Below, piece by piece: positions 1 to 64,000 of a stretch of DNA of 64,000 nucleotides. A program made the position numbers and the translations under genes. Numbering within the stretch: the stretch's first letter is position 1; every line of letters begins with the position of its first letter. This stretch comes from Melieria omissa (Eukaryota; Arthropoda; Insecta; Diptera; Ulidiidae). The notes beneath the pieces were generated by a model, which saw nothing but the letters and a program-made list of their open reading frames with translations, searched no databases and had not been told where the DNA came from. The DNA is taken from NCBI GenBank assembly GCA_963971225.1, contig OZ020267.1, positions 111,122,163 to 111,186,162 of the forward strand, written 5' to 3'.

Positions 1-263
1 GGGTTTTCAAGTGTGAAAGCCTAAACTACTGGCAACCGAAGTTTTCAAAGAGGCTCCCTGTGATTCCTTTTTGTATTCGTCCATCATATTCACCTATACA
101 ACTGTCCCTGCATTTCCGACTGTCTCGTACTAGCAGTTTGAATCAGTGAAACAATACAGCGTATTGCTGAAGTTTAATCGATTCAATAAATTCTACTTTT
201 GCTGCACACCTCAAACTCAAGAGATCCTTTGGCTCACTTTTGGCTCTACTCCATAGCGGTGTT

Positions 264-1190
264 TATTTTATTATTTATTTTATTTTATTTTATTTTATTT
301 TATTTTATTTTATTTTTTGTTTTAGTTTATTTTGTTTTATTTTATTTTATTTTTTGATTTATTTTAATTTAATTTATTTTATTTTAGTTATTTTATTTTA
401 TGTTATTTTATTTTATTTTATTTTATTTTATTTTATTTTATTTTATTTTATTTTATTTTATTGTATTTTAGTTTATTTTATTTTATTTTACTTGATTTTA
501 TTTTAATTTATTTTATTTTATTTTGTTTCATTTTTTTTCAGTTTTTATTTAATTTAATTTATTTTATTTTACTTTTTTTATTTGTTTTATTTTATTTAAT
601 TTTATTTTTTTATTTGATTAATTTTTTTTATATTTTATTTTAATTTATTTTATTTTATTGTATATTATTTGATTTTAATTTATTTTATTTTATTTTATTT
701 TATTTTATTTTATTTTATTTTATTGTATTTTATGTTATTTTATTTTATTTTATTTGTTCTGTTTTATTTTATTTTATTTGGTTTATTTTATTTTATTTAT
801 TTTATTTTATTTTATTTTATTTTATTTTATTTTATTTTATTTTATTTTATTTTATTTTATTTTATTTTATTTTATTTTATTTTATTTTATTTTATTTTAT
901 TTTATTTTATGTTATTTTGTTTTATTTTATTTTATTTTATTTTATTTTATTTTATTTTATTTTATTTTATTTTATTTTATTTTATTTTATTTTATTTTAT
1001 TTTATTTTATTTTATTTTATTTTATTTTATTTTATTTTATTTTATTTTATTTTATTTTATTTTATTTTATTTTATTGTATATTGTTTTATTTTATATTGT
1101 TTTATTTATTTTAAATTATTTTTTTATTTTTTTAATTTTATTTTATTTTTTTTTTTTATTTTATTTTATTTATTTTATTTTATTTTTTAT
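264..1190 (+). repeat. TTTTA pentanucleotide satellite
   Basis: About 0.9 kb of TTTTA repeats, degenerate at both edges and close to perfect from about 799 to 1075 (roughly 55 units with two short interruptions). The hydrophobic FILFY open frames that cross it are translation of the repeat, not genes. The + strand is almost free of C. Confidence 0.98.
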
Positions 1191-4100
1191 TTTAATTCTT
1201 TCAAAACCAACGCAATTTTCTTCGCCTTATTATGTTCAACACTTCGGTTATCATTAAAAAAATAACTTTCAGTCCAACTCTTTCCAATTTTAAAAGTTTT
1301 AGAAAAAGCGTCAATATGCTGTTATCAAATATTCGACCTTTTTATCATTAAACCAACTGAAAATGTATTGTGATATGTAAATATCAACTAATCCCCTTCT
1401 TCTCCTTGCAACTTCTTCTTCAACTTGTCAACTATAACTCATTCACTCTTCACACTGTCCTCAAGTGCCACATCGGCTCCAACAAGACAATGTCTACCTT
1501 CACGATTGCAACCATTCCTTCACTTCACTTTTCTCGTTCATAAATTCAACCGACCAGCAGCATCAGCAACACTGAGTGTTGCTGTAAACTATGAGCGCCC
1601 GTTGATTGCACCATTCCGTCGTACCTGCACGCTTGAGTACGCAGCCAGCCTACCTGGGCTTGTTTGCCTAAGCAACAACAACAATTTCCACCCCTAATGA
1701 CAAATTAAAAACAAGGCAAAATCACCATACCACATGCCACAACGCAGACATTGCAGACCATTTCGGTCGAACCCATACACCAAATAGGGAATTCTGAATT
1801 CCCATGTAGCCTGAGTGAGAGTTGAGCTCCTGTTGAATGACTCCACCTGGACCAATGGGCGATGGATAGCAAAAGGAAGAGAACAATTTGCGCCTTAAAT
1901 GATGCAAAGCGTAATGCAAAAGATTTGAGCCTTGAAAGTGATGCCACTGATGTCAGCTGTAAACTGTGGGGGGTGCGAGTGTTTGTGTGTGTGTGTGTGT
2001 CGGTTGTTGTATGTGGGTTCATAATCTTTGAGACACGATTGTCATCAACGTAGTCATCAGCATATGAACACAACTCATTGACTTTTTGCAGAACGTTAAA
2101 CGTTTGAATGTAAGTTGATTGTTGTTGTTGTTGTTCTTGCTGAAAGTGCTACCATTATGCTTGCAGCTGTCGCTATATCGATGCCTGCCTACAACAACGT
2201 TGGCACTCAACTCACTCAACTGACCGGTGTCTGCGGTGAGTTGTTGTTCCTGTCTGCTTTGTTGTGATGGTTTGTTTTGTTATGCTGCTATGTTTATTGT
2301 TGTTGTTTTTGGTGCTTTGGTTGTTGCTGCTGGTGTTATCGTTGTCGTTGGGTTTCTAATTTTACGCAAGAATAATTTTTGTGGTTGAATTGCGCCAGCC
2401 AGCTAAGCAAAATATGGCAATCTGCCCAGCTACCAAATTTACTGAGCCTTGGACGACCTGGACGAGTACCTGACGTGCATTTAGGGGTCGCTATTCTTTG
2501 GTGGTTGTTGTTGTAAGGGAGAGTAGCATGTAAGCATAAAAGTTTCATGGTTTATCATATGTTTTCACATTGTAATGGAGTGGTTGCGCCGACTTATGTT
2601 AAATTTCATTTTGCATTTAATATTAATAAACTACTTTATTTTGATTTAAAAATGTGGCCAAAAAATATGAAATGTTCTGAGGAAAAGGTACATTTTAAAA
2701 CAACAACCCAACAAATTTAAACATATCCCCGGGATGAAAAAAGCTGATTTCATGTTTCAGTCTTAAAGTTAGTATACTTTTAGAATGATCGAACACATTT
2801 TTAGTTCAGTATTCTGTGTGCAATCACAACTCAATTTAACATGGCATACATTTAGGATGATATTTTCTAATTAAATGTTCTCATCAGCAACGAATGCCAA
2901 ACGCACAGACTGTGAAGTAAAATTTAAATAAAAATTTAATAATTTCAATTTTGCACAACATATTTAAAAATTCAAATTTCCACCATTCCAACCCCCATAC
3001 AAAGCAACCATCAGCAGCAATGATTTGCTCCATTCCTTCACGCCACTGGCCACTTAAAAGAGGCGCCCACGCATTTTTAATCAGCAACGCCGCAGCACAC
3101 GCCTGGTGCGCTAAAGCGCCTAAAATTATGCTAAGCACACGCAATAAGAAATATGCCAGCACAAGCAAGACAAGACAACACCGACCGACCGACCGACCGG
3201 TCGCAGCCAACAGCAGCTAATGACAAGTGGCCAGGGGTTGTGAGAAAATACACAGCATGCGTTGCTACAGAGCAACGGATCATCGCACAACGCGAGGCGA
3301 GCCCCGCTGCTCGGCTACGCAACAAGAACACGTCGTAAGGGCCAATGGCCAGTGGTCCGGTTCGTTTCGGTGCTGTGCGGGCGGCTTATTATTGTTGTCA
3401 GACAGTGTACATGCCGCATACTAATGCGAAACGTTTTGTCAATTGATAAACACAAACAAAAACCAAAGCAGTAGCGCGGTCGGGAAACGTAACCCATACC
3501 TACGGGGGTAGTAGACGAAATTGGGTTAGTGGAAAAAATCGCAAAAAACACAAAAAACACTAAAATGGAGTGAGAGAAGGTTGAAAGAAAAGGCAAATCA
3601 GGGTAAATTTTATGGAGTGTGGAGTCAATAAAGGCGATCTCCAAGTTTTGCGCATTTTTTGCTAAATTTTTTTCAACATTTTTTTTTTTGATTTTGTTTG
3701 CTTTATGCTTTAAATGCGTTAAACAATCTAATTAGTTCGAGTGTTTTCTGCAGAGGCAAAAACAAAAAAAAGAGAAAATGAACTAAAACAAAAAAGGTGG
3801 TTGAAACTTTTGCTTGAAGGTTTGTGTGAAAAAGCGAGCAGCAAAAACAACAGCAGCAATTTCACACTGTCTGCGTTTGTCAACAAGCATACACAGCTAC
3901 TACAGCTAAAAAAACGAGCGTTTACAAAAACATTTTCAAGAAGAAAGAATTTCTATAAAATGCAAAACATTCGTGTTAGGAAATAAGCAACAGAGAGAGA
4001 GAGAAAGTGAGTAAAAGAGACAGACAGAGTTGAACTTAACAAGCGTTCATTTTAGCTGAAAGCTAATTAAATTTTCCGTACGTAATCTCGGCGTTAAGGT

Positions 4101-4514
4101 CGCCGCCCACTTCAGCTACTTTCACATTGCAACCACGTCTGCTTACATCCGACTTGGGTGCGTTGTCCCTTTAATCATAATGAAATAAGCAAATTATTTA
4201 AAGTACCCGTGCTAAGTAGTCCTCGGCGTTGTTTTCTTCCTTTTTCAGGCCCACCACCACCACCACCACTGACACGCCCCTTCAAACCATACACTCAATC
4301 TGCTGCTCGTCTGCCGCTATCCACTTAAGCAAATCAACTCGGTTCAACTTCAATTGAGTGCGGTTGCTGCAATGTGCGTCAGCGACAGCGGGCCACACTT
4401 ATTTTTCTTTTTTATGAGATGGCAAGGCGTACCGCAAAAAGTGCGGGTCACTCGTCACAGTGTCAGTCATGCTGCAAATCAAAAGCGTGGAATAAATATG
4501 CCTAACAAGTAATG
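1191..4514 (+). other. Intronic DNA without recognised elements
   Basis: Unique-looking AT-rich DNA with small simple repeats: TG near 1983, a GTT run near 2117, CGAC near 3180, and CCA near 4250. No gene or transposon recognised. Confidence 0.6.
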
Positions 4515-4611
4515 TGTTTCGGGTGGAATTTGTGGTATCACAACGGGCCAAAAGGCCTAAGTGTGTCTCATACAGAGGCAGCCACTGCAACCAACGAACC
4601 AACCAACGTGT
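4515..4611 (+). mobile_element. SINE fragment, 3' body and (AACC)n tail
   Basis: It carries the family signature GGGTGGAATTTGTGGTATC, the GCCTAAGTGTGTCTCATAC block, GAGGCAGCCAC, and then an AACC-rich tail. The same 3' end occurs at 27.7, 40.1, 50.6 and 61.0 kb. The 5' tRNA-like head is missing. Confidence 0.8.
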
Positions 4612-4684
4612 TTTCTTATGACGAAATGCTACCTTTTCTGTCTTCGCTGTCTTCTGTTGTTGCCAATTTGATCAAAATATTGTA

Positions 4685-4698
4685 GCATACTTTTCGGT
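4685..4698 (+). promoter_or_regulatory. Isolated Su(Hw)-type motif
   Basis: GCATACTTTTCGGT, a two-mismatch version of GCATACTTTTAGGC. It is the first clear copy in the window. Confidence 0.5.
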
Positions 4699-5002
4699 TG
4701 TAACAAAAGGGTATGCAAACCATTAAAATTGTGACAGAAATGAAAGGGAAAACCTGCAAGTTATTATATATCTACCCGTAAGATTTTGGGTCATACAGAG
4801 CGGTTTTTTAAATATTATTTTTTTTTTAATTTAAATAATCTACAGTTGGATTCTTCAACTGAAGCCTGACACTGTGGATTTAAGGATTACATTAAAAATT
4901 TTACAAAAGTTGTTCTGAAAGCTGCATATTTGTCTGAATAGCAACACACTTAAAGACTGAAAGAAATGCGGTGTTCAGTAAATCAAGCAATTCAAAATTT
5001 CT

Positions 5003-5104
5003 GTAAGCACCAACCGTAATTTCGCTTAAATATTGAGGTCTACTTTTAGGCAACACTCAATTTATGCAAACAGATTTCAACAGCTTTTCAATGACTTTAA
5101 AACA
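5003..5104 (+). repeat. Direct repeat, left copy
   Basis: 102 bp, about 90% identical to 5482-5583. It contains the half-motif TACTTTTAGGCAAC, which is a Su(Hw)-type word lacking its GCA start. The two copies bracket a SINE. Confidence 0.85.
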
Positions 5105-5159
5105 GACTCACCCCAAACAAACCAACTTAAAATACAAACTTTGGGATTCTTCTTCTTCT

Positions 5160-5475
5160 TTTTCTTGACTGGCACGACAGCCCGATTACGAGACTAAGGC
5201 CTAACTACCCGCAACCACCCGTGTTGTGCGTGCGAATGTTTTTACAAGGTTGGAAAGAGACCTAAAGTTTTATGCCGATTCCGAACGGTGAGTTAGGAGC
5301 TTTTTCATAGGCAATCTTGCTCTCAGAAGTTAGCCATTTCTTGCTGAGTGGACAGCCGCCAAAAGAAAAATTGTTGTTTTTCTCCTTTTTTTCGGTGATA
5401 ACGCAACGGAGTATTGAACTCGCGGAGTCTTGACTCGCGGCCCAACGCACTAGCCAGCTGAGCTACGGCGGCTGC
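5160..5475 (-). mobile_element. tRNA-derived SINE, second type, antisense
   Basis: Read on the minus strand, the 5' end (5475 downwards) is GCCGCCGTAGCTCAGCTGG, a tRNA head with a good pol III A box. It is followed by GAGTTCAATACTCC, a B-box-like T-arm. The body includes a GATTCCGAACGGTGAG block related to the first SINE family and ends in a GAA/AAG-rich tail. It lies between the 102-bp direct repeats. Confidence 0.7.
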
Positions 5476-5481
5476 TTTTCA

Positions 5482-5583
5482 GTAAGCGCCAACCATAATT
5501 TCGCTTAAATATTGAGGTCTACTTTTAGGCAACACTCACTTTATGCAGATAGATTTCAACAGCTTTTCAATGACTTGAAAACA
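5482..5583 (+). repeat. Direct repeat, right copy
   Basis: Partner of 5003-5104. Differences are scattered substitutions such as CACCAACCG versus CGCCAACCA. Confidence 0.85.
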
Positions 5584-7250
5584 GTATTTATAAAAGCACA
5601 TAAGGCACATTTTTAGTGTGCTACAATTTAGTTTTACACAACAGCAACTTTGTTGCTATTTTTCTTTTTGTTTTCCAATCACTTCTTCACTTTGTTTGTG
5701 CCTCTGTCGAGCGCAAATTACAAATTCCTAAGCAAACTTCAAATCTAAACTGCCGCTTGTTTTATTCTGTTATCAGATGGCTTTGCCACCTAAAACTATG
5801 CAATATAAAAACAATATATAACAATAGCGTTTGAATAACAGTGAACAGTCTGAAAAAGGAAAATCGTTTCAATGACAATTTGCAAATAAATCTGCACAAT
5901 CGGGCACTGCGCGCAATGTCGACGCGCTCTCACGTTCGCACACGCTTCGTGCTTAACGCCAATGCGATTTCAGTTGTCGTTGGTTCGCGTTTACGTTGCT
6001 ACAAAATCAATCATTCAAATGGCAAACACGTACGCTCGCAACAAAAACAACAACCTACACACTAACAATACAACAATACAACAATGGCACAAACTACACA
6101 ACTACGCCGATTGAAATAAACAGCCTGCAAGAAAACAACAACAACAAACAGCAAAACAACATTGAAAATACTCGCTGAGAAAATGCGAGTAAAAAATGTG
6201 CAAACAGCACAGACATGTTATGCTTTTTAAATGATTTCTCGTTGTTGCTTTCAATGCCACTATTTCTTCACTGTTCTTGTCTTTTCGTTTTCTTCAATCA
6301 CATTAAGACCATTGTTGCTGTTGTCTGTTGGCTGCTGGCAAACTACTCATGTTTGAACAGCGCCCAAGTACGACCGAGTAGCTCAGATTGCAGTGTGGCA
6401 AATTCAATGCAAACAACAACAAACATTCCATGCACATTTGATTGAATAAAATGCAATAACATTTTTCCTCACTTTCAATGTTCTCTTATGGGTTTTTTAT
6501 TTTTCTTCGCTTGTGCCGCGCCGCTTTCTGGCAATTTTGTATTCAATTGAAACGTATCGAATCGAATCGAATGGAATCACTGGCTGAGCATTTCCTTCCT
6601 TTCTTCCTGTTATTGTTGTTGTTGTTTACATTTTCATTTTCATTTGTGTTGTGTATTTGTATGTATGTGTTTGTTTGCTTAGTTTAACACTCTACGCTTC
6701 GTTGATTGGTGAGATGAAGCAGCAGCAATGAATGAATGGTAGAGAAAAGGTTGCGAGTTCGCATGGCATCAGCGAGTTGTGTTAAAATAACGTAGCAGTA
6801 TGCATCAGCAAGCATGTGTGAAGGATTAGTAGTCGATGTCAAGTAGCTTATTGCTGTGTTTACGCGTAGAAGTTTGAAGCCTCTTAAGTGTGAAGAGACA
6901 TATTTATGGGTTAAGGATCAGCGAGTGTTATTTCAAGTTGTGTTGAATGAGTCGATGGAAAACTTAAACATTGAAAAAGTTTTGTTAGAAAAGAACTTAT
7001 GGAACTTAACTTGATAAAAAATGGTGTATATGCCAAAGTTAAGGCTTCTTGCTATCAAACTTTATGATTCCTTATTAAAGGCGGAGCTTACATTTCAAGG
7101 TTTTAATCTCTTATTATAATTTTCTTAGCCTATTTTCAAGCTCTGCGTAACTTAAGTATCTCCAAGTAAAAAGCCAGTTTGCAGTAGTTTATATGTAAAC
7201 TAAAATCATCACAACTTATTAGAAAAATTAATTTGAAATCATTGACATTT
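5584..7250 (+). other. Intronic DNA without recognised elements
   Basis: AT-rich sequence with CAA and GTT runs. Short open frames here show no recognisable protein. No transposon signature seen. Confidence 0.55.
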
Positions 7251-7990
7251 GTTATCACAGATTTTTATCTTTTGAAGCATACTTTAAGGCTAAGCTTAAC
7301 CACATTGTTGGCTGTCAATTACTAGTTGAGCATTCAAATTATGCAACTAACATCTATTTAAATATTTATGAATTTGGTTAATTCGCATCAGTGATACGTG
7401 CATGTTACTTTGGCATACTTTTAGGATGACCTGAACCTCTACCTCAGCTTATATGAAAAGTATTGGATTATGTTGAAATTTGTAATCAATGACATTTGTT
7501 TCTAGAGCTGTTAATGGTGTATTACTTTGGCATACTTTTAGGATGAGCTGAACCTCTACCACAGTTTATAAACAATTTATTGGAGTCATTTGAAATCAAT
7601 GACATTTGTAATCAGACCTTTTTTATGTTATGTAGCATACTTTTAGGCTAAACTTAGCCAACATGTTGGCCAGAATATGTCAAATTGATTATATTAACTC
7701 TTTTATCAATTTATATAAAATTTAGACCAATTCAGACCAATGGCATTTGTTATCAGAAATGTTTATGTTATGTAGCATACTCTTAGGCTGGCTTAGCCAG
7801 AATGTTGGCCAGAATATGTCAAATTGATTTATTCAACGGTTTTATCAGTTTATATAAAATTTATTGGAATGGGTAGTCAAACCATCAATAATCAATTTCA
7901 AACCAATGACATTTGTTATCAGACATGTTTATGTTATATAGCATACTTTTAGGCCAAGCTCAGCCAGAATATGTCAAATTGATTTTATCA
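7251..7990 (+). promoter_or_regulatory. Tandem array with six Su(Hw)-type motifs
   Basis: Degenerate tandem units of about 105-165 bp. Each holds an ATGACATTTG block followed by GCATACTTTTAGG, or CACATTGTTGG/GTTGGCCAGAAT blocks next to it. Motif starts are 7277, 7413, 7530, 7635, 7775 and 7941, all in the same orientation. Spacer sequence has drifted far more than the 13-14 bp core. The resemblance to the Su(Hw) binding word is seen; protein binding is inferred. Confidence 0.75.
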
Positions 7991-9240
7991 ACTGTCAGCT
8001 CAATGATTAAATTATGCATCTAACATCTTTTAGAAACATGTGTGCCAAATAAAATAAACTTGATAGGAAAAAATCGCATTATTTCTAATTCCCCTAAAAC
8101 TATATTAAATTCTCGCACACAGATTTTCAAATTAGATTTACATAAAATTTGTTCACGAAACTTCAATTTTCTGCTACTAAATTTTAAACATTGTTTGCTT
8201 ACGCAAATGAATAAATAAAAAATATTTAGTTAGCCATAGTTTTATTTCGTTTCGTATTCACACTTAATGTCACCTAAAATGATGCAATCAAATTTTTATA
8301 TACACTATAAAACTGCCGCATTTAGTGTAAAAACCATTGCAACTGGTATTTGTGTGGCAAATAAAATTTGGAAAATGTTGGCAAATGTATTGCATACATT
8401 TATGCGCTTAGCCGCACACAATAATAAGCCAAATATTTTTAATTGAATTTCAGATGTCACTGCATGTGTGGATCTCTCTCTCTATATGAGTGTTTGTGTG
8501 CATTTGTGCGCTTTCATGCTCATTGATTTCACACGATACACATTGACTGCAGTCTTTGCTCTATTTTCAAAGCAGCATATGCCGAATTTTTTGCTGTGCT
8601 AGCGCCATGTGGGAGCGTTTCATTTGCCTCTCACTTTCTGCTAGTCTGATGTTTTTCTGCGTACATTTTTTCACCTGAAAAAGCAGCTTTTTTTCAAATT
8701 GTAATTTGTGTTTCTATTTTTACCTGAATTTGTGTTTTCGTTGCAGTATCAAAAAAGCAAATTGTAATTGATAGCCTTGGCGCGTTGGTCAAGTTCAATT
8801 AATTTTTGGCATCAAATTACCAATTCAAGCCGAACACTTTTTCAATATTTTTTAGACACAATTTTTTGCACCCTTGCATCTAATTTGATTAAAAAAATAA
8901 TAATGGAAATGTTAGCGTGAAAACATTTTTGCTTTCTATGCAATTTTACAAATTTTCTACGTATTGGAAAATTATTGAGAAGTACAAAGCAAGTTTTAAA
9001 TTTCAGTTCGTTTGAGTTTAGTTCAATTTTAAATAAAATTTAGTGATAAAATGTAACGTGAGGTAGAATTATTCGATGGAAAAAAAATTCAAAAAATTCC
9101 AGAAAATTCATGGTGGGCAAGTAAAAATTAAACCCATAGTTTAGGTTAGGTTTTTAATGTTACAAAAAAATAGCAGCAGATATAGAATTCGATATTAAAA
9201 GTGAGTAGAACGACTCAGACTTATTCGTAAGTGTTTATAT
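7991..9240 (+). other. Intronic DNA without recognised elements
   Basis: AT-rich; nothing recognised beyond short homopolymer runs. Confidence 0.5.
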
Positions 9241-9644
9241 TGTAACGATGAGGCACTTTGTGCTGTGCTATGCATGAATGAGTTTCCAAGCATACTTTTA
9301 GGCACGCACTTTAGAGTACGGCAAACTTGCTATAATTCCGATATGACAAGGACGGTTCGCGAAGGTGATGAGCTCTGGTAGAACAATCGAAATAGAGAGT
9401 ACAACTGGAATGTCCAAGAAACATCGGCGCGATAAGAAAACAAGTATAAAAAACAGCAGTGTGCAGCGCAGAGGGTCGAGTCTTAGTTAAATAAGAAAAG
9501 TAGTAACAAGTGTAGATACAAGCAAAGTGTAAATCTGTAAATAAAGTGATTGTTGGTTTTTGACTGCGTTTGCGCTGAATAATTGAAGTGGTTTTATTTT
9601 CAAGCACAATCCAAAACGAACTTAGAGAAGTCATTTTCGTAACA
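9241..9644 (+). mobile_element. Solo LTR, sense orientation
   Basis: A 404-bp unit starting TGTAACGATGAGG and ending TTTTCGTAACA (TG...CA ends). It has a TATAAA box at 9445-9450 and an AATAAA signal at 9540-9545, in the order expected for U3-R-U5. Four-base flanks are ATAT/TTAT, an imperfect target duplication. No internal retrotransposon sequence adjoins it, so it is a solo LTR. A Su(Hw)-type word GCATACTTTTAGGC lies at 9290-9303, 50 bp into the LTR. Related copies: 26161-26596, 31680-31836, 55329-55495 and 60343-60929. The short duplication suggests a gypsy-type element, but no coding part is present to prove it. Confidence 0.8.
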
Positions 9645-12600
9645 TTATTAATATTATGTGTTTTCTTCCCTTGAGATCAAATAGCAGACTCTGATAGGGT
9701 AGTGCTAACCAGTATTGGCTTAGCTTCAGAAATATGCAACCAAGATATTTTCTACCCTAAAAAATCATATAAAATCAACTAACTGTGGGCTAAAAACGTG
9801 TAAAATTCCTAAACTGAAACTTTCATTTGATATAATCAGATCTATAGTCCTAAACAGTATCGCTTAAACTACAAAAACGTGCAACCAATACTTGATCAAC
9901 CCTTAAAATCCACAAACGATGCACAAATTAAGCACAAACAAACGTGTAAAATCCCCTAACTGAAATTTCCATTTGATATAATGACAGCTACAGCCATGTA
10001 AAGCTATACAAACATTCGTCTAAAACCATTTGAGTGTTGCTAAAATTCAATAACTGCCGAAAATGTGCTGAGATTATGGTAATTTTTCAATTTTCCCAAT
10101 CACTACACCCACACATAGCGATACACACAACTTGGAGTCAGTCTATAAAATGTTCTTTATATACTCACTGCATGTTCATTTGCCGCTTGACACAGAATGG
10201 AAATCTGCTCAATAAACAAAACCGCAAAAGTATCACGTAAGTGTTGCCATTTTCTAGCATCTTTAATTGAAACCGCACTAACCACACACACACACAGATA
10301 CACTCACGCATGCACACGGAGAAATTGTGAAGCATAGCGCACAAAGGGTCCTGACATGCAGCTGCAGTTGCTATGCTCATTCACACACACATACACAAAT
10401 ACACTTTAAGCTCACAAAGCAACAGACCGGCAGAGAGATAGACAGCTGAGCAAGGGACAGACATAGTCACAGACATGGCCAGCAGCGCAACGTTTTCACG
10501 GCTCTTTTTCAATTAAATTGCCATATAAATACGCACACACACAAATACATCTACATACTTGTATAGCTATGCAGATCTGCACAATAAATAATGTATGCCA
10601 TAAAATAAATCTACGCCAAAAAGTATGCAACAAAAGTTTGCAATTAAAATTCAAATAACTTTTGTTTGTGTGCGCAAAGTGTCTGTCTGGCATTTGTATG
10701 TAAATTTGCTGCTGAAAAGTAGCAGACAGTTTTACAGAATGTGCACACACATACACACAGACTCATATAGAGAAAGAAATATAGACACTTGTGTCCATAC
10801 ATACGTACAATGCAATGGAGTGAGGCCAACGATTTTGGCATTAATTTGTGTACGCGAATGGCAACAAATGCAAACAGAAAAAAGACTGCAAATGATGACA
10901 GTGAAGTGTAGCGAAAGAAATAAAAAAGTAAATCCCTAAATTGTCTGAAAAAGTGTGTTAAACTTGGAGTAGATCGTGAAGAAACGAGAAAACCGAAAGC
11001 CAGCAAAGTGCTTTAGACTCTGATTTAAACGGTTTTTCACTCTTCTACTTTCTTCTTCAGACAACTTTGTCAAAACTTAAAATAATATTATATCATAGCA
11101 TACTTTATGGCGCTATACTCTATGTTCCCACATGCTTAAATGCTTTGCAGTCTTTTGTTATGACAATTGTCAATTGTTGTTGTTGTTGTTTGTGCTTGTC
11201 ACAATAGAAACATAAACAAAAGCAGCAACAAATAAATTACAGCAGCCCAAAATTTCAAGCACCCGGATTTACATGGTAATTAAATATTTTAATGTGCTGT
11301 CTTCTCCTACTCCGCACTTCACTTTACACTCCATGCCACGACCCGCTTCTGTTCGCCGTTCATCGCCATCTGCGCATTTGTACCCACAAAATTTATATTG
11401 TATGCATATTTCCAGCATGAATGTGTGTGTGCGCTCATATGTAAATTGAATTCCTCGTCAGCGCTCGTTGGCAACCCCATCTCACCCACCCAGACTAATA
11501 TCTTCCTTTGTCATAGAGCACCGCCAAGATGACGAATACGCAACAAATTGCGTTCCTCGTGAAATGTTTCAATTGTTGCTGGTCGCATAGAGTGGCCCGC
11601 TTGCCGCACAGCACCGCACCGCAAGAGCGCGTATCAGTTTCGCTACCTTTACCACTTCTTCGTAACCTCGAACCACAGCACACAAAACGTCTAGCAATGC
11701 CTGAAACTTGATGCTCCCTTGCCTCACTGCCACTTTTCTCCATTTCAGTTTCATACATATTCTCACCCCCCACAATCCTCTACAGGCTTACCACAAATTT
11801 ACAGCCGCCGCACTCACATGAAATGTGAACCGCGTTGCGCATATAAAACAATATAGCAACAATGCAATGCTGTAGCAAGGGCGTCAAAAACGCTAGCATA
11901 CATTTGGGGGCGCGCGGAAATTTTAATTTCAATTCCTCGCATATGTGTGTGTGTGTGTGCAGCTTTCTTCACTTCCGCACATGCGGCAAACTGAATTTTG
12001 TATTTTTGTCTGATTGTTTGTGTGTGTGTGTATTTCTGTGTGGATGGGTGTTGCCAATGTGAAAGGTGATGATTAGTCAAAATGATAAATGCCAGCGAAT
12101 TAACAGCGATATGGAGAAACGCAACAAAACAAGATAGCAACCGAGAATGTGTACCCTTTTCCAATGTAATGCGGGCTTGTGTAATAAATTTTGCCACCTA
12201 CAATCACTGCTTCGAATGTGTGGCTCATTATTAATAACCTCAAGTGTGGCATACTTTCGGGCGCTTGCCATATTCAGTGCCAAAGATATATTTTTTTGAA
12301 ATTTTTACTACGATACTTTTGTTCAAAATTGTTGTTCTGAAGCCCGGATGACCTTTTTGCTACTCGTGAGTAGCAGCGATGCTGACAAAGCAGCGTCGTT
12401 CCGAGCGTTGCTTCCGTGTCGTTTCAGATTTCATGCGAGCAACACTTATTACGATCGTTTGTTGAGCGTTTGTTCGTCCTTTTTCTTGCACACTGAGTAT
12501 TTTTTATGAATTATATGAAATCTTACCAACGTTAGCGCTTTGACACAGATACATATTTCGAAATCTTGCTACGCATGAAATATTGTAAAGATTTTTTGTT

Positions 12601-12770
12601 TTTAAATTAATATATTAAAACTTATTAATTGAGACATCAATTTTGTTTGTGCTTTCTACGCATTCATTGCCAAATTGCTTGGTTGTGTTGGTGAGCTTAA
12701 TAATTTCTTTTCAAATATTTATTTCGAAAGAATCACTATAAAATATTACTCCAAAACAAAATCCTTAAAA
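9645..12770 (+). other. Intronic DNA with isolated motifs
   Basis: Contains an imperfect tandem duplication (9794-9845 with 9945-9996, sharing GTGTAAAAT and TTTGATATAAT blocks). It also has Su(Hw)-type words at 11098 (GCATACTTTATGGC) and 12249 (GCATACTTTCGGGC), and AC/TG tracts near 10284 and 11946. No gene recognised. Confidence 0.6.
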
Positions 12771-12774
12771 TTTT

Positions 12775-12935
12775 ACTTACTTACTTAACTGGCCATAAAA
12801 ACCCGTTATCGGGTTACGGCCTGCCGCAAAACTTCTCTCCAAGCGCCTCTGCTTTGCGCGCGTCTTCTCCAGTTGGTCACACCAAGACATACCAGGGCCT
12901 CATCAACTTGGTCCTTCCACCGAACACTAATTGTT
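12775..12935 (-). mobile_element. LINE 3'-end fragment, antisense
   Basis: TTACTTACTTAACTGGC followed by a CCCGTTATCGGGTTACGGC block. It is paralogous to 18095-18345, where the antisense strand encodes a recognisable LINE ORF2 C-terminus. Short and heavily decayed. Confidence 0.55.
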
Positions 12936-14430
12936 AGCGGTCATTAAAATTCCGCATTTTCAGTGAACATTTTGTGATGAACAATAAATCATTGGAGATT
13001 TAAATATTCACCAAAGAGATACAATTATCTTTTAATTTTTTACTGTCACAAAAAATAAATTGAAAGCTAAAGCTTTCAAAGCTCTAAAACCACATTAACT
13101 TTGTTAAGCCTGGCTCGCAATGGACAATAAGTATGAATGCACAAAGGATACGCAAAATGAAAATTAAATTAGGAAAATGACTTTAACTGCTTGCAATCGC
13201 CCACGTTTCAGAATTGTCTAAGCAAAAATATTGAGTATGAATATGTTTAAGATAAAATAACAACAACTCTGCAGCAGCACAACAGCTGAAAGTCCAAATA
13301 AATAGAATAACATTCACACAAAACTGCTGAAACGTGCTGTCCGCTATGCCCCAGCGGTAAGGCGACAAATTTATGCGTTTGCCCTTAACTCAACGGGGGA
13401 CGCAAATAGTCGCCAAAGCATTGCACGAAGTGGCAAATGCTTGTTGTCAGTTCCCCAAATCTATGCGGCTTTGACCTCTCAAAGTGCGCTCAAGTCCCGC
13501 ATGGCTTTGTACATTTCTATTGCAAATGAAAAAAAGCCAAATAAATAAAATTGCGCACAAACTTCAAATTGACTTTGATTTGTGTTTCGAACGAAAAAAA
13601 CTGAAAGAGAAAATATGTAACTGAAATTATTATTGCAGCAGTATCGCAATGCTGCCTTGCAATGTTGAAACAATTTTCAATTTTAAGATATTCGACAGCT
13701 GGCTCGGATGGCGCTTAGCCACAAACTGGCCATAATTTATCACGTTTTTCGTCTGTCGCTTATTAATTTGGAAAATACTGCAATATGCCGAATTGTGGCG
13801 CCTTTTATGGACAAGTGATTTCGTCAAGTTTTTTTGTGACATTATCAAAGCGAGAACGAAAACTTTGAGATTGAAGAGTGAGAGATTTTCATTGCTGCTA
13901 GTGTTGTATCTTGCGGCAGGAAGTGTGCTTTTCTGCGTCTTTTTCATCTCATTGTATGTTCATTCCATCTTCAAGATGTCTGCTTCTCATTGCAATGCCG
14001 TTTTGGCCACATTTATCTGCCAACTATGCATGGTACGGCGGTCAGAATGCCGCTTTGATACGGCCACAAGCCGCAAGCCTTTCCATAATTTACTCCGCCT
14101 CAAGTTGCTGCCAAGTCGATTGTAAGGGCGAACCTTAGTTTTGTTACAACTTGCAATGCTTTGCGTTGTAATTTTACGTTGTTATTCTGTAAAATTTTTA
14201 AACAAATTTAATAAAGCAAATTAATCAGAAAAAGTTGTTTCTTAAAACTATTTAGAAATATTTTATTTAAAAAAAAAATACTCCGAAAATTTCTTTCACA
14301 AAAAATTCCTACAAATTTTGCAATGCAACAACTTTATTTGGAAAATATATATTTGGCGTTCTTTATTCTAAAAGCAGTTAAGAAAAATTAAGTCAAAAAT
14401 AACTCTAACAAATTTTATTTTTAAAATTAA
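12936..14430 (+). other. Intronic DNA without recognised elements
   Basis: Overlapping open frames of 60-110 codons occur on both strands near 13.5-14.1 kb, but none resembles a known protein. Confidence 0.5.
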
Positions 14431-14559
14431 CCCTTAAATGCATGGGGTAATTATTTTCGAATCAATCTAGAGCAAGCACAAACATGATTTAAATTGATTC
14501 AACAAATTTACGAAGGATTTAGGAACTGTACCATATATGGTACTCCATGCATTTCAGGG
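14431..14559. mobile_element. piggyBac-like MITE, 129 bp
   Basis: Terminal inverted repeats CCCTTAAATGCATGG and (reverse complement of the right end) CCCTGAAATGCATGG match at 14 of 15 positions. Both ends are flanked by TTAA (14427-14430 and 14560-14563). CCC-starting ends with a TTAA target are the piggyBac hallmark. Too short to encode a transposase. Confidence 0.85.
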
Positions 14560-14569
14560 TTAAAAAACA

Positions 14570-16030
14570 ACACCAGAATACTTGTCGAGAAAATTTATTC
14601 CGAAAGTATATACTACGAACTTTTTCAAACCCGAAAGCAGTGGGACAAAAACATTACTTTAAACATAAACTCCGAAAAAAATGTAATGCAAACATTTTAT
14701 TAAAAAAAACTCCGAAAACCAGAATACTTCTCTAGAAAATTTAATTCCGAGAGTATATACTACGAATTTTTGGAAACCCGAAAGCAGTGGGACAAAAAAA
14801 AACTTTAAAAATTAACTCCGAAAAAATTTCATTCAAACATCTTATTAAAAAAAAATCCGAACAAATTGTTTCAAAAGATCTCCTTAACAAATTTTTTTGG
14901 AAACTATATATGTACTACGATTATTTTTAATTCGAAAGCAGTAGAGCAAAGATTTTATTTACAAAAAACTCCGAAAAATTTCATTCAAATTTTCACTTCC
15001 AAAATACTACTTAAAAACATTATTCGAAATAAATATATCACAGACCTTTTTATCCGAAAGCAGTAGTGCAAAGAATTTACCTGAAAAACTTTAACTCAAA
15101 AATTTAATTTTGAAATAAGTTTTCAAAAAAATTTATTTGGAAATTTTTTAATCCCAACGCAGTAGGGCAAAGTATTTACTTAAAAAAAACTCCGAAAAAT
15201 TGTGATTCAAAAATTAAAAATTCTAAAATATCTACTGTAAAAAATTTATTCGGAAGTATATATTTTGATTTTTTTTTTTTAATCCGAAAGCAGTACGGCA
15301 ACGGTTTTAATTAACCAGAACTCCGAAAAATTGTATTTCAAAATATAAAAAAAAGATGTCGAAAAAACATAAAATAGTACTAAAAAATATATTCGAAAAG
15401 CAGTAGGGCAAAGATTTTACTTAAAACAAACTCCGAAAAATTTTTATTAAAAAATTTCAACTTCTAAAATATTATGTACTTTAAAAATTTATTCGGAAGT
15501 ATATATTTGAGTTTTTTCTTGTAATCCGAAAGCAGTAAGGCAATGGTTTTAATTAACCAGAACTCCGAAAAGTTGTATTTCAGAATTATATTAAAAAAAG
15601 ATGTCCAAACAACACTTAGAAAATAGTACTAAAAATATATATTCGGAAAGCAGTAGGGCAAAGATTTAAAACAAACTCCGAAAAATTGTAATCCGAAATT
15701 TTTTTTTAAAAGATTATTTCCGAAAATATGTTGCAAAAGATAGTATTCCGAAAAATTACTTCGAAAGTGCTACTTTAAGGACTTAATTAGGAAAAATCTA
15801 CTCTAAACTTTTTATACTGAAAGCAAACGAGAACTCAGTCTAAAAAAAACTGGTTTTGAATTTTTTGAATGATTTTTTCTAAAGAAGTTTTCTGAAAATA
15901 TGAGGCCGAAAATAGATTTTCGAAAAATTACTTTAAAATTACTAGATACTCTAAGAATTTTATTAGGGGAAAAAATTCTCTAATTTTTTTATACCGAAAG
16001 CAAACAAAGACTCAAACAGTCTTCCACAAA
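14570..16030 (+). repeat. Degenerate tandem array with CCGAAAGCAGT core
   Basis: About eleven units of roughly 110-170 bp, each with an (A)TCCGAAAGCAGTAGGGCAA word and an ACTCCGAAAAATT block. Cores lie near 14631, 14777, 14932, 15053, 15152, 15283, 15392, 15523, 15642, 15817 and 15993. In the middle, alternate units resemble each other more, giving a 240-250 bp higher-order period. The flanks are extremely AT-rich. Function unknown. Confidence 0.85.
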
Positions 16031-16229
16031 AAATGAGAAATGCCATACAATTTAATTTTCTCAAAACAATTTACCATATTAAGACTACTCCGAAAAGTTT
16101 ACTTAGTTTGCAAATTGTATCCCTTTTTGCACACTCATCTCCGCTACTGTGCTTTACTGCTGACTCTTCTATTTTCTCAACCTTGCGAAGCATTAAATTC
16201 AATTAAATGTCTCCGTTTTAAATGCTGCA

Positions 16230-16243
16230 GCATACTTTTGGGC
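16230..16243 (+). promoter_or_regulatory. Isolated Su(Hw)-type motif
   Basis: GCATACTTTTGGGC followed by ACA, a strong match to the consensus, just after the tandem array. Confidence 0.7.
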
Positions 16244-17439
16244 ACACAACACACAGCACTTTACTCGGCAGCATTCACTTCAATCGCATTGCTGCAAAAT
16301 GAAAGAAATTAATTTGTCATTTTAAGTTCAAAATACACACCATTCAAGTATGGCAAAAGTATTTTGAACTCAAGCGCACACACACATGCATTATGACATG
16401 CTGTGTTGCTCATGAATGTCTCCCATTTTAATGGCATTTCAATTCATGCCATTGCTGCCAGCACAGCACAGTTGCTGATCTCGCACTTGAGGTTGCACTC
16501 CACGCGCTGCCACTGGCACAGCTCCCACTTGCCACCACTCAACAGTCTCGGCATGAATGCTGTCTCAGCTGCCATTTTGCTGAGCTTGTCATTTTACCCG
16601 GCCCCGGCCAGCCTATGGTCCCATGGTTGCCTAAAAGTGTGCCATTAAGTTGGGTTGGGTTGGGCGGTCGGTCAGGGGAGTTTGGATATTTGTGGCGTTT
16701 CTTTTGCCTCATTTTTGCGCACTTTTCATACACTCGTATTTTATGTACAATTGTGCAGTACATTTGTGTGTGTCTGTACTATATATTTGTATGTACGAGT
16801 TGGATTATTTATGTATGCAAATATGTGTTTGTTCATAAGGCTGCAGTTGTTGGGTTTTTTGTGTGGTTTTTACAAATTATTCAATTTTTTTTTACGGACA
16901 ATAAATTGTAAATGAATTTGAACAGAAACACTGCAATTGGTCTCAATGAAATTGAATAATGGAGAATGCAAAATACAAAAAACATTAAATGTTAAAATGA
17001 AATAATTGTGATGAGCGGCGGTAGTAACAAACATTTAGCAAGAAACGTTTTGCTGTCTGAGAATTTCAAAATATGATACCTCTGTGTGGCCAAAAATATG
17101 CTGACACTTTTCTATGCATTTATGTGTGAAAAATAATTATTAAAGAAAGCAATTTCAAGTTAAAAGCCTAATTTGTTTATTTATGTAGAGCGTTTCAAAA
17201 TATGCTACATTTAAGAAAAATACATTTATTCTATTTTTTTTGTATGTCCACATATTGTACATATTTTATTTTAAGGTAAGTTGATACTTGAGCCAAATAT
17301 TTGTGGATGCTTCCCTCTATTAAACTCTATTAGGGAATTGATTGGCTTTAACCTGGACTTCTGTACAAAAGCAAACATTGTAACTTTTTTAAAACATATG
17401 ACGTTAGTTTGCCATTTTTAAATTTAAAAATAAATTTCA

Positions 17440-17610
17440 ACTCCGAAAAATGACTCCGAAAAATTCACTCCGAAAATTTCACTCCGAAAAATTTACTCCG
17501 AAAATTACTCCGAAAAAACTTCAAAAATTGAAAAATACTAAAAAACATTATAGTAAAACCTTCACTAAAATGTAATGGAAATGTTTTCCCTCTCTGAAAA
17601 TTTTACTCCG
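17440..17610 (+). repeat. ACTCCGAAAAAT minisatellite
   Basis: Six closely spaced ACTCCGAAAA(AT) units at 17440-17520, plus another near 17604. The word equals the second conserved block of the 14.6-16.0 kb array, so the two loci are related. Confidence 0.8.
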
Positions 17611-17659
17611 AAAAATTACTTTTAAAATTTCACATCAAAACCTACGCCACAAAAAATAA

Positions 17660-17950
17660 ATAAGGAATTTTTTTGTCTGCCCCAAGTAATGAAAACTTCT
17701 ATTCCGCAAACATTTACTTCGTAGAAATTAGAGAAACTATCTTTTATACTTTGTTATATACAAATATTAAGACATTTAAAGAATTCTTTATATTTCCAAG
17801 AAATGAACTACATGAGAACATGTTATTAAAAAATTTACTTCATTCTTAATGACAAATAATTTGGGAAATTTTTTGTCTTTTACATGTTATGAAAACTTCT
17901 ATTCCGCAAACAGTTACTTTGTTGAAGTAAGAGAAACTCGTTTTAAATTT
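17660..17950 (+). repeat. Imperfect 200-bp tandem duplication
   Basis: The block ATGAAAACTTCTATTCCGCA, followed by TTACTT and AGAGAAACT, appears at about 17690 and again at about 17890. Confidence 0.7.
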
Positions 17951-18094
17951 TTCTTACATAAAAGTATTAAATAAAAATAATATCATTTTCTTACATAAAT
18001 ATATTAAAAACTACAAAAAGTAGTCATACAAATTTTATTAAAATTGTACATCGCTCTTAATCGAGATGACGAATCGTTTGTTGTCCATCTTTCT

Positions 18095-18345
18095 TTTTCT
18101 TTAACTGGCCATAACAACCCGTTACCGGGTAACGGCCTGCCGCAAAAGCTCTCTCCAGGCACCAAGAGAAGGTAGGTCTCCTCTATTTGGTCCTTTCATC
18201 GGTGACACGGTCTCCCCCCTTGTCTTCGACCTCCAACTACCGGGTCGAACACCTTTTTCGCCGGAGCTTCATCGTCCATACGGCCGATATGGCCAAGTCA
18301 GCGTAGCCGCTGGATATTTATTCCAATATGTCCATCACTGACATA
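18095..18345 (-). mobile_element. LINE ORF2 C-terminal fragment, antisense
   Basis: Translated on the minus strand, the block near 18262-18312 reads IQRLRWLGHIGRMD. It continues into a KKVFDPVVGGRR segment and a GRP...KDQ segment. This is the conserved tail of many insect non-LTR retrotransposon ORF2 proteins. The fragment has frame breaks and then runs into the CGTTACCGGGTAACGGC 3' block shared with 12.8 kb. 5'-truncated and dead; the exact clade is not determined. Confidence 0.7.
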
Positions 18346-20925
18346 TTCTATTCAATACACTCTCACTCTCTTTCACTCTCGATTCTTTCACATTGAATTC
18401 CAACCTCTATAGAAACTTGCATTTAGGTTTACTATTTCCAAAGTTCAATAAGTCAATACTAATTACGGCTAATTAGCCAATGAATACACAAGAAAGTTGA
18501 CGCAAATTGACGGCGCCACTACTTGTTATTGTTGTCATTAGACATGTTGAAATAAATCGATTAGCAAGTTGCACAACTCAATAACATTATCTCACCGCAA
18601 TGAAACGGAAAACCTAATGACATTTTAATTGTCACTGTTGTTTAATGGCAAAAGAAAATAATGTACGACTGATTGGCTGGAGGTGAAAGTTTGTTTTCTT
18701 GAGTTGCATTTCTTGTTTTCTGTGTCGCAGTGTAACAACGAGAATGGAACTTAAAAGACCAAAACCAATTAAATGATTTGACTGAAGTCATACAAGACAC
18801 AGTAGGACATTTACACTCTCAGCACTTCATTTTATTGAACTTACTTTTCCATAAACTCTTAGAAAAACTTGAGTTTTTTCTATTATTTTACAAGTTTTTA
18901 TTCAATATTTCAATGTACCAAATTAATTTTTATGAAAACCTAAACACAAGAAGATTAAAAAAATTTCCATTCGTACCAATTGCACCATAAATCATGTTTT
19001 CAATTGATGGGAAGTGTCCCTTTTGAAAATGTTGTCCCTTTTTCTCTCGAAAAAAATCTCACAAAATACAACTTCAATGCTTCGAACGTTCGCCCTTCTT
19101 ATGTTTTGCGCTCCATTTTTATGGGACTCTTCTGTCCATTGTCTACTTTTTGTGTCACTTGTCTGACTTTCACTTTGACTGTACGCCATTTCTTTATGTT
19201 AAAAGGACTTTTCGATGCTTGTGGTTTCATTATTTCATTTTCTGTGTTACGCTTTGCTGTCCAGCACTTTCAAAGTCAATAACAATTTACCACATTTCGA
19301 CCGCACAAAAATAACCAACAGCTGGTCATGGTTCACAAATTTTCCAATAATAAGCTGGCAAATATATTTTGGTCATGCCTCAAAAAACACACACACACAC
19401 ACTTTGCGACAAACACGAAATACAAAAATAACAACAACAATAGAAAAATCATGGTTTGACACACAGCAGACACACAACAGCAACAAAATACTTTGTCAAT
19501 TGAAAGCCCCAACAATAACCACAATAATGTAAACAATAAGCACCTGAAATAAGGCAACATAAATTTTGCCAACAAATAGAAGGACTGCAGACTTTGGACG
19601 TTTTTGTGTGTGTATGTGTGTTTCACAAAGACTGAGTGTCACTTATTGAAAGAAAGCGATTATGGTTTATTTCAATGGAGAGTTTGGAAATGGAATTTCA
19701 AAGGATATTAATTTCCCTTTTTTTATAAATTGACAAAAAGCACATGAAAGCGTGTTTTGAGTTAGAAATGTTTGATGAATGGCAAAAAAATAACCAGTTG
19801 TGGCTTAGATCGCAGTGAGAGTAAAAGTATGAAGGATTTCTTTGGCCGTTAAGTTGTAACTGCTGAACTACAAAAAGCATCTAAGCATCGGAAAAAATCT
19901 AAAAAATTTAATTCGAAAATAATCCAAAAAAACCAATTCGAAAATTTCACAAATGCCCAAAAGTATGCCACAATATTTTAAACTAAGCACTAAAACACAT
20001 AATTAAACCAAATAACTTTGCTATATTATGTGAGGTTTGTTTTTGTTGGCTACTTTCTTACTGTTCAGCATTTCGCATTCAAATCAAAAAAGAATTTTCT
20101 ATTTGGGGCCTTTGTTGCTTTGCTATTTCCTTGACACTTTTCTATTGAACACATACGATACAACAACATATTTACATGTGAAATGTATTGCTTTGGCGCC
20201 ATCGATCAGCACAGCCATATTCCATAAATTGCCTGCTTATTCCCCTGTCATGTGTTTTGCTCGATTGTGACGCTTCCATTTGCCTTTGAGCAATATTCAA
20301 CAGCTCGTTTCGCTTTGACAGGAGTATCGTTGACAGCTGTTGTTGTTGTTGTTTTATTTGCAAGCTCTCAGTTATATTTGGTAGAATCGTGCTTGGTTTG
20401 CTGCTACAAATCAATTTCATATCAATTTCTATTTTGCATACACTGAGGCGCACAGGCGCGTTCACATATGCGCCAAGATTAGCTTTGATGGTAAGCAAAT
20501 GTTTATGCAATTTTTTTCTTATGTGTTGTGTTAAAAAAGACCCTTAAAAGTTTTGTATGGACTTTAAGTAAAAAGATGAAAACATTGTTTTTTGAACACA
20601 TACGTTGTGCAGTGAGTAAATGTTTCTTTGCGTTTGGGTGCTTCAAAACATGTGTTTTTGTTTTCTACTTAAATTAAAAAAAACGGATAAAATTGTATAC
20701 CTTAACTAACGATTGAATACTGTTTGTTTTGCCTTTAAGCCTCTAATTTTTCTATATACAAAATTTTATTACGACTTTATTTTGATTATTTTCCTTGGAC
20801 TTACTTTACTTTGTACTCTACAGTACTTTAAACAAGAAAGTCCCACTTTTTTGGCCGATGCCGATGCTGATTAATCGACTGGAAGCGCAAGAGTCGGCTG
20901 ATGCCGATATATATTAATCTATCCG
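18346..20925 (+). other. Intronic DNA with one isolated motif
   Basis: Contains a minus-oriented Su(Hw)-type word GCCCAAAAGTATGC at 19955-19968, an AC run near 19388, and CAA/GTT tracts. No gene recognised. Confidence 0.5.
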
Positions 20926-21247
20926 ACTCTACTCTACTCTACTCTACTCTACTCTACTCTACTCTACTCTACTCTACTCTACTCTACTCTACTCTACTCT
21001 ACTCTACTCTACTCTACTCTACTCTACTCTACTCTACTCTACTCTACTCTACTCTACTCTACTCTACTCTACTCTACTCTACTCTACTCTACTCTACTCT
21101 ACTCTACTCTACTCTACTCTACTCTACTCTACTCTACTCTACTCTACTCTACTCTACTCTACTCTACTCTACTCTACTCTACTCTACTCTACTCTACTCT
21201 ACTCTACTCTACTATACTCTACTCTACTCTATTCTACTCTACTCTAC
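20926..21247 (+). repeat. ACTCT pentanucleotide satellite
   Basis: 57 consecutive perfect ACTCT units at 20926-21210, then three single-base variants up to 21247. The run starts from the right arm of a small inverted repeat (AGAGTCGG ... CCGACTCT, 20890-20930), which may have seeded it. The LLYST open frame across it is repeat translation. Confidence 0.98.
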
Positions 21248-23036
21248 ATTTTGTCTCTATTTTTTCTTTATAAATTCTCCTACTTTTAGCTTATTTTTTT
21301 CTCTTTATTTCTTCCACATTTCCCATTTTCAACATTTCCATACACCTGTCTTTCGAGCTAATCTCTCTTACCAGCTCATTATAAACCTAAAAGCCCATTA
21401 TTGCATCACCTTAATTGCTGAAACTTCAGTTCAAAGGTCCTTTCCTTCATGCCTTCGGCAACCTACACATTGCCGGCCCATTCACAACATTATTACGCCA
21501 ACAATGACCGCCATATTGGTTCTCATTACAACAATGAAATGATTTGATGGTTTACCGTTAATCACCCATCTTACGCCCAAACACATACACACACACACAC
21601 GCCAAAATGTTGCACACATTTACATGTCAAGCGTGAAATGTCGCCATTCACTGCCAGCATTCCCGTTCGACATTAACGTTCGCGTCGCCATCGCCGTTTG
21701 ACGACCAGCTCGTTGCTAATTTGATGTTAGTCGGTCGAAACAAAATGCCATCAGCGTATGCCTACGGCTATGGCAAGAATACCGCCAATCTCACCTACAA
21801 CAACAACAACAGCAGCGATGACAGCAACAACTCGAGTATATGTTTGCGGTAATTACGGTTACGGTTTTAGTGACGCTTGCGGCCACACAATGTCCTCGTC
21901 GCTGATGTGTTGCCGCTGTTGTTAGGTCTTTCGCCTCGTCTTACACCATCATCAGCACTTTTCGTTACTTCTTACACCACCATTCTCATCCTTTACCGTT
22001 TCTGTTGTCGCTGTCGCTAGTCTTGCGCGACCGCAATTGTTTGGGCGTTTCAAGTGTGCCATTTTGTAGGCAATGAATTTCTAATTAATTTTAAGTGACA
22101 AACAGTTGCCACTATTTCGACGAACATATTGTTGCATACTTGCAGGCGTACGTGCGTCATAATGAGAACGACAGCAAATTTGGTTGTTTTTTTTCGCTCT
22201 TCTGCCTGCGGCCACATTTCAATTAAATGGCGTCCAGTTTGTTTTTGTTGTTGATTTTCTGAAATATTTAAGAAAATTTCATGCCACATACAATTAGGCA
22301 ACAATTAATTAAGTTTGTTGGTAATTAGCCAGCGGCCATTTGAGGCGTTGTGGCATTTGTTGTGGCAATCTGATGCAAATAAATTGTACAGCGTAGTTGT
22401 GAGTGATGTTGTTTTGTTGTTGTTGTTTTTGTTTATACCATGAAACTTGCCAATGATCGTAACGAATGAATGTTTTTGCGCATTTCAACTCTTCGGTTTT
22501 TATCAACTTTGTAATTGCCTTCAAATAGTCGAAATCATTGTTGCGCTGACAATTTTGTTGCAGCAAAGAGTTACAGGCCTGCTCCTCCTTAAAGTAGGCA
22601 ATGCTTTTTGTATGTTTTTGCATGTCTTGAGGCATGTTTTTCTTGCGACAGTTTGTTCTTCATTGATGACTCGCTGAGTTTAGCTGCAAAAGCCTTTGTC
22701 AGCGTGATTTCATTGCTTTAAATTATTTTGCACACTTTTTGAATTACCAAACTGATTTTTGTCAATTTTTAATTTAACTTTATTAATTAAAATTCGAGTT
22801 TTAGTAGGAAAAAATAACTTTTGAGCTGCACATTACTCTACCACAATGTCCATCAATATGTCGAATAACAAATAATAATTCACCCACTTCCCCAAAAACA
22901 CTGCAACCCACCAACCAACACTGCTTGCTGCCATTATCCTTGACAACGTCACAATGTCACGTAATAAACCAACATTTTTCACACCTACATACCACACAAC
23001 AACAACATGCAACCCACACATAGAAACCTTTAATGC
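21248..23036 (+). other. Intronic DNA, one GC-richer island
   Basis: The stretch at about 21.65-22.05 kb is GC-richer and contains a 35-codon open frame (21745-21852) with a tyrosine/asparagine/serine-rich product, not recognised. A Su(Hw)-type word GCATACTTGCAGGC is at 22134-22147. Confidence 0.5.
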
Positions 23037-23759
23037 GCCTGCAAGTATGCAAGAGTGAAACTTTTGCATAAAATCAGAAAAAACGTCTACGCGAATTGTT
23101 GAAAACGTGAATATGTGCGCTGCCATAATTCATCAATCATCTATTTTTGGCTGACTGTTTGATGGTTATAGTTGTTGTTGTTGTTGACTGCACACAGCAT
23201 GCCATCAGAGTGAGTGTGTATGTGTGTCATAGCGGAAGCGATAGCACCGTCACATTTGACTGCCAGCAAAATTGACACCTACGGTGCCGAATACTCGCTC
23301 AAGCTCAACGCTAATGGCAGCGATACGTTTGCCGTTTCTCGGTGTCACTGACACTCCAGCTGTGCGACTGTAAGCCATGCGGGTTTTTGCATGATGTCTG
23401 TGCCAGTATGTATGTGTGTGTGTTTGTGTGGGCGAAATGCTAAATTTAATACAGGAATATGCTGAAATCTATGCAATACCATTGCCTGCTTTTGGGCGCA
23501 CTTTAGCTGTTCATTGCGTTGATTTAAGAACTTCAATGGATTGTTGTATGGAAAGATTTGGGTAACTTACCAGTACTTGAGTAACATTTTTAAGCAGAAA
23601 TAGGAAAGAAAAATAGGAAAAAGGAAACATTTTTAAGCAAAAGTTCATATTAGTTGGTGTCTTCAATGAGTGATGCGCCATCTTTCGTTAGTTCTGTATT
23701 GGCACTCCATGGCATATTTTTAGGCAGAATTAAATTCTTCAATTAGCATATTTTTAGGC
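23037..23759. promoter_or_regulatory. Loose group of Su(Hw)-type motifs
   Basis: GCCTGCAAGTATGC at 23037-23050 (minus orientation), then GCATATTTTTAGGC at 23712-23725 and 23746-23759 (plus orientation, 34 bp apart). A weaker GCCTGCTTTTGGGC lies near 23485. Confidence 0.55.
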
Positions 23760-24475
23760 CGAATTATATTCTTCTGTATGTTATTGGCACTGTAATTTGC
23801 ACTGTATTGGCAATGTAAATTCTTCAATTAGCAAATTTATAAAAGACATTTCAAAATCTAATACAAATTAATTTAATCTGAGTTGCAGTAACTTGAATCA
23901 AAGCTGTCGCACAAATACTCACCAATCTGCTAAAATTCCCAAACACTCTTTTAGGCGCATATAAAATTCCAAAGATTACTCAATGCATTGTTGCCACAAA
24001 TGCTGAACTAATCACAAAACCAAACACCACAAGATGGCAACATTCACTCTTATGGACTCTTTCAATGTCTCTCTCTGTCCACTTCTTTCTCTGTCTTTCT
24101 CATTTCCACTGCCCAGCACGCAGTAGCAACACAATGCCGCATGAAGGGTGTGTGTGTGTAATTGGCCGCAATAGCAAATGTCCGTCGCCGCTATTCGCTT
24201 GCAGGCAATGCGGCAGTTGTGCAGCTGTCTGGCAAGTTGTAAGCGACCGATTAAGATAATAACAAGCGACAACTTTATTGCTTTGTTGCCAACTTAAATT
24301 GTGCTTGTCGTTGATAACGCAACGAACGAGATAATAGAAACAAAAAAGAACAGCAAGAAAAAACGACCGACGCAAGCAGCAGCGATAGCAAAGCACTGAA
24401 GTAATGCGCGCGCAAACAAAAAAAGGCGTAGTAAGGCGCGCACATTCGCACAGTATTTTGCCATTTCGGTTTAAT

Positions 24476-24489
24476 GCCTAAAAATATGC
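24476..24489 (-). promoter_or_regulatory. Isolated Su(Hw)-type motif
   Basis: GCCTAAAAATATGC, one mismatch from the reverse-complement core. Confidence 0.6.
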
Positions 24490-24606
24490 TACGCATTCAG
24501 AAAGACAACACAGTAAGTGCTGTGTGTCCATCATGTTGGCCGTAAGCCTTAAAAGCATTTTGTATAAGCACACATTGTCAGTATGCGTATGCGTGAGTCG
24601 TCTGTA

Positions 24607-24629
24607 TGTGTGTGTGTGTGTGTGTGTGC
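24607..24629 (+). repeat. TG microsatellite
   Basis: Uninterrupted TG dinucleotide run of about 23 bp. Confidence 0.95.
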
Positions 24630-24659
24630 TGTAGTATGAGTAATGTAAGCGCAATTTAA

Positions 24660-25210
24660 TATCCTTAGTATCCACCTTGCGACCACTACGACTTTCAACG
24701 CCCAACAACGGGCAACTGCACATAGCACCAACAGCAACGAGAGCAGCGCCACGCACAGCAATAACAGCAACAACAACAACAGCAGCAACGTGTGCTTCAT
24801 TTTCTTATTATTATGCCTGGCACACATTTGCCAGCAACAACAACAATCTCACATTATATAGTTTGTATCATTATGTGTGTCTGTCTGTTGTGTCGTTCTG
24901 TCGGTCGGTCTGTTGGTCGTTCTGTTCGCTTCACTCGCGGTATATGTTAGTGACATCAATTTTTATAGCATATCTTTGGGATGTTGCGCCCGGTGACGTT
25001 GTAATATGGCGTTGCTACGTGTGTCTTCGCCTCCGTATGTGCCGTCGGATAAGTGAGGTCATGCAAAAGGGGTCGCCACTGTTGCGCATCTGGCACGATG
25101 CGTCCAGCAGTAAAGCGCGCTCGCTTATATGCTCTGATATGGTCTGTCCAGCTGGCACCTTGGGGAAAATGATGCGGATGCTTGCCTCGCTACACCAAAC
25201 ATGAATACAA
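24660..25210. other. GC-richer island with open frames on both strands
   Basis: The plus strand is open for 175 codons (24677-25204) and the minus strand for 73 codons (25015-25236). The plus product starts with repeat-like TTTTAAT and NNNN sequence. The part from about 24960 to 25210 is GC-rich and not repetitive. No protein family is recognised and no splice frame ties it to Lar. It may be a conserved non-coding block, a nested-gene exon, or chance. Confidence 0.3.
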
Positions 25211-25657
25211 AAACGAGAGGGCGGAGTGAGACACAAAGTGAAAGACGAAAAAAGTGCACAAGTGAGCGCAAAAATTAGAAGGTGAAAGTTACTAACTTGC
25301 GCGCAATTTGACCTAAAAGTATGCTACATTTAACAAAGTGCAAAAATACATACAGAGTGAGCGAGACAGAGAGAGAAAGAAGCAAGTGGCAAGTTTTGAT
25401 CTCATCACATTTACGAGCACTGCAACGCGACGTGGCACACTTAATGTGTTAATGCTTTTGCTGATGTGCTCGAACTTGTGCTGCAGTTGTTATGGGTTGA
25501 TTGTAGTTTTTACACCTAAAAGTATGTAGTGAAAGTTTTTCGTACAAACTCTGAAAGCACGTTTAAATTTAAAAGTTTTGCACAGTAAAAAACATATGGA
25601 AATTGAAAATTTGGCAATTTGTTAAGATTACAACGCCTAAAAAAAACAAAAAAAGTA

Positions 25658-25823
25658 TAATCTCGATAATCCGGACAATTAAAAACCAGACACTGGTGTC
25701 CGGATTACAGAGTATACAATAGAAATTGAGTGTCCGGATTACAGAGTCTACAATAGAAATGAGTGTCTGGATTACCGCGTTGTCCGTATTAGCGAGTGTC
25801 CGAATTATAGAGGTTATACTGTA
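25658..25823. mobile_element. pogo-like MITE, about 165 bp
   Basis: The left end GTATAATCTCGATAATCCGG and the right end (reverse complement CAGTATAACCTCTATAATTC) are imperfect inverted repeats. The right end abuts TA. The inside has three tandem GTGTCCGGATTACAGAG-type units. CAGTATAACCTC-type ends with a TA target are typical of pogo/Tigger-like Tc1-mariner elements. Confidence 0.7.
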
Positions 25824-26160
25824 CTTTCAATTAAAAGGGCTGCATTTAAAGCACATACAATGTTTTTTTTGGTGGTTAAAATTTCAAAATTTCCAAAGCT
25901 TATGCGCCCAAAACTATGCAATATATTCAGTACAGTACAACGAAAAAATGTTTTTGTTTTGCAGTAAATACTTTAAATTTTATATTATAAATTTTATGCA
26001 GTAAAAAAATATAAAAATAGAAAATTTACAAATTTGTTAACATAAAAGCGCTTAAAAATATGCAATCGTTATCAACAGAAAATTATTTTAAGAAAACTAA
26101 TACCTTGAGATAATAGTTCTGCATTAAAAATCACATACAATTTTGTATGCTAATTAATAT

Positions 26161-26596
26161 TGTTACGAAAATCCAAATTCGTTTTCCAAGGTTCGTTTTG
26201 ATTGTGTTTGAAAATAAAACCACTTGAATTATTTAGCGCAAACGCAATCTAAAACCAACAATCGCTTTATTTACAAATTTACACTTGTTACTACTTTACA
26301 TTACTACTATTGCATGTTTCCCCTTTTCTTGCTCAACACAGTGTCGACCCTCTGCGCTGCACACTGCTGCCTTTTATACTTGTTTGGTTTATCGTGCCGA
26401 TGGTTCTGGCACATTCCAGTTGTACTTTCTATCCCGATTGTTCTAGCAAAGTTCATCACCTTTCGCGAACCATCATTGTCATACCGGACTATCCAAGCGA
26501 ATTATTCTAAATTTGCCATACTTCAAAGTGCATGCCTAAAAGTATGCTTGGAAAAGCATTCATGTACAGTACGGCACGGAGTTTCTCATCGTATCA
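26161..26596 (-). mobile_element. Solo LTR, antisense
   Basis: A 436-bp copy of the 9241-9644 family in reverse: it starts TGTTACGAAAATCC and ends CATCGTATCA. On the minus strand it keeps a TATAAAAGGCAGCAGTG box and an AATAAAGCGATTG signal. The Su(Hw)-type word is retained at 26534-26547. Flanks ATAT/TAAT do not give a clean duplication. Confidence 0.8.
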
Positions 26597-27576
26597 TAAT
26601 TAAGAAATTTTCAAAGCTTGTGTGCCCAAAACTACGCAATATATTTTAAACAGTATATTTTTTAAAGAAAGACTGATTTTATTTTACAGTAAATAATTTG
26701 AATTAATTTTAATTTAAATTTCTAAAACTTCCCTGCGCCTAAAACTATGCCTAGAACCTGTAAAAACTGCTTTTATTGCAAACTTGGCTATTAAAGTTGT
26801 GATGAGAGTTTTTCAGTTTAATTCAATTTATTTCAATAAATACTGACACCTCATGCGCTTAGAAATATGCAAAACATTTGAAAAAAAAATGCTTTTACTA
26901 ACAAAAGTACTAAGGATTTATATGCCTAAAGGTATGCTAAACATTCATTAGAACTACTTCGTCATAAGAAAGTTTCAAAAGTGCTTTAATTTAAAAGTTG
27001 TTATTTCAGTTTAATAGTTTTTTAATAAATACTTACCATTTATGTGCCTAAAAATATGCTAAGTGATTATAAAAACTACGCTTATTTCTAAAATGTCTAG
27101 AAGGTTTGAGTGTTTTTCTGAGAAAGTCTGAAGAATGCTTTGATTTGGCAGTTTGGTAGTTCAGTTTTATGTTTTTTCAATAATAATAATTATGTGCCTA
27201 AAAATATGCTAAATGATTTTACAAACTGTGCTTATTTCATGAATGTCTACAAAATGTTTGAAAGTATGAGTGTTTGACTGAGTAAGTGTCTATTTTATAT
27301 ATTTGCATAAATAATAATGGCTCATGCACCCAAAAATATGCTAAATACTCGTAAAGACGAAATGTATGCCAATAGCTTGTTAAACGTGCTTTGATTTGAC
27401 TGTTAGTATCCCATTTTTACATTTTTTAATATGTACCAATAAGCTTGGAGCCTAAAAGTATGCTTAATATTCAAACAAGTACCGTTAATTTCAAAAATAT
27501 CGAAAAATTACATGTTCTGACAATTTGTATTTCATTTTTATATAATTTAAAAAATCCTGATAAATAATGGGCCTAC

Positions 27577-27736
27577 TCCTCCCTCCCTTTCCCCATACGT
27601 TTGAAATGTGTGTATCACATGTTGGAAAAAACAGTGTTGCATACACATTTAAAACGGGTGGAATTTGTGGTATCACAATGGGTCATATAGTCCTAAGTGT
27701 GCCTCATACAGAGGCAGCCCAACCAAACAACCAACC
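27577..27736 (+). mobile_element. SINE, 5'-truncated, with target duplication
   Basis: A 160-bp insertion holding the SINE body (CCCTCCCTTTCCCCAT, GTGTTGCATACACATTT, GTGGAATTTGTGGTATCAC, CAGAGGCAGCC) and an AACCAACC tail. It is flanked by a perfect 10-bp duplication ATGGGCCTAC at 27567-27576 and 27737-27746. The right copy of the duplication is the start of a Su(Hw)-type word (27741-27754), so the SINE landed at the edge of a motif. Confidence 0.9.
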
Positions 27737-28755
27737 ATGGGCCTACAAATATGCAACAAAATGTATTCGAACTGTGTTCTTACTAAAATATTGAGAGAAA
27801 ACATACTTTAATCACTAATGCTTTTGTTTGATATTTTAGTCTGCAAGTTATAAATTTTCGTGCGCCTAAAAGTATGCAAAGTGTTTTTAATATAAATCTT
27901 GTATTCCTTAAAAATCAAAATAATTGTATGATGTCTTGAAACCATTCAAAACAGTAACTTCCAATTCCAATTTTACCAACTTGAAACCCCATTGCTGTCT
28001 GGCTAAATTCTCAGGATCATGCTTACCCATGCTGACGTAAGCTTACTTCAGCTAAACACTTCAACTTGTATTTGATTCTGTTCAAGTACAATAAATACAC
28101 TGCCGCAACTTTGCTACTCACAACCGCCTATACAAACTGTAAACAACTCTCGAATCTCGACTTCCGGCAGCGATTTTTATGCGTTGTGCGTTTACTGCAC
28201 TCATTAAAATTTCAAACTAACCGAACGCATAATAATAATAAATCCCGTCGACCTGCATAAATCAAAGCGACCTCATAACCAGACCTCACTTACCAGATAT
28301 GTTTGCAACGCATTTTTAATATTTTACATTGTCTGCGTATTTGTATGTGTGTAAGTATGATTTATGTAGAGCGCATCTGCCAAATTAACCGCTGTTGGCC
28401 GTGTACTGATTTCCTGGCTGCTGAACTGATATTTTTCATTTTTATTTTTGATACTTTTGTGACTTGAGGCAATGCCTTGCAACAACCTTAAAAAAAATAC
28501 CTGCAAATTCTTGTACACGCAACTCCAAACCATTGGCAAAGCCTGCCACGGCTCTAAAACGGCACTGCTAAGTATGTGCGCGCCAACAAGTATGCAACAG
28601 AAACATTAATCAAAATAAAAAGTCTTTAAGTGACTTAGCGCGCTGAGCGAGTGAGTGTCTGAGTGTGAGTAAACGAACGAACGAACGACTAGGCGGCGGA
28701 GTGGGTGTGGCGCGTTTGAAAAAACCACCACCGCAACAACTGCCTAAAGGTATGC

Positions 28756-30918
28756 AAAAGAGTGTTTATTTTTTGTTTTCGATACGAATATATTTGTTCT
28801 ATTTTGTTTTTGTTGCTTTCTTTAGTTGTGCAAAATTGTTTTGCAAAAAATTGTTTTCACACAACATTTCGCTTACAATGCGCGTAGTCATAGCATAGAC
28901 TTAGGCTAATCTTGCGCGCATTCGACGAGTGCTGGCGCTAGTGTGAGAATCTGTAGTCAGTGGGCTTTATTGTGGCTGTTGTTGCCAGTGTGGTGGCGAC
29001 GCTAACTGCATAGCAAAATAAATGGCCACAACGACGAGCGAAAAAAGCGCAAAGCACACCCAACCCCGGTGCCATTCTAAGCGGCACCAACAACTACAAC
29101 AATAACGTCTAACAACAATGAAATAGCAGCAAACAATATGAAGCGAAAAAAAGAAGCAAAATAATCATAAAACAGCGCTGCGAAATAGTAGAAAAACATA
29201 AAGAGCATTGCATATTTTTCGGAGTCGGCTTAACGCGGCAACAGTAGCAACAACAGTTACAATAGCAGCAAAAAGACGTGCATACTTATGGGGATTAGGT
29301 GAATGCTGCCTGCTGACTTGTTTGGCAGAGGTAAAGTGAGGCGCTTTTGCGGACAACGCCAGTGGCACAAAGTCAAGTTGGCAATGACAATAAGTTGGCA
29401 TGTAAATGCTCGCGGCTTTTGCCCACACCAGTCATTCTAAACACTGACACAACAACACTAACAGTAATAAAAATATGGCATACTTTTGGGCGAAGGGTCT
29501 TTCAGTCTGGTCTGGTTTTAAATGCTGCACACACGACGTTGTGTGCGAACAATAATATTGGATTCAGCGTGTAATATTAAAGCAATTGTTGTTTATGAAT
29601 GCTGGCATTGATGGTTTTCGTCACAAAACTAATACTTATGTGTATATATAAAAAAATTGCGAATAAAAATATGCAACAAAATAGTGAAATTTTATTAAAT
29701 CTACCATCTAGTCACTGTGAAAGCGCTTGTAGTGAATAAGAGAGACTCTACATTTCAAGTTAGTTGGTTTCTCTTTAAGTTTTGCGCCTAAAATTATGCC
29801 ACATTGTGGCTTAAATTCAGGTAGTTGCGTTACCACACAGCCTCACATTTTTCATACTTTTTGCACGCGTTTTGCTTCTTGGTCAGCTAACTAAGCTAAG
29901 CCGATAAGATGCCAAAAGATGCTTTTCAAACGCCCACCTAATGCGTTCATCATTTATTTATGCTATGGGAAATCCCATCAAAAACTTTTGTCATTAACAC
30001 GGCAATCGAACAAAACTCCAATAAGCACTTAAACTTGGCCAACAAGAAGAAAACCAAAACAATATCACACAAATTTTTTTTTATATAAGTTTTTTGCAAA
30101 GCAAGCAGATGGAATTTTGGCAACTGGGTGTGTGCCATTGCCTACTTTTGGGCGTGCGTGCAGCATATGAACTGAACAGAACGGAAAAAATCCATCAGCA
30201 ATCAGTCAAGCAACAAACCAATAAGGATATTGAACATCAAACAGTAACACCAACGACAACCACAACAACAACAACGACACCATACACAAACGCACACTCG
30301 AACGTTGTAATCATAAAAAAGTTTTCACAAAGAAAATTGTTTGTCATAATTTGACAGCGGCTGACTGACTGACTGAGAGAGACAGATGCAGACAGACACA
30401 CACACACACGTGCAAAGTATTTGCTTCGGTGAGGCATGAAGACAGAAGCCCAGACTTAACGTTTGGTTCAGTTGAGGCAATGTTGTCGGCAGACATTTGT
30501 AGCCTTAGCGAAGAACATATCCATTACATGTGCATCAACACACACACACACACACACACACACGTGCCCCATGCTCAGCTGCTGCTGCTCGGTTCGAATC
30601 CATAAATTTGCTGTGTGGGCAAAACTTTGTATTTTCGTTTCCATTTTGCCGCGCGCCCATAACTAGGCTACAGTTAATGGCATGTTTTCGCTGTTGTAAT
30701 TTATGTTTATCTGTTTCCCAGGCTGCGACCCAACACAGCTCCTCCTCATCACCGTTAATACACTTTGTTGTCGTTGGCCTAAGTATGAGGCGTGTTACTT
30801 TAAGTGTGCTTCTTCTTCTCTCTTTTTTTTATATTTGTTTATTTTTTTCTTCCGTGTGCTTCTTTTCCTATATTTGTTTATTTTTTCTTGGTATTTTGAT
30901 TTCTTGCTTATGTTTAGA
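28756..30918. other. Intronic DNA with scattered motifs
   Basis: Su(Hw)-type words: GCATACTTTTGGGC at 29478 (+), GCCTAAAATTATGC at 29786 (-), and GCCTACTTTTGGGC at 30140 (+). There is an AC run at 30538-30563. GGTTCGAATCC near 30591 looks like a pol III B box but no cloverleaf surrounds it. Confidence 0.55.
30538..30563 (+). repeat. AC microsatellite
   Basis: Uninterrupted AC run of 26 bp. Confidence 0.95.
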
Positions 30919-31345
30919 TTAAAAATTAATTTGAAATTGGAGAACTACAGAAGAAGTTGAAAAGAAGCTTACAGCTCTTGGCTCTTGTGTTGTTATTGTT
31001 GTTGCTGATTGCTTTCTATGAACTCTTTTTCCTTCAATTCTTAATTTTTCAATTTTTTTTTATCATTTTTATAAATTTTTAGGGGCACTTTTATAACTTT
31101 TCCTACTAAATCTTTTGGCCTTTCTTCTCCTAAAAGATTTGAGTTAATGGACCATTCGGTCCATTATTTTTAATCGATTATTTCAAATTGAATTGAATTA
31201 AAATTCAAGAACCACAAAAGAAGTTGAAGAGAAGATTGCAATCATGTATTTGGTCTTCTTCTTGCTCTCCTCTATTATTATATTGTGTTGCTGTTGCTCT
31301 GATTGCTTTCTATGAAGTCTTTTTTCTTCAAGTTTCTAAAATATT
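30919..31345 (+). repeat. Tandem duplication, about 270-bp period
   Basis: Two copies (about 30919-31050 and 31187-31345) share AGAAGTTGAA(A/G)AGAAG and GATTGCTTTCTATGAA blocks. Confidence 0.75.
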
Positions 31346-31679
31346 TTGCTTTCTCTCAGAATTTTTATTTTTTAAATAATCATTTCTTATTTATACATTA
31401 AACCTTTTGTCCTTTTTCAGTTTCTTTTACTTTTAATTTTTAGTTTAATCTACATCCTCAGTTAGTCTATTCTGGTATCTCTGCTTGGTCCTTTTCTTCT
31501 GACACCTCCTTTTCTATGTAGTTCACGCAGTGTTCTTTTACAATTCCTTCTGATTTTATTGACATCGCTTTAATTGCAAAATTTCCAAATCAGACATTCA
31601 CAAGTCTTTGGATACAAGTGTCCTATGAACATTCAAATTTCAGCTCTTCATACCTTAGTTTATTAACTTTGCTTTCTAT

Positions 31680-31836
31680 TGTAACGATGAGGCACTCTGT
31701 TGCTGCGCTATGCATGAATGCTTTTTTTTAATAAAGTGATGGTAGGTTTCTGACTACGTTTTGCGCTGAATAATTAAAGTGGTTTTATTTTCATGCACAA
31801 TCCAGAGTCGAAGTTAGAGAAGTAATTTTCGTAACA
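31680..31836 (+). mobile_element. Solo LTR with internal deletion
   Basis: It has both ends of the LTR family (TGTAACGATGAGGC and TTTTCGTAACA) but lacks about 250 bp in the middle, joining ATGAATGC to AATAAAGTGATGG. The deletion removed the TATA box and the Su(Hw)-type word. Flanks CTAT/ATAT. Confidence 0.8.
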
Positions 31837-34200
31837 ATATTTTATACCCTCAGTCACCTATGGTTTCTCTTACCAGACGTCACGCAACACATATCACGTA
31901 TGGATTTCAGCTTTAATTTTCCACCTTCACTTGCCGTTTCAGCTTCAGCTTCATCATTAAAAGCAACACGAAAGTCTCAACAACCATATAAACAGTTTCA
32001 CGCATGCGAGCACGTTTACCTTTCACGCATAAATATGTTTGTATTAACGCAGTAAATGCCTGAAAGTATGCATTACATGTGGGACCCATACAAACGCTCG
32101 AGTTCCGCGCTTTCTGCGCTCTTTGTTGTAATTTTCTCTTAACATTTCATATGCCCAGTGAAAGTCTTTAAGTGACTTAAACTTTGACGCTTGTAAACAA
32201 TTTGAACATACGTTGCACTGACGCTTTCATTTCATGCCATGCCAAACAATTTTTCTTCATGTTTCATGTTTTTTTCTTGCATTGGGTGTGGGTGTGGCGT
32301 GGGTGTGTGTGTGTGTGTGTGTTTCTTTTGCAGCATTTGAGGCCAGGTTTCGCTTTTTTGTTAAATTTTTTTAAGCAGACAACGCGCACGGTTGGCTTAT
32401 AATTCCCATAAATATTATGACAAGCTCAATAAGTTTATGTCGTCCGCCCTTTGCATCAGCCGACAAGCATACTTTTAGGGGCGTGCGCACCAAAACAAAA
32501 ACAAGCCAAAATCACAAGAGTGTCTTAGAGCGCAATGCTTGAAATTGACAAAGTGTGTTGTTGACGTTGCTACTGCTGCTGCTTCTTCTTCTTCTTGTTG
32601 CTGTTGCCATATAGTTTTTATGTGTGCTGGCTGCTTTTGGCAGTGCAGTTGTACTGCTTGTAGTTAGGTTATCGCTTTTTTTGAGTCTGTTGTCAAAATG
32701 TTGCCTAAATTTTTCAGGTGGTGCGCGCGAAAAATATTTTTTGCCCGATTGTTTTTTTTTTGAAGCTGTGACAACTGTAATGAAATTTATGTGGGCATGT
32801 GTGACAAAGTTTTTGTGTATTTGCATTAAAAACATTAAAATTTTGTGCCAATATTTTGTCGCTTACAGAATTAAAAAAAAAATCACTTAAAGTAGAATGC
32901 AATACATGTTTGACATGAACTTAAGAAAACTTTGATATGTGGGCAGAAAGAATTTTTCTAATTTAACTTATGTTATAAAGAAGCCTTAAAGTATGCTACC
33001 ATAAATGTTAATTTGAAATTGAGTAAGGTCTTCAAAAAAATAGTACAAATTTGCATTTTATGATGACTCTTTCGCCAAACCATTTCCATGTCTGTTCGTC
33101 CTTATCGCAGCCATGTTTAGTTCAGTTATTTGTTGTCTTCAATTTGCACTCGAGCGTCAGTCGAACTTGTTTGCTGCCCACAAGAATGAACCGTTTGCTT
33201 CATTACTTTCATTCCATTTTCGAAAAAAAAAAACAGCTGAACTAAAAAGTGGTTGATTTCTGTGGGATTGGCCAGGCGGCCAGTACGCAAACAAACTTAA
33301 ACTTTTGAGCTTTTGTTGCGGCAGTTGTTGTTATCATTGTGGCTTTGGTTTTGTGCTGCACGCCACTTCAATTTTCGCTGCGCTCTAAGAAGATGCTGCC
33401 GGCAAACACTCGAAGCGTACTCAAGTAAAAAACAACAACAACAAAAACAACAAACTCCAACTGAAAGCCGGCAACGAGCCGCACTTGAAACTTTGCTGAC
33501 CGCCTGCCGCGCTTTAACTAGCAGACAGTCTGTCTCTCCCACACACACACACACACACACTCATTCATAGGCATATACACACTTATGTGTTTGTGTGTGT
33601 GTGTGTATGTGTAGAAGACCAGTGATCGCTAAAATAAACTTCAAGTCGCTGCTGCCTTCAACTTCGACTTTGACTCGCGTTGTGCGTCTGCGGCTGTGCA
33701 CTTTCCAAGTTAAGCCACAAAATAGATAACTTTCTGACCTCAAAGTTCTATTGTTTTTGTTGTAGTTGCTGAAGTTTTGCAGGCGAATTTCATGTGCATT
33801 TTTTTTTTCGGAAGCTGCGCTTGTTGTGCTGCAGATATGGCGGTGCAGTTGTAATGGCAGAAGTGGTAATAGCAAAAGTGTCCTGTGCTAGGAAAGGAAA
33901 TGTTTTGCATGCAAATAAATTTGTAGACACGCTCGTTATGGCCCACAAAGCGTACAAAATTTTCACAACCACATAAAATTCCCAGAGCAATAGAACGCAC
34001 ACAGAAACATGCTGCCGAAAAAGTAATCTGATTAAAATTTCTGTTGAAAATTGTCGGTTTTCGCCAAAAAAGCATTAAACATTTTTTGTTTTTTCATTTT
34101 TGTATTTTGATTTTTCGTTTTTGATTTTGTGCCATCAAAGGGAAAGCGTAAAGATAGGCTACAACAGACAGCATACGGCAATTGCAGTTTCTGGCAGTGG
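31837..34200. other. Intronic DNA with scattered motifs
   Basis: Su(Hw)-type words: GCCTGAAAGTATGC at 32058 (-), GCATACTTTTAGGG at 32467 (+), and GCCTTAAAGTATGC at 32983 (-). AC/TG runs lie near 32304, 33541-33560 and 33590. No gene recognised. Confidence 0.5.
33541..33560 (+). repeat. AC microsatellite
   Basis: AC run of 20 bp followed, after 29 bp, by a TG run (about 33590-33612). Confidence 0.95.
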
Positions 34201-34756
34201 CAAAGTTTTTATGCTGCCATTTGTAGTGCATATTTTTAGGCACAATGTTCGACTCTCTAACCGTCTACGACACAATGGCAGCATTTGATTGCACTTCATT
34301 GCACTTGTAGGCATTTTTGCTGTAGCATTGCTATGACTAGCAAAAAATTGCTAAAATATTATTGCATATTTTTGGGCGCAATGCTCAGTTTTGATAGCTT
34401 GTTGGGGAAAAGCATAGATGTTAAAACTTTTGAATGGCTTTAAAGGTAGATTACGACCACTGGGGTATTGGAGAGTAATAAAACAAATATGTGGCAACCC
34501 TGCAGCGCAGCTTTGAATGGAGTGTCATCTATTTGAGTGCAATGTAGGAATTTTAAGGGCTTTTTGATAAGAATTTATATTTCGATTGGATTGGATGTGA
34601 TATTTTAAATTTATTAGTGCATACTTATAGGCGCAATAGAGTTTATTCTATATTAACTACACTTTTCCCTATGCCTCTTATGGCTTGTTCATAAAAATTT
34701 CTATTTAAATTCGATTGAAGCTTTGTAAGTGCAACCCATATGATAACTTACAATTT

Positions 34757-35369
34757 CACTGCACAACAAAATCAAACTTTTTTAAAATAACAAGGTTCCG
34801 ACAACGGATTCTGGTAGAGGGGGCAAACAAAAAATATACGTGTATCGGCGTTTTGAAAGTTTACATCTGAATTCTTTTTATAAGGGGGATGTTCAAAGTT
34901 TTCCCCTTTTTGCTCATTCTTATAATGAATTGGCATACGAAAACCATGTAACCTCACATTTTAGGTATATGATGTGTTCAGCAATTTGATGTAAAATACT
35001 ACGAAGAACATTTTTGTGGAGCATTTTAACCCTGTAGCTCCTATTCTTATGGGTCAATTTGACCCTTTTTTTCTGAAATGCCAAAAATGTCCTGTAAAAC
35101 AGGTTTTTTTAAGGACAACATATAAGACGAAAATATTCGCCATAAAATTCTACTATAGGTCTCTGAACAAATCAAAGCTCAGAAATTAACTTGAACGCCA
35201 GAATTAAACCAAAACTTATAAGAATGAGCAAAAAGGGGAAAACTTTGACCCCCTAAAAAAAAATTCAGATGTAAACTTTCAAAACGCCGATACACGTATA
35301 TCTTTTTTTTTTGCCCCTTCTACCAGAATCCGTTGTCAGAACCTTGTTATTTTTTTGTGTTGTGCAGTG
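34757..35369. mobile_element. Non-autonomous DNA transposon with long TIRs
   Basis: A 613-bp element with ends CACTGCACAACA and TGTTGTGCAGTG. The inverted repeats extend well over 100 bp (shared AACAAGGTTC, GATTCTGGTAGA, ATCGGCGTTTTGAAAG and GTTTACATCTGAATT blocks, inverted in the right half at 35205-35369). Comparison with the uninterrupted neighbouring unit at 35733-35780 suggests a target duplication of only 2-3 bp. CACTG ends recall the CACTA/Mirage/Chapaev group, but the family is not proven. No transposase. Confidence 0.85.
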
Positions 35370-35489
35370 TTCTTACTGCATAATTATAGGCGCAATCGAG
35401 CTTTTTATACATCCCCTCCAATTGCCTTTATGCCTCTTATGACTTGTCGATAAGAATTTCTATATAAATTTAAGCTTTGTAAGTGCAAT

Positions 35490-35732
35490 CAGTGTTCAAA
35501 CTTAAGCATTTTTTTCCCGACCAAATCTGACCTCAACCGACCAAATTTAATAATTGCGTTGCCTTTAAAGTCACTTTTTTATTACAATTTTACTTTTTTT
35601 AATAATTTTTTTGCACTAATGAAAATATATGCACATCACAAAACGCAGCCAAGTGCGTTTAAGCAGACCAGCGGACCAAAGCAAAAGAATCTGACCAATT
35701 TTTTTCCGAAAAGACCAACAGCGGCAACTCTG
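35490..35732. mobile_element. hAT-type MITE, 243 bp
   Basis: Inserted between AGTGCAAT (35482-35489) and AGTGCAAG (35733-35740), a near-perfect 8-bp target duplication. The ends are CAGTGTTCAAAC and (reverse complement) CAGAGTTGCCGC. CA(G)NG ends with an 8-bp duplication fit hAT. Confidence 0.75.
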
Positions 35733-35829
35733 AGTGCAAGCCATATGACAACTTTCACTTATTAGTGCATACTTATAGGCGCAGCAGAGGTTTTTCTCTA
35801 TCACCCCATTCTATCTTTATGCCTCTTAT

Positions 35830-38158
35830 TTAATCTTTAACCTCATAAACACATTAAACATTTTGCTATAAATCAGAAATGTACATCATTTAGTACAAGA
35901 ATCAAAATCCCTGCACACCATTAGGCCGATGCAATTTTTTCAATTAATGTTTCCACACAACAACTGAGCGCTGCCATCGAACGCAACTCTAGCAACAATT
36001 AATTTTGCATCGAGGGCGCCTAATCCACCACAATACAAAACCAACCGAAATAATTTCGCCTACAACCCAGACATCATTTGCAGACCCGTGCCTTTCCTCT
36101 GCTCTCTCTCTATCTCCCCATCCAATTCAAAACACCCACACAAATGTGCAAGCAAAAACTACATATTTGGCTAACGCCAATGCCAACACTGCCGCACCAA
36201 ATTAATTCAACCATAAATTCGCGCACAAGCAACCGCACAACAATCTGCCCGAACGGCCCTGGCGTTAATCTAACGCAAAATTTCCGCCTAATGGCAGCAG
36301 GTATTCAGCGAAGCACACCCAACGCCCTGCAGTATGCTTCGAAAAATTTAGCTATCGTTCGGGCTAGATGCCGCTGCTTGGGCCGATCTAATTTTGATTA
36401 ATGACGGACAATTTTTGGCATCATTTATATGCTTCGCTTGGCTTCTTAGCATCTCGGAGTTGTAGCGGCAGCAAAGTGCCATACATTGTCGGCGCATACT
36501 TACGGGCGCAGTAGGCATAAGCTTAGGCTTGCCAAATAAATTTCAGGTGGGAATTAATGTCAGTGGCGCAAAAAAATGAAACCAAACAACAAAAAAAAGG
36601 CAAGAACAATGCCGCCAAGTGCTGTGCGTTTCGCTTCTTGCACAAAAACCTAAAAGTATTTCTTTCTTTTTTATCGTAAGGGCCGTTCTTTTTTTTGTAC
36701 AACAAGCTGGCGCCAAAAAGTTTAATTTAAAAGTTAAAAGCATGTCAAGCGTGGCACCGCATGGCCGCATGGAAATTTGTTGTTGTTTTTATATGTTGTG
36801 ACCCACTGACCAGTGGGTGGATAAGTGTTGAATGTTGTTTGGTTTGGTGTGGTTGGTTGGTTGGTTGGTTGGGCGGGCGCCAGGTGATGGATTGTCTTAC
36901 TCACAATTGACATTTTAGGCGCTGAAGTGATACTTTTCTAATTTGCCAAACTGCTTTACACTTACAATACGCAAAAGATACAAACGAGACCGACAGCGTG
37001 GCGCACTTTATTAATGATTTTGTTGATTACTTTTGGTAGGCAACGTGAGAAATTGAATTGAAATCTTCGCTGTCAAGGTGAAGTGGCCAACATAATAAAT
37101 TATCTGCTCTGGCTTTTGCATATATTGTGGCATAGTTTAAGGCGTTCAGGTGTAATGTTTGCTTATGGTTTTGGTGGTTTTTCGATGTATTAGTGCTGGG
37201 CAAAAAGTCATTAGAGTGTTTTGCACACAAAAGGAATGCAATCCAATTTCATTGGATTTACCGGTCAGCACCTAAGCGCCTAAAATGCCTTTGAAATAAT
37301 GAATTTTAAAAAAGTATAGAAGGGCATGGAATTTTCTACGACAATGGAATGCAATTGCAGGATTTGGATGGTTTTAAAAAGTAAATAAAGGTGAACAAAA
37401 AATACACTAGAATGCTTGAAAAAATCGAAGCTTCTAACAGAGTAAATAAACAAATTAAAAATAACTTTTAAAACGATAAAAAAGTATGAACAAATCACAA
37501 TAATGCGCAGCAAAGTTTCATTACAAAACCACAAGAACAACAACAACAACACTACGCACATTGAGATAGAAAAAGTGAAAAAATGGCAACTGAAATGCTT
37601 CAACAATGAAATGGCGCTGATATTTCACATTGTTATTGTAGCAATTCAAACCGCACACTGCTGTGTGCAGTGTTGTTGGCTCGTCACAGGACTCGTTGCT
37701 TCAGCTGTTCGCTACACTTGTATTGTACTTGTAATATGATGAAGTACGGCGCATATACAATATAACTTGTATCGTATATACGCAGTAAATAAATGAAGCA
37801 TACTTTTAGTCGAATAATGCGCGCAGTATGTGCGGCGACTGCCTGTTGTGCATTGTGCTGGAAAATAATGAGAACTGCTGCCATTAACTTAACCGAAACG
37901 AACAATTGTGGCTGTGGATGAACTTTTTTCGCTGCTGCAATTTTAAAACATTCCCATCAGTAAATGTTTGTGTGTTTGTGTGAAATGTATATAACATGTT
38001 GTTGTAGTGAAGATTTTATAATATGTAATTTTGTAATTCTGTAATGAAATGTGTTGCTACAAATTAATTAAAAGCCAACAGCGGCACAGAAAATATTTTT
38101 ATATCATAGCATTTATTGTGTTCGTTGTGTTAACTTTTTCAGAGTATATTTAGAAGAT
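35830..38158 (+). other. Intronic DNA without recognised elements
   Basis: Holds the outer motifs of the preceding array and a GGTT run near 36856-36874. Open frames near 36.0-36.4 kb are not recognised. Confidence 0.45.
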
Positions 38159-38328
38159 CGTGTATACTTCTCTTCTTTAAACTTTAATATTCAGTTTATT
38201 AATTTTGTATTTTTCCTTAAACTTCAAACTATTCTAAGGACCAACAAAAAATGTATTCTTGAAACCACAGAAGGTTTTGACGCCCACAAAGTAGCAATGT
38301 GCCATATGGCAACAAAATAGCGAAAGGG
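38159..38328 (+). mobile_element. piggyBac-like MITE fragment
   Basis: 170 bp, about 90% identical to 54335-54504, the right part of the complete element. It ends ATAGCGAAAGGG followed by TTAA at 38329-38332. The left part is missing. Confidence 0.8.
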
Positions 38329-38681
38329 TTAAAGTTACTAAAGTTAATGCAAACTTTTACTATGCTAAAACAAATTTATGAAAAATCGACTACTTTGGAT
38401 TAAGAAGTTCAAGGAGAAATACTCGTGGGGGTTTTGAACTTGATGAAGAAATTATGGTCCGGAGAATAGATTGTTAGGTAGCAGCAACCGCAAGCTCCCT
38501 GAACTCTCTCAGCTATCGCTAAATTTGAAAGAGAATAAGAGAAAATTGATACTAGAGGAGGAGGTTTGTCTTGATGCATCTCAGTCTTGTCTCAAACAAA
38601 TCGGCCCGAGTTACAGGCCGTAAGCTATATGCAAATAAGTTATTAGGCGGTTTTCTAGGAAATCCAGAAGATTAATAAGAT

Positions 38682-38886
38682 TGACCTACAGTTTAACGCC
38701 TAATACGAATGGCCGATTGTTTTGCAATTTTACTATCGCACTTAGAGGTTTTACCATTGCCTGCCAAAAGCGCACTTGTGCATAACTCATCTACTTTATG
38801 TGCATAGCGAAAGAAGGCAGCAGACAAGTGTTTCACCAGGGACTCTGGTGTGAGAAGCCAGCGCACTAACCGCTGGACCATCGAGA
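38682..38886 (-). mobile_element. SINE head fragment, antisense
   Basis: On the minus strand it runs from the tRNA-like head (AGTGCGCTGGCTTCTCAC, anticodon-arm region) through the GCAATGGTAAAACCTC block to GTTAAACTGTAGGTC. The AACC-tailed 3' half is absent, and the T-arm sequence is mutated. Confidence 0.8.
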
Positions 38887-40110
38887 CTAAACAATGTATT
38901 TGTTAGATCCCATTCAGCTATAAAAACTCAATCAGTTTCCATAAACCCCTTCAAGTGCTCGATTGCCAACTTGATTCTGCATTATTTTCCTCTTTAGGCG
39001 CATATCGCTTCAGGCGTTATCGCTGTCGCTGCTGTTGTGGCTTAAGTGTGTTGACAATAAACTTGAAGCGATGAATCCAAATAAACAAATACACACACGC
39101 GCACACACTTGTAAAGCCCAAAAGTGGCCGCCAGTAAGTCGGTACAAGTATAATGAAAACAGTGCGCGTGCAAACGCTCATAAGTATGCTTGCACAATAC
39201 GCTTACACAGGCTGACAGTTAATAATAATAAAAATAAGGACAACAAGATGACTTAAACACTGGTTGGACTGTTGAAAAAAATTGCACCTAGTAGTGGCGG
39301 CAGCGGCTGAGCGGCTTACAACTTACGAGTGGATGTGGAACAGCTGGGGTTTTAAGTAGTAAAACATAAGCAGGCAGCTGCATTTATTATCAACTTCAAA
39401 CTAGTGGAAAAATACTATAATACAAAAAGAAATTATGGCCGAAAATATTAACAGCAAAATAAATAAAGAAAAATGCATCGAATGGGAAATATTCAAATGA
39501 TTGGTTCACGTTAATATGGAAATTCTTTTCTGTCCTTGCGCCGGCTGTCCATGTTCGACAGTGCAATGGCTTGTCGACTGGTAGCTTGTTTCCTGCCCTT
39601 GAACACAACCAGTGCTCGTTGCGTTGTCTGCTTAACTGTCTGACCGTCTGACGTTTCATTCCTTTCACTGTTTGTTCAACTGCTGCACGCCACATCATGT
39701 CTTGTGCAATCGTCTGGTGCATCATTGCTTTTTATCAGCTTTAATCTGAGCGCAATATATGCAACTATATACATATATATATTTAATGGTATATATTTAC
39801 AAGTGCAAAATCTGTTTGCGTTCATTGAAAAACAACAAGAGAAACGCATTTTTCATGTTAAAGGCGATAAATACAAAAACAAAAACGTATATGGCCAGCA
39901 ATAAAATTGATTGATTGCCCCAGTTTGCGAGTAAAACATAGGAACTCAGTATTTATTGCATACTTTTGGGTGCCTAGATACTCAACAGACGCTTAACTCT
40001 ATGAAACGATTCTTTAAAAGCCGTAAGCCATTAAGGACTTTACTTTTAGTATAGTAATGAGTGGTTTAGTACCTTCAACCTTCGAATATCTTTATTACAT
40101 TTTATTGTAC
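38887..40110 (+). other. Intronic DNA without recognised genes
   Basis: One Su(Hw)-type word, GCATACTTTTGGGT at 39958-39971. AC tracts near 39091. No gene recognised. Confidence 0.45.
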
Positions 40111-40125
40111 CCCATTGTTGCTTTT

Positions 40126-40206
40126 GGTGGGTTGGTTTAGTAGTTGCCTCTGTATGAGACATACTTAGGCCTATGGGCCCGTTGTGATACCACAAATTCC
40201 ACCCGT
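40126..40206 (-). mobile_element. SINE 3' end, antisense, with target duplication
   Basis: 81 bp, strongly 5'-truncated: reverse-oriented tail (GGTGGGTTGGTT), the CCTCTGTATGAGAC block, and GTGATACCACAAATTCCACC. It is flanked by a perfect 11-bp duplication TTGTTGCTTTT (40115-40125 and 40207-40217). Confidence 0.9.
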
Positions 40207-40217
40207 TTGTTGCTTTT

Positions 40218-43200
40218 ACTAATTTACTCAATTCAATTGAGGCTCAACTAAAAGCTATAAAAAAGGGCAAAACAAAGCAACTAAAGTTATGATTGTTACA
40301 AAAAGCCATTGGGCTGTTGTAAAAATTTACTTGCTGCATATTTTTAGGCGTTATCAATAGAAATATTATGCTGAAGGTAGAAAAGAGTTAAATTAGACGA
40401 AAAAGAAACTTTAAGTTGATTCAGCGACTTTATGAACTCATAAAAGCCACGCGTACAACTACTTACACACGTAGACACGCACACATAAGTATGTATGTTG
40501 TATGTGTGTTTTTCTAGAATAACACGTTCTTAAAAATTTGTTGCCAACTCATTTCGCATAACAAGTGGAATTTTCATAAAATACTTTTTATATGTGTGTA
40601 AGCTTGTTATTTTTCCATTTCGCATATACATAAAATATTAGTACGTGTGTGCGTGTGTGTGTGTGTGTGTGGTGGAAATTTTTGAATTGATTTTCATATA
40701 AATGAGCATAAAATTGTTCTTTGCTTTTGAAGTGCCACATCTAACGAAGAGTTAGACAACATACGGTTGTTGTTGTTGTTATGTGTGTGTGTGAGAAAAT
40801 TCCTAACAGACTTGCAGGACTTGCAGAACATTTTACAGATGCTGCCAATTGAAAGGAATGAGCGTGAGTTGAGTCTGTGTGTGTGTGTGTGTGTATGAGC
40901 ATTGAAAGCATAGGGCAAAGTTGGCATTCGTGTTGCGCGTATAGCCTGCACCGACACACACACACACACACATACACGCATACAGCATAGATAAATGCCT
41001 GGCAAAAGTTGAACTCAATTTGCACATATCAATAACGAATTCTTCGAGGGGAAAATTGATATTCAGCACAAGTTGATAAACTAAATATATATGTACAATA
41101 CATATGTATATGTATGTGTTTGTTTGTGTTTGTTTCATAGGCAAATTTTGCTGGCTTGTTTCATGCTTGTTGAGGTTTTGAATTGGCGGAGTCAAACGAT
41201 GATGCTGTCATTTTGTGTGCTAACAAACTGTGCTGCCGAAAAATCCATCGAATATAGAAGAAAAAAAATAAACAAAAATTTCTGGACAAATATTTCAGGA
41301 AATAACAACAACAACACTAGAATTCAAAACTGTTTAACCGCAAGTAAAGAAAACGTCTCTCAAATTGCATGAGTGTAACAAAATTTTGAAATACGATAGC
41401 CAATTTTAGTCAAATTTTGTCAAATTAGTTCACTGACCTTCATAAAAAAAGCGTAATTTTAATAAATTTTTGACATTAATTTTTTCAAAAAATTCAACTC
41501 AAAATTAATAGTTAATTGACAGTCATAAGTAAAAAATTACACTGATTAGTCAAAGCATTTAATTAGCTGGATACCAACACACTCAAAGTGGCCATAGTCA
41601 GTTTGCCTTCGGTTGTTTGTATTGAATTGGCGGCATGAGAAAAATTTCACAAAGTCTTTTAATTAGCAGACAAACGACAGCTAATGCCAAAGTTTGTTAC
41701 ACAAAGACACCAAAGTCAGCTTAATCTAGAAGGAGACGAAGAGAAAACAAGGCATGGACTGACTTTTATGTGCTGAGCATGCGGCAACGTGCGTATTGGC
41801 GCAACAAAAGCAACGCAAAGTGGCACGCAGAGACGATTCAATTTTTACGCGGCGCCGCCAACTGCTTCTCATTCTATTTTATATTTATTAATTGCGTCTT
41901 TAATTAGCGAAAATTAGCGATGGCGAAAAGTTTGTTCGCTGCTGATTGCGTTTATTGTGTAAAAAAAAAACACAAAATGGCAGTTATGATAGCTTCTTTG
42001 AAGCTATGTCAAAAAAGTGGGGTTTTCGAAGCACACTTTAGGGAGCCGCAAGCAAATTGTTAATGGGGCATGAAATTTTAAGATTATTTTATAATTTTCA
42101 AATTATTTTTCAATGAGCGTTGGATTATACGTGAGATGCAAGAACAAACTAAAAAAAATCCTACAATTGTCCTCCTGACTGTTTCGTACAGATTGGCTGA
42201 GGTAGGTAAAGTTATCGAATGCACTGAGCCTCTTCTAGCTATGATGCAACACTTTCTGTAACCCTTACTATCCCTCAATCGACAACGGCTTCAAGTGGCT
42301 TCCACTAATATTAACAATTTCAATATTGTTATAGGTCAGTAATAAATTTCCTTGGTTTCAAATTCCCTTGAATTGAATTCGACACACTTTTTCTGCTCTC
42401 CGCCTCAGCCTCACACATCCATGGTTAGTTGGCGCGTTCAATGCGTTTACCTGGATATTGATTTTAATTTGTAGCATCCACAAACACATACGTGCATACA
42501 TACACGAGGGCAAGGGATGAGGAGCACAACCGCAAACGCATACTTGCGGTCGCATAAATTCACAAATGCAGAATCACTTGAAAGATGCTTAACGCCACTC
42601 ATAAGCTCAGCTGCTTTATCGAGTCTGCCGCTGTAGCCAACCGACGAACCAACCAATCGACCCACACACACCACTCCAAGCATCACACATGCACACGTAC
42701 TCACACAAATTGCATACATTTAGGGATTCAGACAACTTTAACTGGGCTACCTACCTTTACAGGTCATAAAATTATCAGCAAAAATGCAAAATAAATCAAA
42801 CAAAAAAAAATTGAAAATAAAAAAAGAAAAATAAAAATAAAAGTCCGCCACGAGCACACACCGGGGACGCATTTCTATGGCTACAGAGAAATTTTTTTAT
42901 TTCTTTTGGTTCCATGCTTTTTTTCAATGTTGCCATGGCATACCTTGTGGCGCAGCAGCAGCAGTCAATGCAAATTTATGTTACATGCACGAAAATGCGC
43001 TGTGCGTGAACAAATTTGCACAAACCGACACCCATACACACACAGCTACATACATAAATATGTGTATAAATATACATATATGTAAGTGTGTGTGTGTGTG
43101 TAGTGTGCTTGGCGCCAAAAGTAAGCGAGCTTCGGTTGAATTTCGAAATTCAATTCGACAAAAAAGTCAAACTGGCGACGTATTCTGAGAAATGCAGCCA

Positions 43201-44358
43201 CTGATAGCAAATGAAAAAAAAACACACATACACATACAAATATATACATTTGTACTGTCGAAAATGGTTAAGAGCGAAGCGGCAAAATAAATGGAAATAT
43301 TTTAATTTATTTGTGCGCTGATATGACTGGTGTTCGCCAGTTTCATGGCAACCGGCAAAGCGGTTGTGCTCATTCGCGCGCTGTGTTGGCTGGCTGGCAG
43401 CAGCCACCTGTGAAATGCGAAAATCATGTCGAAAATTCTAACATTCAACGAGATATTTTTTCAATTTTGCATTTCAATTTTTTGCAAATTTTTTTCTTAC
43501 TTTTTTTTACATGTTTTCATTTTTTTCTATGTCGCTCAACACGTTGACTAGCTCTGCCTGGCGCTTATATGCCCTTTTTTCTTCCTCCTATTTTCATATT
43601 TTTTCGATAGCTAGCAACTTCCCTCCCTGGTCTTCCTCTTCACTGTTGCTAATTCCTCATAGTACGATTTGTATGTCACCTGAAATAGCGCACTAGCGCA
43701 ATTTATTGGTTGGCGTAGCGTTTGCTGCGGTTGCAGCTGATGCAATAATAAAAATAAAATATTAAAATAATAAAACCAAGAAATTTAATAATAAAAAATA
43801 AATTGAACATATACTTTAGAAAAATATTTTTTTTTAATTTTAAAATCCCAAAAATAAAACTTTTTCATGTATGAAAATCTTCACATACGTATCGCTGCAT
43901 ACATTTGTGAGCAGAAATTTGTGTTTTGGCTGCTTTAATTTGCTGTTTTTGAATATACAAATTTGCTGTGAATGGTGACGAACATCTACCATTGAAAAGA
44001 ACCATGCAATCTTCTCAGTCATTTTAGGGAAAGGTTCATTGCATTCTTCTGCCAAACCGCCATTATGGCTCTGACATTTAAGACCACCAGAGACATTTAA
44101 CATTGTAATGGACTGTTAAAGATATTTAAACATTGTGTGATACCAACTTGATTTATTTGGCGTGTGATTTGCAAAGTACAAAGTTACAAAGTACGAACAG
44201 TACACATTAAACATTACGAACGGTCGAGAAGAAGAAGCAGTAATAGGGGAACATAAGTACAGAAGGAGAAAGAAAGAATGGAACTAGAGGTGGGATCGAC
44301 AGATCACCAGACACAGCATTCAATTGAACACTGATTAGCTGGGTAGGTATGTATGTAG
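40218..44358. other. Intronic DNA with microsatellites and two motifs
   Basis: Su(Hw)-type words at 40336 (GCATATTTTTAGGC) and 42538 (GCATACTTGCGGTC). TG/AC runs near 40653, 40780, 40876, 40956 and 43086. No gene recognised. Confidence 0.5.
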
Positions 44359-45530
44359 TAGGGATTGCAATCCCGGACCAGTTTTACAATTCCGGGATTT
44401 TCGGGACTGAAAATCACAATCCCGGGATCCCGGGATTTTTTTCGGGATTTAATATATTACTCTAAGGAACTAGTTCAACTTTTTTTCAATCAAATAAATT
44501 ACATCTATGTATTAAATACAATTCTGTGTACTTAGTTTAAAACTAAGAACAAAATATTTATGACAAATAATTTAAAAACGCATTTAATTGCCAAATTATC
44601 TGGTTAACCTGCTGAAAAAGGCATCTCTCTGATTCAATACTAGTAGATCAAATTGTATTATATGTAAATCTTCAAGTTTTGGCCGTTCAAAATGAGTGAA
44701 ATTCGATGTGAGTTATAACTATCAATATTTCAAGTTTCGCTATAGTTTTAATTCTTAAATGCTGATGGTTTTATTGTGAATGTGACAAGTCACATTAGCG
44801 TAAAGAAGAGTTTAACTTGCATGTTTTAAGAAAATTCTGGTTGTTTAACCTTTTCAGTCACAATGTCCAATATATTGGACTACAGCCCATACAATTCATA
44901 CAGAACGGGTTTATTTTCATGTCGGAAAGGGTTAATTTTTTGAATGGATTCATTTTTGGGAGCGTAAGCTTGTTTGCACTTCTGATTTTGTACTGGAAAA
45001 GTACCAAAACAGAGTTAGTTTGTACAAATTTTGCAAAAAGTATCCGTACACAAAGATAGCTATTGTTGCATTAACACTTATTCAATCGTCACAGGCAATG
45101 GGCAAATTATTTTTTGCAGGGCCGTAGGCAGGATTTTTTTTCGGGGGGGGGGGGGGTTACTCAAATCAAAACCCGACAGCTGACTGAAAATACGCTTCCA
45201 AGCTAAATTAAATTACTAATTTAACTTAATTAGGCACTTGGGCTCAATGTAAACGTAGCCATGCATGGTGTGATTAGTAACTAGTTTAGAATATTATAAA
45301 TTAAAACAATGTTCTAACATTTCGGAGGGGGTCAGAACCCCCTAGCTACGGCCCTGATTTTTTGTGTTAAATAAGAATGGCTGCATTTTTCGAAATCAAC
45401 GTGACAAAAGCAAAAAGTAAGTTTTTTTTTGTTTCGATCCTGGGATCGGATTTTGTGAATTTCGGGATTTTTCGGGACTGAAATTGTCCGGGATGCCGGG
45501 ATTCCGGGATTCGCGATCCCGGGATTGCAA
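44359..45530. mobile_element. hAT-like element, 1.17 kb, interrupted
   Basis: Begins TAGGGATTGCAATCCCGG and ends CCCGGGATTGCAA. Both subterminal regions are rich in CCGGGATT and TTTTCGGGACTGAAA words in inverted orientation. An 8-bp direct repeat GTATGTAG flanks it (44351-44358, 45531-45538), although the target is itself a GTAG/GTAT repeat. No intact transposase is visible. A second MITE sits inside at 45117-45356. Confidence 0.75.
45117..45356. mobile_element. hAT-type MITE nested in the 1.17-kb element
   Basis: 240 bp with ends CAGGGCCGTAGGC and (reverse complement) CAGGGCCGTAGCT. It is flanked by a perfect 8-bp duplication ATTTTTTG at 45109-45116 and 45357-45364. Starts with a G homopolymer of about 14 after TTTTTTTTC. 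Non-coding. Confidence 0.93.
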
Positions 45531-45538
45531 GTATGTAG

Positions 45539-45613
45539 GTAGGTATGTAGGTGTGGCTGCCTTAAGGCGGAGCACCACTTAGGCCGTAAATGCTCATTTT
45601 GATACCACATACA
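45539..45613 (-). mobile_element. SINE 3' end, antisense, divergent subtype
   Basis: GTGGCTGCCTTAAGGCGG, ACTTAGGCCG and TTTTGATACCACATA match the SINE 3' body read in reverse. Its tail is the GTAG/GTAT repeat now split by the hAT-like element, so the SINE is older than that insertion. Confidence 0.65.
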
Positions 45614-47409
45614 GTCAGGCTTTGGAGATTCTTACAAAGCTTAGTAGACAGCAATTCGAGTAGGTCCCCTAGGAGGTTTAAGAAGAAGTTCCCTAAGTAG
45701 TTCATCCTTCTTCGGGATAAAGCTGGACAGAAGTCGTTCGAAAACAGTCCAATCCTTCTTGCTAACTAAGCCAAAAAAATTAAACAGTGCCAATTCCAGT
45801 CTGATTTTCCCTTTTCCACTCATTTTTATATATTTCTATTTTCTATCAACTTTGCTTTGCTGACTATTATTTCTTATGGTGAAAAATTTTATATTTTTTT
45901 AAATTTATTTTTTGAAAAATTAGCCAAATGTGATGTGTCATTTTCGAGATATCAGCGTCTGATTAGTCTTTTTAGGTATGGAAAACTTGCAGCCTTTCTA
46001 AAAATGTATAATTAAATGGTACTCATACGTCCCAATAGCCAAATTTCAACATCACAATTCATTGTTAATACCAGTGAGACACCATTAATGTTAAAAGCCA
46101 CAAGAAAACGAATAAAAAAGAATACAAATATTGCCATAAAACATTCATTTTTGTGTTCCGTATGCATTTAACAAGATATCGTTGCCATTATAATTTAATT
46201 TCGCATATATTTGCCGCAAAACTCAACAGCGTCATTACGTACAGCCATTAAATACCATAAATCCTCGCTTTCCTTCTATTTGGCTGCTTATTTACGGCGA
46301 TAAGCATCTTTTTTATTCTTAGCGCCTTAATGTATGCTAACACAAATGCGACAACAAGCGAACGCGCAACAAATAAAAACAAACCGAAAATCCCAACCCA
46401 ATGCCAGCTTAGGAAATGTGTAAATGTAAAATTTTCCAACCGGCAAAATGAAACAAAAGCATAGAGAAAGTAAGAGAAGCGGGGGGAAAGGCTCAAGTGA
46501 CGCCAAAGCGAAATAACGAAATCACATTTCAATTGACATAAAAGCAATACGCAAATTTACTTTAAATATTCACAGCACGCTAAATGTTTTGCGCGTCTTG
46601 TTTTCAGGCGCTCGGCGTCTTTTGTTTGTTTGTTGTTTTTTTTTCTCTGAGCGTTTCGCTTGCTTGCTTTCCAGCTTAAATGTTTGTTTGGGTGTGTTGA
46701 CAATATTTTTCCTTTGCACATTTTCTTTCGTGTACTTTTTTTTGTCAAGTGCAGCCCGCTAACATGGCTGCTGGCAACTGCTCGCAACGTTGCTGCAAAT
46801 CAGCGCGCAATGGGTGCTAACTATGAGACGCGAAACGACGGTGGAGTGGCAGTAGGAGTTCGGTGTAGAGTCGATTGTGCGGCAACTGATAGGGAAATCA
46901 TGGCATGCGGTGACATTGACGCGTTTCAATTTAAATTATACGCTGCACCATTCGCCGTAAACGCTGCTCACACAAAGGCAAAGCGACAGCGAAAAATGCC
47001 ACATTCAGTAAGAATCGAAATGCAAACAAGTGCCAAATGCAAACGAGTATGGAAAAAAAGGAAAGCAACGACGACGACTGGTAAACGATAAACAGCAACA
47101 ACAAGGGGGAAAAAGTGAAAAGCAAAGCATCGTAAAATAGGAGTTTTATTGTGTTCGCTTGGTGAATGTGGCCAGCAGCGTTGCCCGCAGCGCCAGTTTG
47201 CTCGGTGTTGACATGACGAATTGTCGCTGGTAATTTGTAAGCGCCATAAAGTATACTCTAATTGTGTGCTAATACTGCGTGCGACTATGTAAACAATGAA
47301 AAATGCGCTGGGTGGAGTTGGAGACATGACATTGAGTTGATGGATTTGGTGACTTGGAAAATGGATTACATTTTAATTTAGAGTTTGGTAGCAGAACATT
47401 TGGTGGGGC
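45614..47409 (+). other. Intronic DNA with one long unexplained open frame
   Basis: The longest non-repeat open frame is 143 codons at 46660-47091 (+), ending in a lysine/arginine-rich tail. No family is recognised, and several overlapping open frames lie opposite it, so it is probably chance in a GC-richer island. Confidence 0.45.
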
Positions 47410-48629
47410 GCCTAAAATTATACACGGAAGTATCTAGTTTGCTACAGTGAGTTTTGATAATTTTTTATTATTACAATGAATCTTGAGAGAAATTAGACGA
47501 AAATAGATAGAACTTGCACCCATGCAGGTGAGCTTTGTAGTTCAAAATGAAATAAATTTAAGGTTGTCTTCAGTTTGCCTAAAAATATGCTCTCAAACAG
47601 AAATAATTAGGCATGCGATGAGTTTTGAGAGAATTTATTTCTTTTAAAAAGATTTAGTAGAAAGTTAAGAACTGTAATTCAGACAACTAGAATCTCTACA
47701 GTTGAACTTTAAAATATAAAAAATTGTGCCTAAAAATATGCTTTAAAACAGAAGAAATATTAGTATTTAGAAGAGTTTAGAAACCTTTGATAAGCACTGG
47801 GGCCTCCGAACCACATTTTAAAGTAGTAAAATCACAGTTGCAATAGTTTAAGTGCCTAAAAGTATGCTATGAAATTAGCTCAAAAGCAATACTCTTTTTT
47901 TATGTGTTATTTCAGTACAATAAATAAGTTCAAATAGCTGGGAGAAAATAAAGAATTGTGTTTCAGATAACTAAAACCTCTACAGTTGAACTTTAGACTT
48001 TAAAATGAAATAAAATTGAGGTTGAGGCCTTCAATCTGCCTAAAAATATGCTTTAAAACAGAAGAAATAGTATGACGATGAGTTTAGAAACATTTAATAG
48101 GCACTAGGGCTCCGAACGTCATCTTAAAGTAGTAAAACCACAGTTGCAATAGTTTAAGTGCCTAAAACTATACTATGAAATTAATTCAAAGCTTTTTCTT
48201 TTTTATTTTTATTATTTCAGTACAACAAATAAGTTCAAATAGTTTGGAGAAAGTAAAGAATTATATTTCAGATAACTAAAATCTCTACATTTGAACTTTT
48301 GAGGTTAAAATGAAATAAAATTAAGGTTGTGGCCTTCAATCTGCCTAAAAATATGCTTTAAAAAGGAAGAAAGATTCACCGGACAATGAGTTTAGAAGCC
48401 TTTGAAAGGCACTGCGGCCTTCAAACCACATTTTAAAATAATAAAATCACAGTTGCTATAGTTTACGTGCCTAGAAGTATGCTATGAAACTAGCTCAAAG
48501 CATTATTATGTTTTACTGTGTGATTTAAATACAATAAATTTGACTGTACAAGTTCGTACTATATCTGAATATGTGCTCTAAATCAATAAAAAAAATAGTG
48601 CAGAACAAGTTAGGTGAGTGAAAGTATGC
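47410..48629 (-). promoter_or_regulatory. 305-bp higher-order array, paired Su(Hw)-type motifs
   Basis: Motif starts: 47410, 47577, 47728, 47854, 48038, 48160, 48343, 48469 and 48615, all in GCCTAAAANTATGC orientation. Units alternate between type A (TGCCTAAAAATATGCTTTAA, then AGAAGAAA) and type B (CAATAGTTTAAGTGCC then TAAAAGTATGCTATGAAA). A-A distances are 310 and 305 bp, and B-B distances 306 and 309 bp, so three units carry two motifs each. Shared blocks include ACCTCTACAGTTGAACTTT and ACCACATTTTAAA. Confidence 0.8.
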
Positions 48630-50277
48630 CTCAAAACAAGATAAGCTCAACTAAAGCCAATCTAAGTCAATAAAAATGACTACCTCTTACTTCCAACTCC
48701 ACACTCTCCCAAGTTTACTGACACTGCGTCCACTAAAATCTCTCAACTTTCTTTAATTGAAAACTGCAGTGAGAAATGTTTAAATATTTTTCTGTTTTAC
48801 TGCAAAATTTTCTTTGCTCATGTCGACAGCTGTAACCAAAATTCAAATATCAACACCAGCTGATAATTTTGTCCCAAGGCATTTTGTATGCCAGTGCAAC
48901 TAGTGCTTGCAACTCGCTTGTACGTCTCTATGTGTAGATATGTGTGTGTGTTTGTGTGTGTGACTGCAACATTTGAACTTTGCTTGGCATATTTAAACTT
49001 TGCTTAAAAACTGTTGCCTCAAATATTAGCAGTAATGAAAGTTCCTATCATTGTAGCATGCCCGACAGAACTTTGCAAGCTAACAACAACAACACACACA
49101 CACATAAACTACATAAACTAAATGCATGCATGTCAGCCAACGTGTATGGAGATTTTTGCAAAAGGCACAAACCCAAACTTACAGTAGATGTCCAGCAACA
49201 GCCACAGTGCAGTGAGCAAGTGGCAAAGTGAGTCGGCATCAGTGGACGTCAGGAGCTGAAGTGCACTTCAAACCACAAAAGTGCTGCTTGAGTAAAAGTT
49301 GTGCATTTTTAGTTTATCTTTGCAATCTAACAAATTAGCAGCAAATTTTACACAAACACATTTACACTTGTGTGTGTGTGTGTGCATGTGTTTATATTTA
49401 TTTTCAATTTTGGGGCAGTTATTTTGGTTTTGTGTGGGGCGCCACACACACACGCAACGTCTCACTGAAAATATCAAAGCATACAATTAGGCAAAATATT
49501 TTGCAAACAATTCAGCAAAAAAAAAAATTCAGAAACCAAATTCAACATTTACTCAAATAGTTTGCAAAATGTGCTGCAAATGTTTTTCTTTGTTTGTTAA
49601 TGCTTTGCTACATTTTCACTTTTGCTTTGCTTTTGCTTTAGTTGTCAATGATGCAAAAATTTCACTACAATAACAAATCCTTTTTCGTTCTCTTACAAGT
49701 GCCGACAACTTGCAACATCGATATGCTGAATTATTTTCTTTTAATGATTACTATTGCAAATAATTGCAGTTCCACTAGACTGGCAGTCATTAATGATAAA
49801 AGAAAACAACAACAAGAAATTGAGCAAGAAATTTTCTTTTACTGTACGTTTGTTAGTCTTCTTGAAATTTCATTTCAATTTTCCTCAAGGATTTTCGGTC
49901 AATAATCCTGTTTCGTGAGTGGTTGTGTTTTTTGATGGTTCCAACGACTATTAAAATTTTTTTTCAATATTTTTTAATGCCAGAAACTGAAATTAATGAA
50001 TGAAATACTAAGAAACTTGAACTTTCAATTGCTTAAGAACAAAGTTTGATTGATACAACTGTGAAAGTGAGAAGAAACAAATTAAGCGAATTAATGAAAT
50101 GAAGGAAGGGGAAGAATTTTAAACAGAAACTGAAAGAAAAATAAACAAAACTGCAAAAGGAAAACTTAAAAGGGGGCAAAAATTCAAATTTACCAGATAA
50201 AAGAAAACAAATTAAGCCATAAATATGGTCAAGGATATATATAAAAAATATAGACTTAAATGTATATAGGTTCGGTT
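48630..50277 (+). other. Intronic DNA without recognised elements
   Basis: TG tracts near 48940 and 49372; otherwise AT-rich with no gene or transposon recognised. Confidence 0.45.
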
Positions 50278-50288
50278 ATATAGTTGCT

Positions 50289-50677
50289 CAGCGGGTAGCG
50301 CGCTGGCTTCTCATACCGAGCGCTCCAGGTTCGATTCCTGGCTTGGGCTGGAAAGAACACTCATTTACTTCTATCGCTATCCACATGAAGGAAATGAGAA
50401 TTACAAAAATCGCACAAGTGCGCTCTTGGCAGGCAATGGCAAAACCTCCAAGTGTGAAAGAAAAAACTGCCAATCGCCGTTCGGATTCGGCGTTAAACTG
50501 TAGGTCCCCCTCCCTCCCTCCCTTTCCCCCATCCGTTTGAAATTTGTGTTGTATCACATGTTGGAAAAAACAGTGTTGCATACACATTTCAAACGGGTGG
50601 AATTTGTGGTATCACAACGGGCCCATAGGCCTAAGTGTGTCTCATACAGAGGCAGCCACTTAACCAACCAACCAACC
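50289..50677 (+). mobile_element. tRNA-derived SINE, near full length
   Basis: A 389-bp element. It opens inside a tRNA-like head (CAGCGGGTAGCGCGCTGGC) and carries a perfect pol III B box GGTTCGATTCC near 50330. The body includes TATCGCTATCCACATGAAGG, CGGATTCGGCGTTAAACTG, CCCTCCCTCCCTTTCCCCC and GTGTTGCATACACATTTC, and it ends in an AACCAACCAACC tail. A perfect 11-bp duplication ATATAGTTGCT flanks it (50278-50288 and 50678-50688). It would need a partner LINE for mobility. Confidence 0.95.
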
Positions 50678-50688
50678 ATATAGTTGCT

Positions 50689-51348
50689 TCCTAGGTGAAG
50701 CTCTTAGATCAAAAAGCGAAAAAAATTAATAGTAATATTTGGATTACTTAGTTTCTTCTCTAGCCGGAAGTAGCCGGAACTTTTTTTAAGCTGAGTAGGC
50801 TGAAAATCGGCGCCTCCTAACAGGTTTAAATCTTCATAAACACAGATCAACCCTTGTTCTGGCTGAATACCAAAGACCTACGGACTGAAACCATACGATT
50901 TGCTATTATCCCGTCTGGCAATTGGCCACAACAGGAGCCGCCCACCTCGTGGGTCCGTTTTCGTTTCCTTGTTTGTGTCGTCCTATTTTACGACCTGTTT
51001 CTTACTTATCGTGTAATGCATTTTCTTGGATAGATTCTTGTGGCTAATGATTCATTGGACATGCAATTGGACATGGTTGTTCTGTTCCACATAGCAATGC
51101 CATACACTGACTTTGTATTCAACTATTTCAACGACCTCAAAAAATATATTGCATCTTACTTGGGCAGCAAGGTTGAGTAGAGCTGGGTGTCTGCTAAGTC
51201 TCAATGTTAGTCAGTCAGAGAATTTATGTCAGAATTTTCATCTTTAAAGAGTTGTTGCTGTTCGGTACTACCTAATGGCTTCTTTAAAGTCCATCGAAAA
51301 TTGTCCTCTATTAGTAGTCGTAATATGTCTAAATTTGTCCACTAAAAG
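50689..51348 (+). other. Intronic DNA without recognised elements
   Basis: Nothing recognised. Confidence 0.4.
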
Positions 51349-52282
51349 TACAGGTTGGTCTATATAGCGTTTGAAATTTAAACTACGCGTTATTTCGAGA
51401 ATGGCAGTCCAAAAGTTATTCAATTTGTGTTCGTAATTTAGCTAACAGTTTGACATTTACGGGATACGCTTCAACAAAATTAGGAAATATTGGGAACTTA
51501 CTTCCAAAGTAGAGAGTCTTCAACCCAAACTGTAAGAAATTAGAAAAAAAAAATTCAAACAAAATATTTGCCTCAGTTTCTCAGACTCAGTTTGTGGATC
51601 AATTTCTGAAGCGAGCTAGTGAAACTGGATCGTTAATGGACCAAACAACCCGTTCCCTTTCTCATGCAGTGCGCACAGCTGAAAGCATTGCTTTGGTAGC
51701 CGAAAATGTGCGTGAACATTCATCAATGTCAACTCGCCATAGCTTTCAGGAATTGAACATATCTCGCACTTCTTTGATCAGAATTTTACATAAAGATCTG
51801 ATTTTACATAAAGATGAAGGCTTACAAAATTCAATTGGTTCAAGAACTGAAGGCTCATGACCATCCGGCACATAAAAACCGAACTTTTGGGCACTGTTTT
51901 AAAAAATCGACTAATCAGCCGAAATTCTGAAGTCAATTGGCCTCGGAGCTGCGATTTAAGTCCGTTGGACCTTGTTTTGTGGGAGCAGTGAAGGACAAGT
52001 GTTATGTTTACCCTCCAGAGACGATTGAAGCTTTGAAACTTGAAATCGAAGTTGCCATTCAGGAAATTCTACCCGGAGTAATCGAAAAAGTACTTGAAAA
52101 TTTGGTTGACTGATTGGCGTACTGTAAGGCCAGTCGTGGCACTCATATGAACGATATCGTTTTTCATTCTTAAATAACAAAGTCCAAGCTTTGTTATAAA
52201 ACAGGAATTTTCAAAATATATTCATTAGTTTTTTTTTTAATAACCGATTCAAATTCCAAATCTTAAATGGTCCACCCTGTAG
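51349..52282 (+). mobile_element. Mariner-family transposon, internally deleted
   Basis: The ends TACAGGTTGGTCTAT and (reverse complement) TACAGGGTGGACCATT form inverted repeats next to TA. The first part (51594-51860) gives DQFLKRASETG, a helix-turn-helix-like region with LNISRTSLIRILHKDL, then after a frameshift AYKIQLVQELKAHDHP. The end gives VGAVKDKCYVYPPETIEAL and YCKASRGTHMNDIVFH, typical of the C-terminus of insect IS630/Tc1-mariner transposases. The catalytic centre is largely missing. A local duplication of ATTTTACATAAAGATCTG caused the frameshift. Inactive relic. Confidence 0.88.
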
Positions 52283-52471
52283 TGGTAAATCCACCTTTCA
52301 TGTTGTCCCATGGCCTTCGAATTGCATATCGGATCTTTTACTGTCAAATTGTTTAATCTAATCCATGGTTCGGTTCCACAAAAGTGTACATCCAAACATC
52401 TTCTTAACTATAATTAGACTGCTAACTTCATTTTTTTTTGTTCCATGGAAACTAACTCACATCAAGGCAGA

Positions 52472-52622
52472 TGTTAGGTTATGTTAGGTTCGGATAGATT
52501 AGAAACATATGAGAATGTTTCTTGTGAATAGCGATAGAAGTAGAGGAGTGTCTAACCAGTTTCAACAGAGAATCGAACCTGATGCATGCGGTGCGAAAAT
52601 CCAACGCCAGACCGACTATTTG
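52472..52622 (-). mobile_element. Short SINE relic, antisense
   Basis: A GTTAGGTTATGTTAGGTT tail (reverse of an AACCT tail) lies next to a reversed head: AATAGCGATAGAAGTAGAGG, then AGAATCGAACCTGATGC (B box). The body between is deleted. Confidence 0.6.
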
Positions 52623-54028
52623 ACACATAAAGTTATTAAGTTGTTATATTTTATCTTAAACGAAGAAGGATGTCAAATGTTGTCAGAGCCCCTGAATGAC
52701 TAATCCTTTTTGAACAAGAAACTAAAAAAGAGGCTCGATTACGCGATCTATCTGTATCTATCTAACGAACTAGATCAGATTAGTTGCAATGTTGCCGCAT
52801 ATTTTCATATGGTAATAAATAAAAATCTTATTTCCATTTTGAACGCATGAAAGGACAGAAAATTTTACTTGTATACTAAAATTTTAAGCAATTATTATTA
52901 TTCAAACAATTTAACTTATTATATAACTTATTCTATATTCAAATTATATACGTAACTATACTAGAAATAATAAGTAGTATTATTTTTTTTTGAATTGGAA
53001 CTAAGTTTACAATAAAAATCGCCACCATTGCTAAAATAAACTCTTGAATCGCAAATACTTCGCACTCCACATAACTGTTTTCCTAATACATAACAAAAAA
53101 TGCATCCTGACTCTGCTTTATTGCAATAAATATTTGAACAAAAATGTGCATCGAAACTCAAACAAATGAACACCGCTGCTAATTAGTGTAATAAATGATG
53201 ACAATGCAGCGGTTTTTAGTCAAATAATGCCACACATTATCGAAATAAATGAACATAAACAATTTGAATAAAAATCAAATTAAATGCGCATTCAAAACAA
53301 TATAAACTAATTAAATGTAAAACAAATAAACGCAAAATTACTATAAATTATATAACAAAACAAATATTCAATTCAATTCATATACAAACAAAACCAAAGC
53401 AAATTGAAATTAATGTGGTTCCTGTGTTGCAGATGCAAATTTTTCGGATTTTCCATATATACAATATTTGACACGTAAGTTTGGGTATTTTGAAGTGCAG
53501 CGAAAAAAATATATAAAAATATAAAAGGAAAAATTCTTATATCGGCCTGTAGACTGCGTTGGTGTTGCTGAAAATTGTTTTCGTGTTTTTCTCTAACGAT
53601 GATAAGGTTGTGGATAGTTCGAGCAATGAGCAGCAAAATGTATTAAAGATTTCATTTTCTTTGAGAGGAATTTCCAAAATAAGTAATAGTCTCCTAGACA
53701 AAAAAAGAGACACCATCACCACTGAAAGCTGCTTTGTAACGTTCTCTGTAAAACAGACTGAAAAATGTTTTGGACTTTATCTTCCTCTTGTAATCTGATG
53801 TAGATTAGATATGATCTGTAATAGTTCTTCATATTCGAGTGTGGTCAAAAAAGTTTCGAACCTAACACTGAAAACTTTATTCACTGTTTACTAAAATTGT
53901 ATGAAAATTTTTATTATATCATATTATTTTTTTTACTTATTTTAAGTTTGTTTTACACACTCTCCTTGTAAGTCTACGCACTTCTCTCAGTTATGCTCTG
54001 ATCTCTTTAACGCGTCCATTTGGAGCAT
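52623..54028 (+). other. Intronic DNA, AT-rich
   Basis: Very AT-rich between 52.9 and 53.5 kb. Near 53840 the string GTGTGGTCAAAAAAGTTTCG resembles a mariner end but no partner end was found. Confidence 0.4.
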
Positions 54029-54032
54029 TTAA

Positions 54033-54504
54033 CCCTTTGGCTGCAGGTTTTTACTGGGGAAAGTTCCATAAGAAATTTTTTAATTTTAATACTCGGACTC
54101 TGTTTTTTTTTTAGTGTTTTTCTATGAGAGTGACCACATCGTCGTGGCTGTAATAATAACTTGAACATAAACTTTTCACGCATAACGAAAATTTGAATAT
54201 TTTTTCATTTACTTCAGCCAAAATTAAAAAAAAAAAGTTTCTAAATTGACAAAAAAAAACCGTCAAATTAAAAAGTTCTCCAATTTTGTCTGCTTCTTCC
54301 TCCTTTACTATGTCAAAATATTTAATTAAAAAAACGTGTATACTTCTCTTCTTTAAACTTAAATATTTAGTTTATTAATTTCGTATTTTTCCTAAAACTT
54401 CAAACTATTCTTAAGACCAACAAAAAATTTATTCTTGAAACCACAGAAGATTCAGACGTCCACAAAAAAGCAATGTGCCATATGGAAACAAAATAGCGAA
54501 AGGG
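54033..54504. mobile_element. piggyBac-like MITE, 472 bp
   Basis: The ends CCCTTTGGCTGCAGG and (reverse complement) CCCTTTCGCTATTTTG are flanked by TTAA on both sides (54029-54032, 54505-54508). Its right 170 bp match 38159-38328 at about 90%. No transposase frame. Confidence 0.85.
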
Positions 54505-54508
54505 TTAA

Positions 54509-55328
54509 AATTATCATTAAAACCTGATTTTTGGTCTAACATGATTCCTCATGTTCAATCATGAAATTAAATTTCAACTGAAACGTTTCCCCTTTTACCT
54601 TCAACTACCAAGAAGGTTTTAAACTTTCCATACTAAACTTCATTCCTTGCAAATTCAAATTTCTGGCTCAGTGAATCCCCTTGAGTGGGCACCACACGTG
54701 CTTCCCTAAGTTTGTTTTCTATTGTTATTTTATTTATTTTTATATTTTCTTCAATTACTGCAGTTATTGAAGTTATTTTTTTTCTACAGATTCGTCAAAG
54801 CAAACAAAAGGCTTTTGTGCTCAGTTGCCAATACTGAGACAAAATTTTTATTAAAAAACGTATTCGAAGTATTTTTTAGGCGCTGAAATTGGAAATGTTG
54901 CTATAACAAATCAAAAATTAATGAAAATATGAATTTTCAAATTGAACTGGAAACTTGTGAAATTTCAGACCTGACACAGAGTGACCATTTGTTGAGTTGA
55001 ACTTCTGAAAAAAGTGAAGTCTTGCAGATACAAAATTTATAGATTACCCACTGTTGACTTGAGTTCAAGAATTTACTGTCTCAATTTTGAAGGAATAAAT
55101 TTTTGAAATTTTTTTATTCGATTTTTTTTAATTTACACTGAACACACATTTGTCCGTCCACATTTTGATGCGTTCAGACATTCATACAAAATGTGTATTT
55201 GCGAGTATAATAATGTCTGTTTAATAATCTGTCTTATATTTTGCTTCAACATTGTACAATTTCTACAAATCATTTTCAACAATTTTTGACTTTGTTCGAT
55301 TTGTATTGAAACCACATTTGTAAATACT
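54509..55328 (+). other. Intronic DNA without recognised elements
   Basis: AT-rich, nothing recognised. Confidence 0.4.
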
Positions 55329-55495
55329 GTTACGAAAATTCCAAGTTCGTTTTGATTGTGTTTGAAAATAAAACAACTTCAACTATTCAGCGCAAAACGC
55401 AGTCAGAAACTAACAATCACTTTATTTACAGAATTACACTTTGCTTGTATCTAGACTTGTTACCACTTTGGTTATTCAACACAGTGCCTTATCGT
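55329..55495 (-). mobile_element. LTR fragment, antisense
   Basis: Matches the start of the antisense LTR copies (TGTTACGAAAATTCC ... CACTTTATTTACAGAATTAC ... CAACACAGTG) and then stops. The half with the TATA box and Su(Hw)-type word is absent. Confidence 0.8.
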
Positions 55496-56131
55496 TTCAG
55501 TACGTTCACATCTCAATGTCTTAAAACTCTCATACATAACTTTTATAGTTATGCAGCTATTAGTCTCAAAATTGCCTGATTTATATTTAAGTAAATGACA
55601 ACCATAAAATAGTTTTTTCAAAATACATTTTTGATATTAAAATAATAAAAATAAATAAAGAAAATATTTAAGAGCTCAAAATTGGTTCAAATTCCTCCCT
55701 CCAAGTTGTCTTTTCATAGCTTTGACGCCACTTTCTTGCCACTTTTTCTGCTCCAATGGTCACTCTAACGTCATAGAGTCATACAAAAAATACAAAATCA
55801 ACAACAGCAATCAAAACAAACGCAACCGTGCGCAATATTTTCTTTACATTTCGTGATTTTTTGCATATCTTTTAAATAAACAGTGCCGCATTGTTTTCAT
55901 ATGTAGGAAGGAAGTTGCGTGGATATTTCGCGAATTGTACTCTCACATTCATTTTGCAGTGGGATACAATTCAAACAATCAACAATTTAACACATACAAA
56001 CATAGCATATGTGCCCATGCGTGTGTGTGTGTGTGCTCTTGTGTTGGTGTTGGTAATTTTTTTGTGGCGCCGTTTACCGACGTGTACACTTCCTTTGGCG
56101 GCGCCCCGTGGCATGTGACAAAGCAGCAAAG

Positions 56132-56133
<2 letters not shown>

Positions 56134-56162
<29 letters not shown>
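56134..56162 (+). repeat. AC microsatellite
   Basis: Uninterrupted AC run of 29 bp. Confidence 0.95.
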
Positions 56163-56166
<4 letters not shown>

Positions 56167-56617
56167 GCACTGATGCGGCAGCAGCAAAAAAACAAACAAT
56201 TTTTGCCGCAAAACGTAAAGCAACGTAATACGCGCTTTGGCACGAAAGAACGTAAAGCAAAAACGGGGTTTTTGTTGTTGTTATTGTTGTTGTTGCTGCA
56301 ACAATGAAAAGTGCAATAGCAACAACAACAACAACAGCAATCTCGAAATGGCAAAGCCGCAACGCGCATTGCACTTTAATAACATAAAAGCGCAGCTGCC
56401 GGTTGAGCGCGTGAGAGAGTCTCTCTATTTGCCTGTGCGTGCTTGCATTTGTGTGTGTGTACGTAGGTTTTTTTTTCTGTTTGTGTTGCATTAAGCCTTT
56501 CAATACGGTGCGACACATACAATGCGATTGCTTGGTTAGCGCATTTACTCGGCTATGGTGCACAATGCTCTGCTGCTTTGATTGCTGCGCCACTTTATAT
56601 TTTCTATTTGACATTGG

Positions 56618-56640
56618 CACACACACACACACACACACAC
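56618..56640 (+). repeat. AC microsatellite
   Basis: Uninterrupted AC run of 23 bp. Confidence 0.95.
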
Positions 56641-57233
56641 GTATACATATAGGTACATGTTTAAGTTTTTGTATGCGTTGTTAATTTGTTTAGGGGCTCG
56701 ACTGCACAGCAAAGCTTGTTTGTGTTTGCTTTGACGATGTTTTCGTTCGTCTTTCATAGGTCGATACGCTTCGATAGGGTCTTCTGGCAGTGAAAATACA
56801 CACAAAAGAGCACTAGAAAAGTGAGCAAAATGAAAGAGAAAATATTGAAAAGAAAACATATAAAGTATCCACAAGATTTAGTGGTCGTTTTTGTGTGCCC
56901 AGTTTGCAGTTAGCCAACAGTTTGCTACATAAAATAAAAACTTATCGAGTTGCAGTCGATCTCAACCATTTCATTAATGATTTATTTGCTGAAAAATTTA
57001 TTTTCATTTCCTGTTCTTTGGGTTATTACTAACCGAAACCTCGCAAGCATTGCTCGAACTGAACATCCTAAACGAAACTTATTGGTTTTTGATAAATCAA
57101 TAGTTAGTTCCATTCCCTGTCGAACAGCATTGAAATATCAATTGTCGTCGTCTTCAAAGTTGCAGCTTACATCTACTTACTTCACTTCTCTGCGTTGCTG
57201 TCTACAAATTTTCCATATGCCACACCGCCGAAC

Positions 57234-57247
57234 GCCCAAAAATATGC
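57234..57247 (-). promoter_or_regulatory. Su(Hw)-type motif beside the Lar exon
   Basis: GCCCAAAAATATGC, two mismatches from the core, ending 65 bp before the Ig1 exon. It is the only copy between 48.6 and 60.8 kb. Confidence 0.6.
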
Positions 57248-57312
57248 TTCTAAATTTTAACTCTTTTCAAAATCATACTAAATTCTCTTGTATCACTTTT
57301 TGTCTTCTGCAG

Positions 57313-57444
57313 ATCCACCGGAGATCATCAAGAAGCCGCAAAATCAGGGCGTACGTGTGGGAGGCGTGGCCAGCTTTTACTGTGCAGCACGCGGTGATCC
57401 GCCGCCATCGATAGTTTGGCGCAAGAATGCCAAAAAAGTATCAG
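57313..57444 (+). CDS. Lar: Lar internal exon, first half of Ig domain 1
   Basis: This 132-bp exon encodes the N-terminal half of the first extracellular Ig domain of the receptor protein tyrosine phosphatase Lar. Lar is a cell-surface adhesion receptor used in axon guidance and synapse growth. The frame reads PPEIIKKPQNQG, then an FYCAARGDPPP block with the first Ig cysteine, then the IVWRK tryptophan motif. This is nearly identical to Drosophila Lar as I recall it. The acceptor is a pyrimidine tract ending CTTCTGCAG at 57312. The donor is TCAG/GTGAGT at 57444/57445. The exon starts and ends in phase 1; the leading AT completes a split codon, probably His. The upstream exon with the signal peptide is not in the window. 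Similar Ig domains occur in paralogous type IIa phosphatases, but the match is to Lar. Confidence 0.95.
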
Positions 57445-57544
57445 GTGAGTGCAGTTTTAAGCCAAACATTTGGCTACAATTGCCAACTTTTATCGCATAC
57501 TAAATGGTTTCTGTTTTTTTGTTGTTGTTTTTTCTTCAACACAG
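57445..57544 (+). other. Lar: Short Lar intron splitting Ig1
   Basis: A 100-bp phase-1 intron with a GTGAGT donor and a pyrimidine-rich acceptor ending ACACAG. It is tiny beside its neighbours, which exceed 57 kb and 6.2 kb. Confidence 0.93.
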
Positions 57545-57706
57545 GCACACAATCGCGCTACACGGTGCTGGAGCAGCCCGGCGGCGTTTCCATATTACGT
57601 ATCGAACCAGTGCGTGCTGGCCGTGACGATGCGCCCTACGAGTGCGTAGCCGAGAACGGTGTGGGCGATGCAGTTTCCGCTGATGCAACACTAACCGTCT
57701 ATGAAG
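57545..57706 (+). CDS. Lar: Lar internal exon, second half of Ig domain 1
   Basis: This 162-bp exon completes the first Ig domain of Lar. It reads TQSRYTVLEQPGG, then SILRIEPVRAGRDDAPYEC with the second Ig cysteine in the usual D-x-A-x-Y-x-C form, then VAENGVGDAVSADATLTVYEG. The acceptor is TTCAACACAG at 57544 and the donor is GAAG/GTGAGT at 57706/57707. Phase is 1 on both sides, so this exon and the previous one are symmetric and join in frame across a split Gly codon. No stop, frameshift or missing cysteine is seen. The following exon (start of Ig2) is not found before 64000, so the next intron exceeds 6.2 kb. Confidence 0.95.
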
Positions 57707-59340
57707 GTGAGTCCTGAACAAAAACAACACAACTAACATATATTTTATTACATATAGAAAAAAGAGTGCACGAAGCACTTAGGGAAATTTCATATGAAAC
57801 TATAAACTTTCAGTTAAGGTTGTCGACTCAAGTGCAGAGCAGAAGGGGAGGGAGTGCGGCTACGCAGTTAGGGAGATATGGGCTGCTGGTGTTATCCAGG
57901 CATGAAGCACTGTGTAGCTTAAAATTACCCGACTAAATGTAAACAAACTTCGTGCATTGATTTTAAATTAAAACTTTCACCTCTCTTCGTCTCCCTCGCC
58001 CTCTCTCTCTATGGCTGCCATACAGTAAAAAAAAAAAACAATTTACATTAACTTTAGACAGGCAAACACACGCACACATATGGACGTGGATACGGCAAAT
58101 GTAAATATTTGTGTGCTATGCACGCATGTGTATGTGTATGTGTGTGTGTATATATGTGTGCTGTGTGCACATTAGTGGCGCACTAAAGGGAGATGCGGTT
58201 CCCAGCCGGTTGTCAGCAGTGCTCCCGCTTTTCGCCTGCCAACAGCGCAATGTTGCCATACATACTCGCATGTGTACAGATATATTTCTGTGTGTGCGTA
58301 TGTGTGTATGTTTGTATTTGTGTGCTTACTTGCCAGCACTTGATTTACTTTATTTATACTTATTTTAAAAGTAAAGGATAAAGTTTTCGGTTACCAAAAG
58401 CCTAATCAACTTACGTCGTTACGGTTGAAACTTTCAAGTGGGACACGTCCGTGTGCGGGCAAAGCGGCTGCATGTGTTGTGCTGCCGCGACATGAGTTGG
58501 ACAAGTGTGAAAGCGCAATGTTGGGATGTGCGGGGGAGCAGGGTCGACCCTTATAATCGAGCATTTGGTATAATAAACCAGATTTACGAGTGGGTGTTAA
58601 TTGCTGGGTATAGTTTTGAGTACGAAACTTTGAGAGAATCAGTGAGCGCCAAGCAGCAACAACAACAACAACAAAAATACAAATACAAATAACAAAAATC
58701 AAAATTAAAACAAGCAACAAAAACTCTAAATCATGTAAATCGAAGTACAAAAACCTTAAAACAAATTTCAACTGTGCAGCATTTGCGAGGAAACATTAGA
58801 ACGCAGAAAAAATTTGTTGAAAATCAAAAAAAAAAGTTAAACAAATTCGAAGCAAAAAATTTAAGTGAATTGCAAACATACTGTAAAATCGAAGTTTGTT
58901 CAATTAAAATTTACCATTAAAATTGCAATGAAAAGTTAAACGCACATTGGAGCTTGTGTACTCATTGCTTTTCTCTCTTTTTCACACACACTTTGTGGTT
59001 TCTATCATTATCATTGTTGTTGTTTTGCGTTGTGTATGTTTTCATTTGCTTTTTCTCTGTCCTGTTTTTATTGTAGTTGTTGTTGTGCTTAAATGAAAAG
59101 TTAAATAACACTTTGAAAGTCATCGTGTGTCGTTTGGTGTGATGCGAAAGCGGTTTCACGTTGTGTCGAGTTGAGAAAGTTTGACTAATTTCTGATATTG
59201 TTTGTTTATTGTTTAGATTTGTGGTTTTAGCTAATCGGCAATAAGTTTTATTGAGCTAATGTAAATATTTGAGGCAAATTTTATTTAAAGAAATTTTTTG
59301 TTCGTTTGAGTTGGCTTAGCGAAGCTTGCAATATGGTCGA
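57707..59340 (+). other. Intronic DNA just after Ig1
   Basis: TG-rich stretches at about 58120-58160 and 58290-58325, and a CAA run near 58656. No exon or element recognised. Confidence 0.5.
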
Positions 59341-59542
59341 TCTAACGAGGCGGGGATTGTCTTTGAGGCATAAAAAGTAATAGAAAACAAATATTCTTGT
59401 CATTCAAGTTCTATTCAAAGGTTAGCCTGCAGTTTTTTTTTAGTATTTTCACTACTCTTTTCTTCGTTACTTGGCGGTTATTAAATTGTGATAACCCAAA
59501 ATATGAAGTCACGAAAATTTTGTGACCTACTCTTTATGTGAA

Positions 59543-59654
59543 TAAATATATAGTCCTGAACACGTCACACAGTATACCCTACTGTACCAACCGGGAATAG
59601 TGGTATCAAAACGACGCTAATTGGATGATGGAACATCGCCACTTGAACCAACCA
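59543..59654 (+). mobile_element. SINE, second subtype, with target duplication
   Basis: 112 bp containing TAGTGGTATCAAAACGACGC and a CCACTTGAACCAACCAA tail. It is flanked by a perfect 14-bp duplication ACTCTTTATGTGAA (59529-59542 and 59655-59668). Confidence 0.88.
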
Positions 59655-60342
59655 ACTCTTTATGTGAAAGTGTCTTATCAGATGTGGTTTCTTCTTACAC
59701 TCACAAACTTGAGACACTGATCGCCTTTAAGCCATAGAAAAAACTCATTCAACTTCTATTCAAAAGGAAGCCTACGGTTCTTTTAGTTTTTTCACTGTTC
59801 TTTTCTTTGTTAATTGGTGGCTATCAAATTGTGAAAATTCAAATTTTAAAGTCACTAAATTTTTGTGACCCTGTTTTAAAGTCACAAAAATTTTGTGACC
59901 CTGTTTATCAAATTGTGAAAATTAAAAAAGTCAAAGTCAAAAGTCAAAAAAATTAAAAAAAAGTCACTAAAAGTTTGTGACCCTGTTTTAAAGTCACTAA
60001 AATTTTGTGACCCTGTATCTCTTCATATGTAACTTCTCCTTACTCTTATAGCCTTTGAGTCATAAGGAAGAGAAAAAAAAATATTCTGATCATTCAAAAT
60101 CTATTCAAAAGCAAGCCTAGAGTTCTTTTAGTATCTTCACTGTTTTTTGTTTCTTTGGTAATTAACAGTTATCAAATTGTGGAAAGTCAAACTTTAAAGT
60201 GGCTAAATCTATGTAACCCTGTTTAAAAGTATCTCTTCAGATGTGGTCTCTCCTTATACTCAAATAATTGAAGCACAGATCGTCTCTAAGCCATGAAAGG
60301 AGTAAAACTAAATAATTTAACTTAACTTTTCTTCATTAGTAT

Positions 60343-60929
60343 TGTTACGAAAATGACTTCTTTAAGTTCGTTTCTGGATTGTGCTTGAAAAAAAAATCAA
60401 CTTCAATTATTCAGCGCAAACCGCAATCAGAAACCAACAATCACTTTATTTACAGATTTACACTTTGCTTGTCTTTACATTACTTCTATTGCACTATCTT
60501 CTTGGATAACTAAATTCTACCAGGTGGATTTAGTCATACTACTAACCAGGTTTAGTTTTCGGTGAGCATGTGGTATCAAAACGGCGTCGATGCGCTAATT
60601 GTGACTTGCAGGGGGACAACTGTGAGTCAGCCACTTCAACCAACCAACGCAACTACGATTGCATGTTTCCCCTTTGCGGGCTCAAATTAGATTCGGCCCT
60701 CTGCACTGCACACTGCTGCCTTTTATACTTGTCTGGTTATCGCGCCGACTGTTCTAGCACATTCCAATTGGACAATGCTCGATCACTCTCGCACAGCCCA
60801 TCACCTTCGCGAACCATCCTTGCCATATCGGAATTATAGCAAGTTTTCCGTACTCTAAAGTGCGTGCCTAAAAGTATGCCCGTAAAAGCATTCATGCATA
60901 GCACAGCAATAGAGTGCCCCATTTTTACA
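60343..60929 (-). mobile_element. Solo LTR, antisense, containing a SINE
   Basis: A copy of the 9241-9644 family in reverse, from TGTTACGAAAATGAC to CCATTTTTACA, with a perfect 4-bp duplication GTAT on both sides (60339-60342 and 60930-60933). It keeps TATAAAAGGCAGCAGTG on the minus strand and a Su(Hw)-type word at 60866-60879. Its extra length is explained by the SINE at 60494-60650. Confidence 0.88.
60494..60650 (+). mobile_element. SINE inside the LTR
   Basis: 157 bp with GTGGTATCAAAACGGCGTCG and a CCACTTCAACCAACCAACG tail. The LTR sequence ACTTCTATTGCA before it and ACTACGATTGCA after it form an aged target duplication (2-3 mismatches). Confidence 0.8.
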
Positions 60930-61016
60930 GTATTAATGATTATCAAATTTTGAAGACCCAATCCCAGTCCTTTTCTAGAAGTATCACCTCAGATGTGGTT
61001 TCTCTTTACTCTCAAA

Positions 61017-61411
61017 GGTTAGGTTAGGTTGCGGTGGCTGCCTCTATAAGAGACACACTCGGAGGCCTGAAAGAACCATTGTGATACCACATATTTCACC
61101 CGTTTTTGAACTGTGTATGCAACACTGTTTTGCCAACATATGTTACAGCACACATTTCAAGCGGATGGGGAAAGGGGGGTGACCTACAGTTTAACGCCGA
61201 ATCCGAACGGCGATTGGCAGTTTTTCGTTCACACTTGGAGGTTTTGTCATTGCCTGCCAAGAGCGCACTTGTGCGATTCTTGTAATTCTCATTCCCTTCA
61301 TGTGGATAGCGATAGAAGTAGATGAGTTGTTTACCAGCCCGAGCCAGGAATCGAACCTGGAGCCTTTGGCATGAGAAGCCAGCGCGCTACCCGCTTGACT
61401 ATCGAGGCCGG
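61017..61411 (-). mobile_element. tRNA-derived SINE, full length, antisense
   Basis: 395 bp. On the minus strand it starts with an intact tRNA-like head (GCCGGCCTCGATAGTCAAGC then GGGTAGCGCGCTGG, A box) and the B box GGTTCGATTCC. It then has the family body (ATCCACATGAAGGGAATG, ATTCGGCGTTAAACTGTAGG, GTGGTATCACAATGG) and an (AACCT)n tail. It is flanked by CTCAAA (61011-61016, 61412-61417). Best reference copy for this family here. Confidence 0.93.
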
Positions 61412-64000
61412 CTCAAATAATCACAACCATTTCATATGATTGCAACTAAAACTATGCAACATTAAATTACTTTAAAGTGAGCTTTAATAACTGAAAATTG
61501 AACATGGCAACCATTAACAAGAAAACATTTTAATTACTAACCGCTGACAGTTGAAAGAGAAATGACTGCCTGCTGCTGACTTATGGCTTGCAATCGCACT
61601 GCAAATCGTTTTATTGAAACAACCAATATGCCCTCAAATTCTTTGATGTGCATATAGCTTACACGCAAAAATGTCTGTGGTGGCGCTAAAATTTTACAAT
61701 GATAACTCGTGCGAATAATTTGCGTTTTCCGCAGACATTAAGAAGTATTTTAGCGCCACACACCAACACCAACACACACAGACACATCAAATTATTCGCA
61801 ATGCAAATTGCCAGCTTGAGCCATTACAGGAATGCACAACAAGCAACGGCAGAAGACAATGCAAACGCTAATCAGCGTTTCGTTCACTTCAGCACTCATT
61901 TCGAACACTTACACAACTCCTTTCCTGACACTATTAGCTTTGTTACCACAACAACTAATGTCTAAACCACTTTGAATATTTTACACACACACACACAGAC
62001 ACAAACATCTAATGATAGTTTTGTCAGTGGGAAATAGTTTGGTGCATTCTTTGCGGCCACCAACGGGGCGTATGAGTAATTTTCCTGCTGTATTCACGCC
62101 GCATACAAAACATTACCCAGTCACCTGCTTTGGTGTTAACATCATTTTTACCCCAACCAACAATGCAATAAAAATATACAATAAAAACAACAACAACAGC
62201 ACTAACAACTAGCAAACATTCTTGAACATGCTACCGCCACAGCGACGCGTTTATTCGGTACCCGCCCAAAAAACAGCCAAAACTTATAATTTTCTCCTCC
62301 ACACCACCGCCAACCACACGCAGCACACACTGGAAACATGTTATTTGTTGCCGCTTGTTTGTGGCATACTTTTAGGTGCTGTTTGCTGTCAGCCGCCTAG
62401 TCATAAAGTATCATAAATTGAATAAGCGATGTGTGAAACAATTTTATGGTGTTGGCAGTGTTTGGTGATTTGTTTTGTTGTAGTTGTTTCTAGTTATTCT
62501 AGTTTTATGTGACTGAGTGGCAGTGCAAAGAGGTGTGAGAAGTGAAGATGGGAGAATGTACAGGATGCCAGACAGCATAATTACAGTGCTATTAGTTGCT
62601 ATTAGCCGGTTAGATTTCTCTACAAGGCAGTTGAAAATAATTAGTTTGTATGGTTGTAATAGCATTGTTGTTGTTTTGTTTTTTGTTTTGTAGTAGTTGC
62701 ACGTTGGAATTATGGGCAATTGAAAAATTGTGCGGCCATAATTAGGCGTGGTTTTTAGAGGAAACTTTTTAATAATGTAATTAACATTGGCTGGGAAACG
62801 AAAGGGAAGTGTAGCGTGCTGGTAGTTTTGGGTAATAATTGTAGTAATTACTTGAATGTGGGAAAACACATTTTTTCTTCGAGTAGAGCGCAATTACACC
62901 CATACAAATTTTTTTTATAACTCAATTTTAAGCACCTGATTGAGTTGCTCAAAGTCTTAAAGCCGCCCAGTAAAATGTTCTCACATACTCGTATGACAAA
63001 TTTGCCGCATACTTTTAGGCACAAAGGCAGCGAGTACTTTTAAATTGAAAATCTGCTGCGTGTGCCCGCAATAAATCTTGGTACAAAAAGTAGCAACTTT
63101 ATTAAAGTTTAGCAAGAACGCTTTACCACCTGCTTCTGGTGCTATCCATCTCTCTCGCTCTTTACATTCCACTCTCTTTTTGTTTGCTACCAAGAAGAAC
63201 CACACTCTGCCTGCTCTTCCTTCGCCACATCAATCCATACCAAATGCAATGCAAAACATTTCGAAATTCCATTTTGGATGCACTCACTCTTCTGCTTCTT
63301 GCGCCGCTGCTCACTCTCATCTTTTTACTTCGCTTCAACTTGTAGAACTGCCTGCTCGCTGCAGTGTTGTTGGTGCTATGCACACTCACGTCTAAGTTTA
63401 CGTGAAAGCATTTTTAATCAAAATTCCCAACAGTACAGGTAAAATAGCACAAGATCAGGCGGCTGGCTGCAGCGCATCGACGCACCAACACACACTCGCA
63501 CTCGCAGTCGCATTGCACGCACACACAATTCGCCGCTGCCGACAGTGGCAACAACTCGCAGCCGCCGCATGTGGTGCTGGAAGGTGGCATACGATTTGGC
63601 TGTAACGCTGAACGTGTTGCGGGCATAGCCGTGTAGAGGGTTTGGCGACGGCGGCAATCGCATTAGCGATATATTGCAACACCTGCAAATAACGTGACTC
63701 GCAACTGTGCAAACTAATCCCAATGCCAAATCAGCGCAAAAAATTCACACGTGAATAAAAAGAAGAAGCACAAATAAAACAAAGAATAAAATCAGAAAAT
63801 GAAAATTCAAAGTGTCACACAAGCAGTGCATACTTTTGGGCTAAAAAGCAGCAGTTAGATAAAGCAGTGTTGTGGGGAAAAAACGAGAGCAAATGTCGTC
63901 ACTTTTGCAAGGGGTTCGTGGCACTAAATGTTTTACATATTGTTGTTGTTGTTACGAATATTGTTGTTATTGTTTCTATTATTGTTATTTGTTGTTTTAC
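61412..64000. other. Intronic DNA at the right end
   Basis: Su(Hw)-type words GCATACTTTTAGGT (62364), GCATACTTTTAGGC (63007) and GCATACTTTTGGGC (63828), all plus-oriented. GC-richer sequence at 63440-63700 has open frames on both strands but no recognised protein. Confidence 0.55.

Follow-up and report, generated by a model that had tools for sequence, protein, structure and literature searches.

Su(Hw) is a founding insulator protein, and the role of its endogenous sites has been hard to demonstrate. A window of 64 kb (the whole stretch of DNA analysed), carrying exons of the neuronal gene Lar, raises the question of why one gene should be strewn with Su(Hw)-type words, where these words came from, and whether they are likely to be bound. 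The original prediction had counted about 65 copies against about 0.4 expected by chance, and the shuffled, reversed and permuted controls prove both figures right in size. The 14-base core GCATACTTTTRGGC is found on both strands at 13, 50 and 78 places with at most 0, 1 and 2 mismatches, respectively, and the 16-mer GCATACTTTTRGGCRC at 6, 26, 58 and 90 places with at most 0, 1, 2 and 3. At up to two mismatches, 30 dinucleotide shuffles of the window gave a mean of 0.73 core matches and a maximum of 3 (against 78 real ones), 200 letter-permuted core words gave a mean of 0.56 and a maximum of 9, and the reversed core word occurred at 0 places. Mismatches to the word pile up at 0-3, and there is no surplus of places with exactly 4. 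Base composition or chance as the origin of the excess was rejected by these controls together with the matrix scan described below. Since 17 of the 78 sites are extra members of flank families, the independent places in the window number about 60. When 9-mers were compared between 124 kb (the window plus 30 kb on each side) and 200 kb of sampled loci, keeping only those counted at least 12 times in the 124 kb, filtering out simple 9-mers and merging close repeats, the top 18 enriched ones were all parts of the Su(Hw)-type word.

As the prediction had claimed, the word fits the in vivo consensus of Drosophila melanogaster, TGT(TA)GC(AC)TACTTTT(GAC)GG(CG)(GT)(CG), which is given in the excerpted text of PMC2374998 and in which one bracket absent from print is restored here. 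A D. melanogaster matrix was built from 15 of the 20 rows of Table 1 in the same excerpt (three starred rows, one row without a hit and one duplicate being dropped), and it scores the window sites highly: 65 places reach at least 15 bits, compared with a mean of 0.7 and a maximum of 2 in 10 shuffles and with 0 for the reversed matrix. The scan of the window against shuffled sequence that had been proposed alongside the prediction returned many strong places rather than few. The base profile of the 78 sites displays a strong core, in which the central module TGCATACTT and the T run are present and the T before GC is weak (27/78), followed by the downstream GC-rich module GG(C/G)(G/T)(C/G), with a strong GGC at positions 11-13 and then a weaker (A/G) and C; in the region of the upstream AT-rich module, T is weakly preferred at -7, -4 and -2. 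Nothing clear is seen beyond about -7 to +16, and the flank information falls near zero past about 23 bases. This profile fits the Su(Hw) site of three modules, which are read by ZF6-9, ZF2-4 and ZF10-12 according to the portion of PMC5825117 consulted, and a strong motif match predicts Su(Hw) occupancy in D. melanogaster, as stated in the excerpt of PMC2374998. Orthologs of Su(Hw) are on record for further flies, among them Anastrepha, Rhagoletis, Bactrocera, Lucilia and Glossina. The four recognition positions are identical in 9/9 aligned fly Su(Hw) sequences for fingers 4, 6 and 8, and vary among the aligned sequences for fingers 1, 11 and 12.

The gene in the window is Lar, the name it had been given in the prediction, as judged from its Ig1 domain, in which 94 of 98 residues are the same as in PDB chain 3pxj_A, a chain that bears the name Lar. 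This domain is encoded on the plus strand by two exons with splice ends set by eye, the first part at 57313..57444 and the second at 57545..57706; a piece of Lar Ig2, looked for by sequence besides Ig1, was not found. Around these exons, from 49.5 to 60.8 kb, a single site (57234) is present. The 78 words extend on both strands over 2844..63841, from the first to the last site in the window, and two of them (2844 and 3118) lie to the left of position 4685, where the cluster was first thought to start. The 30-kb pieces flanking the window hold 32 and 33 additional sites, so that the cluster overruns both window ends and comprises at least 143 core sites (at most two mismatches) over at least 124 kb.

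Within the window, the words are gathered in several distinct stretches. Tandem family A places six plus-strand words in about 680 bp (7277..7954), partly in units of about 139 bp, with an identity of 0.914 for the word and 0.596 for the flanks. The site list and the flank families define a dense stretch at 23037..30153, where 19 of the 25 words are on the minus strand and most stand in unique flanks, accompanied by weak local duplicates of family G (26737-27463). Eight plus-strand words at 34228..37811 are in part old duplicates (34619 and 35378; family F), and eight minus-strand words (families B and B2) are found at 47410..48482, where a 305-bp tandem array, each unit of which holds two words, covers 47727-48502. 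Three more plus-strand words (62364, 63007 and 63828; 62364..63841) lead into the right-hand extension.

These sites have diverse sources: some are single, some lie in unrelated tandem arrays or in older duplicates of local origin, and some are carried by word-bearing solo LTRs. The 78 window sites fall into 61 flank families, and the 143 sites of the 124 kb into 97, of which 82 have one member and 15 are repeat or duplicate families holding the other 61 sites. A single repeat or satellite family was rejected as the source of the word, 82 of the 143 sites having flanks unlike any other. Likewise, an alternative family with this word as its consensus, which had been named as a finding that would count against the prediction, does not agree with 61 flank families among 78 sites and with information that is almost gone past about 23 bases. 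Among the tandem-array loci with a period above 100 bp in the 124 kb, 5/7 carry the word, and these arrays differ in sequence yet have the Su(Hw)-type word in common. Nine LTR loci are found in the 124 kb, seven of them with the word. In the window they include a plus-strand solo copy with TG...CA ends (9236..9649; exact word at 9290-9305), a minus-strand solo copy (26191..26592; exact core word at 26534-26547), an interrupted minus-strand solo copy (60340..60933; exact word at 60864-60879), and two partial copies without the word-bearing part, at 31677..31841 (plus) and 55323..55480 (minus). The 20 sampled loci of contig C1 contain no LTR copy with the word region, and three short matches of 54-56 bases occur in two of them; an LTR excess at Lar was set aside, the numbers being too small for an insertion preference to be claimed.

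Duplicated pieces allow the fate of the word to be followed. In 178 directed comparisons, which are non-independent and whose BLAST seeds may be the word itself, the partner word was retained with at most two mismatches in 163, against 74 expected at the decay rate of the flanks. The mean identity was 0.94 for the word and 0.81 for the flanks, pieces more than 95% identical or shorter than 60 bp having been dropped. The families in which word and flank identity were compared had been chosen for having the word. Family B2 displays no retention excess (word 0.857, flank 0.803; 34/76 flank windows equally conserved), and the family termed "D plus" displays a weak one (5/76 flank windows equally conserved). 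These comparisons show that the word outlives its flanks in duplicates, and the words of the cluster are apparently kept by selection.

The explanation we regard as probable is that the words serve as binding sites of the Su(Hw) ortholog of this fly, would be kept by selection, and would together make up a homotypic domain, architectural or repressive, across Lar. The cluster would have grown as single sites were gained separately, as pieces bearing sites were duplicated locally and, to a small extent, as word-carrying LTRs were inserted, with selection holding the word as its surroundings decay. Many Su(Hw) molecules, alone or together with CP190 and Mod(mdg4), might then occupy the DNA of Lar, where they could partition its enhancers and promoters, weaken its association with the nuclear lamina, and keep it inactive where silence is due, in the manner of the neuronal genes that Su(Hw) represses in the D. 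melanogaster ovary (PMC6441048, in excerpt). Against this explanation stand the single site at 49.5-60.8 kb, the variable fingers 1, 11 and 12, the biases of the retention comparisons and their outcome in families B2 and D plus, the near loss of the orientation bias once each flank family counts as one site, the sampling of the background from contig C1 alone, and the repression described in the excerpted text of PMC6441048, which concerns promoter sites and not introns.

A rather unlikely alternative regards the words as passengers of sequence turnover in long non-coding DNA, where active tandem duplication and the insertion of LTRs would have multiplied a few words of chance or ancestral origin; these may be bound and yet have no role for Lar. 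The share of word-bearing arrays and LTR loci given above speaks for such copying, as do the 61 of 143 sites that sit in families of two or more. It is opposed by the 82 sites with flanks unlike any other, by the one word common to arrays of differing sequence, by the heaping of the mismatch spectrum at 0-3 without an excess at exactly 4, and by the retention of the word above flank-rate decay, a test with the biases stated above. Less probable still is that the word is read in this fly by another zinc-finger protein, for instance a paralog of Su(Hw). Teleopsis dalmanni has several listed su(Hw)-like entries, so duplication of su(Hw) may occur in flies. Against this alternative, the core and downstream parts of the word are the same as in the D. 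melanogaster Su(Hw) site, and many schizophoran flies have listed orthologs whose central fingers are conserved.

The genome background bears on a last alternative, that the word is dense throughout the genome and Lar merely a sample. The 20 sampled 10-kb loci, all from contig C1, hold 8 core sites in 200 kb, or 2.6 per 64 kb against 78 in the window; the window exceeds these loci about 30-fold in density, and the density called exceptional in the prediction is borne out to this extent, the same density everywhere not being what was found. The exact word GCATACTTTTNGGC occurs at 7419 places in the 490-Mb genome (0.97 per 64 kb, whereas the window has 14) and its reversed form at 6, and the genome total is partly LTR-borne, as seen at 2/8 of the loci returned by the genome search. 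Among the first 100 exact places listed (C1 0.28-8.80 Mb), the densest 64 kb held 12, 10 of them inside 4.4 kb; when places less than 1 kb apart were merged, the densest 64 kb held 6, with a mean maximum of 4 and a highest value of 7 in uniform simulation. The window holds 14 exact places, or 10 after merging by hand count. A second cluster was sought at C1 47.7 Mb, chosen for four exact 16-mers within 64 kb among the matches listed, and was rejected, the 10 kb read there containing a single word, which lies within an LTR copy, and giving no hit of the matrix at 15 bits. Although the excess of 7419 exact words over 6 reversed ones favours a lineage-wide expansion, which the prediction had offered as a possible cause, the genome count, the 20 sampled C1 loci, the single LTR-borne word read at C1 47.7 Mb and the similar order of density in D. 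melanogaster (60 bound sites in 3 Mb; PMC2374998, in excerpt) make it very improbable, and a uniform expansion was rejected as the main cause on the first two of these.

Returning to the proposed Su(Hw) domain over Lar, its relation to known systems can be outlined from excerpts of the sources cited. The endogenous sites of D. melanogaster are described as isolated, with one match in 40 of 41 enriched fragments (PMC2374998); the sites at Lar share with them the same long word, consisting of the core, the T run and the downstream GG(C), and the form of sharp islands in unconserved flanks, but are unlike them in that 143 words lie in 124 kb, and it is the size of the Lar cluster that is new. In gypsy, the 5' untranslated region contains 12 Su(Hw) sites, which consist for the most part of the upstream and central modules (PMC2374998, PMC5825117). 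The Lar cluster resembles this insulator as a homotypic cluster of Su(Hw) words with a retroelement among the carriers, and departs from it in its longer words, its spread over more than 100 kb, its mostly unique flanks, and LTR copies with one word each; its 97 flank families over 124 kb differ from a tight array within one retroelement 5' untranslated region. Su(Hw) also binds several sites within lamina domains, where its counteraction of contact with the lamina scales with its density (PMC2991331). The Lar cluster is like these domains in holding several sites per large domain and in being motif-driven, and any effect that it has may likewise scale with density. The eve boundaries nhomie and homie likewise contain Su(Hw) words, used there in the pairing of distant DNA, although with one Su(Hw) site each (PMC13405320).

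A bolder proposal, which we hold only tentatively, is that Lar would carry a Su(Hw) hub as large as a gene, a homotypic array whose sites outnumber those of gypsy about tenfold. Long sites would have been gained separately time and again and amplified in tandem, and the hub would work through the number of its sites. It may serve, for example, as a centre of chromosome pairing or anchoring, or as a switch, dependent on dose, by which a neuronal gene is kept away from the lamina or silent in the germline; similar clusters may distinguish certain neuronal genes in the lineage of this fly, word-bearing LTRs being one of their sources. With more than 100 long sites gathered at a single neuronal gene, it becomes possible to test directly how the number of sites affects partitioning, lamina contact, pairing and repression, and to watch sites arise and persist in single copies, in tandem arrays and in LTRs next to one another.

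The arrangement of the sites was also inspected. A CTCF-like orientation rule was rejected: 25 runs were counted against 40 expected (p 0.0004), and with one site per flank family the bias was mostly gone (25 against 31, p 0.06), so that it is largely explained by local duplicates. Of the 142 gaps between adjacent sites, 36 measure 100-175 bases and 2 measure 200-250; these lengths may reflect the array unit length, and no nucleosome-like spacing is claimed.

The 14-base core of the Su(Hw)-type binding word, GCATACTTTTRGGC, was found on both strands of the window at 13, 50 and 78 places with zero, up to one and up to two mismatches, respectively, versus 0, 0 and 0.73 (maximum 3) in 30 dinucleotide-shuffled windows. 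At up to two mismatches, the reversed word was absent from the window, and 200 letter-permuted words averaged 0.56 places (maximum 9). The excess was confined to words with 0-3 mismatches, as no surplus was seen at exactly four (66 in the window versus 84 in the shuffles). The density claimed by the original prediction is therefore present, with two of the 78 sites lying to the left of the interval it had delimited.

Because the predicted word itself was to be avoided as a query, a 20-base matrix was built independently from the D. melanogaster sites in Table 1 of PMC2374998, using 15 of its 20 rows (three starred rows, one without a site and one duplicate were dropped), and all 15 source sites passed the cut-off of at least 15 bits. 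This matrix matched 65 places in the window, while ten shuffles averaged 0.7 (maximum 2) and the reversed matrix gave none; elsewhere, seven matches were detected in 200 kb of sampled loci (2.2 per 64 kb) and 51 in the 60 kb adjoining the window. Judged from sequence, the reading of the words as candidate Su(Hw) binding sites is well supported.

Su(Hw) has been reported to be older than insects (PMC5094011), and orthologs are recorded for many flies. In an alignment of nine sequences, from Drosophila, Anastrepha, Rhagoletis, Bactrocera, Eurosta, Lucilia, Musca (an entry whose name says no more than C2H2 protein), Glossina and Episyrphus, the residues at helix positions -1, 2, 3 and 6 were identical in fingers 4, 6 and 8, differed at some of these positions in fingers 2, 3, 5, 7, 9 and 10, and varied widely in fingers 1, 11 and 12. 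Fingers 6-9 have been assigned to the core of the site, 2-4 to its downstream part and 10-12 to its upstream part (PMC5825117), and the sites described here, whose core and downstream parts are strong and whose upstream part is weak, agree with that published assignment. Three entries of Teleopsis dalmanni are named protein suppressor of hairy wing-like, which may reflect gene duplication or partial gene models.

The excess is real and local to the Lar region. Across the whole genome (490,334,835 bases), exact GCATACTTTTNGGC occurred 3749 + 3670 times and its reversed form six times, corresponding to 0.97 per 64 kb, while the window alone had 14 and the 124 kb made up of the window plus 30 kb on each side had 32; exact GCATACTTTTAGGCAC occurred 764 times and its reverse never. 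Twenty background loci of 10 kb, all on one contig and hand-picked from 80 random coordinates, held eight sites within two mismatches, or 2.6 per 64 kb, and one reversed word. A lineage-wide expansion of the word, which the original prediction had offered as an alternative, is not supported by these genome-wide and sampled densities. The two 30-kb flanks added 32 and 33 sites, giving 143 in 124 kb, and the cluster extends over at least 124 kb. Among 9-mers present at least 12 times in the 124 kb, with simple ones filtered, the 18 most enriched over the sampled loci were all pieces of the Su(Hw)-type word (at least 7.8-fold), and the best unrelated 9-mer reached 6.5-fold.

The surroundings of the sites are largely unalike: the 78 window sites fell into 61 flank families (sites with related surroundings), and the 143 sites of the 124 kb into 97, of which 82 had a single member. 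Base composition around the 78 sites was almost flat beyond about -7 to +16, as expected for a protein footprint and not for a repeat. The remaining 61 of the 143 sites are products of copying, through tandem arrays, older local duplicates and a dispersed LTR-like repeat. The word was present in five of the seven array loci with a period above 100 bp in the 124 kb, and these arrays differ in sequence; in the array at 69481-70576, right of the window, the 144-bp unit comprises two opposite-strand words with different flanks. Pentamer arrays were also noted in the window, namely TTTAT (about 187 copies, 262-1186) and ACTCT (about 64 copies, 20926-21247).

The dispersed repeat, about 410 bp long with TG...CA ends, TATA-like and AATAAA-like stretches and, in three of seven copies judged by eye, 4-bp direct repeats of type ATAN, is read by us as a solo LTR, with a single Su(Hw)-type word about 55 bases from its 5' start. 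Copies in the window lie at 9236-9649, 26191-26592 and 60340-60933, and partial ones at 31677-31841 and 55323-55480. Nine LTR loci were found in the 124 kb, two of them partial and devoid of the word region; the other seven all kept the word within one mismatch. No copy with the word region occurred in the 20 sampled loci, whose three LTR matches, in L025 and L026, spanned just 54-56 bases. The LTR was also found in the genome pieces L029, L032, L034, L035, L004 and L008, the last two having been chosen for containing the word.

Retention of the word was assessed by self-comparison of the 124 kb, in duplicated pieces of at least 60 bp that were no more than 95% identical. Of 178 directed comparisons, 163 showed a partner that differed from the word by two mismatches or fewer, versus 74 expected at the flank rate of change, and average identity was 0.94 in the word and 0.81 in the flanks. 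For seven of the nine families aligned, the word was more conserved than any 14-column stretch of flank; in family D plus 5 of 76 stretches did so, and in family B2 34 of 76, with no sign of word retention. Because duplicates are common to both tests, alignment seeds in the word may help and the aligned families were chosen by having it, this retention constitutes good but not final evidence for putative selection on the word.

The gene named by the original prediction was indeed Lar, as Ig domain 1, encoded by two plus-strand exons at 57313-57444 and 57545-57706 (ends judged by eye), matched PDB chain 3pxj_A (tyrosine-protein phosphatase Lar) in 94 of 98 residues. A search of the rest of the 124 kb for a piece of Ig domain 2 found nothing, and a long intron may therefore follow these exons on the right; the left part of the cluster may be Lar intron or upstream DNA. 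In D. melanogaster, Su(Hw) is described as opposing lamina contact within lamina domains, with an effect proportional to its density (PMC2991331), and as acting from promoter sites to repress neuronal genes in the ovary (PMC6441048), and single Su(Hw) sites are described as supporting pairing between distant boundaries (PMC13405320). With about a hundred sites to multiply it, any of these activities could influence Lar, and we favor a putative architectural and repressive domain over the gene. No such cluster outside Drosophila appeared among the matches listed in a literature search thin on subscription journals; the Su(Hw)-type site itself is already known, and what is new is how large the cluster is.

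Dense stretches lie on either side of the 11 kb surrounding the Ig1 exons (49493-60865), in which just one word was found, at 57234. At 61336-61408, Rfam gave a tRNA-like match of 32.4 bits, and translated stretches of the sequence beside it recur at 50270-50611, so that the two together perhaps represent a tRNA-derived short repeat.
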